This document shows positions 1 to 59,207 of a stretch of DNA of 59,207 nucleotides, in pieces. Positions within the stretch are counted from its first letter, which is position 1. The number at the start of each line of letters is the position of its first letter. Made by a program: the position numbers and the translations under genes. The notes below the pieces were generated by a model. That model ran no database searches and was not told where the DNA came from. It was given only the letters and a program-made list of their open reading frames with translations. The DNA lies in NCBI GenBank assembly GCA_029242325.1, contig JAQWUD010000006.1:1-59207 (forward strand), read 5' to 3'. The DNA comes from Luminiphilus sp. Its GTDB lineage: Bacteria; Pseudomonadota; Gammaproteobacteria; Pseudomonadales; Halieaceae.

Positions 1-327
1 ATTTATAACCAAGGAGGCTTTGGTATCGCCCACAATCTCGCCGTCTTGACCCTAGTGGCGCTGGCGGGCGGCGTGGTGATGGAAAAAACCAGGCTGGTCG
101 GCTCGTTTTCAAAATACTGTCAGGCACTTTGTTACAGCAGCACGCTGTTGTTTCATATGATCCCCGCCATCACCGATTTCTTAAGACGACTTCCAGTCGG
201 AGATCCTTTCATCGATACCCTAGAAGACCCCTTGCTGAGGCAATTCCATCTCGCCTTTTTAGCGATCTTTGTAGTGGGCTTCATTGCGCAGGTGCTCTGG
301 CTGAGAAAATCATCACAGTCTCAATAG
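1..327 (+). CDS. C-terminal part of a multi-pass membrane protein (runs off left edge)
   Basis: The frame is open from the first base and closes at TAG 325-327, giving the last 108 residues of a protein that starts outside the window; the first internal ATG (position 67) is not a convincing start. There are hydrophobic segments at about residues 13-26, 40-55 and 85-101, and a short Ser/Gln-rich cytosolic-looking tail. I do not recognise the family. It lies outside the repeat-divided region that begins further right. Confidence 0.6.
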   Translation: MYNQGGFGIAHNLAVLTLVALAGGVVMEKTRLVGSFSKYCQALCYSSTLLFHMIPAITDFLRRLPVGDPFIDTLEDPLLRQFHLAFLAIFVVGFIAQVLWLRKSSQSQ

Positions 328-539
328 ATAGAGACCGGGCGTTCACGACGCGGCGACGCCAGTGCCAGCAACGACATCAACAACGGTTTCATGCCTCGTT
401 CCCCAACGCACCCGTTTCCTCAACGTAAGCTTCAACTGTACTTTCGAGCAAAACGCGATTACCTGCTGCATCTTGCTCGACCAGCTCTCTAAGTCAGCTC
501 TTTGTTGAATCGTAAGAAAATCTTCGTCATGCGCAGTCG

Positions 540-746
540 ATCGGGCGCTGCGGTGGATCTGCCAGGGTGATCGCGTGCATTGAGGATCAGGAGATCATCG
601 ACAGAATCCTCGCTCATCTTCGCAAGAAGGAACAGGAAACCCCTGCCCGGCCCCTCCTGATACCGCTAACCCGGGCGCCACCTGCCAACCTATCTCTTTT
701 CGCAGGAAGCGAATCCACAACTCCAAATCGGCAAGGACGCCACTGA
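540..746 (+). pseudogene. Remnant of an IS91-like (Y2-type) transposase, C-terminal end only
   Basis: Translation in this frame reads a CGGSARVIACIEDQ segment followed by an ILAHLRKK helix, a proline-rich tail containing LTRAPP, and a stop at 744-746. This order (zinc-knuckle Cys, RVIA-IED, HLR helix, RAPP tail) is typical of the extreme C-terminus of IS91-family transposases. Only about 65 residues survive. The catalytic tyrosine domain and a start codon are absent, so it is a dead fragment and marks past transposition beside the repeat region. Assignment is from recall of the family motif. Confidence 0.6.
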
Positions 747-1119
747 AAAAGCTATGGCACGAACTGCTGCGTACTCTCGTTCACGAATGAACGGATATGA
801 ATGGCATGCGACACACAGTGAACCGGGTTTTGGGGTCAATCAGCGCGCACTTCTCCAGATCAGCAATCCCAGGCAACAGCATCAGTGAGGGTGTCTGCTC
901 TCAACAGGGCCTTTATATCTCCTATACTTCCTCCCTATTCGCCCTATGGAATAACCCTGCTCACACATTCTGCCCCAAAAATTTTTTTAAGGCCTCTGCA
1001 CCTCAGGATTGGAATGAGCGTACATACTTGCAAAATCTTGGTGCGAGTTCGGTTTTCGGTTGAAAAAATTGCTCGTAGCTCTTATGGTTGCGCGACTCGA
1101 GGCCTGCTCACAGGGAGCA

Positions 1120-1267
1120 GCGGTTCGGAATAGGTTCGGACTGCTTCAAATCGAAAATCAGCGTCCTACAAAGACCTTACGAATCTTCCGCTTACGGGAG
1201 GCTAAACCGGGTCTCCGGGATCCGCATAATCGATTGGTCGTAGGTTCAAGCCCTACCGGGCGCACCA
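1120..1267 (+). repeat. Repeat copy A1 ending in a tRNA 3' half (site S1)
   Basis: Bases 1120-1209 match the segment at 19002-19100 closely. They are followed by a shared core (gggtctccgggatcc, 1210-1224) and then a tRNA 3' half: CATAA anticodon-loop-like bases at 1225, T-stem 1240-1244 paired with 1252-1256, T-loop TTCAAGC, acceptor strand 1257-1263, discriminator A and CCA at 1265-1267. The layout resembles the 3' half of a CAU-anticodon tRNA. No 5' acceptor strand or pairing 5' anticodon stem is present upstream, so this is not a working tRNA gene. It looks like an attachment-site-type junction. Confidence 0.75.
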
Positions 1268-1471
1268 TTACTCTGCGGTCGTTACAGAACTGGCTCTTAT
1301 CCACGGCAAGAGAGGGCCACGGAAAACCCTTGCTGAATGCGTTATCGGGATTCCTGATGGGAATTTAGGCACAACAACCGCGAGTAAGCCCATTGGTGCA
1401 ACAGATTTGGCCAGCGGGATAACACGAAGATCAACGAAGATCATATTTAAACAACACAAGTAGGAAGGTTA

Positions 1472-2047
1472 ATGAGCGACAGACTGGCACTGAACAAACT
1501 GGAAAAACTGATTGAGATAGAAACCCAGCTTCGAGAGGAATACCAACAACAACTCGATACCAAAGACACGTCGATTAATCAGCTGTCTCAAGAGAAGACG
1601 GCGCTGGAAGCCAAAATGGGTGAGTTAGAGAAAACGATCACGACCCAGCTGACGACCATTACCGAGCTCTCTGGCAAATCTCAAGACGTTCAAGCGCTTG
1701 AGCAACGCAATCGAGAGTTACACAACCGCTCAGAGAATATGAAGGAAGAAGTTGCAACGGTGAAAAGCCGACTCAAGACATTGCAGAAAGATCTTGCTGA
1801 AGAGCGGACCGAACTGGCGGAGCTCAAGAAGTACGATCCTCAGCGTCTTCGTAAAAACTTGGATACCTCTAAAAGGAAGCTGGTCGAAAAGACCGAGGCT
1901 GCGAACAAGCTGCAGAAATCACTGAGCGAGGCGCGCTCGGAGAAGGCCCAGCTCGAGCAGAAGGTGAATGGCCTCGAGGCACAGCTCGAAGAAGTCACTG
2001 CGCAGCAGGACGACCAAACTCAAGATGGAGCGCAGGCCGCCGCATGA
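1472..2047 (+). CDS. Coiled-coil protein of unknown function
   Basis: This is a 191-residue, highly charged protein predicted to be almost entirely alpha-helical coiled coil: heptads of Leu/Ile/Val between Glu/Lys/Gln runs from residue 5 to about 175, then a Gln/Asp/Ala-rich disordered tail. There is no signal peptide or membrane segment. Start ATG 1472 is preceded by an AGGAAGG ribosome binding site at good spacing. Its stop overlaps the next start (ATGA, 2044-2047), so it heads a translationally coupled operon with small membrane proteins and a DsbB-like protein. I cannot assign a function; a scaffold role is only a guess. Confidence 0.8.
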   Translation: MSDRLALNKLEKLIEIETQLREEYQQQLDTKDTSINQLSQEKTALEAKMGELEKTITTQLTTITELSGKSQDVQALEQRNRELHNRSENMKEEVATVKSRLKTLQKDLAEERTELAELKKYDPQRLRKNLDTSKRKLVEKTEAANKLQKSLSEARSEKAQLEQKVNGLEAQLEEVTAQQDDQTQDGAQAAA

Positions 2048-2154
2048 TGGTCACCCGCACGCGGGACGCTAAACTGCTTTCAATACGGTGTGGCATTGCT
2101 TTTCTCGTCGGCCTTGGCATGATGGCGCGCTTGCTTCACAGCGGCACCGTTTGA
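2044..2154 (+). CDS. Tiny membrane ORF, coupled to the coiled-coil gene
   Basis: An ATG overlapping the upstream stop opens a 36-residue frame with one hydrophobic segment (CGIAFLVGLGMMARLL) that ends at TGA 2152-2154. The TGA overlaps a TTG (2151) that opens the next hydrophobic frame. Either these are two tiny coupled genes, or one gene of about 97 residues with three membrane segments that carries a frameshift near 2150. The second reading gives a more normal small membrane protein. Not recognised. Confidence 0.4.
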   Translation: MMVTRTRDAKLLSIRCGIAFLVGLGMMARLLHSGTV

Positions 2155-2339
2155 GTATCTTGCTTCCCTTTTTGGCTGCTATTGTGCTGCTTTGCACCAT
2201 CGCCATGTGCTTGGCGTTTTACGGCGAGTATGCTTCACATATCAAGCGGTCAATATTGGTTTCCGCTTGTCTTGTGATCGGTTTTTCGAGCGGCATCGCG
2301 CAACAGCGTCTGCGCCCGCTCATCGAGAACATCACATGA
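2151..2339 (+). CDS. Small two-helix membrane protein, possibly the other half of a frameshifted gene
   Basis: A TTG start overlaps the previous TGA. The 62-residue product has two hydrophobic helices (about residues 3-22 and 32-47) and a short basic tail. Its stop overlaps the ATG of the DsbB-like gene (ATGA, 2336-2339), so four consecutive frames are joined by overlapping stops and starts. An ATG in the same frame at 2088 would add a non-hydrophobic, unlikely N-terminus. Function unknown. Confidence 0.45.
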   Translation: MSILLPFLAAIVLLCTIAMCLAFYGEYASHIKRSILVSACLVIGFSSGIAQQRLRPLIENIT

Positions 2340-2740
2340 ATGTACTGGATCTCCATTTCTGGCGACAAAACCAGCGCGTACTCGGGATAATCACAATCGC
2401 GATAGGGGTCGGCGCGTGGGGTATGGAATTTGCCGGCACAGTATATGTGTGCCCCTACTGCAGAGTGCAACGTACCGCGATCCTGCTACTAGGATTGATT
2501 ATGGTGCTGCCTTTCTCACGGCACTGGATTGCGCAATATCTCGCTTCGGTGGTCGGCTTTATGGGCGCCGTGGTGGCCGTCAATCAGAACTTCATGGGGT
2601 GGGTAAGAATCTCCAAGGGCACATTTACTTTTAGTGAGCAGCTCTATGTCGACCCCTTCCTGCTATCAGGTAGCGCACTGTTTATCCTCATTGGCCAACT
2701 GTGGCTGATACTCAGCAAGGACAGCACTGCTGCGTCTTGA
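2336..2740 (+). CDS. Short DsbB-like four-helix membrane protein with CPYC motif
   Basis: This 134-residue protein has four predicted membrane helices (about 18-34, 47-63, 66-83, 111-128) and a CPYC motif at about residues 39-42 at the outer end of helix 1, followed by RVQR. That matches the CxxC quinone-proximal pair and following arginine of DsbB-type disulfide oxidoreductases. The second periplasmic cysteine pair of true DsbB is missing, so it may use a different partner or be a reductase-like relative. The start overlaps the previous stop. It is the last gene of the coiled-coil operon. Family resemblance is seen; the partner is unknown. Confidence 0.6.
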   Translation: MNVLDLHFWRQNQRVLGIITIAIGVGAWGMEFAGTVYVCPYCRVQRTAILLLGLIMVLPFSRHWIAQYLASVVGFMGAVVAVNQNFMGWVRISKGTFTFSEQLYVDPFLLSGSALFILIGQLWLILSKDSTAAS

Positions 2741-3190
2741 ACTAAGCCGTCTCCTTGCCGATTACCACATATCTAGTGGTTCACGGCGGCAGCAATCTCC
2801 CGAATCAACATCGTTGCAATGAAGAGCAGGTAATGGAGGAATCCTAGTGTGACCCCGGTAAGGCCCCCAAGATCCTATTGGGGGCACAGGAGAAGCTCCC
2901 GGGTCAGCATAATCGATTGTCATCGCGGGACACCCGGAGGACCGCCATGTCGACCCCCGGCAGATCAAGGGAGTAGCGCCGCCGCATGCAGCTGGTGACC
3001 CCGCCGCAGGTCAACTCGTCGTGAACTCCTTTTAAACTCTCGCTAGTCATTGCGAAATCTGTTTCTGGTGACGTAAAGGCTGGCGCCTTCCAGCTATTTA
3101 GGCCCGTGTAAAGTGCATCTCTGGTACGTAAACTTAGGAGAGCTAAGTTCATGTTGTACTAGGGTGCCTTGGTTAAGAAATGGATCAAAA
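2741..3190. other. Intergenic stretch with degraded tRNA-half repeat (site S2)
   Basis: This 450-base gap separates the DsbB-like operon from the M60 peptidase gene. It holds a hairpin/T-arm remnant and core at 2863-2919, described separately. No credible gene, terminator T-run or clear promoter was seen in the rest. Confidence 0.5.
2863..2919 (+). repeat. Degraded tRNA-half repeat (site S2)
   Basis: Bases 2863-2885 form a perfect 8-bp hairpin (gcccccaa / ttgggggc), and its tcctattggg segment matches the T-arm/acceptor part of site S3 (9162-9171). Directly after it, 2895-2919 repeats the core of site S1 (ccgggtcagcataatcgattg against ccgggatccgcataatcgattg, one-base gap). The T-arm that should follow the core is lost. 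Hence two broken tRNA-half units sit back to back. Confidence 0.5.
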
Positions 3191-6089
3191 ATGACGTATT
3201 TCCGCTGGGCGTTAGTCTGCATCCTACTATTTTGGACCACGGCATCAGCAGCGGGCTCCTACCACTTTGACTTTAACAACACGCTTAACAGCGACCAAGA
3301 AAGGGTCAATGCCCGGAATCTAATTTTCACGCGCGTTGAAGATCGTGGAGGCTTGACCTACTCAAGTTTTGTCAGGGAGGCCGCATCTTTTGAGACCGAC
3401 TCCGATCAGACAGCGGTCCAATTGTTGGGATGATTACCTTGATTTCTCGCCCAATTTGCTCGAAGACATTGATACCAGCAGGCCGTTTAGATTCGGCCTT
3501 CACTTCAAAGCCTCTGCTGTCGACGAGGTCACCAATGCGTCACCCTGCTGCCCAGACTCTATGGCTCGAACCCTCCTGACGACAAATACCGGAGATCAGC
3601 GCGATCTTGGGCTTTCAATTTATCTGGATGCCCTCGAGGTAGGTGACAATCAAGAATTTGTGCTCTTCGTCAACGTCGGAGATGGCCGGTCTTTCCTAAC
3701 CTCCGATCCTAATGGTTACAGTGAGGGCTATCGCTTTACGGTAGGAACCGCGCTTGAAGATAGGTGGTACGAACTGACGGTCGAGATTGATCTACAACAT
3801 GCGGGGAGGGAGAAGCTCACGGTTATTTTTGACGGGGCGCAGTACAATTTCGCAATTGATGACCCCAGTCGACTTAATACTGCTGCGCTCAAACGGCACT
3901 TTGAGGGTCAGTTAGTGGGTGTTCCACCGTTCGATGTCTATGCCGAATTCTGCGAACGCTATGAGTGCTATCAACTGGGTCTGCCAGATCCGATGTCGGC
4001 ACCACAACTTTTCCTGGGGGCTTTCCCCGACATGGATCCTCATAACGCCACTATTGATGTGGCTATTGATCGCCTCTCTTTAGACAGCCCAGTTCCCGAG
4101 GCCAGCCCGGAAATATTGAATGCCATTCTTGAAACTTTTATTGCGCAAGTTGAGGGAGCCGCTTTACAGCCGGAGGACGTGTTAGCTGAGGGCTACCTTA
4201 ATTTTGTGCAGGGCTTTTATTCAGATTGGGAAAATATTCAGACCAATGTGCTTGAGTTAATCGCGGCATACAGTGCGACAAATCCCCCACTTTTTGACGA
4301 CGATTCACTGCGCTCTCCGGCTACGTTTTCAACCGAAGGAAAACTGGTCTATTTTCTCCAACAATGGCTATTGGATAATCGCTTCCAGGGAACTTTCAAC
4401 GCAGCGGACGAGGGCATATTTTTCGAAGACAGTGAGCGCTGGCCGGGGTCAGTGTCAGTAAATGCGCCCAGAATTTCTGCAGCTTTTGATGTGGATGCCA
4501 CCTATCAATCTGATCCGGCAATCCTTTTGAATAACCAAGAAACCGTGATCAGACCAACCGGTTATTACGCGGCCCCCGGAGAAGCCGTCACCTTAATCCT
4601 GCCAACGGCTGCAGTAAGCGATAACTTAAAAATCCGTATTGGTATCCACCGTGCAGACATGGAGAGTGGAGGGCACACAGAATTCAATCGATTCCCGAGA
4701 ATTGCCAGTCTTTACGATATTACCCAAGAGTCCGTAACCATCGCGAATCCCTTCGGCGGCGGAGTCTACTTTGAAGTCAGTGACGGTACCGATCTGGGGC
4801 CCATACAAGTCAACATAGAAGATGCGGTGGCTATACCCATGTTCTCGACTTTAGATCTCATGGGGCATAGCGATGATCCAACGGATTTCTTTGCAAAGGT
4901 CGACACCTGGCAAGTGCCCTGGTTCGAGCTTCATGGGCAACATTTCTCCGCCACGCTACCTATGAATGAAGCGAAACTTTATCCCGACCCCGCTGCGGTA
5001 CTGCAATTGCTGGATGATGGGTTCGAAGACATTCGATTGATGGCCGGCCGGCCTCTCACTGGTACTAGAGCCGAATGGCTGGCCTATGATCGCAATGTCA
5101 CCGTATATGGCACGGCGTTGACCGCCAGCTATCCGATTTATCCGAATCAAGACCTCGGCGAGCAAGGCGTATTTCTGTCAGAACCCAGAAATTACGCATC
5201 ACCGAGCCGCCTGATGGACCCGGATTTTTTTGACGTCACTGTAGATACAGCAGTTGCTGAAGCAGAAAATTGGTATATGAACACCTTGTTTCATGAATGG
5301 GGTCATTTACACAATCTTCCTACATTAGGCTACCAAAAACAGGAGTCTAACGTTCATTTATTAGCCAGTGTCTTTTATAACCGCACCATGGGAGCTGATA
5401 TCGATACCGCCTTGCAATATTCAGGCTTCCAGTTTTTTGACCGAGACCAGGCAGCGCTCGACACCATGTTTTCACCCAACTGGCAAATCGGTGAACGACT
5501 GAGCGCGGGAGAGCAAATCTATGGTATTTGGGATAACGAAGTTCGTTACCAAACCCGGAGCTGGGCACGAATTGTTGAGATAGCAGCCCTTTATGGATGG
5601 GACGCCGTTGGTGCCATCCATAAAGCTTTTTATGATCGAGGCGTAGCGCAGGGTTCACCCATAAATTATGGCCTAGAAGACGATGACTTCATCGAGAAGG
5701 CATCCGCTGCTCTCAACCTTAATCTTGGTCCTATTTTTGACTTTTGGGGCGTACCTCCCTCCCGTGAGCTCACACAGCGGCTCAGCCAATACCCCCCACC
5801 TGACAGGTTCCGAGCGAGATTGGAGCACTACCGCAAGATCGCGCCACGCACAGCGGCAGACTTTGAATCGATCTATAAAATACATGCAAAACTGCATAGG
5901 CCAGAGTCTGAGGTCATGATTCGCATGGATTGGTATCGCGAGCAGTTTGACGCGCAAATGTCCGACACCATCATCGCTCGGATCGACGATATTTTAACGG
6001 CCTTTCCACAAAACCAAGATGGTGCCAGTGGAAGATTCAACAATCTTTTGGATACCATCAACAAGTCCATAGGTCGCGCTGGAGGTTAA
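3191..6089 (+). CDS. Secreted M60-like (enhancin/accutase-type) metallopeptidase, frameshifted near 3430
   Basis: ATG 3191 starts a signal peptide (MTYFRWALVCILLFWTTASA) and a LamG/ConA-like beta domain. That frame closes at TGA 3431-3433, while the domain continues without a gap in the overlapping frame (DDYLDFSPNLL onward) to TAA 6087-6089. A one-base shift near 3420-3433 would restore a protein of about 965 residues. The C-terminal half matches the M60 peptidase domain: a TGYYAAPGEAVT segment, RIGIH, NPFGGGVYFEV, and the zinc motif HEWGH at 5292-5306 with a likely third ligand Glu at 5343. M60 enzymes cleave glycoproteins such as mucins. Isolated pseudogene, sequencing error or a true frameshift cannot be told apart here. 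Confidence 0.75.
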
Positions 6090-6193
6090 GATGGCGCGAT
6101 CTCTAGAAAGACTAATTCCCGCCTCATGAACCACCTGCTATCGCGAATACAATATGGTGCAGCTGTGTTTACTGAGGCAAGCGAGACCTAATC

Positions 6194-6739
6194 ATGGCCA
6201 TTAAATCGAGTATCTATAAAGCACAATTAAGCGTTACGGATATGGATCGGCACATCTATGACAGCTTTTCGCTGACTATTGCGTGCCATCCGTCAGAAAC
6301 TAAAGCACGCATGATGCTGCGTATTGTGTGCTTCGCGATGCATGCAGATCCCAATTTATTATTCGGCCGCGGTATCAGCACCGACAATGAGCCTGATTTA
6401 TGGCAGCGATCTTTGTCGAATGATATTGAGCTTTGGATCGATCTGGGGACGCCAGATGAAAGCCGGATCCGCAAGGCGAGCGGCCGTGCGAAACGGGTTC
6501 TTTTGTATGTGTATGGTGATCGCTCGGTTGCAGTATGGTGGGCAAAGAATGCAGCAGCGCTGAAGCGGTTTAATAATGTCAGTGTCGTGCAAATATCAGA
6601 CGCATCGATGCGGGCTATTGCTGAGTTAGCCAGCAGCAATATGTCATTGCAGAGTATGATCGAGGATGGGCAGTTGGCCCTGAGCAGCGCCGAGCACGAG
6701 ACGTTGATTGAGGTGGAGCTGACAACGCTAAAAGCATAA
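6194..6739 (+). CDS. yaeQ: YaeQ family protein
   Basis: The 181-residue product matches YaeQ along its whole length: an IYKAQLSVTDMDRHIYDSF start, HPSETKARMMLR, STDNEPDLWQRSLS, ELWIDLGTPDESRIRKA, a VWW motif and a C-terminal MIEDGQLALSS segment. The family has a PD-(D/E)xK nuclease-like fold; E. coli YaeQ was once linked to RfaH bypass, and its molecular role is unsettled. Length is normal and the frame is intact, unlike several neighbours. The ribosome binding site upstream of ATG 6194 is weak. It stands alone between two secreted-protein genes in the repeat-divided region. Confidence 0.93.
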   Translation: MAIKSSIYKAQLSVTDMDRHIYDSFSLTIACHPSETKARMMLRIVCFAMHADPNLLFGRGISTDNEPDLWQRSLSNDIELWIDLGTPDESRIRKASGRAKRVLLYVYGDRSVAVWWAKNAAALKRFNNVSVVQISDASMRAIAELASSNMSLQSMIEDGQLALSSAEHETLIEVELTTLKA

Positions 6740-7034
6740 AACAGTGCATTTCGTCTGAGACATTGCCTCTTTTCGAACCCACAGCGCCAAACCAGCAAAG
6801 AGTAAAGAAATAAAACACGCTATGGGCTATCGAGCGCTCGTTGAGGATTGACCGAATAGGAATGACATGCCCAACGCCGCAACCAAGATTTGCGGTTAAA
6901 TAGGCAGCGATTTCGACAGGTCCAGTCGACAGATTAGGTGAGCATGCCTGCCCTCGACAGGCTATTAGGTTTTTCCACCACAGGACCGAGGGTCCAGCTA
7001 GTCTTCATGTCAAATTACAAGGGAAACAATATTC

Positions 7035-9092
7035 ATGTCAGGCTCGGCCTCCCTATTCGCAAAACTGCTCGCAACGCTGCAACTGATGAGCGGCGGGGGA
7101 ACCCCCCCACAGGCCTATACCGTTGGGGGCAGCATAACCGGGCTGGATGAGGGGTCTTTGTTAGTCATTGCGCTGAATGAGGCGCAACTCGAAATCACCG
7201 GCAATGGAAGTTTTGTTTTTCCGAACGCCCTGAATGATTTAACCAGCTACGAGGTTGACACCATCAGTGAACCGCCGCGTGTGGACTGCGATATCAACGC
7301 CAACTCGGGGACCATCATGGGACAGGACGTGGGCGACGTCGAAATCACTTGCGAGACCAATGACAGCGCACAAGTATTTGCCCTCGATCGACTTCATCGG
7401 GTCCGGATTACCATGACTTTAGAAGAATGGCGGGCTTTCGAACTGGATACGATTCGAGCCAACTACTCGATACGCGATGCTAGCGGCGATGCCTCTCCCC
7501 TGACGTCCTACTCCCATAGCGAGGTTTACAGGCAGGCCGATTTTACCTGGCTCAATAGCGATGGCAGTGAGACGCGGGTTGAAAAGGTCGGCTTTAAAAT
7601 GCAAGGCAATACCAGTCGTCAGTATCCCATCGACCAAGATGCCGAGCCGAACAGACCTGGACGCTTCAGCTTCTCAATTAAATTTGACGAAGAATTTGAT
7701 GAGGATGAGAGCGTTTATGCCTGTATTGACCATAACGGCAGCCCCGCTGCCGTAGAGGGGTTTCCCTGCCTCAATATTGTTGGACAGGATTTAACCGAAT
7801 ATCCGGAAGCCGACGGTAGGGAGTTTATGGATGTTGAGAAGCTCCGTTTCCGCTTCAACCGGGATGATCCCAGCTACCAGCGAGAGGTTCTCGCCCACGA
7901 GCTTTTGAATGCGGTGGGCGTGCCCGCCGCTCGAGCTGCCCATGCCCAGGTTGATCTCGTTGTAACAGGGACTGCCGATCAGGAACTGTTCGGAACACCC
8001 CTGCCGCAAACTTTCAATATGGGGGTTTTCAATCTGATAGAGCAGATTGACAAGCCCTTCCTGAAGCACTATTTCGATAAGAATGGTTATCTTTTCAAAG
8101 TGGGTGCGCCAGGCAATCTAGCTGGACCTTCCATCGTGGATACAGACTGTAACCCCTACGAAGACGGTGAGGTTTTCTACAACGAGAACTTCTGTGTAGT
8201 GGGTGTCGAGAAGTCCGACCCCGACTCTGCCCTGGAATGGCTGGGTGAGGACAATTATCTCAGACCCGATTTCGTCAACAGCAATATCAATGGCGATGGC
8301 ACTGAGGGTAACGTCTCGCAGTTTCTACCCTATAAGCCGACCTATGACCTGAAAACCAAGAAGAAGTCCTTTAATGAGGCTCGAGAAGCATTGCGAGATT
8401 TTGCGGCTTTTGTCCAGAGCCGGCCCAACTCCTCCGAATTGACCACACGCTTCGACGTACCGGGTTTCATTAAGGCCCAAGCGATAGAGATCGTGCTCGG
8501 TGCTGTCGATCATTACGTACGGGTGGCCAATAACTACTATCTGTACTACAACGAGACCAGTGACCGCTGGGTGTATATTCCCACCGATTTCGACTACACC
8601 CTCATTGACACCTTAGGACCAAACTGTGCGGTAAACCCGGAACTACCGACCTGCAACCAATTCCTGAACTTCGAGGCCTTCACCGACGTCGCTTCAACAA
8701 CGGCCTTCGATACGGGTGTGGCGCCCCATTGGGCGGGCCGATTCTTCTACCCCAACTACCCGCCCATCCTGTGGGATCTTGTGTTTGACAGCGCCGACAA
8801 CCGTATTGCTCTTTATGACGCCATAGCGGCTATCATGGAGCAACACTTCGACTGGACTTTAATTGGCCCGGTGCTAGCCGAGCGACGCGAGCGGTTGGAC
8901 GATAGCATTAAAAGTACGGACGCCTCCGATGCAGAGGCGAACCTAGGTGGCTCCGATTGCGCCCAAACCTACAATCCAAATGAGATTTCGGGCGCCTCAG
9001 AAAATTTCTGTGATCCACGAAGGGCTTCGATTCAGGGCTTTGTTGAAGCGCGCCGAGCGACCTTGCTCGAGGAAATCGCGCAGAACCGTTAA
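7035..9092 (+). CDS. CotH kinase-like secreted or surface protein
   Basis: The 685-residue protein begins with a short hydrophobic stretch, then a small beta domain of the YTVGGSITGLDEGSLLV type (residues about 28-110) common in marine surface proteins. A CotH-type domain follows (about 115-680). Supporting motifs are KMQGNTS (about 188), a DVPGFIKAQAIE helix, VANNYYLYYN, and IPTDFDYTLID (about 515), matching the Gly-Asn-Ser and metal-binding Asp motifs of CotH protein kinases. Relatives phosphorylate spore-coat or secreted proteins; the target here is unknown. ATG 7035 has only a distant AAGGG, and the usual lipoprotein signal is not obvious, so the true N-terminus may be altered. Confidence 0.75.
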   Translation: MSGSASLFAKLLATLQLMSGGGTPPQAYTVGGSITGLDEGSLLVIALNEAQLEITGNGSFVFPNALNDLTSYEVDTISEPPRVDCDINANSGTIMGQDVGDVEITCETNDSAQVFALDRLHRVRITMTLEEWRAFELDTIRANYSIRDASGDASPLTSYSHSEVYRQADFTWLNSDGSETRVEKVGFKMQGNTSRQYPIDQDAEPNRPGRFSFSIKFDEEFDEDESVYACIDHNGSPAAVEGFPCLNIVGQDLTEYPEADGREFMDVEKLRFRFNRDDPSYQREVLAHELLNAVGVPAARAAHAQVDLVVTGTADQELFGTPLPQTFNMGVFNLIEQIDKPFLKHYFDKNGYLFKVGAPGNLAGPSIVDTDCNPYEDGEVFYNENFCVVGVEKSDPDSALEWLGEDNYLRPDFVNSNINGDGTEGNVSQFLPYKPTYDLKTKKKSFNEAREALRDFAAFVQSRPNSSELTTRFDVPGFIKAQAIEIVLGAVDHYVRVANNYYLYYNETSDRWVYIPTDFDYTLIDTLGPNCAVNPELPTCNQFLNFEAFTDVASTTAFDTGVAPHWAGRFFYPNYPPILWDLVFDSADNRIALYDAIAAIMEQHFDWTLIGPVLAERRERLDDSIKSTDASDAEANLGGSDCAQTYNPNEISGASENFCDPRRASIQGFVEARRATLLEEIAQNR

Positions 9093-9109
9093 CAACACCC
9101 CGGTCATAA

Positions 9110-9177
9110 GACTCGGTGGTCGGATCACGCCCGGCATTGATCGATTGGTCGCAGGTTCAAGTCCTATTGGGCCACCA
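9110..9177 (+). repeat. tRNA 3'-half repeat (site S3)
   Basis: An actcggtgg element (9110-9121) and a gc-rich spacer lead into the core tgatcgattggtc (9138-9150), then GCAGG-TTCAAGT-CCTAT (a partly mismatched T-arm) and an acceptor end with CCA at 9175-9177. It is followed without a gap by repeat B1. No 5' half of the tRNA is seen. Confidence 0.65.
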
Positions 9178-9289
9178 TTTTCATAAAATCCAGAGCGTTA
9201 TAACCACTTGGAGCATCCGACTATGGGCTCTGACTCATAGACTGAGGGAGCCGATGCGAGCGCAATTTCGAAATAATTGAGCGTCATCT
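9178..9289 (+). repeat. Repeat B1, diverged copy directly after site S3
   Basis: This is a diverged copy of the 149-nt unit seen at 12440 and 17640, recognisable from the TTTTCATAAAA start, GTTATAAC, CTATGGG, AGACTGAGGGAGCCGATGCG and TTGAGCGTCATCT blocks. It begins at the base after the tRNA-type CCA, as B2 begins after the CATCA end of site S5. Similarity stops close to 9290, and the truncated dbpA fragment begins at about 9305, so the repeat edge coincides with a gene break. Confidence 0.65.
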
Positions 9290-9304
9290 AGGACGGGGGT
9301 TCCC

Positions 9305-9734
9305 CAAAGTCTGTTTTCGGAGATGGTCCCTGATACGGCCCCGCGTACCCACTATGATGTGGCTACTGTGCTCCAAAGAACCGCTTTGGACCTCAATTAA
9401 TTGTCCACTACACAAGACCACAACTTTAATATTGGGCTGGTAGCGCGCCAGACGCTGTATCTCCTGCGCAAACTGCGTTTCCAACTCGCGAACGGGTTAC
9501 AAAATCAGACCTTGGGCACCAAAATCCGGAGGGTTGATGATGGTCAAAAACGGCAAGCCAACAGCCACCGTTTCTCCGCTGCCGGTCTTGGCCTGATCAA
9601 TCAGGCCTGCGTCTGCCAGCACCGTTGGCAATGCAGCCGCCGGAATCTTCCTAATCGACGCAACGCCCAGCGCTTCCAAATTCTACAACTGGGCCGGAGG
9701 TAGGTTCAGCATGCCGAAGCGCTGCTTGGTCATG
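9305..9734 (-). pseudogene. dbpA: Truncated, decayed N-terminus of ATP-dependent RNA helicase DbpA
   Basis: Reading leftward from ATG 9734, the translation gives LPPAQL, a stop, then NLEALGVASIRKIPAAALP and QAKTGSGETVAVGLPFL. A frame change near 9490 leads to EIQRLARYQPNIKVVVLC, GSLEHSSHIIVGTRGRI and DHLRKQTL. These are the Q-motif region, Walker A and motifs Ib-III region of a DEAD-box helicase, closest to DbpA. Walker A has GSGET in place of GSGKT, the frame has an early stop and a shift, and everything after about residue 150 is missing. It overlaps the RIO kinase stop by ATGA, so it once followed that gene in an operon. The break falls beside repeat B1. Confidence 0.8.
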
Positions 9735-10590
9735 CTTCCGGCTCGTCTGCACTCTGCATTCGGGCCTGACGTTCTTCTTCTTCCCTCAGAGCAGCCTGAA
9801 TTTCAGTCAACACAGCGTCGACATCTGCCTCGGCCTCGTCGTCCTCAAATACGCCGGTCAGCTCACTTTCCGGGTGCAAGTCACCAGACTCATAGAGTGC
9901 CCACACTTCCTCCGCATACCGGCTGGTCAGGAGCTCGGGCGCATAAAGGCCGTAATGGGCAGTCATGTTATTCACATCGCGCTCGAGCATTGATTTGGCG
10001 TGATTATTTGCGGCGGCGTCTACCACCTGGGGCAGGTCGATAATGACGGGGCCATAGTCGTCAACGAGCACATTAAACTCGGACAGATCGCCATGGACCA
10101 GTCCTGCACAGAGCATTTTAACCACATAACCCATCATCACCGCGTGATCTGTAAGCGCCTGCTCCCGCGTTAAAATTACGTCGTTGAGGCGCGGGGCTAC
10201 CTCACCCTCCTCTGAGGTAACCAACTCCATGAGCAATACGCCGTCAAAGCAACCAAACGGCTGCGGTACACGGACACCCGCACGTTCGAGTTTATAAAGC
10301 GCGTCAACTTCGGCGTTGTGCCACGCTTCCTCTTGCTGTTTGCGACCGTAATTTGACCGCTTCTCCATGGCACGCTGGCGCCGGCTGTTGCGACCCTTGC
10401 GTCCCTCCTGGTACTCCACCGCCTGCTTGAAACTGCGCTTGGCAGCTTCCTTGTAAACCTTAGCGCAGCGGATCTCCTTGCCACAGCGGACAACGTACAC
10501 CGTGGCCTCCTTGCCACTCATTAGCTGACGCAGGACCTCGTCTACGACGCCGTCTTCAACCAGGGGAACAATACGCTTGGGAATTTTCAT
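9730..10590 (-). CDS. RIO1-type serine protein kinase/ATPase
   Basis: The 286-residue protein is a bacterial RIO-family kinase. The Gly-poor nucleotide loop is followed by SGKEATVYVV (about 25-34), the AKVYK lysine, a helix rich in basic residues, then the catalytic HGDLSEFNVL loop and the metal-binding IIDLPQ motif (RIO's equivalent of DFG). An acidic C-terminal tail of about 50 residues (many Glu/Asp) ends the protein. Archaeal and eukaryotic relatives act in small-subunit ribosome maturation; the bacterial role is poorly known. A dbpA fragment, itself a ribosome-assembly helicase, follows directly with ATGA overlap. There is no clear ribosome binding site at ATG 10590. Confidence 0.9.
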   Translation of the reverse strand: MKIPKRIVPLVEDGVVDEVLRQLMSGKEATVYVVRCGKEIRCAKVYKEAAKRSFKQAVEYQEGRKGRNSRRQRAMEKRSNYGRKQQEEAWHNAEVDALYKLERAGVRVPQPFGCFDGVLLMELVTSEEGEVAPRLNDVILTREQALTDHAVMMGYVVKMLCAGLVHGDLSEFNVLVDDYGPVIIDLPQVVDAAANNHAKSMLERDVNNMTAHYGLYAPELLTSRYAEEVWALYESGDLHPESELTGVFEDDEAEADVDAVLTEIQAALREEEERQARMQSADEPEA

Positions 10591-11036
10591 ACAGTCGCTA
10601 AGTGGCGGAAAGGGACACGTAATATCACAGGTCGATCAGCAGGGACACCACTGAACGATTGTTGGCATGGTTTTCTGTGCACTTCTGTCCAGGCATGAAC
10701 GGAAAAGATGTGTGTGGGAGTCAATACGAGCGCGATTGCAAGATGCTTGAGCATGATCTTAGCGTCAAAGACCTCGGTGGCGCGAGCGGGTCTCCAAGCT
10801 CATGTAATCGATTGATCCCAGGCTCAAGTCCTGGTGGGCCCACCGCTTCTCGCGGCTTTATCGATTGTGTTTTCGCAACCTATTGCAAGAAATAGTAGTT
10901 AGATTTATCAGCGTCATTCAAATACTTCGCCCTCTCATGTGGCGTCGGGTACCGAAGTATTTACCGCATTGATTACCCCTCTTGGTGATTGATACCCTGA
11001 TCCCTGCGAGGAACCATGAGGTGCGGAAGCACGCAT
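10591..11036. other. Intergenic stretch with site S4
   Basis: This 446-base gap lies between the divergent RIO kinase and Rieske oxygenase genes. It contains the tRNA-half repeat at 10746-10844. Nothing else recognisable was seen; promoters for both genes must lie here but no convincing -35/-10 pair stands out. Confidence 0.5.
10746..10844 (+). repeat. tRNA 3'-half repeat with B-type upstream flank (site S4)
   Basis: Bases 10746-10790 resemble the right part of repeat B2/B3 (TTGAGC, GCGTCA, AGACCTCGGTGGCGCGAG). Next come the core gggtctcc...catgtaatcgattg, a well-paired T-arm CCAGG-CTCAAGT-CCTGG (10818-10834), acceptor strand TGGGCCC, discriminator A and CC at 10843-10844, with the final A replaced by G. 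The CTC/GAG pair around GGTGGCGC looks like a D-arm, but the distance to the T-arm is about seven bases too long for a tRNA and the 5' acceptor strand is missing. Confidence 0.7.
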
Positions 11037-12401
11037 ATGAACGAACGAGCTGACTTCGTATTCACACCGACAACCAAAGCGCCTGAACCAGAACTGGGGT
11101 TTGAACGGATCCCCGTTGATCGATACACGGACCCTGCATTTTTGAAATTGGAAGATGGCCGCATTTGGTCGAAGACCTGGTTGCTGGCCGGTGCAGCCTG
11201 CGATGTTGCCAAGCCTGGCGATTTTTTTGTTTTCGAAAATCTTCGAGAATCAATTTTGGTAACCCATGCAGACGATGGAATGATTAGAGCGTTCTATAAC
11301 GTCTGCCAACACAGGGGGAATCAATTGAAGGCGTCGGGATGTGGAAACTCCCCGTACCTGAGCTGTGGCTTTCATGGCTGGCAATACCATCTGGATGGCG
11401 GCATAAAGGAGATACCCGAAGCACACGATTTCCCCCAGGGGGTCCCCGCCGAAAAACTGAGCCTCAGGGAGCTCAGGTGCGAGACATGGGGAGGGTTCGT
11501 CTGGGTATCCATGGATCCTGACATCGAGCCCTTGGTGGATTATCTTGGTATCGTTCCCGAACATCTTGCGCCCTACGAATTAGAATCAATGGTGCTTGTT
11601 TCTGACGAAACCGTCGAATGGAACTGTAACTGGAAGACATCCGTCGACATTTTTTCAGAGACCTACCACGTTCGCGGCGTACACCCAGAATCTGAGTATC
11701 TTGCCGATGATGTGAATGTGCAGATGGATCTATACGGCCCGCACACTCGCTTTATCGCGCCCATGTATATCCCTAGCCCCCGCAAGATTAGGCAAGACAA
11801 AGCGCTGAACGAAACAATGGTTGGATACCTGAAATCCGAGGGCTTTCCGGTAGACTCCTTTGAAGGAGATGTCACAACGCTGCGAGGTGCAGTAGCTGCA
11901 CACAAACGGTCAATGACGAATGAAAACGGCCTCGACTTTTCGAGGCTGACCGACGATCAGCTGACCGCAGACTACCACTACAATATTTTCCCGAACGTCA
12001 CGTTCAATCTCTTCGGCGAGCAGGTGTGGATGTTCCGTCATCGTCCACATCCCACTGATCCTGACAGAATGTACTTCGACCGTATGATCTTTAACCGTGT
12101 TCCGAAAGGCGAGGCTACAGCAGGCACAAAAGCCGGCGCGGTCGACCTGTTTGTTGAGTTGGGCGATGCCGACATTGATGGGCGCCCTGAGCACAGGTTT
12201 TATCGCTATGGCGAGGAGTCTTCGGGATTGTTACTTGACCAGGACGCATCGTGTCTTGCCGGCGTACAAAAAGGGCTGCACTCGCGCGGCATGAAGGGGC
12301 TCTGGATTTCTCATCATGAAAGGCGCATCCGCAACTTTCACCATTGGTGGGAAAAGTACATGGCGGACCAACCCCTTATGCCAAAGCCAGTCGATTGGTA
12401 A
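11037..12401 (+). CDS. Rieske non-heme iron oxygenase, large (alpha) subunit type
   Basis: The 454-residue protein carries a Rieske [2Fe-2S] motif C90-x-H92-x17-C110-x2-H113 and a mononuclear iron centre with H211 and H216 (SETYHVRGVHPE) plus a likely C-terminal Asp ligand (LLLDQDASCLAGVQKG). Such enzymes hydroxylate or demethylate aromatic rings or quaternary amines using electrons from a separate reductase, which is not nearby. ATG 11037 is chosen over the in-frame ATG 11016 because CGGAAG sits 7 bases upstream. The stop codon (12399-12401) touches the tRNA-half remnant S5, so gene and repeat abut. Substrate unknown. Confidence 0.9.
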   Translation: MNERADFVFTPTTKAPEPELGFERIPVDRYTDPAFLKLEDGRIWSKTWLLAGAACDVAKPGDFFVFENLRESILVTHADDGMIRAFYNVCQHRGNQLKASGCGNSPYLSCGFHGWQYHLDGGIKEIPEAHDFPQGVPAEKLSLRELRCETWGGFVWVSMDPDIEPLVDYLGIVPEHLAPYELESMVLVSDETVEWNCNWKTSVDIFSETYHVRGVHPESEYLADDVNVQMDLYGPHTRFIAPMYIPSPRKIRQDKALNETMVGYLKSEGFPVDSFEGDVTTLRGAVAAHKRSMTNENGLDFSRLTDDQLTADYHYNIFPNVTFNLFGEQVWMFRHRPHPTDPDRMYFDRMIFNRVPKGEATAGTKAGAVDLFVELGDADIDGRPEHRFYRYGEESSGLLLDQDASCLAGVQKGLHSRGMKGLWISHHERRIRNFHHWWEKYMADQPLMPKPVDW

Positions 12402-12439
12402 TCAATTAGTCCCAAGTTCAAGTCCTGGCAGCCCCATCA
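12400..12439 (+). repeat. tRNA 3'-half repeat (site S5) at the Rieske gene stop
   Basis: The segment aatcaattagtcccaag, then TTCAAGT-CCTGG, an acceptor-like CAGCCCC and ATCA (for ACCA), is a decayed version of the S4 tRNA half; the T-stem pairs at four of five positions. Its first bases are part of the Rieske stop codon. Repeat B2 follows immediately at 12440. Confidence 0.6.
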
Positions 12440-12588
12440 TTTTTCATAAAAGGCATAGAGTTATAACTACTAAGAGCACCCGCTATGGGTGCTGACGCGT
12501 AGACTGAAGGAGCCGATGCGCGCGCTATTTCGCGATGATTGAGCGTCATCTTCGGGTCAGAGATCTGGGTGGCGCGAGGGGGTTTTGC
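12440..12588 (+). repeat. Repeat B2, 149-nt unit
   Basis: By eye this copy matches 17640-17788 over 149 nt with about six mismatches and no gaps. It opens with TTTTTCATAAAA, carries a perfect 7-bp hairpin (AGCACCC 12475-12481 / GGGTGCT 12487-12493), a second small inverted pair (GATGA/TCATC around TTGAGCG) and ends in GGTGGCGCGAGGGGGTTTTGC. There is no open frame in it. The rest of the gap to 12821 contains nothing recognised. Confidence 0.8.
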
Positions 12589-12821
12589 ACAATACCTCCT
12601 TTGTATTGCGGATGCTTTTCAAGCCAGTTCGCCGTGGTGACCCCCGAGCAGAAACTCGTTCACTTTCTATCAGTCACTTGAGGTCGACAAATCGTTGGTA
12701 CACCTTCCTAGGGCAACTTGTAAGCCGCTTGCAGGTAGAGCTGTTATCTACCCGAAGCGAGCAGGTCCTTCGGCCCGTTCACTCTGACTGCGTCAGTGAT
12801 GCGTCTCGAGCTTCAAACCGC

Positions 12822-14111
12822 TCAACGCACCCTGTTTGCGAACAAAGGGTCGAGAAAGAGATAGAGCTCGTCATTTGGCTGCTGAAGCCACGCATCGAAC
12901 TCTTCGGTGTATGTTTTATAGTCCTTGCCGAAACTACGTATAAATGTCTCAGAGAATCCCTCTTTATCTACTGCTTCCCAAAACTGGTATATCTGCTCCT
13001 CTCCATGCTCGGCTACGAGGTAGGCGACGAACCAACTACCAATTCGGTAAGCCAAATCAACGGTGTCACCTTGATTCCATGACAGGTTGTAGAGTTTTTC
13101 CGTCTCTTCAAAGTATTGAGCTTTCCGGGGCTGAGAAAAAGGGCCGTAGCCTTCTAGGGCGTCTTGCATTGCCCACCTGAAGTTATCGGCATCGCCACTG
13201 TACAGCGCGGCAAAAAAATCGGCGTTGCCTTCCATCCACCATGCAACATCCACATTTAGGTTGTCGCCAGATCTCTTGCCCATCTTGTTTTTTAGTTGGT
13301 ATTGATCGAAAGCTGTAAAAACATTGGAGAGCTGATAGATATGAAATAATTCGTGGAAGGCCATGGACCGACTCGCTCCATGTCCCCTTGTCGACATGTT
13401 CAGCTTGTAATACCCGGTAAGCGGGCCGTTAGAACTGATTGAACCACCGCCTTGCACGTAGGTGAGATGATCACTATCGTCGCAATTGAGAATTTCTCTA
13501 AACCCCGTTTCTCGTATGTGATTACAGTAATCTAAATTAACCTGCCTGCCTGCCTCATCGTCAGTACCATAAACTATGAGGTAAATAGCGCTAGCTTGTT
13601 TTTTGCCATAGTAAGGGTCTTCCATCCATACCGCATACGCGTCTTGAGAATTGAGAAAATTTTCATCAACTATGTCCTTTGTTACGTCGCTTGCCGCGAA
13701 AACACGCCATATTTCAGGGTCAATAAACTCGGCGGAGGCTTCAGGCATAAAAATCTTGATGGGTATACTGGTTCGCCGCTCGATGAGTGACTGCAGTAAA
13801 TTAGCAAAGAGGGTCTGTGGCGTGGTGCTCGAGTTAACCTCTCTATAAAACAGATTGGTCTCAACGGCTGGAGTGGCGAGATTCAATGGCTCGATTGCAC
13901 GAGCCGACAGCTTTGCTTCATTTTTTGCGCTGATTCCATCTTCACCAGATTCACCCTCTGTCCCTCCTGTGTCATAACCACGCAATCTAACGAGCGTCTC
14001 AAGAACGCTTCCTTCGTTCACGAGCACATCAATGGTCAACTCTTGCTGCGCCGAATAGGATGCCGAGGCATAGATGAAGCAGAGTACCGTGGCAAATTTG
14101 TAAAGTTTCAT
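12822..14111 (-). CDS. Secreted zinc metallopeptidase (gluzincin, MA-type)
   Basis: The 429-residue product starts with a signal peptide (MKLYKFATVLCFIYASASYS, then A) and has a zinc motif HELFH in SMAFHELFHIYQ. About 45 residues later comes WWMEGNADFFA, the WxxEG(x)A pattern that supplies the third Glu ligand in gluzincin families of the peptidase-MA type. A GTG at 14120 in the same frame is possible, but ATG 14111 begins the signal peptide cleanly. The first 100 mature residues are poorly conserved-looking and acidic. It precedes, on the same strand, no close partner: the larger M12-like peptidase gene lies 110 bases upstream. Substrate unknown. Confidence 0.75.
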   Translation of the reverse strand: MKLYKFATVLCFIYASASYSAQQELTIDVLVNEGSVLETLVRLRGYDTGGTEGESGEDGISAKNEAKLSARAIEPLNLATPAVETNLFYREVNSSTTPQTLFANLLQSLIERRTSIPIKIFMPEASAEFIDPEIWRVFAASDVTKDIVDENFLNSQDAYAVWMEDPYYGKKQASAIYLIVYGTDDEAGRQVNLDYCNHIRETGFREILNCDDSDHLTYVQGGGSISSNGPLTGYYKLNMSTRGHGASRSMAFHELFHIYQLSNVFTAFDQYQLKNKMGKRSGDNLNVDVAWWMEGNADFFAALYSGDADNFRWAMQDALEGYGPFSQPRKAQYFEETEKLYNLSWNQGDTVDLAYRIGSWFVAYLVAEHGEEQIYQFWEAVDKEGFSETFIRSFGKDYKTYTEEFDAWLQQPNDELYLFLDPLFANRVR

Positions 14112-14221
14112 CACAGTCACCTATCTCTCATAAACAAACCGGCCGCAGACTCCGCTCCTCTCATTTGGCAATATCTGCGAGGGCCTTCCTTAGCCCCCGG
14201 AAGCTTTTATGAATGGAATAC

Positions 14222-17200
14222 CTAGCGCACTACTTTCAGCCTGCTAAGCCCCATTAGGGTCAATATGGTGCTAAGAATCAGAAAGCCCAATAAGGGCAGC
14301 ACAGGAATAGGCGCTACCACTCCCGACCGATCCTGTGCTCGAGTTTCATGGGCGGAATTTTTGGAGCCTGCCGTATCCACGTTAGGCCGAGCAGCCGCTT
14401 GCAGTGAGCTTGAGGAGGCCTTGATACCATAGGAAGCTGCCAGCGCCTCAAACTCCGCAGAGCCAATAAATCCATCGAGCACATATTCTCGGCTCTTACC
14501 CTGCGCCAAGGCATCTAGCCATCCCTGCTTACCCCCCGCATCAGCCTGTCTGCCGAAAAATGCCTGATAGCAAGTATTCACAAAGGCATCGTCACCCGTG
14601 TTCTGACTCAGGTACTCAGCCGACAGGAAGAACGCTTTGGCAATATCGCCACCCGCATAACTACCATTGCCAAGAGCAGTCACCCAGTTATCAAAACCAC
14701 CCTTATCAGGTTGCCTGCCCAATACCAGCGTATAAAAACGCTCTGCAAAGGCACGGATACCATAGGCTGACTCATCTGCCGCGCTGAACGCCGTCACGCC
14801 AAAGCTGTCTGAGAGATTCTTGAACTCTGCGCTGCGGAGGAATCCATAAATTACCATCTCTCTAAGCTTCCCAGATGCCAGCTCGTCCATCCAAACGGCC
14901 ACCCCACCCGCATCACCTTCCCGGTCAAACAGAGTGCGGTAGAGGATGTCCACGAAAGCGGAGTCATCCAGGTTTTTATTAAGGAACTCGGCAGAATTTA
15001 AAAAACCCAGCGCCACTGCTGCCGCTGATTCGGTATTAATAACGTTGAGCCATGCATTGAGGCCACCTGAATCACTGGGGCGGCCTAAAATATTCGTATA
15101 AAAGCGCTCTACAAAAGCGCTGGCTGACGCTGAAGAGACCACAAGATTCGCAGTGAGCGTCGCACCCGAATAATCCATAAAAGCATCTATGCGAACGTAG
15201 TATCGCCCTTCGGCTGGGTCGGTGAACTCGCATATTTCATCAGCACCCGCAGCATTCCAACTGCGGCACAACCCGCTGTCGTCAGTTGGCGGAGGAAAAG
15301 TGGTATCGACATAAAGATCTGGATCCCCTTCCACCACATCCAGAGCCACCTTAAGTGAGGTGGCATTAGCAGGCACATCAATATAATAGACGCGGTAAGT
15401 ATCTGCGGAACCCGCTAACCCGGATACCGGCACACCATTGGTGAGTTCTGCAAGCGATGTGGAGAAGGTTGCCGCCACGGTACAGGCGCTGCTTACTGCC
15501 GCAGTGGTGTAAATGTTATTGGTCAGAGATCCGCCACAACCTGTTACCGAACTAATCTCATAGCCGCTATCAGGCGTCACCGTGAACCTGGTGGTAGCCC
15601 CTGAAACGACGCTAACGCTCCCGGGCGATATTGTCCCGCCCGCACCCGCCGTTGCCGAAACAGTGATATAGGTGATCGCGCTCTCACTAAGCTTCGGCAA
15701 ACATTGAGTCGAAGCTGCTGCAACTTGCGCAGCTTTTCTGGACATCCGCGTTGGCACACGCTCTGGCTCTATCCCGTATAAATGACCCAAGCCGAAGGTA
15801 TTCGCAATATTCGAGTTGCCACCGCCCCACTCACCAGACGCTGGCTCATAAACATGGCAGTAGCTCATAATTGTCCCGTTGCGTCCTCGGATGGCACCAC
15901 CGGTCAGTGAGGCAGCCCCTGGCAATGCCGTGGTGCCCTGAAAACACTGCTCAGTGTCGTCTTCATCCACGAAACAGCCATCGATTGGTTGGCTATTTCC
16001 CTCCACACCCGCATAGCAGTGGGTGTGTCTAGAGCCGAAGTTATGCCCAATCTCATGGGCATTCACGATAGCGTCCCAACTGACGTTAACTTGATCCGTC
16101 GGCACCACTCCATCCACGCCGCTCACCGAATGTCCGTAGCTATAAGAACACAACACATCCAAAGAGGCTCTGCCACCGCTCAACGTTGATGACAAGTGGG
16201 CGACCAATGCACGATCTACCTCGTTGCGGTTCGATCTCCAGTTATTCCTTACCTCTTCCAGTCTGGTTTTAGTGCTCTCCGTGTCCGTGTAAGGATCAGA
16301 TTCTGATGTCAGAAGGAATACATCCCCGACCCGGAGTCTGGTTTTAATTTCTCGCTCGTAGACGACACTATTAAAAGCAAAGAGCTGCGCAACATAATCG
16401 TTAGCCGCTGCCGCCGAGCCAAGCTGAGCGTAAAGCTCATTGTCTACTTCTACCGCAACGGTTGCGAGATACAGATCATCAGACGCCAATGGCGTACCGT
16501 AGCCAAATTGGACGTTAGTTTCGGGGGTGTCCTCGTACAAATAAACGGCCAAATAATAGGTGCCCGCCTCTGGGTCGGCGATAAAGCATTTGGCAGATTC
16601 ACAGTAATCAAGCTCAGACCAGACCGAAGCCGGATTAGGGTTTGCAGATACATATACGCTGGCAGATCCACCTCCATCTTCTCGAGCGATGGCACCCACA
16701 TAGTCAGCGCCAGCAGGAACTTCGATACTGTAAGGACCATGCCAACCCTTGCTTGAACCAATCGCAATGTTGGTGCTGGGCGCGAGCGAGATTGACGAGG
16801 CAGGCTTGCGCATCGGTAATTGTCTCAACGAACTAGGAGGTGGCTTTCGCTTGGGCGGCACCTCGTAATCGGGATAGCTTGGTGTTTGGATTTTATTGAA
16901 TTTCTTCAGCGCTTGGTTCTTTGGAGGCGCATGCCAGTTAATGGTAGCGCCCGTCCAAACGCCCTTTAATATGTCCTTTCCACTACCAACATAAAAATCA
17001 ACCTCGTCACCTTGCTTTTTGATAACAATAAAGGCGTAGGATCCTCGACTTTCGGCGATCTTTCCGCGGTAATAAATGTGGTCCCCGCCGTGCTGGTCGG
17101 GAGACAGAGCTTTGCCGTTTATCCACACTTTTCGTGAGGGGTCAAATGGAGAATATCTTGAGAGATTGAGTAAGGTTTTAGGGTTGGCTGGATGGTTGAT

Positions 17201-17374
17201 TAATAATGTGAGATCGGTAGGCGCCTCTAAAAACACTGCCTTAAAATCCGCCGCTGCGCTTTCACCCAACGACAAATCTATCGACCTCTCAGCCGAAAAT
17301 ACTGCTTGAGCCTGAAAACCAGTCATCCAAATAAGAATCGCGCAGCAGAATCGAGAAAAATTCTGTCTGTACAT
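14222..17374 (-). CDS. Large secreted M12-type (reprolysin-like) metalloprotease with PPC and DUF4214 domains and C-terminal membrane tail
   Basis: The 1050-residue protein has a signal peptide, a propeptide-like N-terminus, a pre-peptidase-C-like beta domain (about 200-300) and a metzincin catalytic domain with HEIGHNFGSRHTH (from residue 440; bases 16043-16057) and the Met-turn IMSYCH. Next come a bacterial beta repeat (ATAGAGGTISPGS), a second PPC domain, two DUF4214 units each with paired FAERFYTLVLGR/FFLSAEYLS-type helices (about 750-985), and a Pro-rich, membrane-spanning tail ending in basic RLKVVR. The tail resembles IPTL/PEP-CTERM-style sorting signals. ATG 17374 is favoured by GGAG upstream. 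DUF4214 often accompanies S-layer or secreted proteins. Confidence 0.85.
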   Translation of the reverse strand: MYRQNFSRFCCAILIWMTGFQAQAVFSAERSIDLSLGESAAADFKAVFLEAPTDLTLLINHPANPKTLLNLSRYSPFDPSRKVWINGKALSPDQHGGDHIYYRGKIAESRGSYAFIVIKKQGDEVDFYVGSGKDILKGVWTGATINWHAPPKNQALKKFNKIQTPSYPDYEVPPKRKPPPSSLRQLPMRKPASSISLAPSTNIAIGSSKGWHGPYSIEVPAGADYVGAIAREDGGGSASVYVSANPNPASVWSELDYCESAKCFIADPEAGTYYLAVYLYEDTPETNVQFGYGTPLASDDLYLATVAVEVDNELYAQLGSAAAANDYVAQLFAFNSVVYEREIKTRLRVGDVFLLTSESDPYTDTESTKTRLEEVRNNWRSNRNEVDRALVAHLSSTLSGGRASLDVLCSYSYGHSVSGVDGVVPTDQVNVSWDAIVNAHEIGHNFGSRHTHCYAGVEGNSQPIDGCFVDEDDTEQCFQGTTALPGAASLTGGAIRGRNGTIMSYCHVYEPASGEWGGGNSNIANTFGLGHLYGIEPERVPTRMSRKAAQVAAASTQCLPKLSESAITYITVSATAGAGGTISPGSVSVVSGATTRFTVTPDSGYEISSVTGCGGSLTNNIYTTAAVSSACTVAATFSTSLAELTNGVPVSGLAGSADTYRVYYIDVPANATSLKVALDVVEGDPDLYVDTTFPPPTDDSGLCRSWNAAGADEICEFTDPAEGRYYVRIDAFMDYSGATLTANLVVSSASASAFVERFYTNILGRPSDSGGLNAWLNVINTESAAAVALGFLNSAEFLNKNLDDSAFVDILYRTLFDREGDAGGVAVWMDELASGKLREMVIYGFLRSAEFKNLSDSFGVTAFSAADESAYGIRAFAERFYTLVLGRQPDKGGFDNWVTALGNGSYAGGDIAKAFFLSAEYLSQNTGDDAFVNTCYQAFFGRQADAGGKQGWLDALAQGKSREYVLDGFIGSAEFEALAASYGIKASSSSLQAAARPNVDTAGSKNSAHETRAQDRSGVVAPIPVLPLLGFLILSTILTLMGLSRLKVVR

Positions 17375-17889
17375 GATGAGTGCTCCAACAGTGATTGGGC
17401 TGTTATGCAATCATGAATAGTTTAACAGACAGCCAGCTACCCTTTATGACTGCGTCATTGATACGCGATTAGGGCTAATGACACTGTCATCGCACACTGA
17501 GAGTCATCAAGCATAAGGAAAGTGCCACCTGAATCTGTCTCTGATCTTAGACGCCTCGGCGAGGTTGATATTGTTTTCCCACCTCGTACAACCCGCGCAG
17601 GCTGCCATGCGGATCTCCTCGACTGGCAAAGGAGAGGTGTTTTTCATAAAAGGCACAGCGTTATAACTGCTTAGAGCACCCACTATGGGTGCTGACGCGT
17701 AGACTGAAGGAGCCGATGCGCGCGCTATTTCGCGATGATTGAGCGTCATCTTCGGGTCAGAGATCTGGGTGGCACGAGGGGGTTTTGCCCCATACCCGAT
17801 TTATATTGGTTATCCACCCAGCGCGCATCACGCTTCGTTTGAAGAGACTCGGAGACCCCCAGTATCGATTACGGGTTAACCGGAGCACA
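17375..17889. other. Intergenic stretch with repeat B3
   Basis: These 515 bases between two leftward genes hold repeat B3 (17640-17788). Bases 17410-17639 and 17789-17889 show no gene, and unlike sites S3 and S5 no tRNA 3' half is recognisable before the B repeat. Confidence 0.5.
17640..17788 (+). repeat. Repeat B3, 149-nt unit
   Basis: This is a near-identical copy of B2 (about six mismatches by eye over 149 nt), with the same AGCACCC/GGGTGCT hairpin and the same GGTGGCACGAGGGGGTTTTGC right end. It starts after an unrelated GAGGTG, so here the tRNA half has been lost or was never joined. The high identity argues for recent duplication or ongoing recombination. Confidence 0.8.
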
Positions 17890-18873
17890 CTAGAAGGCGA
17901 AATCACCCTCCACTGTCGTCAGTCCCAATGCGTCCCAATCGAGCATCCCCCCACGATAGTAGTGGATTTTCTCTGCAGGAAAGCCGTCACGGATCATCGC
18001 CCGCATCGCGGTGGGACTTTGGGGGCAGACGGGGCCGTTGCAGAATCCGACTACGTTGGCGGCATCGCTACAATCCCAACCCCCATCGCCCTTCTTACAA
18101 CCGAGTTCGTCCATCCGCATAGCCACCTCGGTGTAAGGAATGTTAACTGAGCCCGGGATGGTGGCATCTAGGAACCACTCCTCAGTGCGCATGTCCACCA
18201 AAATAGTATTGGGGTCACCAATCGCATTGAGGACCTCGATTTCCGTCACAGGCACAATGCCGGGCTCGGGCACCAACGGTTGCAACCAGCCTTTATTCTT
18301 GGCGCAGGGCGTCATTTGCCGGGTAATAGTGATGCTCTCTCCAGAGGGCAAGGCGGCAACGAAGCTTTTCCCCTCGTCAATGATACGGAGATCCTCATCC
18401 GCAAAGAATTGAATACCAATACCTTCAGCCCCCGTCGCGTGCACCATCATAAAGCCCGCGTCGTCGAATACCTGAAACTCGGTGTAGAGCCCATCGTTGA
18501 TGACGGCCTTGTGAATCGAATCACTCACCTGCCCACCTGCGGTCATCTTGGTTTCGATAAACACGACATTACCCGATGCGTGAAAGGCTATCGGCTCAAC
18601 CTTGAAGTCTGGCCAGAGCGCACCAATCGGCCCAAAGACCTCCTCGATCACCTGCTGCGGGCCGACGTAATTGCCTCCATAGGGAAAACCCTTGGGCATC
18701 TCCCACTTCACATCAGCCGACTGGGTGGCGGCCCAAGCTTCCATGTCACCTGTCGCGAAGGCATCGTAACCCGCCTTCGCGACAGCAATAACGGCGGCAT
18801 CACTTTTGCTACCTGCCTGACAGGCCGCGAGCAACGAGAACAGAAAAGTTGTGCAGATCAATCGAACAAACAT
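17890..18873 (-). CDS. Lipoprotein with SnoaL-like and rhodanese domains
   Basis: The 327-residue protein begins with a lipoprotein signal (LLAAC lipobox, Cys at about residue 18). A SnoaL/NTF2-like fold (AYDAFATGDMEAWAA..., about 25-150) is followed by a rhodanese domain (about 215-325) with active-site loop CNGPVCPQS and the VDMRTEEWF start motif. ATG 18873 has GAGGA six bases upstream; a longer frame to 18960 lacks this and would bury the signal peptide. Rhodaneses transfer sulfur via the loop cysteine. The fusion of these two domains on one lipid-anchored periplasmic protein is unusual; role unknown. It is flanked by repeats B3 and A2. Confidence 0.85.
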   Translation of the reverse strand: MFVRLICTTFLFSLLAACQAGSKSDAAVIAVAKAGYDAFATGDMEAWAATQSADVKWEMPKGFPYGGNYVGPQQVIEEVFGPIGALWPDFKVEPIAFHASGNVVFIETKMTAGGQVSDSIHKAVINDGLYTEFQVFDDAGFMMVHATGAEGIGIQFFADEDLRIIDEGKSFVAALPSGESITITRQMTPCAKNKGWLQPLVPEPGIVPVTEIEVLNAIGDPNTILVDMRTEEWFLDATIPGSVNIPYTEVAMRMDELGCKKGDGGWDCSDAANVVGFCNGPVCPQSPTAMRAMIRDGFPAEKIHYYRGGMLDWDALGLTTVEGDFAF

Positions 18874-19227
18874 AAGAATTCCTCGGATATCACTAATTGC
18901 CACTAAACTATGCTCAAGCGCCTCGTTTTTCAAATCTTCCTGCATCGACCGCTTTGGCATAAACGGCCTTACATCACTAAATTGAGTTTTTCTTTTAGGG
19001 CGCGGTGGCTCGGAATAGGTGCGGAGTTCCTGAAATCGAAAGTCTGCGTCCAGAAAAGACCCTACGAATCTTCCCCTTAGGGCAGGCTAACAAGGGGTAT
19101 CCAGGATCCTCATAATCTACTGGCACCCCGTTCAAGTCCTGGTGGCCCAGCATTTCTCCCCAGGAAAACTCGCTACTTCACTGACACCGGCATAAAAAGG
19201 GGAATCTCCAGTCTTTTAAGGTTGCCA
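18874..19227. other. Intergenic stretch with repeat A2
   Basis: This gap between the divergent rhodanese lipoprotein and amidohydrolase genes is largely filled by repeat A2 (19002-19152). Nothing else is recognised. Confidence 0.5.
19002..19152 (+). repeat. Repeat copy A2 ending in a tRNA 3' half (site S6)
   Basis: Similarity to A1 (1120-1267) runs through GCGG..CTCGGAATAGGT.CGGA, TCGAAA.TC.GCGTCC, AAGACC.TACGAATCTTCC.CTTA and the core (GGGTATCCAGGATCCTCATAATC), about 150 nt with scattered mismatches. The tRNA half (19111-19152) has a damaged T-stem (CCCCG against CCTGG), TTCAAGT loop, and CAGCA for the end. Of the copies with an acceptor end it is the rightmost, and no further copies were seen to 59207. 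Confidence 0.7.
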
Positions 19228-20850
19228 ATGCGATACCTCACCCTCTCCGTATTGACCTGCCTCTCAACAATGCCGATCGGATGCCAAAGCGAACCCTCGC
19301 CGGATTTTCTGCTGACTAACGGTGTGATCTATACCGTTGATTCTGAGAGGTCTGTTCATGGGGCGTTAGCGATCCGCGACGGTCTCATTACTTTTGTCGG
19401 AGCAACCGACCAAGCCAATAAGCCCGCGGGCGACACCACTGTGGTGATCGATCTGGCGGGCAAGATGGTGTTACCTAGGCTCCAAGATACGCATATTCAC
19501 CCCATCATGGGCGGTTTAGAAGCCCTGAGCTGCGACCTCAATGCGGGCGACATAGCAAACGAATATGTGGCCATCATCAAAGCTTATAGTGAAGCAAATC
19601 CGCAGCTGGGCTGGATTACAGGCGGCGGTTGGCTCATGTCGGCTTTTGGACCCGGAGGCATGCCCAAAAAGGGACTCATCGATGCTGTGGTATCGGACAG
19701 GCCCGCGATACGGACTTCCACCGATGGCCACAGCGGATGGGCCAACAGTAAAGCGTTGGCGCTGGCAGGCATCACGGCTGAAACGCCTGACCCCGTCGAT
19801 GGTCGCATCAATCACAATCCAGTCACGGGGGAGCCCATCGGGAGCCTGCAAGAAGGCGCCATGTCACTGGTCGAAGCGGTGATGCCAGAGCTGAGCCCTG
19901 AGCAACGACTCGCAGGGCTTCGCTACAGGGTGGATATGCTGCATGCCTATGGCATTACCCCCATTCAGGATACCATTGTGTCAGAGGCCGATCTCGCCAC
20001 ATATCAGGCTTTGGCTCGCGCGATATCGGCAGGATTTGATCCGAGCCAATACCATCAAAATCATGCAGGACGGTGTGATGGAAAACTACACTGCCGTGAT
20101 GCTTGAACCGTACCTGCTAGACAAAGACGGTGTCACCGGCATTCCGATGGTGCAGCCCAAGCTCCTCAAAGATGCGGTGGTTGCGCTGGATGACGCCGAT
20201 TTTCAGGTGCACTTCCACGCCAGTGGCGACGGCGCGATCCGGCAATCTTTAAATGCCATTCAGGCGGCAAGGGATCATAACGATCCCAGTGACGGCCGGC
20301 ATCATATCTCCCATTTACAGATTATCCACTCCGAAGATACCCCGAGATTTGCGGCGCTGGACGTCGTGGCCAACTTCCAACCGCTCTGGGCCTGCGCCGA
20401 TGACTATATTAACGAGCTGACCTTGCCTTTTATCTGTGAGGAGACAGCACGCTGAATGTACCCCATTAACAGCGTGCTCAAGGCTGGAGGAAAAGTCGCT
20501 TTTGGCAGTGATTGGTCCGTTTCGTCCGCGAATCCCTGGGCGCAAATCGAAGTGGCCGTTAACCGCAAAACCCCCTGATCGATGAAGACACCAGTTTTCT
20601 ACCCGGCGAGCGCATTGGCATCGAAGACGCCATCGCCGCATTCACCATTAACGCGGCCTTCGTGAATCACCTCGACACGGAGACAGGCTCAATTGAAGTG
20701 GGAAAAAGAGCCGACCTGATGGTGCTGAATCAGAACTTGCTGGAGATTTGGCCTGAGCGCATATCTGCTACCCAGACACTCCTGACACTATTCAACGGGA
20801 GTCCCGTATACGGTGACTTTCATTTGCAGGAATTCTCTGCAGTAGGGGGC
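19228..20850 (+). pseudogene. YtcJ-like metal-dependent amidohydrolase, disrupted
   Basis: ATG 19228 (AAGG upstream) starts a lipoprotein-like signal and an amidohydrolase N-terminus: FLLTNGVIYTVDSERSVHGA, the metal motif DTHIHP and GGGWLMSAFGPGG. The frame drifts near 19990-20040; homology resumes one frame over as IKIMQDGVMENYTAVMLEPY and HFHASGDGAIRQSLNAI. It then meets a TGA at 20453 where a Trp codon would fit, continues as [21 protein letters not shown], shifts again at about 20575, and ends as VGKRADLMVLNQNLLEIWPERI. So there are two frameshifts and one nonsense codon, with possibly a deletion at the first break. The enzyme family hydrolyses N-formyl or amide substrates; this copy should be inactive. 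Confidence 0.85.
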
Positions 20851-20864
20851 GCCCAGGGAATATC

Positions 20865-21041
20865 ATGCACTCAGATCAGGTACGCGACACTCTGCTCACG
20901 ATGGAGCGCCAGTTCCACAAAGATCAAATTATTCAGCGGTTGTGCACTCGGGAGCGATGCAGAGACGATCGCGACTTGCTATCGGCATTATCGACCGTAC
21001 ATGAGTTGGTTGCGATAGAGGATGCGCCCCTCGTTATTTAG
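20865..21041 (+). CDS. Short hypothetical ORF
   Basis: A 58-residue frame from ATG 20865 to TAG 21039-21041 encodes a charged, helical-looking protein (MHSDQVRDTLLTMERQ..., RERCRDDRDLLSALSTV). It lies just after the amidohydrolase remnant with a weak ribosome binding site. It could be real or chance; not recognised. Confidence 0.3.
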   Translation: MHSDQVRDTLLTMERQFHKDQIIQRLCTRERCRDDRDLLSALSTVHELVAIEDAPLVI

Positions 21042-21198
21042 CCCTGTAAGGTGTGACCGGCCGGAATGATCCAATAGGGCGCGCGCAGAGTAAAGTGTAG
21101 TGTTTCCTTTAAAGACGCGTGCCATGATATTTGGTTTCAGCCACTTCAGTGGCCAGCAGAAAGTATCTTCCCGTTTCCTACAAACCAAGTTGGAACAG

Positions 21199-21393
21199 AT
21201 GAAGACAAACCAGCCAAGTGCGGAAGCGCAACCTGAGTTCACAAATGCGCAGATCTATGATCTCGCCCATCATCGCAAGCTCAAGGCCCTGCATTCGCTC
21301 ATCGAACGCGGCGCCACGCTGAGTGAAGCTGCGCGATTGGTGGGTGTATCTCGCATTACTGCGCATCGCTGGAATGACCACGGGCGACGTTAA
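21199..21393 (+). CDS. Small helix-turn-helix protein
   Basis: The 64-residue protein has a C-terminal HTH: LSEAARLVGVSRITAHRWN, of the resolvase/transposase-helper kind, preceded by a basic helix (HHRKLKALHSLIERG). ATG 21199 (MKTNQPS) is preferred; the frame is open further upstream to a GTG at 21100, but that part has no character. It may be a small DNA-binding regulator or the surviving N-terminus of a transposase or recombinase, consistent with its place at the right edge of the mobile-looking region. Confidence 0.5.
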   Translation: MKTNQPSAEAQPEFTNAQIYDLAHHRKLKALHSLIERGATLSEAARLVGVSRITAHRWNDHGRR

Positions 21394-21608
21394 CGTCGCT
21401 GAGCACTTCCGCTCAATTGAAAATGCCTTAACCGGCCAATGTTGCAATCACGTCGCTTGGTCACGCATCATGCAAGGCCCCGATGTTTCACGCGTTCTTG
21501 CCCCGGCGCCAGATTGCCAGGCACTCCGCGGGTGCGGTTCGTCCCCTGCACGTTGAGACGCGCTCTTACGGTTGACCGTTCTGAGTGCACAGAGACGAGG
21601 TCCTCACG

Positions 21609-22043
21609 CTAAGCTACCAGTGCCGCAATGATCTCCCTTACCAGCATCGTTCCCAACGCGATCCAGCTCAGCATAAAAAGGCTGAACCGCACCCAGACAT
21701 GATTAAACGTGACTTGCACCAGTGAATGGATAAATCGCGAGCCGCAGTAAGCCCAAGCCGCATAAAGATGGGTTGGGTCGGTATGACCCAACGCCCAAAT
21801 CACCATTACAACCGCATAAAAAAGCGTGGGCTGCTCCCATAAATGGTTGTAGTTATCTGCCACGCGCTCGACTTTGCTTGGGAAAACGCCACCCAATAGC
21901 GCAGGATGTGAGAGCCTCTGCAAATCAACCCCCTCTGCCTCAAGCACTTTGGCAGCAGGGATACGTGTGGTGTACATGAGTAGCATCATCACCAGACTCA
22001 ATGCGCCCATAAAGAGGATGGGCTGGAGAATCAAATCATTCAT
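21609..22043 (-). CDS. MAPEG family membrane protein
   Basis: The 144-residue protein has four hydrophobic helices and the MAPEG pattern (ARIP..., NYNHLWEQPTLFYAVV, SRFIHSLVQVTFNHVWVRF). The family includes glutathione S-transferases and peroxidases acting on lipophilic substrates in the membrane, but most bacterial members are uncharacterised. A second MAPEG gene lies at 56969-57361. Length is typical. It reads leftward after the FliG-like gene with a gap of 97 bases. Confidence 0.85.
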   Translation of the reverse strand: MNDLILQPILFMGALSLVMMLLMYTTRIPAAKVLEAEGVDLQRLSHPALLGGVFPSKVERVADNYNHLWEQPTLFYAVVMVIWALGHTDPTHLYAAWAYCGSRFIHSLVQVTFNHVWVRFSLFMLSWIALGTMLVREIIAALVA

Positions 22044-22140
22044 AGGGACTCACCTCGGCATTCTGATTTTTGATCCATGAAACAGTCGCTTCCAGACAGG
22101 TGTGCGAATTTTCAGGGGAACGCCTGACCCGAGCGATCCT

Positions 22141-22575
22141 CTAACGAATGTAGCCTTCTGAGGGCAACACAAAACGATTCTCTTCGGATAGCCGCCTAGC
22201 GCAGCGCACCACATCTTTACGGGCGTCCTCAATATCACTGCGCCGAGTAGGGCCGGCACTCTCCAGATCATCGAGGAAACGTGCTCTGGCACGGCGCGAC
22301 ATACTGTGCAGGAACGCATCGCGAACCAACTTGGGTGCACCCGTCAGTGCCGTTATCAACGCACCGGCGTCAAGCTCACGAATCAGTCCTTGCAGGCTGC
22401 GGGTATCAGCACCGATGAGTTCTTCAAACCGAGTCATCTCGTCAACGACCCTAGTCGCCAGATATTTGTCCAAATCCTTCAGGTCGCTGAGTACATGATC
22501 TGCCTCAGCAACCTTGACCCGGTTTATGATACGCGCTGCGGTAGTCACCCCACCAAGCTTGATACCGTGCCTCAT
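22141..22575 (-). CDS. Stand-alone FliG C-terminal-domain-like protein
   Basis: The 144-residue protein aligns with the middle/C-terminal part of flagellar motor switch protein FliG: TRFEELIGADTRSLQGLIRELDAGALITAL, then TGAPKLVRDAFLHSMSRRARARFLDDL and GPTRRSDIEDARKDVVRCARRL. The charged torque-helix pattern of FliG (Arg, Asp-Asp, Arg in R...LDDL...GPTR) is kept. The FliG N-terminal domain is absent and no flagellar gene is within this window. It may interact with a stator-like or membrane partner in another system; role unknown. It follows the SnoaL-like secreted protein gene by 9 bases, suggesting co-transcription. Confidence 0.75.
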   Translation of the reverse strand: MRHGIKLGGVTTAARIINRVKVAEADHVLSDLKDLDKYLATRVVDEMTRFEELIGADTRSLQGLIRELDAGALITALTGAPKLVRDAFLHSMSRRARARFLDDLESAGPTRRSDIEDARKDVVRCARRLSEENRFVLPSEGYIR

Positions 22576-22584
22576 CGGTAATGA

Positions 22585-23109
22585 TTACTCAGCAGGCAGC
22601 CGCATTGCGGCGACATACACCTGCTTGATTTTCCCCGCTTCGAGCTTGACATCGATACTGTGGTATTCCGCCACGGGGTTGCCCTCAGCATCGGTGGAGG
22701 AAATTATCTGCCCGGTCGACAGCCACTCCTCTATTTGTCTCTCTGTATTTTCGCCATCGTTGGCCACTACATACATCACTCGCCAAACGGGATTGGACTC
22801 TGCGATCCATGCCTTTAAGAACTCGGCCTGCGCCGCAGAGCCAATAACGCGCTCACCAGTGGGCACAATGGCCTCAAAATCCTCGGCATTCATCGCCGCA
22901 ATTTTCTCGAAATCACGGTCATTGTGTGCCTGAATATACGCCTGCCATAGCCGCACATTAGTTTGAGAACCCGCCACCAGCGGCACGGATCGACCATCGT
23001 CGAAAATCTGAACCCCTATTGGGGTGTGATGCGCTTCTACCTCATGGTGGCCAGCTTGAGTAACAGGGCTCAGGATGAGCATCATCAACACGATTACACT
23101 ATTTTTCAT
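22585..23109 (-). CDS. Secreted SnoaL/NTF2-like protein
   Basis: The 174-residue protein has a signal peptide (MKNSVIVLMMLILSPVTQAG) then a cone-like NTF2/SnoaL fold (LWQAYIQAHNDRDFEKIAAMNAEDF...). AGGAG precedes ATG 23109 at good spacing. Such domains bind small ligands or act as isomerases/hydrolases; the substrate is unknown. It is upstream of, and probably co-transcribed with, the FliG-like gene. Confidence 0.8.
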   Translation of the reverse strand: MKNSVIVLMMLILSPVTQAGHHEVEAHHTPIGVQIFDDGRSVPLVAGSQTNVRLWQAYIQAHNDRDFEKIAAMNAEDFEAIVPTGERVIGSAAQAEFLKAWIAESNPVWRVMYVVANDGENTERQIEEWLSTGQIISSTDAEGNPVAEYHSIDVKLEAGKIKQVYVAAMRLPAE

Positions 23110-23243
23110 AAGATTCTCCTGTCGATGAAAAATGCTAGCCGGGCCACCACGGTAAGTGAATTTATCTTTAAAAGATATGATGTAACCCCATATAAGGTGA
23201 TCGTATGTGTCTTATCCTTCAGCCTCACTTCAGGTAAAGCGCC

Positions 23244-23480
23244 ATGAAAAAAGCAGTGATCGAAGAGAGCATCCTCAAGCATATGAGGCGCTGGCACAAA
23301 ACGAACATCGATGAGGAGTTGATGAAGGCGCGCGCCTATGTTGCAGCGCTTCTCGCATACGAGAACTCTGAAGAAGCTAAATCTGACCCAGAAGCAATGA
23401 GTCTCAAGGATGCGGAAAAAATCGGCACGATTTGGCGAACAACTACCGGGCGACTCCAGATTCAGCTCAACGAGAACTGA
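23244..23480 (+). CDS. Small hypothetical protein
   Basis: A 78-residue, Lys/Glu-rich, helical protein (MKKAVIEESILKHMRRWHK...) with AGG nine bases before ATG 23244. No family recognised. It is followed seven bases later by the VOC gene's GTG start, so the two probably form an operon. Confidence 0.6.
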   Translation: MKKAVIEESILKHMRRWHKTNIDEELMKARAYVAALLAYENSEEAKSDPEAMSLKDAEKIGTIWRTTTGRLQIQLNEN

Positions 23481-23487
23481 CGAGCTC

Positions 23488-24336
23488 GTGGCACACCAAA
23501 CAACAATTGACCACGTGATCATTGCCGTCAGAGACCTCGCGCAAGCGACACAGGATTACTCACTGCTACTCGGTCGCCACCCCAGCTGGCAAGGGTCGCA
23601 CCCAGACCACGGCACGGCGAACGCGCTGTTCAAGCTCGACAATATTTATATTGAGCTACTCGCGGCCACCGGAAAAGGAATGGCGGCAGATGTCGTCAAA
23701 GGCCTTCTGACAGAGCGAGGGCAATGTTTGGGTGGGCTGGTCTTTGCCACGCCTCAGGCGGAAGCCTTTGTTACGCATGCCAAAGCAAGGGGCTTGGCTA
23801 CGTCAGACCCTTTTCCAGGCCATGGCATAGACCAAAATACTGGCGCCGAACGTCATTGGCGCAATGTATTCTGGGAGCCATCGGCCGCGCGGGGCATATT
23901 TTCGTTTTGTATTGAGCACGATCCGGCTTCCAGCCTACCGGACGCTATCGCATTGGCAGACGGCCCCTTATCTGGCGTGGATCACGTTGTCGTAAGGACA
24001 CGCAGCGCCGACGCTGCCAAAAGATTCTATGGAGAGCAATTGGGTATCCGGCTTGCACTAGAGCAGGAGGTCCCTAAGTGGGGCGGGACCCAGCTTTTCT
24101 TCAGAGCAAGCTCGATGAGTATCGAGGTGATCGCTTCAGACAAAGCCGGCGAGCAGGATGACCTGTGGGGGATGGCATATAAGACTGCAGATATAGACCT
24201 TGCGAGAACCCGCCTAGCCGAAGCGGGCGTCGCAGTCTCTTCGGTGCGCGATGGCAGAAAGTTCGGTACGCGAGTGTGCACGGTTAAATCTCATGTTTTG
24301 GACATTCCCACATTACTGGTAGAACACACGCAGTAG
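23488..24336 (+). CDS. VOC/glyoxalase-superfamily protein, two-module
   Basis: The 282-residue protein has two vicinal-oxygen-chelate modules: TTIDHVIIAVRDLAQATQDY (N-terminal) and SGVDHVVVRTRSADAAKRFYGEQLG (C-terminal), each opening with the His metal-ligand motif, as in Glyoxalase-like proteins and ring-cleavage dioxygenases. The start is probably GTG 23488; the frame is open to 23410, but that would overlap the upstream gene. Substrate unknown. Confidence 0.75.
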   Translation: MAHQTTIDHVIIAVRDLAQATQDYSLLLGRHPSWQGSHPDHGTANALFKLDNIYIELLAATGKGMAADVVKGLLTERGQCLGGLVFATPQAEAFVTHAKARGLATSDPFPGHGIDQNTGAERHWRNVFWEPSAARGIFSFCIEHDPASSLPDAIALADGPLSGVDHVVVRTRSADAAKRFYGEQLGIRLALEQEVPKWGGTQLFFRASSMSIEVIASDKAGEQDDLWGMAYKTADIDLARTRLAEAGVAVSSVRDGRKFGTRVCTVKSHVLDIPTLLVEHTQ

Positions 24337-24427
24337 AGTGTTGGACAAGCGACAGCGCCTCAAGGCACGGATAATCCTCTCTGAATGGGCAATGATGAAT
24401 CATACGGACACACTGCTAACAGGAGAA

Positions 24428-25258
24428 TTACTCGAAGGATTTAGTGCTTCCGATCGTTGCCAAGAGCTTTTTCACATCATAGCGATCATCATCGGCAGTC
24501 AACGGGGCCGCGCTTGAATAAGCGTCGGCAATAGCACCATGACGCTCCTCGATCCGAACTAAGTTATAGCCATGGGATACCGCGTAAGGCTCACCCGCTA
24601 AAATCTGTGGCAACACAATCGCCACAAAATCATCCACTGGCATCCCCAATGCGCGCATGAACTCTGGAATAAGCTCCGATCCGACAAAACCCGGAGCGAT
24701 CATCCCGACCTTGATGAAATCAGGCACTTCCGCTCTCAAAGCGTCGGTCAGGCCATACACCGCATGCTTGCTCGCCACATAGACTGCGGCATTTTCAACA
24801 GCGATAAAAAAGCTGTTTTCCGACCCGGTGTTATAGAGCGCCGCGGGTGAACCTTGTTTCACCAACCGCTCCCCAAAGATCTTGCATCCCAACCATACGC
24901 CCTCGAAATTCACGGCCATGACGCGGCGCATTTCCTCAAGCGGAGTATCTAAAACGGAACCTGGTTTTTGGCCCACACCCGCGTTGTTGATGACCAGCGC
25001 GACGTCACCAAAAGCAGCAAAGGCCCTCTCTGCAAAGGTCTCTAGCTCAGCAGGAACCGAAACATCCACCGGGAAGGCACGCGCGGTAATTCCCTCTTGG
25101 TCGAGTAGCGCAATGGCTTCATCCAAACGCGCCCGCCGCGGCTCACCTATCACAATCCGGGCGCCTCTCTGGCCACACGCTTTGGCCAAACCAAAGCCAA
25201 TCCCGGTGGCGCCGCCGGTGATTACGACCGTTTTATTGTCCAGATCCAGCATTGCCAT
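24428..25258 (-). CDS. Short-chain dehydrogenase/reductase
   Basis: The 276-residue SDR has the cofactor motif TGGATGIG, NNAG, a catalytic Ser region NTGSENS and YVASK. The C-terminal third is longer than classical SDRs and contains a DDDRYDVKKLL tail. ATG 25258 is chosen because the frame upstream overlaps the neighbouring gene. It follows that secreted-protein gene by 40 bases on the same strand. Substrate cannot be told. Confidence 0.85.
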   Translation of the reverse strand: MAMLDLDNKTVVITGGATGIGFGLAKACGQRGARIVIGEPRRARLDEAIALLDQEGITARAFPVDVSVPAELETFAERAFAAFGDVALVINNAGVGQKPGSVLDTPLEEMRRVMAVNFEGVWLGCKIFGERLVKQGSPAALYNTGSENSFFIAVENAAVYVASKHAVYGLTDALRAEVPDFIKVGMIAPGFVGSELIPEFMRALGMPVDDFVAIVLPQILAGEPYAVSHGYNLVRIEERHGAIADAYSSAAPLTADDDRYDVKKLLATIGSTKSFE

Positions 25259-25298
25259 GGGTAAGTTGAACTCAACAAAATGCGAGGTGGACGGGCAC

Positions 25299-25631
25299 TC
25301 AAGATCCCCATGGATCGTCGTTTGGTGGTTGCAACTCCTCAATTTTGACATTGAGGCAATAGAGTACGCTCTCCCCGAAGTGATCTGCGCTCAAAAACGC
25401 ACTCACCGAGGCTTCATCTAGCGCTCCACGGCCTGCGGCATCTGACTCAAGTTCAACAATCACTGAGGCCTCGGCCCCACAGTGCTCCAGAAACCGTCGG
25501 AATTCGGGGTCGAGGCCGTGTAAGACAGATCGCACCGAAGCGTAGTATTCACCTCGATCCATGGCCACTGTGAACGGCACGATAAAAAGCGCCCATAGCG
25601 GAGTCAGTATCCGAAGAAATAAGCTGCGCAC
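25299..25631 (-). CDS. Small secreted hypothetical protein
   Basis: A 110-residue protein with an N-terminal signal-like segment (LFLRILTPLWALFIVPFTVA) and a mature region with two cysteines (HCGAEAS, VLYCLNV), possibly disulfide-bonded in the periplasm. Not recognised. It lies just upstream of the SDR in the same direction. Confidence 0.55.
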   Translation of the reverse strand: MRSLFLRILTPLWALFIVPFTVAMDRGEYYASVRSVLHGLDPEFRRFLEHCGAEASVIVELESDAAGRGALDEASVSAFLSADHFGESVLYCLNVKIEELQPPNDDPWGS

Positions 25632-25758
25632 GATTCGCTCTCCAAGTTGGTGTGATCCCCCGCAAAACTACGGCAAACCACCCCGGGTTTCAAAACACGC
25701 TCACCGGTCATAAGACATCACATAACGAGCCCATGAATTGTGGTCGCAGACACCCATA

Positions 25759-26169
25759 TTACTCTGCTAAAACCCGTTCGGGTTGACCCTTGTCGTGCAC
25801 CCGGAAGATCACCAGTGTCGCACCCGCCTCACCCGTTCGACCAGTGTGAACCACCCGCGGCGCAATGGTATTGGCCTCGCCCGCTGTGCTCAAAGTATCG
25901 GGCTCCCCCCGTCGGGCCAATGTGACCTCGCCTTCAATCACATAGAACACTTCTTCGCCAGGATGCCAATGCCAAGGCAGCTCGGTATGGGGTGGTAGGG
26001 TGACCCTGCTGACAATCAATTCTTTGCTGGGCACGCCCTGCACCGACTCTCTGAGCAGCAAATCAGACGTCACACCGATACCAGGCTGCGCTGCGACATT
26101 GCAACAAGCCACCAGCCCGAGAAGCAAAACAAAGGCCCTCAACACGAGCCATGCATGACTGATGACCAT
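25759..26169 (-). CDS. Secreted cupin-domain protein
   Basis: The 136-residue protein begins with a signal sequence that ends near LVACC, possibly a lipobox. One cupin fold follows with motif 1 PWHWHPGEEVFYVIEGE and motif 2 PRVVHTGR, giving His/Glu metal ligands. AGGAG lies eight bases before ATG 26169. Divergent from the Rieske gene at 26350 across 180 bases that must hold both promoters. Function unknown; a similar secreted cupin is encoded at 51356-51736. Confidence 0.8.
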   Translation of the reverse strand: MVISHAWLVLRAFVLLLGLVACCNVAAQPGIGVTSDLLLRESVQGVPSKELIVSRVTLPPHTELPWHWHPGEEVFYVIEGEVTLARRGEPDTLSTAGEANTIAPRVVHTGRTGEAGATLVIFRVHDKGQPERVLAE

Positions 26170-26349
26170 TTTTCTAACTCCTGTGGAAACGTGTCGGCCG
26201 AGGATAAACTGCATTCGCTGTCTGCGGTAGCATGTCGCCGTTAAGGGTGCCCGCACGCGATTTTCCTGCCGGACTATTTAAGCTATTTTGACGGCAGACA
26301 GCCGTATAATGAGCACCTATAAGGCCTGCAAGAAAATTGAGAAAACACG

Positions 26350-27615
26350 ATGGAACGACAGGAAATTCAGGCACTGCGCGCATTGATGGATTACGAGGCG
26401 GCCAGGACCGCACCCCCTGAGGCATTCCCGCATCTGCCCGATATTCCTGCGGGCCGTTATACCGACCCGCGTTACTTTGCATTGGAGCAGGCCCAGATTT
26501 TTAAAAAATCGTGGTTATTCGCGGCGCATCTCGATGAGATCCCTGAGCCCGGCTGCTACATGACGTGGGAGCAGGCAGGTGAGCCGGTGGTGATCGTGCA
26601 TACCGAGCGAGGGGACATCAAAGCGTTTTATAACGTGTGCTCTCACCGCGGCGCACCGGTTGTGACCGAACCCCGCGGCAAACGCCTGCGACTCACCTGT
26701 AAATACCACGGCTGGAGTTACTCGCTCGATGGAGAATTAAAGGCCATCAAAGACCCGGAGGACTTCCGTGACCTTGATTTCAGTTGCCGGAGCCTGTCGA
26801 GCGTGCGCTGCGAGACCTTTGGCAAGTTTGTCTTTGTCAATTTCGACCCCGAAGCAATCTGTTTGCTGGAGTGGCTGGGGCCCATTGCAGACGAGTGGAA
26901 AGAATTTCAGTTTGATCAATGCCGTCTGTCTGCCCGTTACAGCTTTGATCTGGATTGCAATTGGAAAATCGCCATGGAAGCCAACACCGAGGTCTACCAT
27001 GTGCCCAACATTCACCCTACGACGGTTGCACCGCTGCTTGACCATCGACGCAACGTAAACACTCTCTATGCCAATGGCCATGGGCGCATGGTAGCGCCAC
27101 CGCCACGGGTCAGTGATACCGAAGATGCCGAGTCGAACCGTGACGTGGGCGCGCGGGCAGAGATTGCCACTGTGGGGGAGATCGCAAGGACCTGCATTCA
27201 GTCCTACAGCATCTTCCCCAATTGGGTGTCACAGCTGACGGAGTTTGTGTTGGCACCCCTGTTGTTCTGGCCCAACGGCATCAACAAATGTCGACTGGAG
27301 TGCTGGACGATCGCACCCGATTGGGGTGATGCAGAGGGGCCCGATTACTGGACGCTCAATAACGGCGAGGAGCTGTGCAAGATACTGCGGGAAGACACCG
27401 AGTTCGGCGCTCTGATCCAGCGCTCCATGGAATCACCAGGCTTTAAAGGCGTGCCGCTGAGCTATCAGGAAGCGCGGATTTACCACTGGAATCAGCATGC
27501 CGATCGCATGATCGGACTCGACAAAGTACCTCATGACCTAGCGGTTCAGCAGGTAATCGACGAGGCGTGGATTTATCCCAATGACCCTCGCGCGGCGGCG
27601 CTACAAGGGCAATGA
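26350..27615 (+). CDS. Rieske non-heme iron oxygenase, large subunit type
   Basis: The 421-residue protein has Rieske ligands C97, H99, C117, H120 (CSHRGAPVV ... TCKYHGW) and mononuclear iron ligands H217 and H222 (EANTEVYHVPNIHPTT). It differs clearly from the Rieske protein at 11037, so they are not recent duplicates. No ferredoxin or reductase partner gene is adjacent. Substrate unknown: aromatic ring, sterol-like or quaternary-amine oxidation are all possible for this superfamily. Confidence 0.9.
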   Translation: MERQEIQALRALMDYEAARTAPPEAFPHLPDIPAGRYTDPRYFALEQAQIFKKSWLFAAHLDEIPEPGCYMTWEQAGEPVVIVHTERGDIKAFYNVCSHRGAPVVTEPRGKRLRLTCKYHGWSYSLDGELKAIKDPEDFRDLDFSCRSLSSVRCETFGKFVFVNFDPEAICLLEWLGPIADEWKEFQFDQCRLSARYSFDLDCNWKIAMEANTEVYHVPNIHPTTVAPLLDHRRNVNTLYANGHGRMVAPPPRVSDTEDAESNRDVGARAEIATVGEIARTCIQSYSIFPNWVSQLTEFVLAPLLFWPNGINKCRLECWTIAPDWGDAEGPDYWTLNNGEELCKILREDTEFGALIQRSMESPGFKGVPLSYQEARIYHWNQHADRMIGLDKVPHDLAVQQVIDEAWIYPNDPRAAALQGQ

Positions 27616-27654
27616 CGCCTGTAATGACGTCAGCGCTAAAGGCATAGCAGCCGC

Positions 27655-27674
27655 AGTAGTAGTAGTAGTAGTAG
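27655..27674. repeat. (AGT)6 microsatellite
   Basis: Six AGT units plus two bases lie in the 175-base gap between the convergent Rieske and Coq7 genes. Trinucleotide runs of this kind can vary in length. No gene overlaps it convincingly. Confidence 0.8.
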
Positions 27675-27790
27675 GCATGATGAAACAAGCAAAGAAGGTC
27701 ATGATGTCCCCTCGAGGTAAATGACTTTCTTCGAGGCGAGCACAGTCCCCGATTATTTTTGATGACGCTGTTATGCCAGGAGCCGGGCCC

Positions 27791-28411
27791 TTAGATCCGC
27801 CTCGCAGCAACGACCGCGACGGCCGACCCTGCTCCGACAATAGCGCACCAGATACGCATTAAAGCGCTCGGATATTGCGCAGCAAGCTGCGCCGCCTCGT
27901 CGCGGTGACTCACTTCATCTGCCTGACAGTCAGACAGCGTCTGCTTCAACATTGGGTATTCGCCCGTGGCATTCAGTCGGTCGATCTGTTGCTGGTAGTG
28001 ATGATCTACAAATGTCTCAACCGCTTCGATGGTACTGAATACCGCCGAGCGCCCAAACAGCGAGGGCAGCGCCCCGGTCAGCCACCCCATGACGTGCCAT
28101 AAAGGTAATAACCGCGTTCTTCCTGACTTTGGGATGATCTCCTGCATCAGTGACAGGTGCCGCTGCTCCGTCTGCAAGTGCCGCTCGGCGAATTGCTGCA
28201 CCGCCGCATCACGTGACATCGCGAGTACACCTCGATAAATCATAACCGCCCCGTATTCGCCGGCATGATCAGAACGGAGCTCGCACTGAAGCCACTTCGG
28301 CAGCGAATCAAAAACCGGCCACGACGCGGCTGACGCCTTGTCATCTGTGACCGCTTCACACGCCATCTGCGCCGCTCGCTGAGGCACTGGTGGGGCATTT
28401 ATTTCTTCCAT
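27791..28411 (-). CDS. coq7: Coq7-family diiron demethoxyubiquinone hydroxylase
   Basis: The 206-residue protein shows the Coq7 diiron signatures: LRSDHAGEYGAVMIYRG (Glu ligand), TEQRHLSLM (ExxH), EAVETFVDHHY and a second ExxH near DEVSHRDEAA. A hydrophobic C-terminal segment (CAIVGAGSAVAVVAA) fits membrane association. The enzyme adds the 6-position hydroxyl in ubiquinone synthesis. ATG 28411 has AAGG upstream; a GTG at 28486 is less likely. No other ubiquinone genes are nearby. The gene sits 191 bases downstream of the MFS gene, same strand. Confidence 0.85.
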   Translation of the reverse strand: MEEINAPPVPQRAAQMACEAVTDDKASAASWPVFDSLPKWLQCELRSDHAGEYGAVMIYRGVLAMSRDAAVQQFAERHLQTEQRHLSLMQEIIPKSGRTRLLPLWHVMGWLTGALPSLFGRSAVFSTIEAVETFVDHHYQQQIDRLNATGEYPMLKQTLSDCQADEVSHRDEAAQLAAQYPSALMRIWCAIVGAGSAVAVVAARRI

Positions 28412-28602
28412 TTCATCGCCTTCAATATCACATTGATCCGCGCTCAACGCTCTGGCGCCCGTTACCCGATGACGCGAACACTTCACGCATCAACATACAC
28501 AAGCGAAGGAGATACCGCTCTGACAACATGTTCAGAGACTGTGGTCCCGGCGGATCATGTCGGTGGGGGACTCCCCCAGCCTAGCGAACTTGTAGACGCG
28601 AA

Positions 28603-29910
28603 TCAGGTCGGGGCGATAGGGGTCTCTACTGCCTGGGCATAGGGCGTGCTGGCGCGGGCGAATGACATCGCACCGAACGCACAGAACCCCAGGCTACTTA
28701 ACAACGCATAACGGATCGATGCGTCACCCATATGGCAGTAAACATCACTCAGCCACCCTACAATGAGCGGTCCCAGCCCCATCCCCAGCAAGTTCAAAAT
28801 AAAGAGCAGGAGCGCCGCCGCCTGAGTGCGCCAATGCGCAGGCACCAGGTTCTGCACCGCCGCGTAGCTGGGCGCAATCCAGAAACTGGCGAAGATGGCA
28901 CTGAAGAACATGAATATCAGTGCAACGGGAAACGGCCTGTCACCCAGCATCCACACCTGTTCTGCCGGCCAGAGTAAGAACAGTGCCTGCGTGGGGATCG
29001 AGATCAATACCCCCAACATGGGCAGGCGTAACTGCCATCGCGCATCATGCTGCGCGAGCCGGTCAACCAAAATAGCACTCAGCAGTGTGCCTAAAATGCC
29101 ACCGAACACACCGATCAAACCAAGATAGAGGCCCGCGTCGATGAGCGACAACCCATGCACCCTAATCATAAAGCTGGGGGACCAGACACCCAGACCGTAG
29201 CCTGACACTGCCGTCATACCCACGCCCAGTGCGATCGCGGGGAAAGCCGGCAGCGCACTGATGCGTCGGATTGCCATCGACAAAGATTCGTCTTCCGCGA
29301 TCACCTCGCGCGCGTGCAATGGTTCCTTGACCGTGGTGCGAATCAGCACCGCCAGCAATACACCCGGTGCGCCAAAAATCCAGAAGACATTGCGCCAACC
29401 ATAGGCCTCGGACAGCAAGGCGCCACCAAAAAGCCCCACGAGTACGCCAATGTTCGTGCCGGAAGCCAACACGCCTTGCGCCAATGACCGTTGCCGAGGT
29501 GGAAAATAGTCGGCAAGCAACGATTGTGAGGGCGGCGTGCCACCCGCCTCTCCCACCCCCACTAATATGCGATACAACGCCAACTGACCAAAACTCGTGG
29601 CGGTGGCGCAAAGCGCCGTCATGCCGCTCCACACCGTCATAGAAATTGCCAGCACGTTTCGCCGGGACCACCGGTCAGCCAGTCGCGCCATCGGCACGCC
29701 CAGTGTGGCGTAAAACAGGGCAAAGGCGAGGCCCGTGAGCAGCCCCATTTGCGTATCGGTGGCACCAAACTCGGCCTTGATCGGCTCCAGCAGAATCGTC
29801 ATCACCTGTCGGTCGACAAAATTGAAGATGTAGCCCAGCGTCAGCACAAGCAGCACGTACCACCGATAGGCAGCGGTGAACTGGCCATGAGGGGAGCCGC
29901 TCACGCTCAT
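28603..29910 (-). CDS. MFS transporter (spinster-like)
   Basis: The 435-residue protein has twelve predicted membrane helices and the MFS motif-A region (GVPMARLADRWSRRNVLAI) between helices 2 and 3, with FNFVDRQVMTILLEPIKAEF in helix 1 as in the spinster/ExuT-like group of marine proteobacteria. Its ATG overlaps the alcohol dehydrogenase stop (ATGA), so the two are co-translated. Substrate unknown; an aromatic or organic acid linked to the dehydrogenase is plausible. Confidence 0.85.
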   Translation of the reverse strand: MSVSGSPHGQFTAAYRWYVLLVLTLGYIFNFVDRQVMTILLEPIKAEFGATDTQMGLLTGLAFALFYATLGVPMARLADRWSRRNVLAISMTVWSGMTALCATATSFGQLALYRILVGVGEAGGTPPSQSLLADYFPPRQRSLAQGVLASGTNIGVLVGLFGGALLSEAYGWRNVFWIFGAPGVLLAVLIRTTVKEPLHAREVIAEDESLSMAIRRISALPAFPAIALGVGMTAVSGYGLGVWSPSFMIRVHGLSLIDAGLYLGLIGVFGGILGTLLSAILVDRLAQHDARWQLRLPMLGVLISIPTQALFLLWPAEQVWMLGDRPFPVALIFMFFSAIFASFWIAPSYAAVQNLVPAHWRTQAAALLLFILNLLGMGLGPLIVGWLSDVYCHMGDASIRYALLSSLGFCAFGAMSFARASTPYAQAVETPIAPT

Positions 29911-30947
29911 CCGTCTTTCAAATGCTCAAGGTCGATCACGAACCGGTATTGCACATCGCCGTCGTGAAGACGATGCCAGGCCGCTTCAATTTCGTCAGGT
30001 GTAATCAACTCAATCTCGGCCGCTACCCCGTTGGTATGAGCAAACTGCATCATTTCGCGGGTATCGGCTATGCCACCAATCAGAGATCCCTCTAGGCTGC
30101 GATCCCCAAACACAATCAATGCCGGGAACACGCTCAGCTGATCTGTCGGCACACCCAGTAAACATAACTTGCCGCCCCGGCGCAGCAGTGGAAACCACTG
30201 ATTCAGATCGTGCGGATTCGAAATCGTATCGAGAATCAAGTCACATTGACCCAACCACGCCTGCACATCGTCCGAATCAGGATCAAGCGCGAGCTCTGCT
30301 CCCAAGCGTTTCGCATCAGCACGCTTGGCCTGCGAGCGAGAAGCCACCAGCACGCGCGCACCCATGGCGCTGGCGAACTGGATAGCAAGGTGACCCAACC
30401 CCCCCACACCCAACACACACAATGTCGTACCCGGGCCCACGCCGAAGCGCTTGAGCGGCGTGTAAACAGTGATGCCACCGCACAAGAGAGGCGCCATGCG
30501 CGCGAGGTCAGCCCCCTCGGGGATAGGCACCAAATAGTCGTAATCCACCACATAATCCGAGGCATAACCACCGTGGTTGGCCCGGCCGTCGCGATCCTTA
30601 CTGTTAAAGCTCAGAGTAAACCCGGTCTCACAGTAGTGCTCGTCGCCCGACTCACAAGATGAGCAAACGCGGCAACTGTCGGCAATGCACCCCACGCCCA
30701 TTGCATCACCAATGCTCACCCCTGACACCTCAGTACCCACCTCGGAGACAAGCCCCACCATCTCGTGCCCAGGCACCATGGGGAACATGCCACCACCGAG
30801 CTTGTCACTGGCTGCCACGAGGTCTGAGTGGCAGATTCCGCAGTATTTCAAATCCAATTGCACGTCACGGGGCCCCAGCGGGCGGCGCTCGATGCGCGTC
30901 CGACTCAGGTGAGTCCCCGCCGATTGCAATTGATAGGCCACCGTCAT
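29907..30947 (-). CDS. Zinc-dependent alcohol dehydrogenase, cinnamyl-alcohol/YahK type
   Basis: The 346-residue MDR-family enzyme has catalytic zinc ligands (CGICHSDL, GHE), a four-cysteine structural zinc site (C..C..C.......C in SCRVCSSCESGDEHYC) and the nucleotide motif GVGGLGHLA. Substrate specificity is likely aldehydes/alcohols with NADP(H), by family. It heads an operon with the MFS gene. Confidence 0.9.
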   Translation of the reverse strand: MTVAYQLQSAGTHLSRTRIERRPLGPRDVQLDLKYCGICHSDLVAASDKLGGGMFPMVPGHEMVGLVSEVGTEVSGVSIGDAMGVGCIADSCRVCSSCESGDEHYCETGFTLSFNSKDRDGRANHGGYASDYVVDYDYLVPIPEGADLARMAPLLCGGITVYTPLKRFGVGPGTTLCVLGVGGLGHLAIQFASAMGARVLVASRSQAKRADAKRLGAELALDPDSDDVQAWLGQCDLILDTISNPHDLNQWFPLLRRGGKLCLLGVPTDQLSVFPALIVFGDRSLEGSLIGGIADTREMMQFAHTNGVAAEIELITPDEIEAAWHRLHDGDVQYRFVIDLEHLKDG

Positions 30948-31022
30948 GGGCAGGCTCCTTTTTGCTCTATGAACGCTTCGACTGGCAGGTTCAGCGCAAC
31001 CCCACGTTACGTGCTCGACATG

Positions 31023-31442
31023 CTAATAGCGAGCCTCGTGCGCCCATTCCTTTACCCTGGCTTCAATCTGGTCGATCACCGCCATAAAGGCCTCGTGAAT
31101 CGACGAGGCGTCACCCTCCACTCTTGAGGGATCTATCAAGCCCCAATGGTGTTTCGGGGTACCCTTCATCCACAGTGGGCAGACCTCTCCTGCAGCGTTA
31201 TCGCAAACGGTAATCACTCGGTCGGGATGAAAACCATCGAGATCGTGCCAAGACTGGCTGCGTAGGCCTGCTGTGTCGTACCCGCGCTCAGAGAGGTAGC
31301 GCAGGGTGAGTGGATGCACGGATTCGACCGGCGCACTGCCTGCGCTGGCAGCAATCAGCACGCCCTTTCCGCGCTGGTTGGCGATGGCCTCGCAGAGAGT
31401 ACTCCGGCACCGATTGTGCGTGCAAATGAAGAGCAGTTTCAT
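31023..31442 (-). CDS. arsC: ArsC-type arsenate reductase (low-molecular-weight phosphatase fold)
   Basis: The 139-residue protein begins LLFICTHNRCRS with the CX5R loop (C7...R13), has a DPSRVEG motif, and two further cysteines (VITVCDNAAGEVCP) typical of thioredoxin-coupled arsenate reductases. It reduces arsenate to arsenite. No arsB/acr3 or arsR gene is adjacent, so its role could be stand-alone. It lies 45 bases after the HD-domain gene on the same strand. Confidence 0.9.
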   Translation of the reverse strand: MKLLFICTHNRCRSTLCEAIANQRGKGVLIAASAGSAPVESVHPLTLRYLSERGYDTAGLRSQSWHDLDGFHPDRVITVCDNAAGEVCPLWMKGTPKHHWGLIDPSRVEGDASSIHEAFMAVIDQIEARVKEWAHEARY

Positions 31443-31487
31443 GGCGGCGCTCGCGTCATGAGCCGGCCCAACCGGTTATGCAGCGCC

Positions 31488-32075
31488 CTATGCGGGATCT
31501 GCCAAATAAAGCGACCGTTTGGGCTCTTTAAATACACGCTCCATCATGGGCTCAAAGAATGACAGATCGTAATATTCGGCGTCCGGGTTAAAGGCTGGCG
31601 CGTCATATTTTTCAATGAACTCGAGCGTGCGAGCATAGTGCGGGTGCTCCTTATATTGGTCCCTCACATGACGATCGAGCCCCATGTAGTGAAAAAAGTA
31701 GTAGCCCTGAAAAATGGCGTGATGCTTCACCATCCAATGATTGGCTTCACCCACGTAGGGCTCGAGCAAAACTGCCGCTACGTCCGCATGATTGGCGGGC
31801 CCAAGGGTGTCGCCAATATCATGAAGCAACGCACAAACCACATACTCCTCGTCCTTGCCGTCCTGATGCGCCAGCGTGGCGGTCTGTAAACAGTGCGTGA
31901 GCCGGTCAACCGGAAACCCCCCACAGTCGCCTTCCAACAAAAGCAGATGTTTTTTTATCCGCTGACACACTTCACCACGAAACTGCACAAACTCAGCACC
32001 GATGATCTCCCAGTCTGCCTGAGTGCCGTCTTTCATGTGATGGAATTGAGCGCGTTGGGGTTGGGCCTGATTCAT
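31488..32075 (-). CDS. HD-domain protein, PhnZ/MIOX-like
   Basis: The 195-residue protein has an HD-type metal site: HCLQTATLAH, HDIGDTLG, NHADVAA and KHHAIFQGYYFF. The pattern of several His/Asp ligands plus the KHH...GYYFFHYMG segment resembles mixed-valent diiron oxygenases (myo-inositol oxygenase, PhnZ) more than HD phosphohydrolases. GGAG precedes ATG 32075. Substrate unknown. The cell would use it for C-C or C-P bond cleavage if the oxygenase reading holds. Confidence 0.7.
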   Translation of the reverse strand: MNQAQPQRAQFHHMKDGTQADWEIIGAEFVQFRGEVCQRIKKHLLLLEGDCGGFPVDRLTHCLQTATLAHQDGKDEEYVVCALLHDIGDTLGPANHADVAAVLLEPYVGEANHWMVKHHAIFQGYYFFHYMGLDRHVRDQYKEHPHYARTLEFIEKYDAPAFNPDAEYYDLSFFEPMMERVFKEPKRSLYLADPA

Positions 32076-32311
32076 GGAGTGTCTCCTCACCGTGAGTAGA
32101 CGAGAATACTCATACAACCTCCCCCCTTCAATAAGGCAGACGGCCGTTCGTAAGGCATGCCATTCGGAGGCCTCACCGGTCCGCGGAGCACTCGAATCAC
32201 GACAAATTCTGCTTAAATGGGTGCACTAAGGTGCACGCTTCTGGCACATTGGCGCGTGCGCCCCTGCCTGATACGCGGGACCCCCTACTGACAGGTGAAC
32301 AGGAACTGATT

Positions 32312-33001
32312 ATGAAGAACGCCCTTATTACAGCTGGCATGGCAGCCCTTTTTGTATTGGCAGGCTGCGCCTCCAGCTCCCAGCCTTTGCCCGAGACCAC
32401 TCCCGAGGGTCTAGAGCTGGTCCGCAGCGATAAACACAGTGCGGTGTATATTAAGCCCGATGCGCAGGTCGCTGGTTATGCGAAGTTTGGAGTGGTGCCT
32501 TGTCAGGTCGCGTTCAGAAAAAATTGGCAGCGCGACTACAACTCTGCGCATCGGAGCAGCAGCCAACAAATGAAACAGCGCGATATTGATCGCATCAAGC
32601 GCGAATTGGGCGACGAATGCACCCGGTTCTTCACCGATGCCCTCAACGAGGCCCCCGCCTATGACGTAGTGAGCGAGTGGCAGCAGGGTGAGGACGTGCT
32701 GCTCATATTCCCCAATATTGTGAACCTCGATATCACCAGCCCGGATCTCAACAGCCCAAGCATGAGCCGCTCTTACTCCGCCTCCGCGGGATCGATGACC
32801 CTGTATCTGGAGCTGATCGACGCGGAAACCTCCGACGTACTGGTGCGCGCCTATGACAGCAAATCCGATCCGGAAACCTTCGTGAACTACGCCAACAAGA
32901 TCACCAATCGCCAGGCGGCGGACCGGCTGCTTAAAGCGTGGGCAACGAGACTCAGGGCGGCAATGGACGACGCCATGACCGCGCCCGCTGACCCAATGTG
33001 A
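32312..33001 (+). CDS. DUF3313-like lipoprotein
   Basis: The 229-residue protein has a lipobox (VLAGC) and a mature region of the DUF3313 kind (VAFRKNWQRDYN, YDVVSEWQQGEDVLLIFPNIVNLDI, GSMTLYLELIDAETSDVLVRAYD). Its stop overlaps the GTG of the next gene. Outer-membrane or periplasmic location. ATG 32312 (AGGA upstream) begins the signal. Confidence 0.75.
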   Translation: MKNALITAGMAALFVLAGCASSSQPLPETTPEGLELVRSDKHSAVYIKPDAQVAGYAKFGVVPCQVAFRKNWQRDYNSAHRSSSQQMKQRDIDRIKRELGDECTRFFTDALNEAPAYDVVSEWQQGEDVLLIFPNIVNLDITSPDLNSPSMSRSYSASAGSMTLYLELIDAETSDVLVRAYDSKSDPETFVNYANKITNRQAADRLLKAWATRLRAAMDDAMTAPADPM

Positions 33002-34056
33002 AGATCTTGGTGAGGGTCGTTGCGGGCATGGCGCTCCTGACCCTGATCGGAGCCTGGATAGCGCCGCATTGGGCGCCGATACAAGCCAGCAGTTGGGCGC
33101 CACCCCAGAACCCGGGGTTGGTGGGCGTCTTTAAGCCCAATCAAGCGCTGGCGGCCATCGTGCTTGAGGATGTTGGACCCGCGCCAGAGCACGTTGCCTG
33201 CGACGCGGAGGGTACCCTCTATACCAGCCTCGACGGTGGCACTGTGCTGCAACGCCCGGTAGATGGGGCATGGACACCCGTCGGGACCACCGAGGGCCGA
33301 CCGCTGGGCCTGAGACCAGATGAGCAAGGGGGGCTGTGGATCGCCGATTCCATCCGCGGTCTGTTGCATATGGATGCAGCAGGCAACACCGAGGTGCTCG
33401 CTGACTCGCTGGCTGGCGAGCCACTGCGCTTTGTGGATGACCTCGATATCGATCAAAACGGGCGTATCTGGTTTTCAGATGCCAGTCAGCGGTTTGACTA
33501 CACCCAAGTCGCGCTCGATTTTTATGAGGGCAGCCGCACGGGCAGACTGTTACGTTACGACCCCATCACGCGACAAACAGATGTCATGATGAGGGACCTG
33601 TTTTTTGCCAATGGCGTCACCCTCGGGCCAGACGACGCGTACGTATTGGTCAACGAAACCGGAATGGGACGGGTACACCGGCTGTGGCTAAAAGGACCTC
33701 AGGCCGGACAGCGGGATATCTTCGTCGATCAGCTCCCGGGCACCCCTGACAATATTCGATTTGATGGTCAAGACACTTTTTGGATTGCCATGCCGTCTCT
33801 TCGAGAGGGTATTGACGCGCTGGCCTCGCTGCCCAGACTGCGCACACTGCTATCACTGCTGCCGATTCCCCTGTTGGAGGCAGCCGCACAACCTGCCAGC
33901 TTCGTGATTGGGGTCAACCTCGACGGCGCGGTCGTGCACAACCTGCAGGATCAGGGTAATCCTTTTCACTACATCACCGGAGTCACACCCTGCGGCAATA
34001 AACTCTATCTCGGTAGCCTCAAAACGCAGGCTATTGGTATCCTCCCCAGGCCCTGA
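32998..34056 (+). CDS. SMP-30/strictosidine-synthase-like beta-propeller protein
   Basis: The 352-residue protein starts at GTG 32998 overlapping the previous stop. It has an N-terminal membrane anchor and a six-bladed propeller pattern (HVACDAEGTLYTS, GLRPDEQGGLWIAD, DDLDIDQNGRIWFSDAS, FANGVTLGPDDAYVLVNET, PDNIRFDGQDTFWIA). It resembles APMAP/strictosidine synthase-like proteins with esterase/lactonase-type activities. Middle gene of a three-gene operon. Confidence 0.8.
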   Translation: MKILVRVVAGMALLTLIGAWIAPHWAPIQASSWAPPQNPGLVGVFKPNQALAAIVLEDVGPAPEHVACDAEGTLYTSLDGGTVLQRPVDGAWTPVGTTEGRPLGLRPDEQGGLWIADSIRGLLHMDAAGNTEVLADSLAGEPLRFVDDLDIDQNGRIWFSDASQRFDYTQVALDFYEGSRTGRLLRYDPITRQTDVMMRDLFFANGVTLGPDDAYVLVNETGMGRVHRLWLKGPQAGQRDIFVDQLPGTPDNIRFDGQDTFWIAMPSLREGIDALASLPRLRTLLSLLPIPLLEAAAQPASFVIGVNLDGAVVHNLQDQGNPFHYITGVTPCGNKLYLGSLKTQAIGILPRP

Positions 34057-34069
34057 TGTGGAGGTTCTG

Positions 34070-34921
34070 ATGCAAAATGCCGCGCAAATAGAGTTCTGGA
34101 ACAGCGATACCGCTCGCAACTGGGTCACGCACGACGCGCTGATGGAAGCCATGCTTTCGCCGCTTGGGGAAGCAGTACTCAATGCGCTCGAGCCTGCTCA
34201 AGGCTTGCGCGCACTGGATGTGGGTTGCGGCTGTGGCCACCCCACCCTTTCTCTGGCTACGCGGGTAGGTGCCGCAGGATCCGTTATGGGGGTTGACGTA
34301 TCACAACCCATGCTTGCGGTAGCTCAGGCATTGGCCGAAAGCCATCACGCCGAAGCAGCCCCCATCACTTTTCTTCAGGCCGACGCGCAAACCCATGCGT
34401 TCGAGACAGAAAGCTTCGACCTGGTGTTTTCGCGCTTCGGCGTGATGTTTTTTGAGGACCCGCTGGCGGCCTTTCGCAACATGCATGCGGCTATGACTCC
34501 CACCGGTAGAATGGCCTTTTGCTGTTGGCAACCGCGAGCCGTAAACCCCTTTATGATGATGCCAGCCAAGGCCGCACTGGAACTGTTACCACCACCACCC
34601 GAGTTACCACCGCGGGCGCCCGGCCCTTTTGCGTTTGAGGAGCCGGAGTATGTTGAACGCATTCTGCAAGACGCGGGCTTTAGCGAGATCACCATCAGCG
34701 CCTTGAGCCACCCACTGGTTTTTGGGCAGGGTTTAACGGTCGAAGATATCGTTGAGCGACTGGTTCAGATCGGTCCAATTGCGCAAATGGTGCGTGAGGC
34801 GCCAAACGATCTGAAGCAGCCGGTGCGCGATAGGGTGATTGATGCGGTTCGCCCTTTCTGTACATCAGCGGACGGCATGACAGTTGAGGGCGCGTTCTGG
34901 CAGGTAACCGCCTCAGCTTGA
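34070..34921 (+). CDS. Class I SAM-dependent methyltransferase
   Basis: The 283-residue protein has motif I ALDVGCGCGHPTL, an acidic motif II (GVDVSQ) and motif ITFLQADAQ. ATG 34070 has GGAGG five bases upstream and lies 13 bases after the propeller gene, so it ends the operon. Substrate unknown; ubiquinone/menaquinone-type or small-molecule methylation is possible. Confidence 0.85.
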   Translation: MQNAAQIEFWNSDTARNWVTHDALMEAMLSPLGEAVLNALEPAQGLRALDVGCGCGHPTLSLATRVGAAGSVMGVDVSQPMLAVAQALAESHHAEAAPITFLQADAQTHAFETESFDLVFSRFGVMFFEDPLAAFRNMHAAMTPTGRMAFCCWQPRAVNPFMMMPAKAALELLPPPPELPPRAPGPFAFEEPEYVERILQDAGFSEITISALSHPLVFGQGLTVEDIVERLVQIGPIAQMVREAPNDLKQPVRDRVIDAVRPFCTSADGMTVEGAFWQVTASA

Positions 34922-35166
34922 ACCACCCGCACTGGCTTAACACCGCCCAAGGGCACTGCTCAGGCAGCTGCCGCATTGCCCCTTTGCATAGCGACTCGGA
35001 GTATAAATTCCCGCTGAGTATGCGCTGAGCACCCGAGGCGTGCAGCGACACACCACTTGGTAAAAAACCCTCTGTTCGCGCAAGTCTTGGCTCTCGACGT
35101 TATGGCATACTGCCTGCCAATTGAGCCGCAGCTCGCACCTCTCTTCTCTGAAACAGGACCCACCCT

Positions 35167-35973
35167 ATGGATACCCAATCTCTCTTCTCGTTAGCCGGAC
35201 GCACAGCGCTGGTTACCGGCGGTTCACGCGGCATCGGCAAGATGATCGCTAGCGGCTTTGTCAGTCAGGGTGCCAAGGTCTACATCTCCAGTCGGAAGGC
35301 AGATATGTGCGAAGCAGTCGCCGCGGAACTGGGGCCCAACTGCATTGCCGTGCCCCAAGACATTTCCACGGTCGATGGCTGTAAAGCCCTCGCCGCGACC
35401 ATGGCCGAGCACGAATCCAGCATCGATATTCTGGTCAACAACGCAGGCGCCGCCTGGGGCGAATCCTTTGAGACTTTTCCCGAGGCCGGCTGGGACAAGG
35501 TGATGAACCTCAATGTGAAGTCGATTTTCTTTCTGACACAGGCCATGCATGATTTGCTGAAGTCAAGCGCCTCAGCAGAACAACCCGCCAAAGTGATCAA
35601 TATCGCATCGATCGACGGTCTGCGTCCAAACCCCTGGGAAACTTATAGCTATCAGGCATCCAAGGCGGCAGTGATCAATCTCACCCGAAGGCTTGCAGCG
35701 CGACTGGTGAGGGATGACATTCTTGTCACGGGCATTGCTCCCGGAGCGTTTGCTTCGGAGATGAACAAAGCCGCTCGCGATCAGAGCCATGTCGTTGGAA
35801 AGCATGTGCCGGCCGGACGTATTGGTAATGATGAAGACATGGCCGGTGTCGCAATCTATCTGGCTGCCCGCTCGGGCAACTATGTGGTGGGAGAGACCAT
35901 TACCGTTGATGGTGGTGTGGTGCATGCCTTACTGACAGACAGCTGGGAGTTCGACCCCGCAGGCGGACACTAA
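35167..35973 (+). CDS. Short-chain dehydrogenase/reductase (3-oxoacyl-reductase-like)
   Basis: The 268-residue SDR shows TGGSRGIG, NNAG, Ser in NIASIDG, YSYQASK and a C-terminal VVGETITVDGG. Classical FabG-like layout. An excellent terminator (36032-36058) follows. Substrate unknown. Confidence 0.88.
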   Translation: MDTQSLFSLAGRTALVTGGSRGIGKMIASGFVSQGAKVYISSRKADMCEAVAAELGPNCIAVPQDISTVDGCKALAATMAEHESSIDILVNNAGAAWGESFETFPEAGWDKVMNLNVKSIFFLTQAMHDLLKSSASAEQPAKVINIASIDGLRPNPWETYSYQASKAAVINLTRRLAARLVRDDILVTGIAPGAFASEMNKAARDQSHVVGKHVPAGRIGNDEDMAGVAIYLAARSGNYVVGETITVDGGVVHALLTDSWEFDPAGGH

Positions 35974-36031
35974 CACTGCGGCTTGGTCGTCACTGCCAAA
36001 GGCACTGTGAGACCGATCCACGTTAGCCATT

Positions 36032-36058
36032 AAAAAGCGAGCCCTACGCTCGCTTTTT
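36032..36058. terminator. Bidirectional rho-independent terminator
   Basis: A perfect 11-bp stem (AAAAAGCGAGC / GCTCGCTTTTT) with loop CCTAC. The T-run on one strand and the A-run on the other let it serve both the SDR (rightward) and the sulfatase (leftward), which converge here. Confidence 0.92.
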
Positions 36059-36109
36059 ATCTTTGCAGTCGTCTCCCCGCCGCGGGAGAGGCGGCGCGGT
36101 GATGCTGTA

Positions 36110-37639
36110 TCACTCAGCGCGCTGGTAGAGCTGCTCCATCATTTGATCAATGGTAAAGGTCGCAGGACGCTGCCGCGGCGGATAAACCTTGAGAGATTCC
36201 AAAAAGCCGTGTAACTCCACCCGTGCAAGCGTCAGCCGAGGCAGTGCTGTGCGCACCCACCAGTCGTTATAAGTGTTGGAGTTTTCATCGGCGCGCTCAA
36301 AAGGATCACGGCGCAAATGAAACACCTTAGGGATACGCAGCGACTGGAACTGCTCCCGCCACACATCAAACTCTTTCGCACGTTGTTCGGCATACACCAC
36401 TTTCCAGTCGCCAACGCGCATGGCCGTCAGCAGTCCATCGTCGCTCCAGTAATAAAAAGCATTGCGAGGACCCTTCTCTGACTCACCGGTCAGATAGGGT
36501 AAAAAGTTAAAGCCGTCGAGGTGGTTGTGATAATCGCGGCCGTTAATATTGACACCCGCTTTGAGCTCTTCCGTTACGGTAGGGCGACCCACCGCAGCCA
36601 ACAGAGTAGGCACCCAGTCCTCGTGCGACATGATGTCATTCAGAATCGTTCCCGCCTGAATTTTACCGGGCCACCGCACCATGGCGGGCACGCGGAAGCC
36701 CCCTTCCCAATTGGTATTTTTCTCACTGCGAAAAGGCGTGATCGCGGCATCCGGCCAGGTATTAAAGTGCGGCCCATTGTCAGTGCTATAAAGCACGATC
36801 GTGTTATCGGCAATGCCCAGCGCATCGAGTTGATCGAGTAACCGGCCTACCAGATTGTCGTGCCCCACCATGGCGTCGTTGTAAAACCCCTGACCGGACA
36901 GGCCCTCCTCTGCTTCGGGCGTATGAGTATAGAAATGCATGCGCGTTGAGTTGAACCAGACAAAGAAGGGCTTATCTTCCTCGGCGGCACGCTGAATAAA
37001 CTGTTGCGCACCGTCCAAAAACTCCAGATCAACCGTCTGCATGCGTTTACGATTAAGCGGGCCGGTATCCGTGACCCGGCCATCAGCGAAGCTATGCACC
37101 ACTCCCCTTGGGCCAAAGCGCTCCCGGAAAGCCGGGTTCTGTGGATAGTCTGGATCCTCCGGCTCTTCCTCGGCATTCAAGTGGTAAAGATTGCCGAAGA
37201 ACTCATCAAAACCATGCTCAGTGGGCAAAAATTCGTCGCGATCACCCAGGTGATTCTTACCAAATTGCCCGGTTGTGTACCCTTGCTCTTTTAGCAGAGT
37301 GGCCAGAGTGACATCTTCCGGTCGAATACCCAGATCAGCACCCGGCACGCCCACTTTTGTCAGGCCTGTGCGGATGGGTGACTGCCCCGTAATAAATGCA
37401 GAGCGCCCGGCGGTGCAGCTTTGCTGCCCATAATAGTCGGTAAATTTGGCGCCCTCGTTCGCAATCCGATCAATATTAGGCGTCTGATAGCCCATCATGC
37501 CCATGTTATTGGTGGAGAGATTCCAAAAGCCGATATCGTCGCCCCAGATCACCAAAACATTGGGTCGCTCAATCGCATTCGCACTGAAACTGATGCACCA
37601 GGTGGCGAATAACCCCAGCTGAAAAAGACGTCGCAACAT
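36110..37639 (-). CDS. Secreted arylsulfatase (FGly sulfatase family)
   Basis: The 509-residue protein has a signal peptide, VLVIWGDDIG metal-binding start, the formylglycine motif SCTAGRSAFITG (Cys to be converted), GKNHLGD and STDNGPHFN. Type I sulfatases need a maturation enzyme, not seen in this window. Likely acts in the periplasm on sulfated glycans or aryl sulfates. Converges on the terminator with the SDR. Confidence 0.92.
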   Translation of the reverse strand: MLRRLFQLGLFATWCISFSANAIERPNVLVIWGDDIGFWNLSTNNMGMMGYQTPNIDRIANEGAKFTDYYGQQSCTAGRSAFITGQSPIRTGLTKVGVPGADLGIRPEDVTLATLLKEQGYTTGQFGKNHLGDRDEFLPTEHGFDEFFGNLYHLNAEEEPEDPDYPQNPAFRERFGPRGVVHSFADGRVTDTGPLNRKRMQTVDLEFLDGAQQFIQRAAEEDKPFFVWFNSTRMHFYTHTPEAEEGLSGQGFYNDAMVGHDNLVGRLLDQLDALGIADNTIVLYSTDNGPHFNTWPDAAITPFRSEKNTNWEGGFRVPAMVRWPGKIQAGTILNDIMSHEDWVPTLLAAVGRPTVTEELKAGVNINGRDYHNHLDGFNFLPYLTGESEKGPRNAFYYWSDDGLLTAMRVGDWKVVYAEQRAKEFDVWREQFQSLRIPKVFHLRRDPFERADENSNTYNDWWVRTALPRLTLARVELHGFLESLKVYPPRQRPATFTIDQMMEQLYQRAE

Positions 37640-37762
37640 GAAAACCCCTGCAGTGTGTTGTTATGTGTTGAAGGCCGAAAGATTACCCGAAGCGGCTAGC
37701 GTTGGCGATGCGGACAGAAAGCGGTCAGATGCTTATAGTGACATTCCCGGGGAGGAAGAAGC

Positions 37763-38374
37763 ATGCGATCGGTTTACTTTAACGGACAGGCGGTGCAACC
37801 AGGCAAAGTGATTTGCGTGGGAAAAAACTACGCCGCTCACATCTCCGAAATGGATTCAGTCGCCGCTGAAGAGATGGTTGTCTTTATGAAACCCAACTCC
37901 TCCATGAGTGAAGAACTGGCTGCGGAGATCGATGAACCTATCCACTACGAGGGCGAAATCTGCTTACTCATGCAGGGCGGGCGGGCGGCCGGCGTTGCGT
38001 TTGGGCTGGATCTCACAAAACGCACGACGCAGTCAAAGCTTAAGGCGGCAGGTCTTCCCTGGGAGCGCAGCAAGGCGTTCAATGGTTCTGCACTCTTCAG
38101 TGAATTTGTGACCGCCCCACATGATCTGACGCACCTGGGTGTGGAGCTTTATGTGGATGACGTACTTCGGCAGCAAGGTGACGTGAGCCTGATGCTGTAC
38201 CCTCCCGATGTGATCCTGCCAGAACTCAGTCAGTTTCTGACCCTTGAGGATTTTGACATCGTGATGACGGGCACCCCGGCAGGTGTAGGCCCCGTGAAGG
38301 CAGGCGAGTGCTTTCGTGGCCGGGTGCTAAACGGCGAGGAGGAATTGGTGACTGGAGAGTGGATCGCGCACTGA
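37763..38374 (+). CDS. Fumarylacetoacetate hydrolase family protein
   Basis: The 203-residue protein has VGKNYAAH, the EGE metal motif (HYEGEICLL) and MTGTPAGVG. It resembles YcgM-type acylpyruvases/decarboxylases. GGGGAGG precedes ATG 37763. It lies 123 bases from the divergent sulfatase. Confidence 0.88.
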   Translation: MRSVYFNGQAVQPGKVICVGKNYAAHISEMDSVAAEEMVVFMKPNSSMSEELAAEIDEPIHYEGEICLLMQGGRAAGVAFGLDLTKRTTQSKLKAAGLPWERSKAFNGSALFSEFVTAPHDLTHLGVELYVDDVLRQQGDVSLMLYPPDVILPELSQFLTLEDFDIVMTGTPAGVGPVKAGECFRGRVLNGEEELVTGEWIAH

Positions 38375-38529
38375 TCGCTCCCGCCTATACTCTGTAGCGT
38401 GATGCATCTCTGCAGGCGCTGCGCGGTGGCTGACTGTCCCCATGCCGATGGATTTATGAATTTCCTGTGTCAGTCGTTGTCACGCACGAGGTTTTTCAGT
38501 ACCGTCGAAGAAACCAGTGAGCGAGACCC

Positions 38530-39081
38530 ATGCAAACGATTCTCAAGCTGGACGTGTCGGGCCAACCCAGAGGGTGGCTGACACTGAACGAGGCAGTTAC
38601 CGCCTACGCTCGCGGCGATGTTCTTTACGGCATTGGGGGTGCTTTGTCCCCTGTATTGGGCGGTATACAGCGCCTGACTGGCGTGCGCTCTGAAATCATA
38701 TTACAACCCATTGTGGCGCTTGAAGGGCGCGTCATGAGTCACTTCACACCCCCCATGTGCAACCGCACCCTTTTTCGACGCGACGACCACCGCTGTCTGT
38801 ATTGCGGGGGGCAGTTCAGTCGCGGTGAGCTGACGCGGGATCATGTACTTCCCATTTCCCGGGGCGGGTCAGACCGCTGGGAAAACGTGGTCGCCGCCTG
38901 CAAGCGATGCAACTGGCTCAAAGATTGTCAGACACCAGAGGAAGCACGCATGCCGCTGCTGGCAGTGCCATTTCGACCTAATACCTACGAATGGCACTAC
39001 CTTGCTAAAGAGCGCATTTTGGCTGATCAGATGGAGTATCTCTCCCAGCAGTTCAAGGCCGAGCGTGACTGGGCTAACTGA
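38530..39081 (+). CDS. HNH endonuclease family protein
   Basis: The 183-residue protein has a C-terminal HNH: CLYCGGQFSRGELTRDHVLPISRGGSDRWENVVAACKRCN is read as the metal-linked CxxC pairs with DH and N catalytic residues (positions about 95-135). The N-terminal half is of the type common to stand-alone HNH proteins in proteobacteria. The biological role of such proteins is not known. Confidence 0.8.
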   Translation: MQTILKLDVSGQPRGWLTLNEAVTAYARGDVLYGIGGALSPVLGGIQRLTGVRSEIILQPIVALEGRVMSHFTPPMCNRTLFRRDDHRCLYCGGQFSRGELTRDHVLPISRGGSDRWENVVAACKRCNWLKDCQTPEEARMPLLAVPFRPNTYEWHYLAKERILADQMEYLSQQFKAERDWAN

Positions 39082-39389
39082 CCGCTTTTCGTCGCCCCCC
39101 GCCTCGTGAATCAACCGCCATGACGATCCTTTATTGGCTCAGTGTTGTGAGCGGGTGATGCGCATATCATCCTGCTCACATATGTGCCGGTTCTTGCCCA
39201 GTCTTCGCACTGGGCATTGCATTCTGAAACGATCCGCACCCGGTCATCACGTGCTGTAAAGTGATCGAAGAAAAGGGTAATGCCGTAGGGTCTCCAATCT
39301 AATTGGCCCTTTAAAACCCGCTTGGATACATTATGCAGGGTGACCCGTTGTGACGCGGTCGCTCTGTGCGTGAGGAGTATCACCCTACT

Positions 39390-39896
39390 GTGACATCTGA
39401 TTTCATCATCTCTGTGATTGGCATGCCGGGCAGTGGTAAAAGCACAGTAGGGGCAGCGCTCGCCCGGCAGCTGGGCCTGACACTGGTCGATGCGGACCGT
39501 TTGATCGAGCAGCACGAAAATCAGACGCTGCAGCAGATCATGGATACGCGAGGTAACGCGGCATTCAGATCTATCGAGGAACAGGTGCTCACACAGATGC
39601 CGCTGTTTCCCTCGGTGATCTCAACTGGTGGGTCTGTTGTTTACAGCGAAAAGATTATGTCGCGTCTGTGCACGCACTCTACCGTCGTCTACCTTCAGGC
39701 GCGATGTGAAACCATTGAGTATCGTGTATCGCTGGCGCCCCAGCGGGGTATCGCATCGGATGGCAAGCAAACCCTCCGCGATCTCTACGAGGAACGCGTG
39801 CCCCTTTACGAACGTTACGGAGAAATCGTGGTCGACTGTGACGCCTCCACGCCGGAGCAGGTCACCGCGGCGATTATCGAGCGCCTGCCATCCTAG
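39390..39896 (+). CDS. Shikimate kinase-like P-loop kinase
   Basis: The 168-residue product has GMPGSGKST (Walker A), DADRLIE (shikimate-binding Asp equivalent), FRSIEEQVL, STGGSVV and a lid ending ERVPLYERY. These are the AroK landmarks, but aroB and the other usual neighbours are absent, so it could be a paralogue. The start is uncertain: GTG 39366 lacks a ribosome binding site, GTG 39390 has GAGGAG 12 bases upstream. Confidence 0.75.
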   Translation: MTSDFIISVIGMPGSGKSTVGAALARQLGLTLVDADRLIEQHENQTLQQIMDTRGNAAFRSIEEQVLTQMPLFPSVISTGGSVVYSEKIMSRLCTHSTVVYLQARCETIEYRVSLAPQRGIASDGKQTLRDLYEERVPLYERYGEIVVDCDASTPEQVTAAIIERLPS

Positions 39897-40146
39897 CTAG
39901 CACCCGTCCTCGGGCCGCCGAAAAGAGCCCTTACTCGGCGCAACTCAGGGTCCAAGCGCCGCTAAACTATGGCAGGAAACCCACCTTTATACATCGAAAA
40001 CAAGCACTGCACTTAGCTTAATTTGTTATGTGAGGTATACCGGCTCAGTCCAAAAAATTTCTTGTGGCCACCCCGACGCTGCGCTGTGATGGCGGCAACC
40101 AGCAACGGGTGCTGGGCTTTTGTTCTGGATCGTCGGGAGGTGATTT

Positions 40147-40377
40147 ATGGGTGAGAGAGAGGTTGCGTCAATGACTGAGGACCCAGCGGAGGAACTGTTT
40201 GAGCTGGGACTGGGCGAACTCAGCGACGAGGAACTGGCGTCTCTGGACTTTGCGGAGGCAGTGACCGAAAAGGCTTTGAAAGCGGGCAAGCGGCGTCGCG
40301 CAGAGGAGCGCTTGGAGATCCTGAGGTTGCGAGAGGAACTGGGTGATTACGATCTCGATTTTGAGGATGACTTCTGA
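40147..40377 (+). CDS. Small acidic protein, PA3496-like
   Basis: A 76-residue acidic protein; its C-terminus (AGKRRRAEERLEILRLREEL, then GDYDLDFEDDF) resembles the PA3496 family of small proteins proposed to affect envelope integrity. GGGAGG before ATG 40147. A second ATG at codon 9 is possible. Confidence 0.6.
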   Translation: MGEREVASMTEDPAEELFELGLGELSDEELASLDFAEAVTEKALKAGKRRRAEERLEILRLREELGDYDLDFEDDF

Positions 40378-40378
40378 C

Positions 40379-41221
40379 TCAGGAAATCGCTTCACCGTCT
40401 AAGGACTGCTCGCGGATTTCCTGCTGCCACTCAAAGACATTAAGCTCGATAAAAATAAAGGCAAACAGCCAGAGCGCAGCGTCCCAGAAATCCAGAAAAT
40501 CACCCTTAAAGCCCCAGTAGATCGCTGCCACTACCAGGGTCAGGTAGAGAACGGCCTTGATGCCGTTGGCCACACGCACCAAAGGACGCGTACCCCCTTC
40601 CCATCGCGTCAGCAGCCTCACTTCGACTTCAAGGATAATCACAATCAAGATCCAGGCACCGGCATTGATCACGTCTACCAGCGCAAGTCGCTGCCCTTCC
40701 ATGAGTCCGGTGGGCGAGGCGATTACCTGATCAAGGCCCACCACCAGACGCGGGTCTGTGCTTAATGCCACGCAGTTGTCTGCAGTCAGCGGAATAAAAT
40801 CATCCAGCTTGATCATCACTGACCAGCCCTCGGGTACGAGGCGACACACGTCCCCGCTGAAAGCGGCACTCGGAAGTAACGCTCGCCACTCTGCCACGTA
40901 ACCCAGAAAAGCCATAACAATCGCCAAAGTACACAGCCAGCGCACACCATGAATGCCGAATCGTAAGGATCCGCGCAAACGCTGATCGGGGATCACCGCG
41001 GTTTCCAATTCGAACAACAGAAGCAGAATCACCCAGGCGATGGTATCGAGAGTGGCAGAGAATAGCTGAATCCCCATAGCCACCTCTGCACCGGTTTCAA
41101 TCGCGAAGCGGGCGCTGTCGAACTCTTCGGCAAAAAAGAACCAGACATTCATCGACAGGGCAATGTAAACCGCGTATTTCACCCATTGGAAAAGCGAATA
41201 AGGAACGGGTAATGCCGTCAT
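40379..41221 (-). CDS. Multi-pass membrane protein of unknown function
   Basis: The 280-residue protein has about six predicted membrane helices, with two cysteine-bearing periplasmic segments (DVCRLVPEGW, DNCVALST). Not recognised. It lies 45 bases downstream of puuA on the same strand and may be co-transcribed. Confidence 0.65.
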   Translation of the reverse strand: MTALPVPYSLFQWVKYAVYIALSMNVWFFFAEEFDSARFAIETGAEVAMGIQLFSATLDTIAWVILLLLFELETAVIPDQRLRGSLRFGIHGVRWLCTLAIVMAFLGYVAEWRALLPSAAFSGDVCRLVPEGWSVMIKLDDFIPLTADNCVALSTDPRLVVGLDQVIASPTGLMEGQRLALVDVINAGAWILIVIILEVEVRLLTRWEGGTRPLVRVANGIKAVLYLTLVVAAIYWGFKGDFLDFWDAALWLFAFIFIELNVFEWQQEIREQSLDGEAIS

Positions 41222-41266
41222 GAATATCGCTGATCCCCGGATCTCGCAATCACCTGCGTCACGAGG

Positions 41267-42697
41267 TCATACCTGTAACAACAAATGTTCGCGCTCCCAG
41301 GAACTGATTACCCGGTTGAACTCCTCAAACTCGTCGAGCTTCACCGACGCATAAGCGCGCATGAATAACTCGCCAATCATGGCCTGTAGCTCAGGCGTAT
41401 CATTGAGTTTACGCACACCCTCCTCCAACGTCCGCGCCACGCCCACGGCGTCTTCGTTGGCCGTACCCTGATGTGGCTCAGTCGGCTGCAGGTGCTGTCG
41501 CATACCCAAGAGCCCGCTTGCCAAAGTGGCGGTAATGGCGAGATAGGGGTTAGCGTCTACGCCGGGAAAACGGTTTTCGATCCGCAAGTTAGCCGCATCC
41601 GAGTTCGGCACCCGGAAAGCGGTCGTGCGGTTATCGAAACCCCAACTCAAATTAATGGGGGCCGAAATATCGGGCGCCAGACGGCGATACGAATTCACAT
41701 TAGGGGCATAGAAGCTAATGAGCTCTGGCGTATAGCGCTGCAGCCCACCCATGTACTCCATCATCGCCTGGCTCGGCTTTCCTTCGGCCGTGGCAAAAAT
41801 ATTCTTCCCCGTCTCAATGTCTATCACGCTTTGATGAAGATGGAGGGCCGAGCCCGGTTCACGCTGCATCGGCTTGGCCATGAAGGTTGCATACATGTTG
41901 TAGCGCTGTGCTGTCTCTCGCACCGTCCGCTTAAACACGAACACCTGATCTGCCATAGCCAATGGATCACCATGATTAAAGTTGATTTCGAGCTGCGCGG
42001 CCCCGTTTTCGTGGATTAAGGTATCCACGTCCAGCTTTTGCTGGTCAGCAAAGTCATACATGTCTTCGACGAAGTCCTCAAACTCCGCCACCGCATCGAT
42101 GCTATAGGAAAGCCTGGCCACCTCGCGTCTACCGGAGCGCCCCTTGGGTGGCATCAATTCATAATCCGGGTCGGTATTCTTGCCCACCAGATAAAATTCA
42201 ACCTCGGGCGCGACCACGGGCCTGAGACCGGCCTCGTGATACAAACCCAGCACATAGCGGAGCACATTGCGCGTCGAGAGCGGATGGGGCTCACCGTTGG
42301 CTTTATAGCAGTCTGCAATGACCTGGCCCGTTGGCTCACGCCCCCAAGGCACCATCCGCAGAGTATTGGCATCGGGTCGCAACAACATGTCCGTATCAGT
42401 GGGTTCAACAAAATCCCAATGGTCATCGGTGTACTCACCGGTAACGGTTTGGACCATGATGGATTCAGGGAGTTTGATTTCGCGACTGGCGGTAAACTGG
42501 TGCGCAGGGATGAATTTCCCGCGCGCATTGCCGGTCATGTCTGGGACAAGGCATTCGACTTCAGAAATATTGTGCTCTTTCAGCCACGCTTCAATGGTGG
42601 CCATGTCAGCAGAAGGTACCCGAGAGCCATCACTTACGCTTTCAGGCGCGTAGGCACCCTGCTGATTGGATGCAGCTTTATGACTCGGTTCACTCAT
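41267..42697 (-). CDS. puuA: Gamma-glutamylpolyamine synthetase (PuuA/SpuI-type glutamine-synthetase homologue)
   Basis: The 476-residue protein is a glutamine synthetase family member with PEVEFYLVG, ENGAAQLEINFNHGD, SALHLHQS and RRLAPDISAPINLSWGFDNRT. Its N-terminal VECLVPDMTGNARGK segment fits the PuuA/SpuI branch. It joins glutamate to putrescine using ATP. ATG 42697 is chosen over far upstream starts that would overlap the divergent puuB gene. Paired divergently with a FAD oxidase that takes the next step. Confidence 0.88.
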   Translation of the reverse strand: MSEPSHKAASNQQGAYAPESVSDGSRVPSADMATIEAWLKEHNISEVECLVPDMTGNARGKFIPAHQFTASREIKLPESIMVQTVTGEYTDDHWDFVEPTDTDMLLRPDANTLRMVPWGREPTGQVIADCYKANGEPHPLSTRNVLRYVLGLYHEAGLRPVVAPEVEFYLVGKNTDPDYELMPPKGRSGRREVARLSYSIDAVAEFEDFVEDMYDFADQQKLDVDTLIHENGAAQLEINFNHGDPLAMADQVFVFKRTVRETAQRYNMYATFMAKPMQREPGSALHLHQSVIDIETGKNIFATAEGKPSQAMMEYMGGLQRYTPELISFYAPNVNSYRRLAPDISAPINLSWGFDNRTTAFRVPNSDAANLRIENRFPGVDANPYLAITATLASGLLGMRQHLQPTEPHQGTANEDAVGVARTLEEGVRKLNDTPELQAMIGELFMRAYASVKLDEFEEFNRVISSWEREHLLLQV

Positions 42698-42764
42698 AAC
42701 GCCCCGCGGGCAACTCAACAAGCGCACAGTATCGGATGGCGTCCGCACAGCGGCAAGCGGCATA

Positions 42765-44081
42765 ATGCCAAGCATGACAAAGCAAACCACACCCGACATG
42801 AGCGGGAAATACCCGGATAGCTGGTACGCGGCCTCGGCACCATTACTGGCTGCCTTTCCACCACTGGAGGGCGATCTTAATACTGATGTCTGTGTAATCG
42901 GTGGCGGATATACGGGCCTCTCCACTGCGCTCCACTTGCGTAAAAAAGGCTATGACGTAGTGGTGCTGGAAGCAGAACGCGTGGGATGGGGTGCATCGGG
43001 TCGCAACGGCGGGCATGTTGGGACCGGACAGCGTGCCGACCAAGCGAGCATTGAAAAGTGGGTCGGAATGGAGACCGCGAAGGGACTATGGCAATTGAGT
43101 CTCGACGCCGTTGCTCTGGTGTGTGCACTGATAGAAGAGCATCGGATCGACTGTGAGTTAGGTTCGGGCAATCTGCACCTCGCCGCCAAACGTCATCAAG
43201 GGGCTGAACTACAGGCGGAGCTTGAGTACCTGAATGCCGTTTACGGTTACGATGGGCTGTCGTACCTTGGCGCGCCGGACGTACGAGAACTGACTAGTGC
43301 ACAAGGCTTCCACGGCGCTTTGTTAGATAAGGGGTGCCGGCATCTGCACCCGCTCAAGTATGCCCTCGGCCTCGCCCGTGCTGCAGCCGACGCCGGGGTG
43401 CGAATACATGAGGGCACGCGGGCACAACCCGTCAGAGATGGCGCGTCCGGAAGGGTGACAACGGCAAACGGGACGGTAACAGCCCAACATGTGGTTCTGG
43501 GATGTAACGCCTATCTTGGCAATTTGGTTCCGCGGCTCGCAGGTAACATCATGCCCATTAATAACTTTGTGATTGCCACCGAGCCACTCCCCTCTCGTTT
43601 GTTACCGCAGGTTAATCGCGACAATCTCTCGATGTCAGACACATTATTCGTGATCAATTACTGGAAGCTCTCTGAGGAGGGGCGCCTGCTGTTTGGAGGA
43701 GGCGAAAATTATTCCAGCCGGTTCCCCCGAGACATTAAAGCCTTTGTGCGCCCCCATATGCTGAAAATCTATCCAGAGCTCGAAGATGTCGACATCGAAT
43801 TTGGCTGGGGGGGGGCCGTAGGGATTACGCTGAACCGCATGCCCGACTTTGGCCGCATCGGCGGTTGCCTTTGGTACGCACAGGGCTTTTCCGGCCACGG
43901 GGTGCCCACCGCCACCATGGCCGGGCATCTGTTGGCCGAGGCCATTGACGGCGACAAGACGGGCTTTGACCTCATGGCATCAGTACCCACCCACCGATTT
44001 CCGGGTGGCACACTGCTACGCTGGCCTGGACTGGTCGCCGGCATGTTATTTTACAGCCTGCGAGATAAACTCGGGCGCTAG
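42765..44081 (+). CDS. puuB: FAD-dependent gamma-glutamylputrescine oxidase-like enzyme
   Basis: The 438-residue DAO-family flavoprotein has the dinucleotide motif DVCVIGGGYTGLSTALHL, GWGASGRNGG and a C-terminal GGAVGITLNRMPDFG with YAQGFSGHGV. This is the PuuB layout, oxidising gamma-glutamylputrescine to the aldehyde. Starts at ATG 42765 or 42774. A nine-G run inside the gene (43807-43815, TGG GGG GGG GCC) is a slippage risk. Diverges from puuA over 67 bases. Confidence 0.88.
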   Translation: MPSMTKQTTPDMSGKYPDSWYAASAPLLAAFPPLEGDLNTDVCVIGGGYTGLSTALHLRKKGYDVVVLEAERVGWGASGRNGGHVGTGQRADQASIEKWVGMETAKGLWQLSLDAVALVCALIEEHRIDCELGSGNLHLAAKRHQGAELQAELEYLNAVYGYDGLSYLGAPDVRELTSAQGFHGALLDKGCRHLHPLKYALGLARAAADAGVRIHEGTRAQPVRDGASGRVTTANGTVTAQHVVLGCNAYLGNLVPRLAGNIMPINNFVIATEPLPSRLLPQVNRDNLSMSDTLFVINYWKLSEEGRLLFGGGENYSSRFPRDIKAFVRPHMLKIYPELEDVDIEFGWGGAVGITLNRMPDFGRIGGCLWYAQGFSGHGVPTATMAGHLLAEAIDGDKTGFDLMASVPTHRFPGGTLLRWPGLVAGMLFYSLRDKLGR

Positions 44082-44248
44082 GCGTTGGATCAATTGCGGG
44101 CGAAAGCCCCACTGACCTAAAACCGCGCACCCTCAATGGCAGTAAATGTCTGGACATTGCCATGGCTTATGCAGAGTATATGGCGTGAATGTCACTTTGG
44201 TGTGACTACTTTCACCTTGATGCCGTATGAGGAGAAGGAGGTATTGCC

Positions 44249-44644
44249 ATGTTGATCGTGCTGCGCACCATCACCGTATTGTTGGGTCTCCCCCTCCTTT
44301 TGCTGGGACTGGGGTGGTGGGTTCATCCCGGACCTGCCGCTGACTTATTGGGAGCAACGCTGCTTGAGGGCACGGGTCGCAGTACCCAGATTGGGGACTC
44401 GGCCGCCTTTTTTATCGGCTCGGGCGCCATGCTGATATGGGGCGCCATTCGCAGCAATGCCACGGTGCTGGTAACCGGTGGCTGTCTAGTTGGGCTGGTT
44501 GCACCAGGCCGCATTATCTCGGCCGTTATGCACGGCGGGTCTTGGACCGCCAATGAAATTGTGGCCGAGTGCGCTATTTTGATCGTTGCGCTCTACACTG
44601 CGTCAAAAATACATCAAGGCGAAGAAAGGAATCTGTTCCACTAA
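44249..44644 (+). CDS. Small four-helix membrane protein
   Basis: A 131-residue protein with about four hydrophobic helices, weakly like DUF4345-type proteins (ADLLGATLLEGTGRS). GGAGG lies seven bases before ATG 44249. It is followed after 16 bases by the TerB gene. Confidence 0.65.
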   Translation: MLIVLRTITVLLGLPLLLLGLGWWVHPGPAADLLGATLLEGTGRSTQIGDSAAFFIGSGAMLIWGAIRSNATVLVTGGCLVGLVAPGRIISAVMHGGSWTANEIVAECAILIVALYTASKIHQGEERNLFH

Positions 44645-44660
44645 GTGTCACTAGCCACTC

Positions 44661-45101
44661 ATGCTGCTATCCAAACTGAAAGCACTCCTAAACGGGAGGC
44701 CTAACGACGGGCAATCTCCCGTCCATCATCCACTGGAACTTGCCAGTGCGGCGCTCATGATGGAGGTGGCGCGCGCTGACTTTGCGCTTGAGCCCATTGA
44801 GCTGGATGCCATCCGGCATCTGCTGATACGGCACTTTGCGCTGACCCAAGAAGAAGTGTCGCTCCTGACTGAGGAGGCGACTGAGCGCATTGACGCGGCA
44901 ACCTGCTTGTATGAATTCACGCGCGTGGTCAATGAGCTTGCCACTGTCGAGCAGAAGCGTGAATTGATCACTCTAATGTGGCAGGTGGCGATGGCAGATG
45001 ACACACTGAGCCGCTACGAGGAGCATGTGATTCGAAAGGTGGCTGATTTACTCTACCTGCCACACAGCGAATTCATACGTGCAAAACAGGCAACCCTGTA
45101 G
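44661..45101 (+). CDS. TerB-family protein
   Basis: The 146-residue helical protein matches the TerB fold (ALMMEVARADFALEPIELDAI, TEEATERID, WQVAMADDTLSRYEEHVIRKVADLL). TerB-like proteins bind metal and occur in tellurite-resistance and stress-signalling systems; stand-alone copies have no defined role. Confidence 0.85.
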   Translation: MLLSKLKALLNGRPNDGQSPVHHPLELASAALMMEVARADFALEPIELDAIRHLLIRHFALTQEEVSLLTEEATERIDAATCLYEFTRVVNELATVEQKRELITLMWQVAMADDTLSRYEEHVIRKVADLLYLPHSEFIRAKQATL

Positions 45102-45134
45102 CCGCTGCGGCGTGCACTACGACTTGTCCTCGCG

Positions 45135-46001
45135 CTAGCGACGATCGCCTCTGACTGAAACCAGACACCCCAATACAATCAAGCCCGTGCCGAGCAGGGT
45201 GCGAGAGCTTACAGGCTCAGCGAAGAACAGCCAGCCAAGCAGTGCGGCCCATATGAATGCAGTGTACTCAATGGCCACCAGACGCTGCGCCTCTGCCTGC
45301 CGGTAGGCCATCGCCATCAGCATCAGGGAACCCACGGCAAATGCTGCAGCTAGCGCTGCCCCGGACCACTGCAAAGCGCTCTCCGGCCATGACACGGCAA
45401 AGGGCGCACCGACCAAGAGCATCAAAAACACAATGGTGTTTTGGTAAAACGCGATTTCCAGCGGTTTGGCTATCAATGCCTGCATACGCTGCAGTACCAG
45501 ATTGAACGCGTACATCACAGCAGACAGAAGGATCGATGCCATACCCAGCAGGTCACTGCCCGCATCAACGGCCAGCAGCTCGCCACCGACCACCACCATG
45601 ACGCCACCAAAACCCAGCACTGCAGCGAGCTTGGCGTTGGAGCCGATGCGCTCACCCAGTAGGGGTGCCGCGAGGAATAGCGTGATGATCGGCGCAATAA
45701 ACGATAGTCCGATTGCCTGAGCAAGTGGGATTCGGGTGAGACCAAAAAAGAAGAGGTACGCCATCACGGCCGTCAGCGCGGCGCGAATCACATGGATTCG
45801 CAACACTCTGCCCGTGGCGGGCTGAGGGCGCCTTGGGAGATACAGCACCGCCACAAAGAGCGCGCCCATTGCCATGCGCCAAAACATGGCGTTATAGGTG
45901 CCCATCGCCAATGCCTGCGCTTTCATCACCGCATCCATCATGGAAAAAAACAGGATGCCCACTGTGGCGATGAAGAGCGGATGCAAAAGATGTTGTTTCA
46001 T
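45135..46001 (-). CDS. DMT-superfamily (EamA) transporter
   Basis: The 288-residue protein has ten predicted helices in two EamA halves (AQALAMGTYNAMFWRMAMGA, IGLSFIAPIITLFLAAPLLG; IEYTAFIWAALLGWLFFAEP). Such proteins export or import metabolites; substrate unknown. ATG 46001 is chosen as the start of helix 1. Confidence 0.85.
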   Translation of the reverse strand: MKQHLLHPLFIATVGILFFSMMDAVMKAQALAMGTYNAMFWRMAMGALFVAVLYLPRRPQPATGRVLRIHVIRAALTAVMAYLFFFGLTRIPLAQAIGLSFIAPIITLFLAAPLLGERIGSNAKLAAVLGFGGVMVVVGGELLAVDAGSDLLGMASILLSAVMYAFNLVLQRMQALIAKPLEIAFYQNTIVFLMLLVGAPFAVSWPESALQWSGAALAAAFAVGSLMLMAMAYRQAEAQRLVAIEYTAFIWAALLGWLFFAEPVSSRTLLGTGLIVLGCLVSVRGDRR

Positions 46002-46073
46002 CAGACGAAACAAGCACGGGGTTTTGTACCCACTACAGGCCGCGCTCCGGCCCCCGGCAAGCGCCATGCCATG

Positions 46074-46427
46074 CTAACGAACCTCTGAAAAAAAGGACAA
46101 CTTCTTCTCACCCTCTGCGGTGTAAACCGGCTCCCCCCGCTCAACCAGATAGGCTTGATGGGTACTGGAAACTATTCCCACGCCCTGCAACAACGAGGCC
46201 ATACGGTCGTAGTACGGATGCTGAAAATGTGCCGTCAAGCTCTCGCTGTCTTGCCACAACTCGTATACCTGCATGCGCGCGGGCACTGCCGGGTCTGGAG
46301 CAAAACAGTAATCGTAACATCCTGCCTCCTCCTCCCGGGTCAGCCGCTGCACCTCGGCAACCATTGATACGGCGTAATCACGATCCTCCTGACTGGCAAA
46401 TTCCAGCGCGGCCACAACAATAATCAT
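46074..46427 (-). CDS. Antibiotic-biosynthesis-monooxygenase-domain protein
   Basis: A 117-residue dimeric ferredoxin-like fold (MIIVVAALEFASQEDRDYAV, MQVYELWQDSESLTAHFQHP). It resembles ABM/quinol-monooxygenase-type proteins. The start ATG 46427 is preceded by a G9 run that takes the position of the ribosome binding site. Confidence 0.75.
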   Translation of the reverse strand: MIIVVAALEFASQEDRDYAVSMVAEVQRLTREEEAGCYDYCFAPDPAVPARMQVYELWQDSESLTAHFQHPYYDRMASLLQGVGIVSSTHQAYLVERGEPVYTAEGEKKLSFFSEVR

Positions 46428-46431
46428 GAGT

Positions 46432-46440
46432 CCCCCCCCC
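46432..46440. repeat. C9/G9 homopolymer at the ABM gene ribosome binding site
   Basis: On the minus strand nine Gs end four bases before ATG 46427. They must act as, or replace, the Shine-Dalgarno sequence. Homopolymer length change would alter spacing and translation. Confidence 0.7.
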
Positions 46441-46521
46441 AGGATAACCACCATGTGGAGCGAACTTGCATTGGCCCTCGCTCACCCCGATGAGAAGGCG
46501 ACCAGTGAGTGAGATGTGTCA

Positions 46522-46896
46522 TCAAGGCAACCCCAGCCAGCCCAACAACGCCGTCGCACCCATTAAATACATGCCCGGCATTTTTAGAAGTCGCGAGTGT
46601 CCCAAAAGACTCAGCGATAAAAACAGCAGGGCGCCGAGCCCGTTACCCAACAAAACAGGATGCGCTAACAAGGCCCATTCAGGTTCGATGGCTACACAGA
46701 TAAGCGAACCTCCGCTCACCACCAGAAAGACCGTGAACATTTGCCATGACACCGCGCTCAATGACCCCATCAAGGGATCTAGATCACTGGCGCTGATGTT
46801 ACTCAGATAAATTTTCCCTCCCACATAGCCGTGAAAGACGGCACCACCCGCTGCAATCAGTGCCGCGATTATCAACAACCACTGTTCCACTACCAT
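46522..46896 (-). CDS. Small four-helix membrane protein
   Basis: A 124-residue protein with four hydrophobic segments (WLLIIAALIAAGGAVFHGYV, MFTVFLVVSGGSLICVAI, LLGNGLGALLFLSLSLL, YLMGATALLGWLGL). Not recognised. Same strand as its neighbours. Confidence 0.65.
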   Translation of the reverse strand: MVVEQWLLIIAALIAAGGAVFHGYVGGKIYLSNISASDLDPLMGSLSAVSWQMFTVFLVVSGGSLICVAIEPEWALLAHPVLLGNGLGALLFLSLSLLGHSRLLKMPGMYLMGATALLGWLGLP

Positions 46897-47035
46897 CTCC
46901 TTCGTTTTGCCGGCTTATCTGTGCCCATGTAGTCAACTACCAACCACAACCTATGAGACAAGCCAGCTTGCCATACTTGGCATCCGATCAGTGTTCGCCC
47001 ATACAAAAACGCACGGAAGGCCCTTGGCATGGAGC

Positions 47036-47326
47036 TCACGAGTCATTCGCATCTGTAGGGTCGGCACGCCAGGGCAGGAGGCGCGGGCTGCCCGTCTGAA
47101 ACCGCAAGAATCCCGCCACCCCTCCCCAGACCAAGAGCAAATACGGCGTATCCGATATGAGATCCAGCGCCCAGTCACGATCATCAGATAAACCAGCCGC
47201 TATCTGCTCAGCAGAGAGGGTAATGCCGTGATGATAAGACGCCAGGATGGGAATGAATTTCAGGACGGCAGCCACGACCAAACCAAAGTTTAACCACGCA
47301 AGCAGCTCGGCTGATTTACGCCTCAT
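47036..47326 (-). CDS. Small membrane protein
   Basis: A 96-residue protein with an N-terminal hydrophobic helix and a second near residues 60-75 (YLLLVWGGVAGFL). Not recognised. Confidence 0.5.
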   Translation of the reverse strand: MRRKSAELLAWLNFGLVVAAVLKFIPILASYHHGITLSAEQIAAGLSDDRDWALDLISDTPYLLLVWGGVAGFLRFQTGSPRLLPWRADPTDANDS

Positions 47327-47422
47327 CTTTACAGCCCTGTTGATTCAATAATGCAGCCCAGCGCGGCGCTTGCCTTTGAGGCGGCTTACGCGGGCACGCC
47401 CTAGCGCAAGTCGCCGGAGTAT

Positions 47423-48073
47423 TCATAGCAAGGTAGCGTCTGCGGCGAGTAACCCGGTGAGCAGGCGGTTGAACACCACAGCCAGGTTATTGGCGGGTAG
47501 CTGCAGGACTGTCTGGCACTCGAAATCGTGGCGCTCGGCCACTGCCACCACGGCTTCCAGGTCGCGCACACCCCAGTGGGGATCGCGAGCACGCAGGTTT
47601 TCGTCGAAAGCGGCATTGGAATACGCTGTGTGCTCCCCGCGGCGTTTGAAAGGTCCATACAACACCACCACTCCAGAGGTCTCCAGCAAGCGACTTGCGC
47701 CGGAAAATAGCGCGTCACAGCATGGCCAGGGGGCGATATGCAGCATGTTGATATTGACGATGGCCGTTACAGGTACGGGTAGCTCACGTCCTTCTACAGG
47801 CCATACGTTAGCCAAAACATCGATTTGCTCCGGCGTTAGCAGGGTCTCGCAGTGAACCTCCATCGCCCAGCTTTTGATCGATGCAAGGCTCTCTTCATCC
47901 ACATCGGTCGGTAGCCAGTATCGTGGTGCAAGATGAGGGGCGAAAAAAGCGGCATGCTGGCCCGTTCCTGCGGCGATCTCGAGCACCGTACCCTGATTCG
48001 GCAGGTAGGCCTGTAAGACATCAAGTAACGGGTCTCTGTTACGTTCGGTAGCGGGCGCAAAACGCTTTGTCAT
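47423..48073 (-). CDS. DUF938-family SAM-dependent methyltransferase-like protein
   Basis: The 216-residue protein has VLEIAAGTGQHAAFFAPHLA (motif I), LPTDVDEESLASI, INMLHIAPW and YGPFKRRGEHTA. These are DUF938 family hallmarks; substrate unknown. Starts at ATG 48073. Confidence 0.88.
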   Translation of the reverse strand: MTKRFAPATERNRDPLLDVLQAYLPNQGTVLEIAAGTGQHAAFFAPHLAPRYWLPTDVDEESLASIKSWAMEVHCETLLTPEQIDVLANVWPVEGRELPVPVTAIVNINMLHIAPWPCCDALFSGASRLLETSGVVVLYGPFKRRGEHTAYSNAAFDENLRARDPHWGVRDLEAVVAVAERHDFECQTVLQLPANNLAVVFNRLLTGLLAADATLL

Positions 48074-48178
48074 GTCGAGTAATGGTTGGCTTTTAAAACA
48101 CGGATCACGGTTAACGTATGGAAAATGCGCACCCTTCGCTTGGCTCGCCCCCTCTTTGGATGCGGATTGACCATGGCA

Positions 48179-48313
48179 CTAGCCACTATCGGACAAAAAA
48201 ATGGCGATCGTGGGCAGCAATAAAATCAGTCCGCCCGCGACCAACACCAGCACCGCCAGCCTGCCGCGCCACTTGGACTGGGCTTCAGGCGTCTCTTCAG
48301 GTAAATCTTTCAT
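48179..48313 (-). CDS. Small single-helix membrane protein
   Basis: The frame from ATG 48313 (GAGAG upstream) encodes 44 residues: MKDLPEETPEAQSKWRGRL then a single hydrophobic helix (AVLVLVAGGLILLLPTIAI). A longer frame to 48343 or beyond is possible. Such tiny inner-membrane proteins are common; function unknown. Confidence 0.5.
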   Translation of the reverse strand: MKDLPEETPEAQSKWRGRLAVLVLVAGGLILLLPTIAIFLSDSG

Positions 48314-48521
48314 CGATCTCTCAGTATCCCGATCTGATGACATGATGAGGCCGTAACCCATCATGAGCAAGATAGTCATACGTCGAGAACTGTCACTTTT
48401 TGCTCCAAAGAATGACAACCGGCTGGCCCCGGTGTCGCTACAATATGATTTATGATTCAGCGGTCGAGAATTGACCCCACGGCTATGGCCTTTGGTGGCC
48501 CCCACTGAACGGAGCGCAATA

Positions 48522-48923
48522 ATGAAGTTATATAAGGTTGGTTTTTTAATCTGTTCTTTGACGGCGGCAACTTCCAGCATTGCCGATGTCGTGGTTGATA
48601 TGTCGCAGGTAGAGGACTACACCCAATATCAAACTGACCTGCAGCAATGTGAGGGGCTCGCGGTGCAGAACCAGCCCGGTGCACCCCAGCGCGAGAGTGT
48701 GGCGGGTACTGCCGTCAAGGGCGCCGCGGTGGGCGCCGCAGCAGGCGCAATCAGCGGCGGCTCAGGCTCAAAAGCAGCTAAAAAAGGAGCAGGAATTGGC
48801 GTGATTGCCGCCGCCGGCCGCAATAGCCGAGAGCGCCGGCAGTCTGGTTCCAACGCCAAAACGCAGACCGACCAGGTCGTCAAAAACTGCATGAGAGGAC
48901 GCGGTTACAACGTGCTCAACTGA
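48522..48923 (+). CDS. Secreted glycine-zipper protein
   Basis: A 133-residue protein with a signal peptide (MKLYKVGFLICSLTAATSSI, then A) and a Gly/Ala-rich zipper (AGTAVKGAAVGAAAGAISGG) typical of outer-membrane-associated small proteins (the YMGG/OmpA-like zipper class). GGAG lies eight bases before ATG 48522. C-terminus has one of two cysteines (KNCMRGRGY). Confidence 0.75.
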   Translation: MKLYKVGFLICSLTAATSSIADVVVDMSQVEDYTQYQTDLQQCEGLAVQNQPGAPQRESVAGTAVKGAAVGAAAGAISGGSGSKAAKKGAGIGVIAAAGRNSRERRQSGSNAKTQTDQVVKNCMRGRGYNVLN

Positions 48924-49015
48924 TCGCCAAGCCCCTCGTATCTGAGGAAACCAGACGGGGTCATTGACGCATAAGCGCGCGGGCGCCACTTCAGTTTGAC
49001 TAGATATATAGCCGG

Positions 49016-50209
49016 TCAGATCGCGATCTCGCCGTGGGCTTTGCTAAAGGCTGCCACTGCTTGATCCAGGTTCCCCCGGGTGTGGCCTGCAGAAATCTGC
49101 ACCCGGATGCGCGCCTTGCCCTTTGGCACAACGGGGTAGAAAAAGCCAACCGCATAAATGCCCAGCTCCAGTAATCGCTCAGACATTTTTTGCGCTACCA
49201 CGGCATCGCCCAACATGACCGGAACGATGGGGTGATCTCCCTCCGGCACGGCAAAGCCGTGGGCCTGCATTTGCTCCCGAAAGTAACGCGTGTTGGCATG
49301 CAAGGTATCCCTCAGTGCGGTTGAAGCCTCCAGCATGTCGAGCACCTTGAGCGAGGCGGCGCAAATAGCGGGCGCGAGACTATTGGAAAAGAGATAGGGT
49401 CGGGAGCGCTGCCTGAGGATGTCCACAATCTCCCGACGCGCGGACGTGAATCCTCCCGAGCCGCCGCCCAGTGCTTTACCAAAAGTACCGGTGATGATAT
49501 CGACCCGATCCATTACACCTCGATACTCGTGCACACCGCGTCCCTGATCCCCCATGAAGCCGGTAGCGTGGCAATCGTCATGGTGCACCATCGCGCCAAA
49601 CTCATCAGCCAGATCGCAGATATGACCGAGTTGGGCCACTGTGCCATCCATCGAAAACACGCCATCGGTGGTGATCAGAATCCGTCGCGCGCCCGCATCG
49701 CGCGCTTCTGTTAACTTGGCTTGCAGATCGGCCATGTCGTTATTGCGATAGCGGTAGCGGGATGCTTTGCACAACCTCACCCCATCAATGATCGAGGCGT
49801 GGTTCAGTTCATCAGAGATAACCGCGTCCTCCGGGCCAAGGATGGTTTCGAACAGGCCAGTATTAGCATCGAAACAGGCGGCATAAAGAACCGTATCCTC
49901 CATGCCCAGAAACCGGCTGACCCTTTGCTCAAGCGCCTTATGAATGCCTTGTGTGCCGCAAATAAAACGCACTGAGGCGGCACCAAAACCCCACTCATCC
50001 AGACTATCTCGCGCCGCCGCCATCACATCGGCATTATTAGCCAAACCAAGATAATTGTTGGCGCACATGTTGACCACATTGGCGCCCCCCTCAAGCGTGA
50101 TATCGTTCTTTTGATCTGACGCGATCACCCGCTCGGTTTTCCACAGACCTGCTGCTTTAATCTCTGCGATCTCTGCGGTGTAACTCTCTCTTACAGATTG
50201 GTAACTCAT
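49016..50209 (-). CDS. kbl: Glycine C-acetyltransferase (2-amino-3-ketobutyrate CoA ligase)
   Basis: The 397-residue PLP enzyme matches Kbl along its length ([60 protein letters not shown] Lys in [13 protein letters not shown]). It converts 2-amino-3-ketobutyrate and CoA to glycine and acetyl-CoA. One base separates it from the tdh stop, with GGAAAG as its ribosome binding site. Confidence 0.96.
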
Positions 50210-50210
50210 G

Positions 50211-51245
50211 TCAGTCTTTCCAGTCGAGGATGACTTTGCCAGATTGCCCTGAGCGCATAATGTCAAAGCCCTGCTGAAATTCGGTATAGTGGAATCGATG
50301 GGTGATGATGCGCTCGATCGGCAATCCGCTTTGCACCATCATTACCATCTTGTACCAGGTCTCATACATCTCACGGCCATAGATCCCCTTAATGTTCAGC
50401 CCCTTGAAGACAACATCGGTCCAGGAAATACCCGTGTCATCGGGCATCAGACCCAGCATGGCAATGCTGCCACCGTTAATCATCTTGCTCAGCACATCGC
50501 GAAATGCAGCGGGGGAGCCTGACATTTCCAGGCAGACATCAAACCCCTCAAGAATCCCCAAACTCTCCATAAAATGCTGGGTAATCTCTTGCTTGGCCAC
50601 GTTGATGGGCTGGACTCGAGGTACGATCCGCTTCGCAAGATCAAGGCGATATTCGTTGACGTCTGTAAGAATCACATTCCGCGCGCCGCAATGCCCGGCC
50701 ACCATCGCCGCCATGATTCCGATTGGGCCAGCGCCAGTGATGATCACATCCTCACCCACCATGTTGAAAGACAGTGCCGTGTGTACGGCATTGCCATAGG
50801 GGTCAAAAATACTGAGGAGATCCGTCGGGATGTACACATTGGGACGAAAAACGTTAGTCGCCGGGATCACGACATATTCTGCAAAGGCGCCATCGCGATT
50901 AACACCCACTCCCTCTGTGTTTGGGCACAGGTGCAATCGCCCCGCTAGGCAATTGCGGCACCGGCCACACACCACATGGCCCTCTCCGGACACAATGTCC
51001 CCGACCTGCAAACCGGCCACATTCGCGCCCAGTTCGACGATCTCTCCGGCATACTCATGCCCAGCTGTCATCGGAACAGGTATCGTTTTCTGGGCCCACG
51101 CGTCCCAGTTATAAATGTGGACATCGGTACCACAAATCGCGGTTTTATGGACCTTGATCATGACGTCGTTACCGCCTACCTCCGGTATCGGGACGTCCTC
51201 GAGCCACAAGCCCTCTTCGGCGCGTTTTTTAACCAGTGCTTTCAT
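50211..51245 (-). CDS. tdh: L-threonine 3-dehydrogenase
   Basis: The 344-residue zinc MDR enzyme has [29 protein letters not shown], a structural zinc four-cysteine set ([15 protein letters not shown]) and [17 protein letters not shown]. It oxidises threonine to 2-amino-3-ketobutyrate with NAD. Operon partner kbl follows immediately. Confidence 0.97.
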
Positions 51246-51355
51246 GGGAGAACCCGTTCAAATAGTGCTGCTGATGTGGCTTTTTATGCATGCTGAGGCC
51301 TTTTGGATGCCTCAAAATTAGATTTTTCCCCGCGGGCAATCCGGTCCGGCGAAGG

Positions 51356-51736
51356 TTACTTGGGCTCAATCATCAAATAAGACACTACTGTCGTGCCAGT
51401 GTTGACCACCTCGTGCCACTCGACCCCCTGGCTTGAAAAATAACTACCCGTTGCCAGCGCGGCTTCCCGGGTGCCGGCCGCATCGGTGATGCGCATAGTA
51501 CCTCCAGACAGGGCGTAACCGAAATGTCTGGCATGGAAATGGCGCTCATGGCCGACACCGGGCTGAAAAACGCATCGGAAAACTCGGATTTCCGCGGTTT
51601 CCTGCAACGTCTCGCAGACACTCTCCCCCTGCCATCCCGCCTCAACGGGGTCGGGTAGGGGTTGGGCGAGGGCCAGTGGCCCCGCCCGGGACATCATTGC
51701 AAGCAATAAAACGGTTCCTGAGGTGCGCAACTGCAT
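51356..51736 (-). CDS. Secreted cupin-like protein
   Basis: The 126-residue protein has a signal peptide and a cupin with HERHFHARHFGYALSGG and WHEVVNTG. It lies 79 bases downstream of the CpcT-like gene. A second secreted cupin is at 25759. Ligand unknown. Confidence 0.7.
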   Translation of the reverse strand: MQLRTSGTVLLLAMMSRAGPLALAQPLPDPVEAGWQGESVCETLQETAEIRVFRCVFQPGVGHERHFHARHFGYALSGGTMRITDAAGTREAALATGSYFSSQGVEWHEVVNTGTTVVSYLMIEPK

Positions 51737-51815
51737 ATTGAGATCTCGGTTTGTCAGGAGCGAAAGTGTGTCATAGCGGCTACAGGCTCCTGGTAACGTC
51801 AATGGGGCATTAACT

Positions 51816-52772
51816 CTAGCGCTGTGCCAGCGTGCAGCTGGCCTGCATCCACCGGAGATTTATGCCAATTCGCTCAGCGCTCGGGTCAGCCCACGCATAC
51901 GACACCGCGCGATCCTCGTCCGGCCGATGAGCATAAAGCACTAGAGAAGGTCGATTCGGATCATAGGGCCAGCGCACGTTACGCATCTTAATGCCCACCT
52001 GCTGAGGGTCTGCCTCATCGGTACTTAGCCAGACCATACCCCCCTGATCGTATATCTCTAGCCCGCTTTGAAAGGTCCACTCACCATCGCGACGCATCGC
52101 GGTCATCCAACACTCGAATCGTCTGGCCTTCAGCAGCTTTACGGGCACGTCTCTAGAGTGATTGTCTGACTGCTCATGTGCAGCATTGCGTGCGCCCTCG
52201 TGCATCCACAGCGCCTCATCAGTAAGAAGAAAATGATGATCGATGATGGCCTGTGTAGCGGCGCGCTGTTCGTCATTGGCGCAGGCGTCCATTGTCGTGC
52301 TGCCCGTGAAGTGGTTAGCCCGGCGCGTCCACAAGACATCGCAGACCGAAGCGGTATGAGCCGCATGAGGAGTCAAGCGCTCTGGGTCACTGTGTTCAGA
52401 ATCAGTAGCTTTGTGTGCGTCGTTTGGTAGGTAGGTCGTCATCCTGATGGCGTTCCTTGCGTAGTCAGGGCGAAAAGAGTATCGGGCCTGCACGGCTACT
52501 TGTGCGGGATCATCATTCCACTGCTGCCGCAGCGTAAAAACATGCTGCCCGACTGTCGGCAACGCTGTACGCTCGATAAACTGGCGGATGCGCTGATGTC
52601 GCCGTCCCTGCGGGATTGCCTGCTCTTCCTCGAAATAAACTTGCTCTTGATTGTCGTAGACGCCCGGGAGCCACTCCATCAGGATGCGGAAGTCCTTATC
52701 GAGAACAGCCGCCTCATCAGCGCGTGAATGAACCGCCACCACGTAAAGTACTGCCCATGCCAGCCGTCTCAT
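51816..52772 (-). CDS. CpcT/CpeT-like secreted protein
   Basis: The 318-residue protein has a signal peptide, EWLPGVYDNQEQVYFE near the N-terminus, YSFRPDYARNAIRMTTY, and the CDVLWTRRANHFTGSTTMDAC block with a conserved cysteine pair. These fit the CpcT/CpeT family, known as phycobiliprotein chromophore lyases in cyanobacteria but also found, with no known pigment role, in other bacteria. GGAGGG lies four bases before ATG 52772. Confidence 0.75.
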   Translation of the reverse strand: MRRLAWAVLYVVAVHSRADEAAVLDKDFRILMEWLPGVYDNQEQVYFEEEQAIPQGRRHQRIRQFIERTALPTVGQHVFTLRQQWNDDPAQVAVQARYSFRPDYARNAIRMTTYLPNDAHKATDSEHSDPERLTPHAAHTASVCDVLWTRRANHFTGSTTMDACANDEQRAATQAIIDHHFLLTDEALWMHEGARNAAHEQSDNHSRDVPVKLLKARRFECWMTAMRRDGEWTFQSGLEIYDQGGMVWLSTDEADPQQVGIKMRNVRWPYDPNRPSLVLYAHRPDEDRAVSYAWADPSAERIGINLRWMQASCTLAQR

Positions 52773-52988
52773 AAACCCTCCATTGCCCAATGAACCCGCG
52801 CAGTCGCGCACATTGTCGTAACATCAGCCAGTAGGGTCGCACCACAGGGTGGCTTTCACCAGCACCACAGGCATTGCCTTTGCCTCAATTTGAACCTAGG
52901 TTTGACGATAAAAATTCAAATACTGCACCCGAAAGGCCGGCATTGCCGCGTGCAGCCAGCTATTGAGGCCGATAAGGGGACCAACTTT

Positions 52989-54167
52989 ATGAAACCACTC
53001 GAAGGCATCACCATTCTTGAATTCTCCACCATGATTACCGCGGCACTGGCGAGCATGATGCTGGCCGAGCAAGGGGCACGCGTCATCAAGATCGAACCCA
53101 AGGAGATGGGAGATCCAATGCGCTACATTGGCGCGAGAAAGGGGGATATTTCCTCGCTCTTTGCAGGCTGTAACCGAGGTAAAGAATCACTCGCCATCGA
53201 TCTCAAAAGCGCATCTGGTCAGGCAGTGATTCGCGACATGATTCCACAGGCTGACGTGGTGATTCATAACTTCCGGCCCGGCACAATGGAGGCGATGGGT
53301 CTGGGTAATGACGCGCTAATGGCGATGAATCCCCGACTGATTTACACCGCAATTTCGGGCTTCGGTACCGAGGGACCGCTTCGTCGAGCACCCGCTTACG
53401 ATCCGATCATTCAGGCTCACTCAGGTATGGCAGCCACTCAAGGTACGGATGAGGCGCCGACCTTTATCCGTTCACTACTGTGCGACAAAATCACCGCCTA
53501 CACAGCGAGCCAGGCAGTCACCAGCGCGCTATTTGCTCGCGAGCGCAGTGGCGAAGGCCAGCTGATTGATCTTTCCATGCTGGACGCGGGCCTGTTCTTT
53601 ATATTCCCCGACGGCTTCCAGAATCACGCGCTGCTGGGCGAGGACGTGACACCCGGAGGGCTACTGATCGACATCCTCTACGACCTCACCCTCACAAAAG
53701 ACGGGGGCATCACGGTTGCCGCAGCGAATCAGGAAATGCAGGGACGCATGCTCAACGCCATTGGGCTACTCCATCTTCTCGAGGACGAACGATTTAACTC
53801 CATGAAAAAACTGATAGAGAATCTTGCTACTTTTCGGGAATTAATCGCCGAGAAATGCCTGCAATATACCAGCGATGAGTTGCTTGCCCTGTTACGTGAC
53901 GCAGAAGTGCCCTGTGCAAAGTGTCTGACGCGCGATGAGACGCTGGCCCAAGCCCAATTGGAGGCCAACGACAGCATCGACACAGTGAACCACCCGCATC
54001 TGGGGAAGTTGCGCATTGTGAAAGCGCCACCCCGATTTGGCGGTAAACGGTTGGAGCCCTCGCGACCGGTACCCGCCCACGGAGAGCACTCTGCTGAGGT
54101 GCTCAGCTCTTTTAACCTGAGTGGAGGGCGAATCAACGAGTTGAAAGCAAGTGGTGTGCTCGGCTGA
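52989..54167 (+). CDS. CaiB/BaiF family CoA transferase
   Basis: The 392-residue class III CoA transferase starts at ATG 52989 (AAGGGGA upstream) and shows GITILEFSTMITAALASMML, ARVIKIEP, NRGKESLAIDLKS, VVIHNFRPGTMEAMGLG, SGFGTEGP and the catalytic Asp region DLSMLDAGLFF. It moves CoA between carboxylic acids, here of unknown identity. Confidence 0.92.
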   Translation: MKPLEGITILEFSTMITAALASMMLAEQGARVIKIEPKEMGDPMRYIGARKGDISSLFAGCNRGKESLAIDLKSASGQAVIRDMIPQADVVIHNFRPGTMEAMGLGNDALMAMNPRLIYTAISGFGTEGPLRRAPAYDPIIQAHSGMAATQGTDEAPTFIRSLLCDKITAYTASQAVTSALFARERSGEGQLIDLSMLDAGLFFIFPDGFQNHALLGEDVTPGGLLIDILYDLTLTKDGGITVAAANQEMQGRMLNAIGLLHLLEDERFNSMKKLIENLATFRELIAEKCLQYTSDELLALLRDAEVPCAKCLTRDETLAQAQLEANDSIDTVNHPHLGKLRIVKAPPRFGGKRLEPSRPVPAHGEHSAEVLSSFNLSGGRINELKASGVLG

Positions 54168-54182
54168 TTGGCTTTATCAGAA

Positions 54183-54923
54183 CTACAATTCGAACACCGA
54201 TAAAATCATCTCTCGATAAGCCTCGGGGCCAGACACAGAATACGGTCCTCGGTAGCCATACCAAGCCACTGAACCCGCTGCATCGATTGCCGTCGCCAAG
54301 GTAAAAAACCCCGACTCCTCCCAAGCCGTCAGCCATCCCAGCGTGAGAACGGTGGTCGCTACCCCTTGAGCAACGCTCTCTGCCGCCGTCACGCGCTGGC
54401 CGTCCGTCACCATAAAAATAACGACTTGGTTCTCGGCGAGACCTAGCTGAGCCAGCTCCTTTGCATGTAGCTCATGGGCTTCAGCATCGACGTCGATTCC
54501 ACGAGCAATACGCCTCAAGGTCGCAATGTATGCGGCGCGCTCAACGTCAGACATCTCTGGCCCAACGTAAATATCTTGAATCTGTTTGACGCTCTTACGC
54601 GAGTCAGGCCGGACCTGTGCGCCAGCTGTAGAAAGCGCCACCCGAACAGTGTTAAACCCCTTTGAATCAAGTAGAGCCGCCACATCGGCCAAAGCAGCGC
54701 CTTCCTCCATCGAGCAAAGCTTTGCATTGTAGGTCTGGTCCAGAGCGCCTTCGGATCCATTGTCGAGGACTGAGCAATCTTGCACCAAGATAATATCGAA
54801 GGCAGCTGCGCCGCCGTAAGCCTCTACTGTCTGATCAAAGCTTGCCTGCACTTGATTGGCAGTAAATAGGGACCCGACCAGACTGAACGCCAGTAGTTTT
54901 AACCCAACAACTCTCGTTACCAT
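54183..54923 (-). CDS. Secreted DUF1194-like (VWA-related) protein
   Basis: The 246-residue protein has a signal peptide and a DUF1194-like fold (AFDIILVQDCSVLDN, GFNTVRVALSTAGAQVRP, IVIFMVTDGQR is read as VVIFMVTDGQR). The usual MIDAS DxSxS is altered to QDCSV, so metal binding may be lost. GGGAGG precedes ATG 54923. Confidence 0.65.
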   Translation of the reverse strand: MVTRVVGLKLLAFSLVGSLFTANQVQASFDQTVEAYGGAAAFDIILVQDCSVLDNGSEGALDQTYNAKLCSMEEGAALADVAALLDSKGFNTVRVALSTAGAQVRPDSRKSVKQIQDIYVGPEMSDVERAAYIATLRRIARGIDVDAEAHELHAKELAQLGLAENQVVIFMVTDGQRVTAAESVAQGVATTVLTLGWLTAWEESGFFTLATAIDAAGSVAWYGYRGPYSVSGPEAYREMILSVFEL

Positions 54924-55160
54924 AATGAACCTCCCTTTTTTCGCGATAACCGCGCTGAGCGACTCGACAGCAAACTTAAATTGCAAAATAGAGCCACTTT
55001 AAAGCGCGACACACGTCAGCCGCGCGCGAACTTGGGCGGCATCCGTTATTGCGGCGTCGCTGCAACCTCCAGCGTCACCCATCGGCTGTCTGGGCAGCGG
55101 AGTTTCCGTATCTGCGTGCCGTTTCTTTCTACTTCGACGTCGGTCATTTTACAGCCCTGC

Positions 55161-55355
55161 TCAATCGGCCGCAGGCCCGGCGACTTGTGGTGGGGAGTCT
55201 GCAGTATCTGACGCCGCACCGTCTTCCTCGCCTGATTCAGCGTCGTCGTCGCCCACCGTCGTCTCCACCCAATCGTTAATCATTTCCTCGAATGAGAAAT
55301 CTTCTGTTGTCGCACAGCCTGCCATCACGGCCAGAAGCAAGGTGATTGAGCACAT
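55161..55355 (-). CDS. Small acidic lipoprotein
   Basis: A 64-residue protein with a lipobox (AVMAGC) and an acidic Asp/Glu/Ser tail. The frame ends at TGA 55161-55163, but one frame over there is a plausible continuation to TAA 55046-55048 (GCKMTDVEVERNGTQI..., LRCPDSRWVTLEV). So a frameshift may have truncated a longer protein with two cysteines. Confidence 0.55.
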   Translation of the reverse strand: MCSITLLLAVMAGCATTEDFSFEEMINDWVETTVGDDDAESGEEDGAASDTADSPPQVAGPAAD

Positions 55356-55376
55356 TTTACTATGCACCCGTGCGCT

Positions 55377-56129
55377 TCACTGCGCAGTAAATCCGCCGTC
55401 TACACTGAGCACCGACCCCTGGCAGAGGCTGGAATCCTCGGAAGCAAAAAACAGCACGGCCCCGGCAACCTCCTCCGCTGTACCCATTCGGCCAATCGGC
55501 ATCACGCCGCGCAGCATGGATTTGGCGTCTTCTTTATCTGGCATCAAATCAGTCCAGCGTTCCATCATTGGCGTTTCAATTACTCCGGGACACACACAGT
55601 TAATGCGCACCCCACTGGTGGCAAGTTCAATTGCCATATCCCGCGTAAACACCACCAAGCCACCCTTGGCACTGCCATAGGCCGTGGACAGAGGGAACCC
55701 AACCAGGCCATTGAGAGAGGCAATGTTGATCACGCTACCGGATCCCCGTTCGACCATGACGGGGACAAAGTGCTTGCACAGCAACCAAGGACCCTTTAAA
55801 TCAGTGTCGAGCACACGATTCCATTCATCGAGCGTGGTTTCACTGTAGGATTTATTCAATTCAGAACCGGCGTTGTTGACCAAAACATCGACCACCCCGA
55901 ACCGGGCATATACAGCCTCTGCGATGCGCTGCACTGCAGATTCATCGCGCACATCCAGCGCTAACGCATAGACCGCCCCACCGCACTCCTTGGCCAACGC
56001 TTCCGCAGCGGGCAGATTTCGATCAAGGATGCACACTTGTGCGCCCTCTTTGACAAATCGCCGGACCGTGGCCGCACCGATGCCACTGGCCCCGCCTGTC
56101 ACTACACATTTCAGGCCTTCAAGTCGCAT
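55377..56129 (-). CDS. Short-chain dehydrogenase/reductase (FabG-like)
   Basis: The 250-residue SDR has TGGASGIG, NNAG, NIASLNG and STAYGSAKGG with terminal SLCQGSVLSVDGG. Classical length; substrate unknown. Read leftward from ATG 56129. Confidence 0.9.
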   Translation of the reverse strand: MRLEGLKCVVTGGASGIGAATVRRFVKEGAQVCILDRNLPAAEALAKECGGAVYALALDVRDESAVQRIAEAVYARFGVVDVLVNNAGSELNKSYSETTLDEWNRVLDTDLKGPWLLCKHFVPVMVERGSGSVINIASLNGLVGFPLSTAYGSAKGGLVVFTRDMAIELATSGVRINCVCPGVIETPMMERWTDLMPDKEDAKSMLRGVMPIGRMGTAEEVAGAVLFFASEDSSLCQGSVLSVDGGFTAQ

Positions 56130-56559
56130 GCTCTTTACTCCCCGCCAGACAAAGCATCACTTAACGCAACTCTGCAGAAAAGATCAAATCGGATCGCGTG
56201 CACCCCTTGAGTCCCCCTTTGCATCACTCGTGGAGCGCGTGGTATTGACCCCGCGATTAAAAGCCGCAAGACAAATGGTGCGCCCGGGGATAAATCGGCC
56301 CTTGAGAAACGTCATGTCAGTATGAAAAGCAGAACTTTGAACAACGTCGAAACCTTTTCGCTACTCATGGCAGGCTGCGTGCTGCTCGCGCTGGGCGTTG
56401 TAGCGATTTAATCCCGCCGCAAGTTGCAGACCTTGCCCCAGCGTCTGCGTTACTCAGAAGTGCCACTTCTCTGCAAGCGTGTTCTCCCGCCCTTGGCTTC
56501 AATTTTACAAGCCACGGGCGCACAATATGTCTCTTACAAATAGGGTTGGGTGGTATGCA
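56130..56559. other. Intergenic stretch
   Basis: These 430 bases separate the divergent SDR and secreted-protein genes. One 29-codon frame with a single hydrophobic helix (56322-56411) is listed separately. No other gene, repeat or terminator was seen. Confidence 0.5.
56322..56411 (+). CDS. Possible 29-residue single-helix membrane peptide
   Basis: ATG 56322 opens MKSRTLNNVETFSLLMAGCV followed by LLALGVVAI and TAA at 56409-56411. This is a typical short basic start plus one membrane helix. No ribosome binding site is clear, so it may be chance. Confidence 0.3.
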   Translation: MKSRTLNNVETFSLLMAGCVLLALGVVAI

Positions 56560-56871
56560 ATGCGACACCAAATTATAGCGTGTGCAATCATGGGGCTGTT
56601 GGCAAACGGCACCTCAGCAGATGACCGGCACTTTGTACTTGACGGATTTGAGCGCGGTACCGATGCCGCCTACGTTGAGCTGACAGGCACCATCGAAAGG
56701 CCAGACCTCGGGGTCATTATCCCGGCAACTATCCAACCCGACGGGTCAATTTTATTGGGTGACCCCCCGGTAGACAAAATTCCTTCATCGGCAGTTCAGC
56801 ACGCGGTATGCGGGCAGACGATTCATTTCGACGCCTTGCCCGAACGCATGCTCTACTGCCCTCCCGACTGA
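56560..56871 (+). CDS. Small secreted hypothetical protein
   Basis: A 103-residue protein with a signal peptide (MRHQIIACAIMGLLANGTSA) and a small beta-rich domain with two cysteines (VCGQ, YCPPD). GGTGG precedes ATG 56560. Not recognised. Confidence 0.6.
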   Translation: MRHQIIACAIMGLLANGTSADDRHFVLDGFERGTDAAYVELTGTIERPDLGVIIPATIQPDGSILLGDPPVDKIPSSAVQHAVCGQTIHFDALPERMLYCPPD

Positions 56872-56968
56872 CGGCCTCTCTCCAAAAGTACGTCTGCCGA
56901 CCCTGAAGCCGGGGACATATCGGTAATGCGTTGGCAGCAATGGCGCTTCGGGGCAATCCTTTGCTCGC

Positions 56969-57361
56969 TTACTGTTGCAGCACCCGAAATAACAGCGCAA
57001 AGGCGCTCGAAAGGAGAGGCATTAGGGTCAGAGCAGTACCCCCCACACGCAAGGGCATATTGGATTTGAGAAAACCCATACAGATGCCATGCATGACCCG
57101 CCCCAATAAAAAGGCACCGCCTAATACATGCAGTATCGGAGCGGACGTTCCCGACATCTCGAGTAAGTACAAAATGATCAGCATCAGCGGCACGTATTCG
57201 GCAAAGTTGCCGTGGGCGCGAATCGCTCTCTGAAGCAGCTCCTCGTTGCCTTTCCCCTGCGCCAGCAAGCCAAAAGCCGGATTACCCCTGAGTGCAATGA
57301 CCCTCGCAGACAAAACAAAAAATAGGATGGCGAGCAGCGAGGCGTATAAAGCTGTGATCAT
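56969..57361 (-). CDS. MAPEG family membrane protein (YecN-like)
   Basis: The 130-residue protein has four helices and the MAPEG core (IALRGNPAFGLLAQGKGNEELLQRAIRAHGNFAEYVPL is read as the RxH...N.EY pattern). It is distinct from the MAPEG gene at 21609. Substrate unknown. Confidence 0.85.
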   Translation of the reverse strand: MITALYASLLAILFFVLSARVIALRGNPAFGLLAQGKGNEELLQRAIRAHGNFAEYVPLMLIILYLLEMSGTSAPILHVLGGAFLLGRVMHGICMGFLKSNMPLRVGGTALTLMPLLSSAFALLFRVLQQ

Positions 57362-57375
57362 GAATGATGAATCCC

Positions 57376-57403
57376 AAAAGCGGCCCCAGCATTTGCCGGG
57401 GCC
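57376..57403 (-). terminator. Rho-independent terminator
   Basis: On the minus strand GGCCCCGGC (57403-57395) pairs with GCTGGGGCC (57390-57382, one G-U pair) around loop AAAT, followed by GCTTTT. It lies just beyond the stop of the 57415 gene, which it should terminate, and upstream of the MAPEG start. Confidence 0.7.
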
Positions 57404-57414
57404 TTAGCGAGCAA

Positions 57415-57819
57415 TCAGTTACCGGTGTTTTCCCGAACTTGAATGGAAGAGAACAATACATGCTGCTCGCAAGTGCTAATCTCTACAAACTTGGCAAAGG
57501 AAGCACTGCCCTCTTCACCGTTGAAAAAGCCATCGAAGCCCGCACCCATATTTTTGTAGTCTGGCCATGCGCCCACCCACAAAAAATCTACCGCCGACAT
57601 CGTGCTGGAAAACATGGGTGTCATCACCCAGGCGTTGTAGCCATCATCAGGCAAGGCGTCAATAACGTCAGTCCACTCCTCGGTCCAGGCCGTAAGGTCC
57701 GCCATATCCTTTCCTTCATTGAACTGGCAGCCCCAGAATTCGACAGGATTAGATGCCAAAGCTACCTGAGTTCCCATCAGGAGAACCATCGCCGCTGCCA
57801 TACTAAGTATTGTTTTCAT
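57415..57819 (-). CDS. Secreted hypothetical protein
   Basis: A 134-residue protein with a signal peptide (ILSMAAAMVLLMGTQVALA) and a mature part with FWGCQFNEGKDMADL and WVMTPMFSS; two cysteines. GAGGA precedes ATG 57819. The FWGCQFNEGK...W pattern suggests a stress-responsive-barrel-like or NIPSNAP-like fold, but this is uncertain. Confidence 0.6.
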   Translation of the reverse strand: MKTILSMAAAMVLLMGTQVALASNPVEFWGCQFNEGKDMADLTAWTEEWTDVIDALPDDGYNAWVMTPMFSSTMSAVDFLWVGAWPDYKNMGAGFDGFFNGEEGSASFAKFVEISTCEQHVLFSSIQVRENTGN

Positions 57820-58030
57820 TGTTGACTTCCTCTTTTTCACGAACGGTTTTCAATTTTTAGATTTGCCGGGCAATCGCCCTGGCACCAGCCAGGACCACTA
57901 AACACCGTTCATTTCGTCTGATCAATAGGCCAACTCAAATCGAGCGCCCAAAGCATGCGCTTACCGAGTCAGCGCGCCGGCAAGCCATCTCGATGGGTTA
58001 CTGCTGACGCCCTGGCGGTTAACGTCTTGC

Positions 58031-58054
58031 GCCCGCTGCTGGGCCCTTTTTTTT
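58031..58054 (+). terminator. Orphan rightward terminator-like hairpin with T8
   Basis: GCCCG/TGGGC (58031-58035, 58040-58044) form a short stem with a ctgc loop followed by CC and eight Ts. No rightward protein gene ends here. The upstream gap (57841-58030) is open for a small RNA of up to about 200 nt. Confidence 0.4.
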
Positions 58055-58059
58055 AACCG

Positions 58060-58452
58060 TTATGCAGCCCGCGAGAAGTTTAGCTCTACGCCCGTTCCCA
58101 CCGGATCAGTCAGGTTTAACTGGGTGACTTCGGCGCCCTGAAAAGAGAAGTCCCGCCGTTTGAAATCAACCCCCAATGCATCCAGCTTGTTGATAAACCT
58201 TTCCACACCACTACAGCTAAAAGCCACATGATCCAGATAAGTGCGCTCGGAAGGTGGTTGAGTGGGGGGCTCTGTCCATTCCATTAAATGCAGCACCGGT
58301 AAATCGCCCAGATACAGCCAATAACCATATGTCGAAGTAGCCGGCCGCGCACCCACTTCGAGCCCAATAACTTCGACATAAAAATATCTTACCGCCTCAA
58401 GCAGGGGGCGCGGGGCACGGATATTGAAATGATTAAAAGACTGCACAGCCAT
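58060..58452 (-). CDS. VOC-family (glyoxalase-like) protein
   Basis: A single-module 130-residue VOC protein (MAVQSFNHFNIRAPRPLLEA, YLGDLPVLHLMEW, YLDHVAFSCSG, LTDPVGTGVELNF). Metal ligands His, His and Glu are present. Substrate unknown. Confidence 0.85.
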   Translation of the reverse strand: MAVQSFNHFNIRAPRPLLEAVRYFYVEVIGLEVGARPATSTYGYWLYLGDLPVLHLMEWTEPPTQPPSERTYLDHVAFSCSGVERFINKLDALGVDFKRRDFSFQGAEVTQLNLTDPVGTGVELNFSRAA

Positions 58453-58505
58453 TTTACATCAACCCGCCGGTGGCGGACCCACCACCTGCCTCGCCGCTAC
58501 TAGGT

Positions 58506-59207
58506 CTACTGTTGCCGAGGATACGACTTGATGAACAACACCTGAGTCGTATTGATGTTCTCGCGAATGCCTGCGGTCTCTTTTGAAAACTCGGCATACG
58601 CAGGATGTGCAAATAACGCCCGCTGAATTTGAGCCAGTTGGGTGAGTGTTTCAGCCCCCACATAAACCGAGTTGGTGAACGTGTCATTGCCAAAGCCCGC
58701 CATATTGTTCCCGTAAGACCTCAGCGCCACGTCCTTGGCAGCCGTGGCCATCATCTTGGCATAAGCCATGGCATAGGCCTGCTGGTGCTGTGGCTCCACT
58801 CGGACATCAAATTTCGCGAAAGCCACATCCTGAGTCGAATTACCCTCTGTAACAAGGGGAAAACTGAGATGCTCCATCGTGAATAGCACACCGGATTGGG
58901 CCATCTCGGATAAAAATGCGATCGCAGCCGGGCAGCTTCGAAAAATCTCGGCGGCTTCCTCCTGGGCTGCGGCATCTCGATAGGTATTGAGGAAAAAATG
59001 GGTAGACGGGTCGCTACCATTGAAAATCTGCTCTGCTAACGACACGTCTGCGGGATATCGCCTGCCACAATCAGAGGCGTAAAACTTGTCTACCGCCCGC
59101 ACCACCGCTGACGGGTTAGGCGCTGAGAAATAGTAAAACCCGAGGTAAGGTTGGCTGGGCTCATGGTCATCAGCCATACCCACAAGTGGCGCCAGCAAGG
59201 CGAAAAA
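58506..59207 (-). CDS. Secreted hypothetical protein, N-terminus beyond right edge
   Basis: The frame is open to the last base. The residues before GMADDHEPSQPYLGFYYFS are hydrophobic (FFALLAPLV), so the window cuts within a signal peptide. The mature protein (about 225 residues) contains YLGFYYFSAPNPSAVVRAVDKFY and two cysteines. Not recognised. Confidence 0.6.
   Translation of the reverse strand, partial: FFALLAPLVGMADDHEPSQPYLGFYYFSAPNPSAVVRAVDKFYASDCGRRYPADVSLAEQIFNGSDPSTHFFLNTYRDAAAQEEAAEIFRSCPAAIAFLSEMAQSGVLFTMEHLSFPLVTEGNSTQDVAFAKFDVRVEPQHQQAYAMAYAKMMATAAKDVALRSYGNNMAGFGNDTFTNSVYVGAETLTQLAQIQRALFAHPAYAEFSKETAGIRENINTTQVLFIKSYPRQQ

Follow-up and report, generated by a model that had tools for sequence, protein, structure and literature searches.

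An accessory region of a Luminiphilus genome as a probable tandem accretion of integrative elements and integrase-less modules at tRNA-Ile2

The window analysed here, a 59,207-nt stretch of DNA that is contig C9 of the Luminiphilus (Halieaceae) genome G000, carries on its plus strand five copies of the 3' half of tRNA-Ile2(CAU), S1 and S3 to S6, together with a 12-nt stub, S2 (Table 1). The initial annotation had counted six copies running from the anticodon to the CCA end: this holds for S1 and S3 to S6, but S2 retains just CATAATCGATTG (2908-2919) and is devoid of T-arm and CCA. The copies at S1 and S6 stand as well, but the spans first assigned to them also take in right-arm sequence. ARAGORN predicts no tRNA in the window. 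Copies were scored by their matches at 39 informative positions of the tRNA-Ile2 3'-half consensus. In a control of 889,168 bases, scanned on both strands after a plain mononucleotide shuffle, the best score was at most 24/39; in real DNA a different tRNA-like sequence (L074:1121) attains 30/39 with its 3' half, so that the calls of S5 (which is without the anticodon's CAT) and S6 lean also on their context, that is, on the B unit following S5 and the right arm preceding S6. The full donor tRNA, for which the initial annotation had suggested a search elsewhere, is present in the same genome at the end of contig C35 (G000:C35:4-80(-)); ARAGORN labels it tRNA-Met(CAT), and from its sequence we take it to be tRNA-Ile2(CAU).

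Table 1. Coordinates of tRNA-derived copies, arms and genes in the accessory region of the window
Feature	Position	Strand	Basis or remark
Right arm of the element ending at S1	1040-1224	+	HMM model 1-227 including core, 238.9 bits
S1	core 1225-1267	+	tRNA-Ile2 3' half, anticodon to CCA; 36/39
Coiled-coil gene	1472-2047	+	Synteny
dsbB-like gene	2339-2740	+	DsbB by Pfam
Second copy of c7 3' end	2773-2830	-	Alignment, translation by eye; complete c7 at 21609-22043
S2	2906-2919	+	Stub around anticodon only; read from sequence
S2-S3 cargo: M60-like peptidase, YaeQ, CotH	3369-9092	+	Pfam
S3	9135-9177	+	32/39, ungapped scan
Left arm (B unit 9217-9289) after S3	9178-9289	+	Similar to left end of G083 module
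S3-S4 cargo: RIO-domain kinase	9730-10590	-	Pfam
S4	core 10803-10845, with right-arm trace from 10778	+	34/39; HMM 34.0 bits including core
S4-S5 cargo: Rieske oxygenase	11016-12401	+	Pfam
S5	12397-12439	+	30/39
Left arm after S5	12440-12590 (B unit 12440-12608)	+	Similar to G083 left end
Cargo: 432-aa protein (no Pfam match) and reprolysin-like metallopeptidase	12822-17410	-	Pfam
Left arm without preceding S	17640-17790 (B unit 17640-17808)	+	93% to 12440-12608 over 169 nt
Cargo: SnoaL-rhodanese fusion	17890-18960	-	Pfam
Right arm preceding S6, lacking its 5' part	18981-19110	+	HMM model 50-218 including core, 114.3 bits
S6	19111-19153	+	Heavily decayed; 28/39

The cargo is unlike in every module and is encoded on both strands, and traces of both arms are seen in the window only for S3-S4 and 17640-S6. 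The stop codon of the Rieske oxygenase gene falls within S5, and homology of G034 to this cargo stops at 12390; the RIO kinase gene shares 89% DNA identity with loci in G025 and G010 that are devoid of S. The coiled-coil and dsbB-like genes had at first been regarded as an ordinary cargo module, but synteny identifies them as the usual chromosomal flank of tRNA-Ile2. The pair present in the window was probably imported; its DNA identity to G049 is 84% and 80%, compared with 70-74% for genes c7, c3 and c4, but 78% for c8. An Rfam scan of the window yielded a single irrelevant match (E 0.9), and a PF00589 profile search of contig C9 yielded none, consistent with the initial annotation, which had noted no integrase in the window; the putative junction of C35 and C9 is an assembly gap in which an integrase could lie.

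In relatives, S copies are often preceded by a conserved 'right arm' of ~180 nt, which in the window is full at S1, truncated at S6 and reduced to a trace at S4. The S1 arm, one of the five seeds of the right-arm HMM, is conserved in relatives, and in an alignment of 20 copies the arm stops precisely at the anticodon loop. Matches to arm plus core covering 140 or more of the 221 model positions occur in 22 genomes from six genera, a count restricted to arms seen on fetched DNA and made without L116 and L128; these two, filed as Alphaproteobacteria, were taken as probable misbinning, L116 appearing by eye to carry the coil-dsbB flank. Matches to the right-arm model as such are found in 114 of 140 genomes, many of them being the tRNA gene itself. 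On the other side of the core, the left arms following S3 and S5 resemble the left end of an integrase-less module in G083 that has both arms (79% over 67 nt, E 1.5e-12, and 78% over 71 nt, respectively). The B unit described earlier is real and present in three copies, but the one at 17640 is not preceded by an S. The second half of the unit is also found without S, both upstream of RIO (in G025 and G010) and at G006:C39, and in the copy after S5 it is a putative part of the left arm.

Eight elements that end in arm and S encode tyrosine integrases of ~400 aa belonging to one clade (49-83% identical), the full genes being located 2.3-11.4 kb before the arm and on its strand; in G027, a C-terminal integrase piece lies 0.5 kb before arm-S. 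Integrase elements are present, for instance, in L. syltensis NOR5-1B and Chromatocurvus halotolerans. A tyrosine recombinase matching the repeats, which the initial annotation had suggested to look for, was hence found in relatives. For five integrase loci of the window's own genome, the longest ORF was used (which need not always be the integrase), and a tblastn search yielded no match in these loci at E 1e-12. The relatives of the clade integrase are distant both in phage records (25-29% identical in the eight rows listed) and in plasmid records (34-37% in the six rows listed), every best placement being below 60%. As regards a possible phage-satellite nature, a PHROG scan of ten proteins matched only int, primase and HNH, and the exact 20-nt arm-core junction was found in 0 IMG/VR contigs; L124 was dismissed as a chance match of the 20-mer. 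Integrons likewise hold short cassettes in a serial layout, and an integron-like array with folded single-strand sites would agree with short modules of one to three genes having a conserved site at one end. However, (i) the 20 aligned arms share no conserved fold beyond the tRNA T-stem, for which reason a folded attC-type site was dropped, (ii) all three integrases scanned contain an arm-DNA-binding domain, and (iii) the cargo runs in both orientations, and we consider an integron-like origin extremely unlikely.

Among the matches listed, S is located downstream of the tRNA and on its strand in all 16 contigs having both the tRNA and an arm-bearing S (ARAGORN confirms the tRNA except in G084, G088 and G134, for which it rests on a 45-nt match to the model, and in those contigs typed by a 5'-half match), and the layout is that of an intact tRNA at the near end with a direct repeat of its 3' end at the far end. 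The site is empty in G034, G037, G038 and G044, with 174-182 bp between tRNA and coiled-coil gene; this gene follows S1 in the same order as it follows the tRNA in these four relatives, and S1 is read as the attR of an element at the tRNA. To the right of S1, no alignment with the empty sites was obtained for the first ~190 nt, which reach up to the coil gene. The S2-S6 block is absent from G049, G017 and G025. A counterexample to the location at the tRNA is HTCC2080 (G003), in which arrays are located on contigs C13 and C18 and tRNA-Ile2 on C17, where the ~40 kb from tRNA to coiled-coil gene hold no S at 28/39 or above. The initial annotation had also considered a dispersed tRNA-derived intergenic repeat, which would lie between unrelated genes. 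The pattern it named as refuting module insertion, repeats genome-wide between core genes with modules never gained or lost, is not what the genomes show. The divergence of the S and B copies (some of them without like neighbours), B-like sequence devoid of S, and a degenerate scar near tRNA-Arg in the own genome (C31:133198-134247) would be in accord with a dispersed repeat, but own-genome matches are otherwise confined to C9 1-19.2 kb and the donor tRNA, apart from other tRNA genes or short low-scoring stretches. When combined with the constant position and orientation with respect to the tRNA, the link between arms and integrase clade, and the empty sites, this renders a dispersed repeat highly improbable.

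No integrase match (PF00589 at E 0.001) was obtained for 24 of 34 intervals, a hand-compiled, non-exhaustive set drawn from the sites seen, from which the window's S1-S2 and S2-S3 were excluded, S2 being a stub; the median length of the 24 is 2.7 kb, and modules in one-contig genomes are among them. Two of the ten integrase-bearing intervals (G053 670-5218 and G067 tRNA-15113) encode integrases of other families. For the modules lacking an integrase, we see about an even chance that all are dead relics and that only the elements of 14-30 kb move: the window copies are decayed, decay to CIMEs is known for other islands (in the part of PMC5704250 cited here), and we infer rather than observe that integrase-less modules move. 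Yet some of these modules keep full arms and perfect cores (e.g., G003 C13:85526 and G033), and they fall well below the integrase elements in length, intermediate sizes being few. Tandem duplication in place followed by divergence, or homologous recombination between S copies, would dispense with an integrase. The arms of S1 and S6 are each other's closest match or almost so (74%), and the coil-dsbB pair and the c7 end look imported by recombination, but the cargo differs from module to module, the T-stem alleles of S4-S6 are unlike that of the host tRNA, and in multi-arm genomes 11 of 13 arms are nearest to an arm of another species (3 of the 11 by a lead of less than 2.5 points, and with far more candidates from other genomes than from the own one); we thus judge this origin unlikely.

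Based on the evidence collected, we consider it very probable that the region arose at tRNA-Ile2 by tandem accretion of integrative elements together with CIME-like modules that lack an integrase, the two kinds having att sequences in common, and the earlier interpretation of the tRNA core as a tyrosine-integrase att site with serially arranged modules is supported. A family of Halieaceae elements would recombine at the 3' half of tRNA-Ile2 by means of the ~400-aa integrase, which presumably binds the arms, each insertion leaving an intact tRNA on the left and the right arm followed by S on the right. For later elements, either the tRNA or an S already present might serve as point of entry, and modules would thus stack in one direction. 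The modules of the window, in which att remnants of the same family flank one to three ordinary genes and which have no integrase, would be CIME-like, either decayed or cargo-only, and could move only with or through the integrase of a relative; integrase-less modules presumably move or moved, being somehow exchanged between cells. It is tempting to speculate, although we give this somewhat less than an even chance, that integrases of sporadic elements act in trans on short arm-bearing modules without a resident integrase, which would travel between species as cassettes of one to three genes stacked at tRNA-Ile2; with the same reserve, their genes may be ordinary chromosomal ones (RIO kinase, Rieske oxygenase, CotH, carbonic anhydrase).

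Other bacteria are known to have comparable docking sites, and it is the combination of a family-wide site with modules of one to three genes that is of interest here. According to the part of PMC3146451 cited here, the ssrA islands of Dehalococcoides are likewise arranged in tandem downstream of one RNA gene, have at their borders direct repeats of the 3' end of this gene, immediately preceded by a conserved motif, and lack an integration module in 15 of 31 cases, which are discussed as possible cis-mobilizable elements. They differ in their target (tmRNA), their 20-bp repeats and 15-bp motif, and their recombinases related to the Ccr type, the Halieaceae system having tRNA-Ile2, 43-nt cores, ~180-nt arms and a tyrosine integrase. 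CIMEs and the accretion of ICEs and IMEs (PMC5704250, in part) also combine loss of integration and transfer genes with att sites retained in tandem at one target gene, a likeness drawn from sequence that does not extend to a conjugative element or to transfer. In the additive flexible genomic islands of Alteromonas (PMC4119200) and in Methylophilaceae (PMC10872708), a tRNA similarly serves as target for added gene cassettes with tRNA-end repeats; the parts of these reports cited here describe no common arm of ~180 nt that would tie cassettes without an integrase to an integrase clade. Tycheposons (PMC10872708, in part), which are cargo elements that occupy tRNA sites in marine bacteria and have a tyrosine recombinase, resemble the Halieaceae modules by analogy, and we do not claim membership.

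Our analysis names an insertion site common to a widespread marine bacterial family and provides a signature for finding modules, that is, a ~180-nt arm and a 43-nt core paired with one integrase clade. Since short integrase-less modules and integrase elements share arm and core, the question of whether the former are dead or are moved by other elements becomes directly testable. As a minor observation, the repeated motifs TTCGG and TTAYGAATCTTC are candidate contact sites for an integrase of the clade.

The six plus-strand repeats of the window (S1–S6), built on a 43-nt core running from anticodon to CCA, have as their source a tRNA gene on contig C35 of the same Luminiphilus genome, which ARAGORN calls tRNA-Met(CAT) and which we take to be an isoleucine tRNA with CAU anticodon (tRNA-Ile2). 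At 39 informative positions, S1 matches its 3′ half at 36, S3 at 32, S4 at 34, S5 at 30 and S6 at 28, and 12 nt are left of S2. Shuffling the scanned DNA gave a maximum of 24/39 and, in real DNA, 3′ halves of other tRNA-like sequences score up to 30/39, so that S5 and S6 rely on their context. The T-stem half CCTGG of S4–S6 is that of tRNA-Ile2 in three relatives (G034, G037, G044) and differs from that of the host gene. Own-genome matches to S1 DNA, and to S5 with the B unit that follows it, comprise the window's contig (C9), the donor tRNA and a degenerate scar on C31, the remainder being other tRNA genes or short stretches with low scores. The best-supported reading is a tandem accretion island, in which elements would have integrated repeatedly and site-specifically at tRNA-Ile2 and at its S copies, decay of the inserted elements following.

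In four relatives (G034, G037, G038, G044) a GST gene, tRNA-Ile2 and a coiled-coil gene follow one another, the latter two 174–182 bp apart. In the window's genome, C35 ends with GST and tRNA-Ile2, three bases past the CCA, and the coiled-coil gene comes after S1 on C9 (the C35–C9 join is unassembled), for which reason S1 reads as the putative attR of an element at tRNA-Ile2. The coiled-coil and dsbB-like genes are followed by flank gene c7 in G049 and by c3 in G017 and G025; in the window a block of ∼18.8 kb with S2–S6 separates dsbB from c7, and the 3′ end of c7 is duplicated. Since the coiled-coil and dsbB genes are 84% and 80% identical to those of G049, as against 70–74% for c7, c3 and c4, this pair looks imported, although c8 reaches 78%. 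Viewed by eye, an amidohydrolase-like stretch is split among several overlapping ORFs, and is apparently a broken gene.

Among the matches listed, S lies downstream of tRNA-Ile2 on the same strand in all 16 contigs having both the tRNA and an arm-bearing S (G053, G056, G048, G019, G011, G083, G081, G068, G113, G070, G067, G069, G082, G084, G088 and G134; the tRNA of the last three is a 45-nt model match only). Three observations count against a single site: (i) the arrays of HTCC2080 are on C13 and C18 and its tRNA-Ile2 is on C17, where the ∼40 kb from that tRNA to the coiled-coil gene contain no S scoring at least 28/39; (ii) the search upstream of the G055 array yielded no tRNA-Ile2; and (iii) the C31 scar is near a tRNA-Arg gene. 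This scar, 1.7 kb behind tRNA-Arg(CCT), consists of a degenerate S and, ∼0.9 kb away, a right arm that lacks a full S.

The right arm, a conserved sequence of ∼180 nt preceding S, contains by eye a TTCGG pair then TTAYGAATCTTC, in two rounds. Its 3′ end is typically ATCCT, abutting CATAATCG, where the tRNA gene has CGACT (by eye), so that tRNA identity starts at the anticodon loop. Twenty aligned arms have no fold in common except the tRNA T-stem, which points to a putative double-stranded protein-binding site. In the fetched DNA, arm-plus-core matches covering 140 or more of the 221 model positions occur in 22 genomes of six genera; among named genomes, the junction search found HTCC2080, Luminiphilus syltensis NOR5-1B, uncultured Luminiphilus and Chromatocurvus halotolerans. 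Where a genome has several arms, the closest arm usually belongs to another species (11 of 13 cases, in three of them with a margin below 2.5 points), the exceptions being G033_8228 and that of window S6; this would fit separate arrivals. The B unit after S3 is 79% identical over 67 nt, and that after S5 78% over 71 nt, to the left terminus of a module without integrase in the one-contig genome G083, which belongs to another genus; a shorter match, 83% over 30 nt, is to an L. syltensis element. In G025 and G010 the second half of B also precedes the RIO gene, and it recurs at an unrelated position in G006:C39, in each case with no S, so that a left arm would explain B only partly. Several relatives carry behind tRNA-Ile2 or S a ∼120-bp repeat including the final tRNA bases, which resembles the tyrT/rtT repeats of E. 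coli.

Coordinates of features (window positions unless a contig, C, or fetched stretch, L, is named)
Feature	Position	Remark
Donor tRNA	G000:C35:4-80(-)	
Right arm before S1	1040-1224	conserved arm family
Right arm before S6	18981-19110	conserved arm family
Duplicated c7 3′ end	2773-2830; 21609	
SnoaL-rhodanese ORF	17890-18960	
Amidohydrolase-like stretch	19222-21018	
Conserved stretch	543-937; G000:C23:1563-1872; G046:C94:2603-2990; G019:C105:4778-5080	
Scar	G000:C31:133198-134247	L169 2699-3748
B second half without S	L131 3522-3631; L132 3365-3463; L070 10126-10231	
∼120-bp repeat	L073 4453-4800; L079; L084; L069	
Reverse-transcriptase-domain and EcsC-family genes	L074:15137-16171; L074:17908-18822; L066:3233-4045	L. 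syltensis
Distant or tRNA-adjacent integrases and remnants	L067:767-1831; L067:13166-13243; L091:3266-3412; L138:173-835	G053, G040, G041

Eight elements ending in arm and S (two in G056, one each in G067, G069, G082, G084, G088 and G134) encode tyrosine integrases of one clade, 49–83% identical pairwise, whose genes share the strand of the arm and lie 2.3–11.4 kb ahead of it; in G027 the C-terminus of a further one lies 0.5 kb before arm and S. All three Pfam-scanned members (two of G056, G067) have an arm-DNA-binding domain, and Pfam identifies the adjoining gene as a primase in one G056 element and in G067 and G069, the scan of its G082 counterpart giving no primase match. The window's genome has five PF00589 matches, none in C9 and none belonging to this clade. 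The element proteins scanned, a part of the total, include no relaxase or phage structural protein. Directly behind tRNA-Ile2 in G053 lies a second tyrosine integrase, only distantly related to the clade (25–28% identical); N-terminal remnants follow S copies in G053 and G040, and G041 also has a tyrosine integrase behind the tRNA.

Of 34 intervals compiled by hand, 24 lack an integrase match (1.1–10.6 kb, median 2.7 kb), including two in G083 and one in G068, both one-contig genomes, and ten have one (4.5–30.2 kb, median 24.2 kb), in two cases from other families. We infer that the clade's integrase binds the arms and that integrase-less modules move in trans or in cis, and likewise their route between cells. 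The literature describes tandem islands at one RNA gene, some without integrase, in Dehalococcoides (PMC3146451), as well as accretion of cis-mobilizable elements (review, PMC5704250) and additive tRNA-targeting islands in Alteromonas (PMC4119200) and Methylophilaceae (PMC10872708). In the present array the shared arms and short modules are of interest; titles and abstract openings of the papers found on Luminiphilus, HTCC2080 and Halieaceae genomic islands do not name the tRNA-Ile2 locus.

By Pfam, the cargo of the modules includes TPR, DUF1254/DUF1214, carbonic anhydrase, methyltransferase, fn3, patatin and P450 proteins, and that of the window an M60-like peptidase, YaeQ, CotH, RIO, Rieske oxygenase, reprolysin-like peptidase and a SnoaL-rhodanese fusion. 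RIO, Rieske and CotH look like captured ordinary chromosomal genes, since they have relatives in other species at loci without any arm or S-model match. The fusion is a single ORF joining a SnoaL-like lipoprotein to a rhodanese domain; because the matching stretches of G044 and G037 are two adjacent genes, the joining seems to be the result of a deletion. The L. syltensis elements contain a reverse-transcriptase-domain gene (in one) and EcsC-family genes (in both), perhaps as defence cargo. Finally, a conserved stretch ahead of S1 may be an IS91-type remnant; further copies lie elsewhere in the window's genome and, in G046 and G019, close to tRNA-Ile2.
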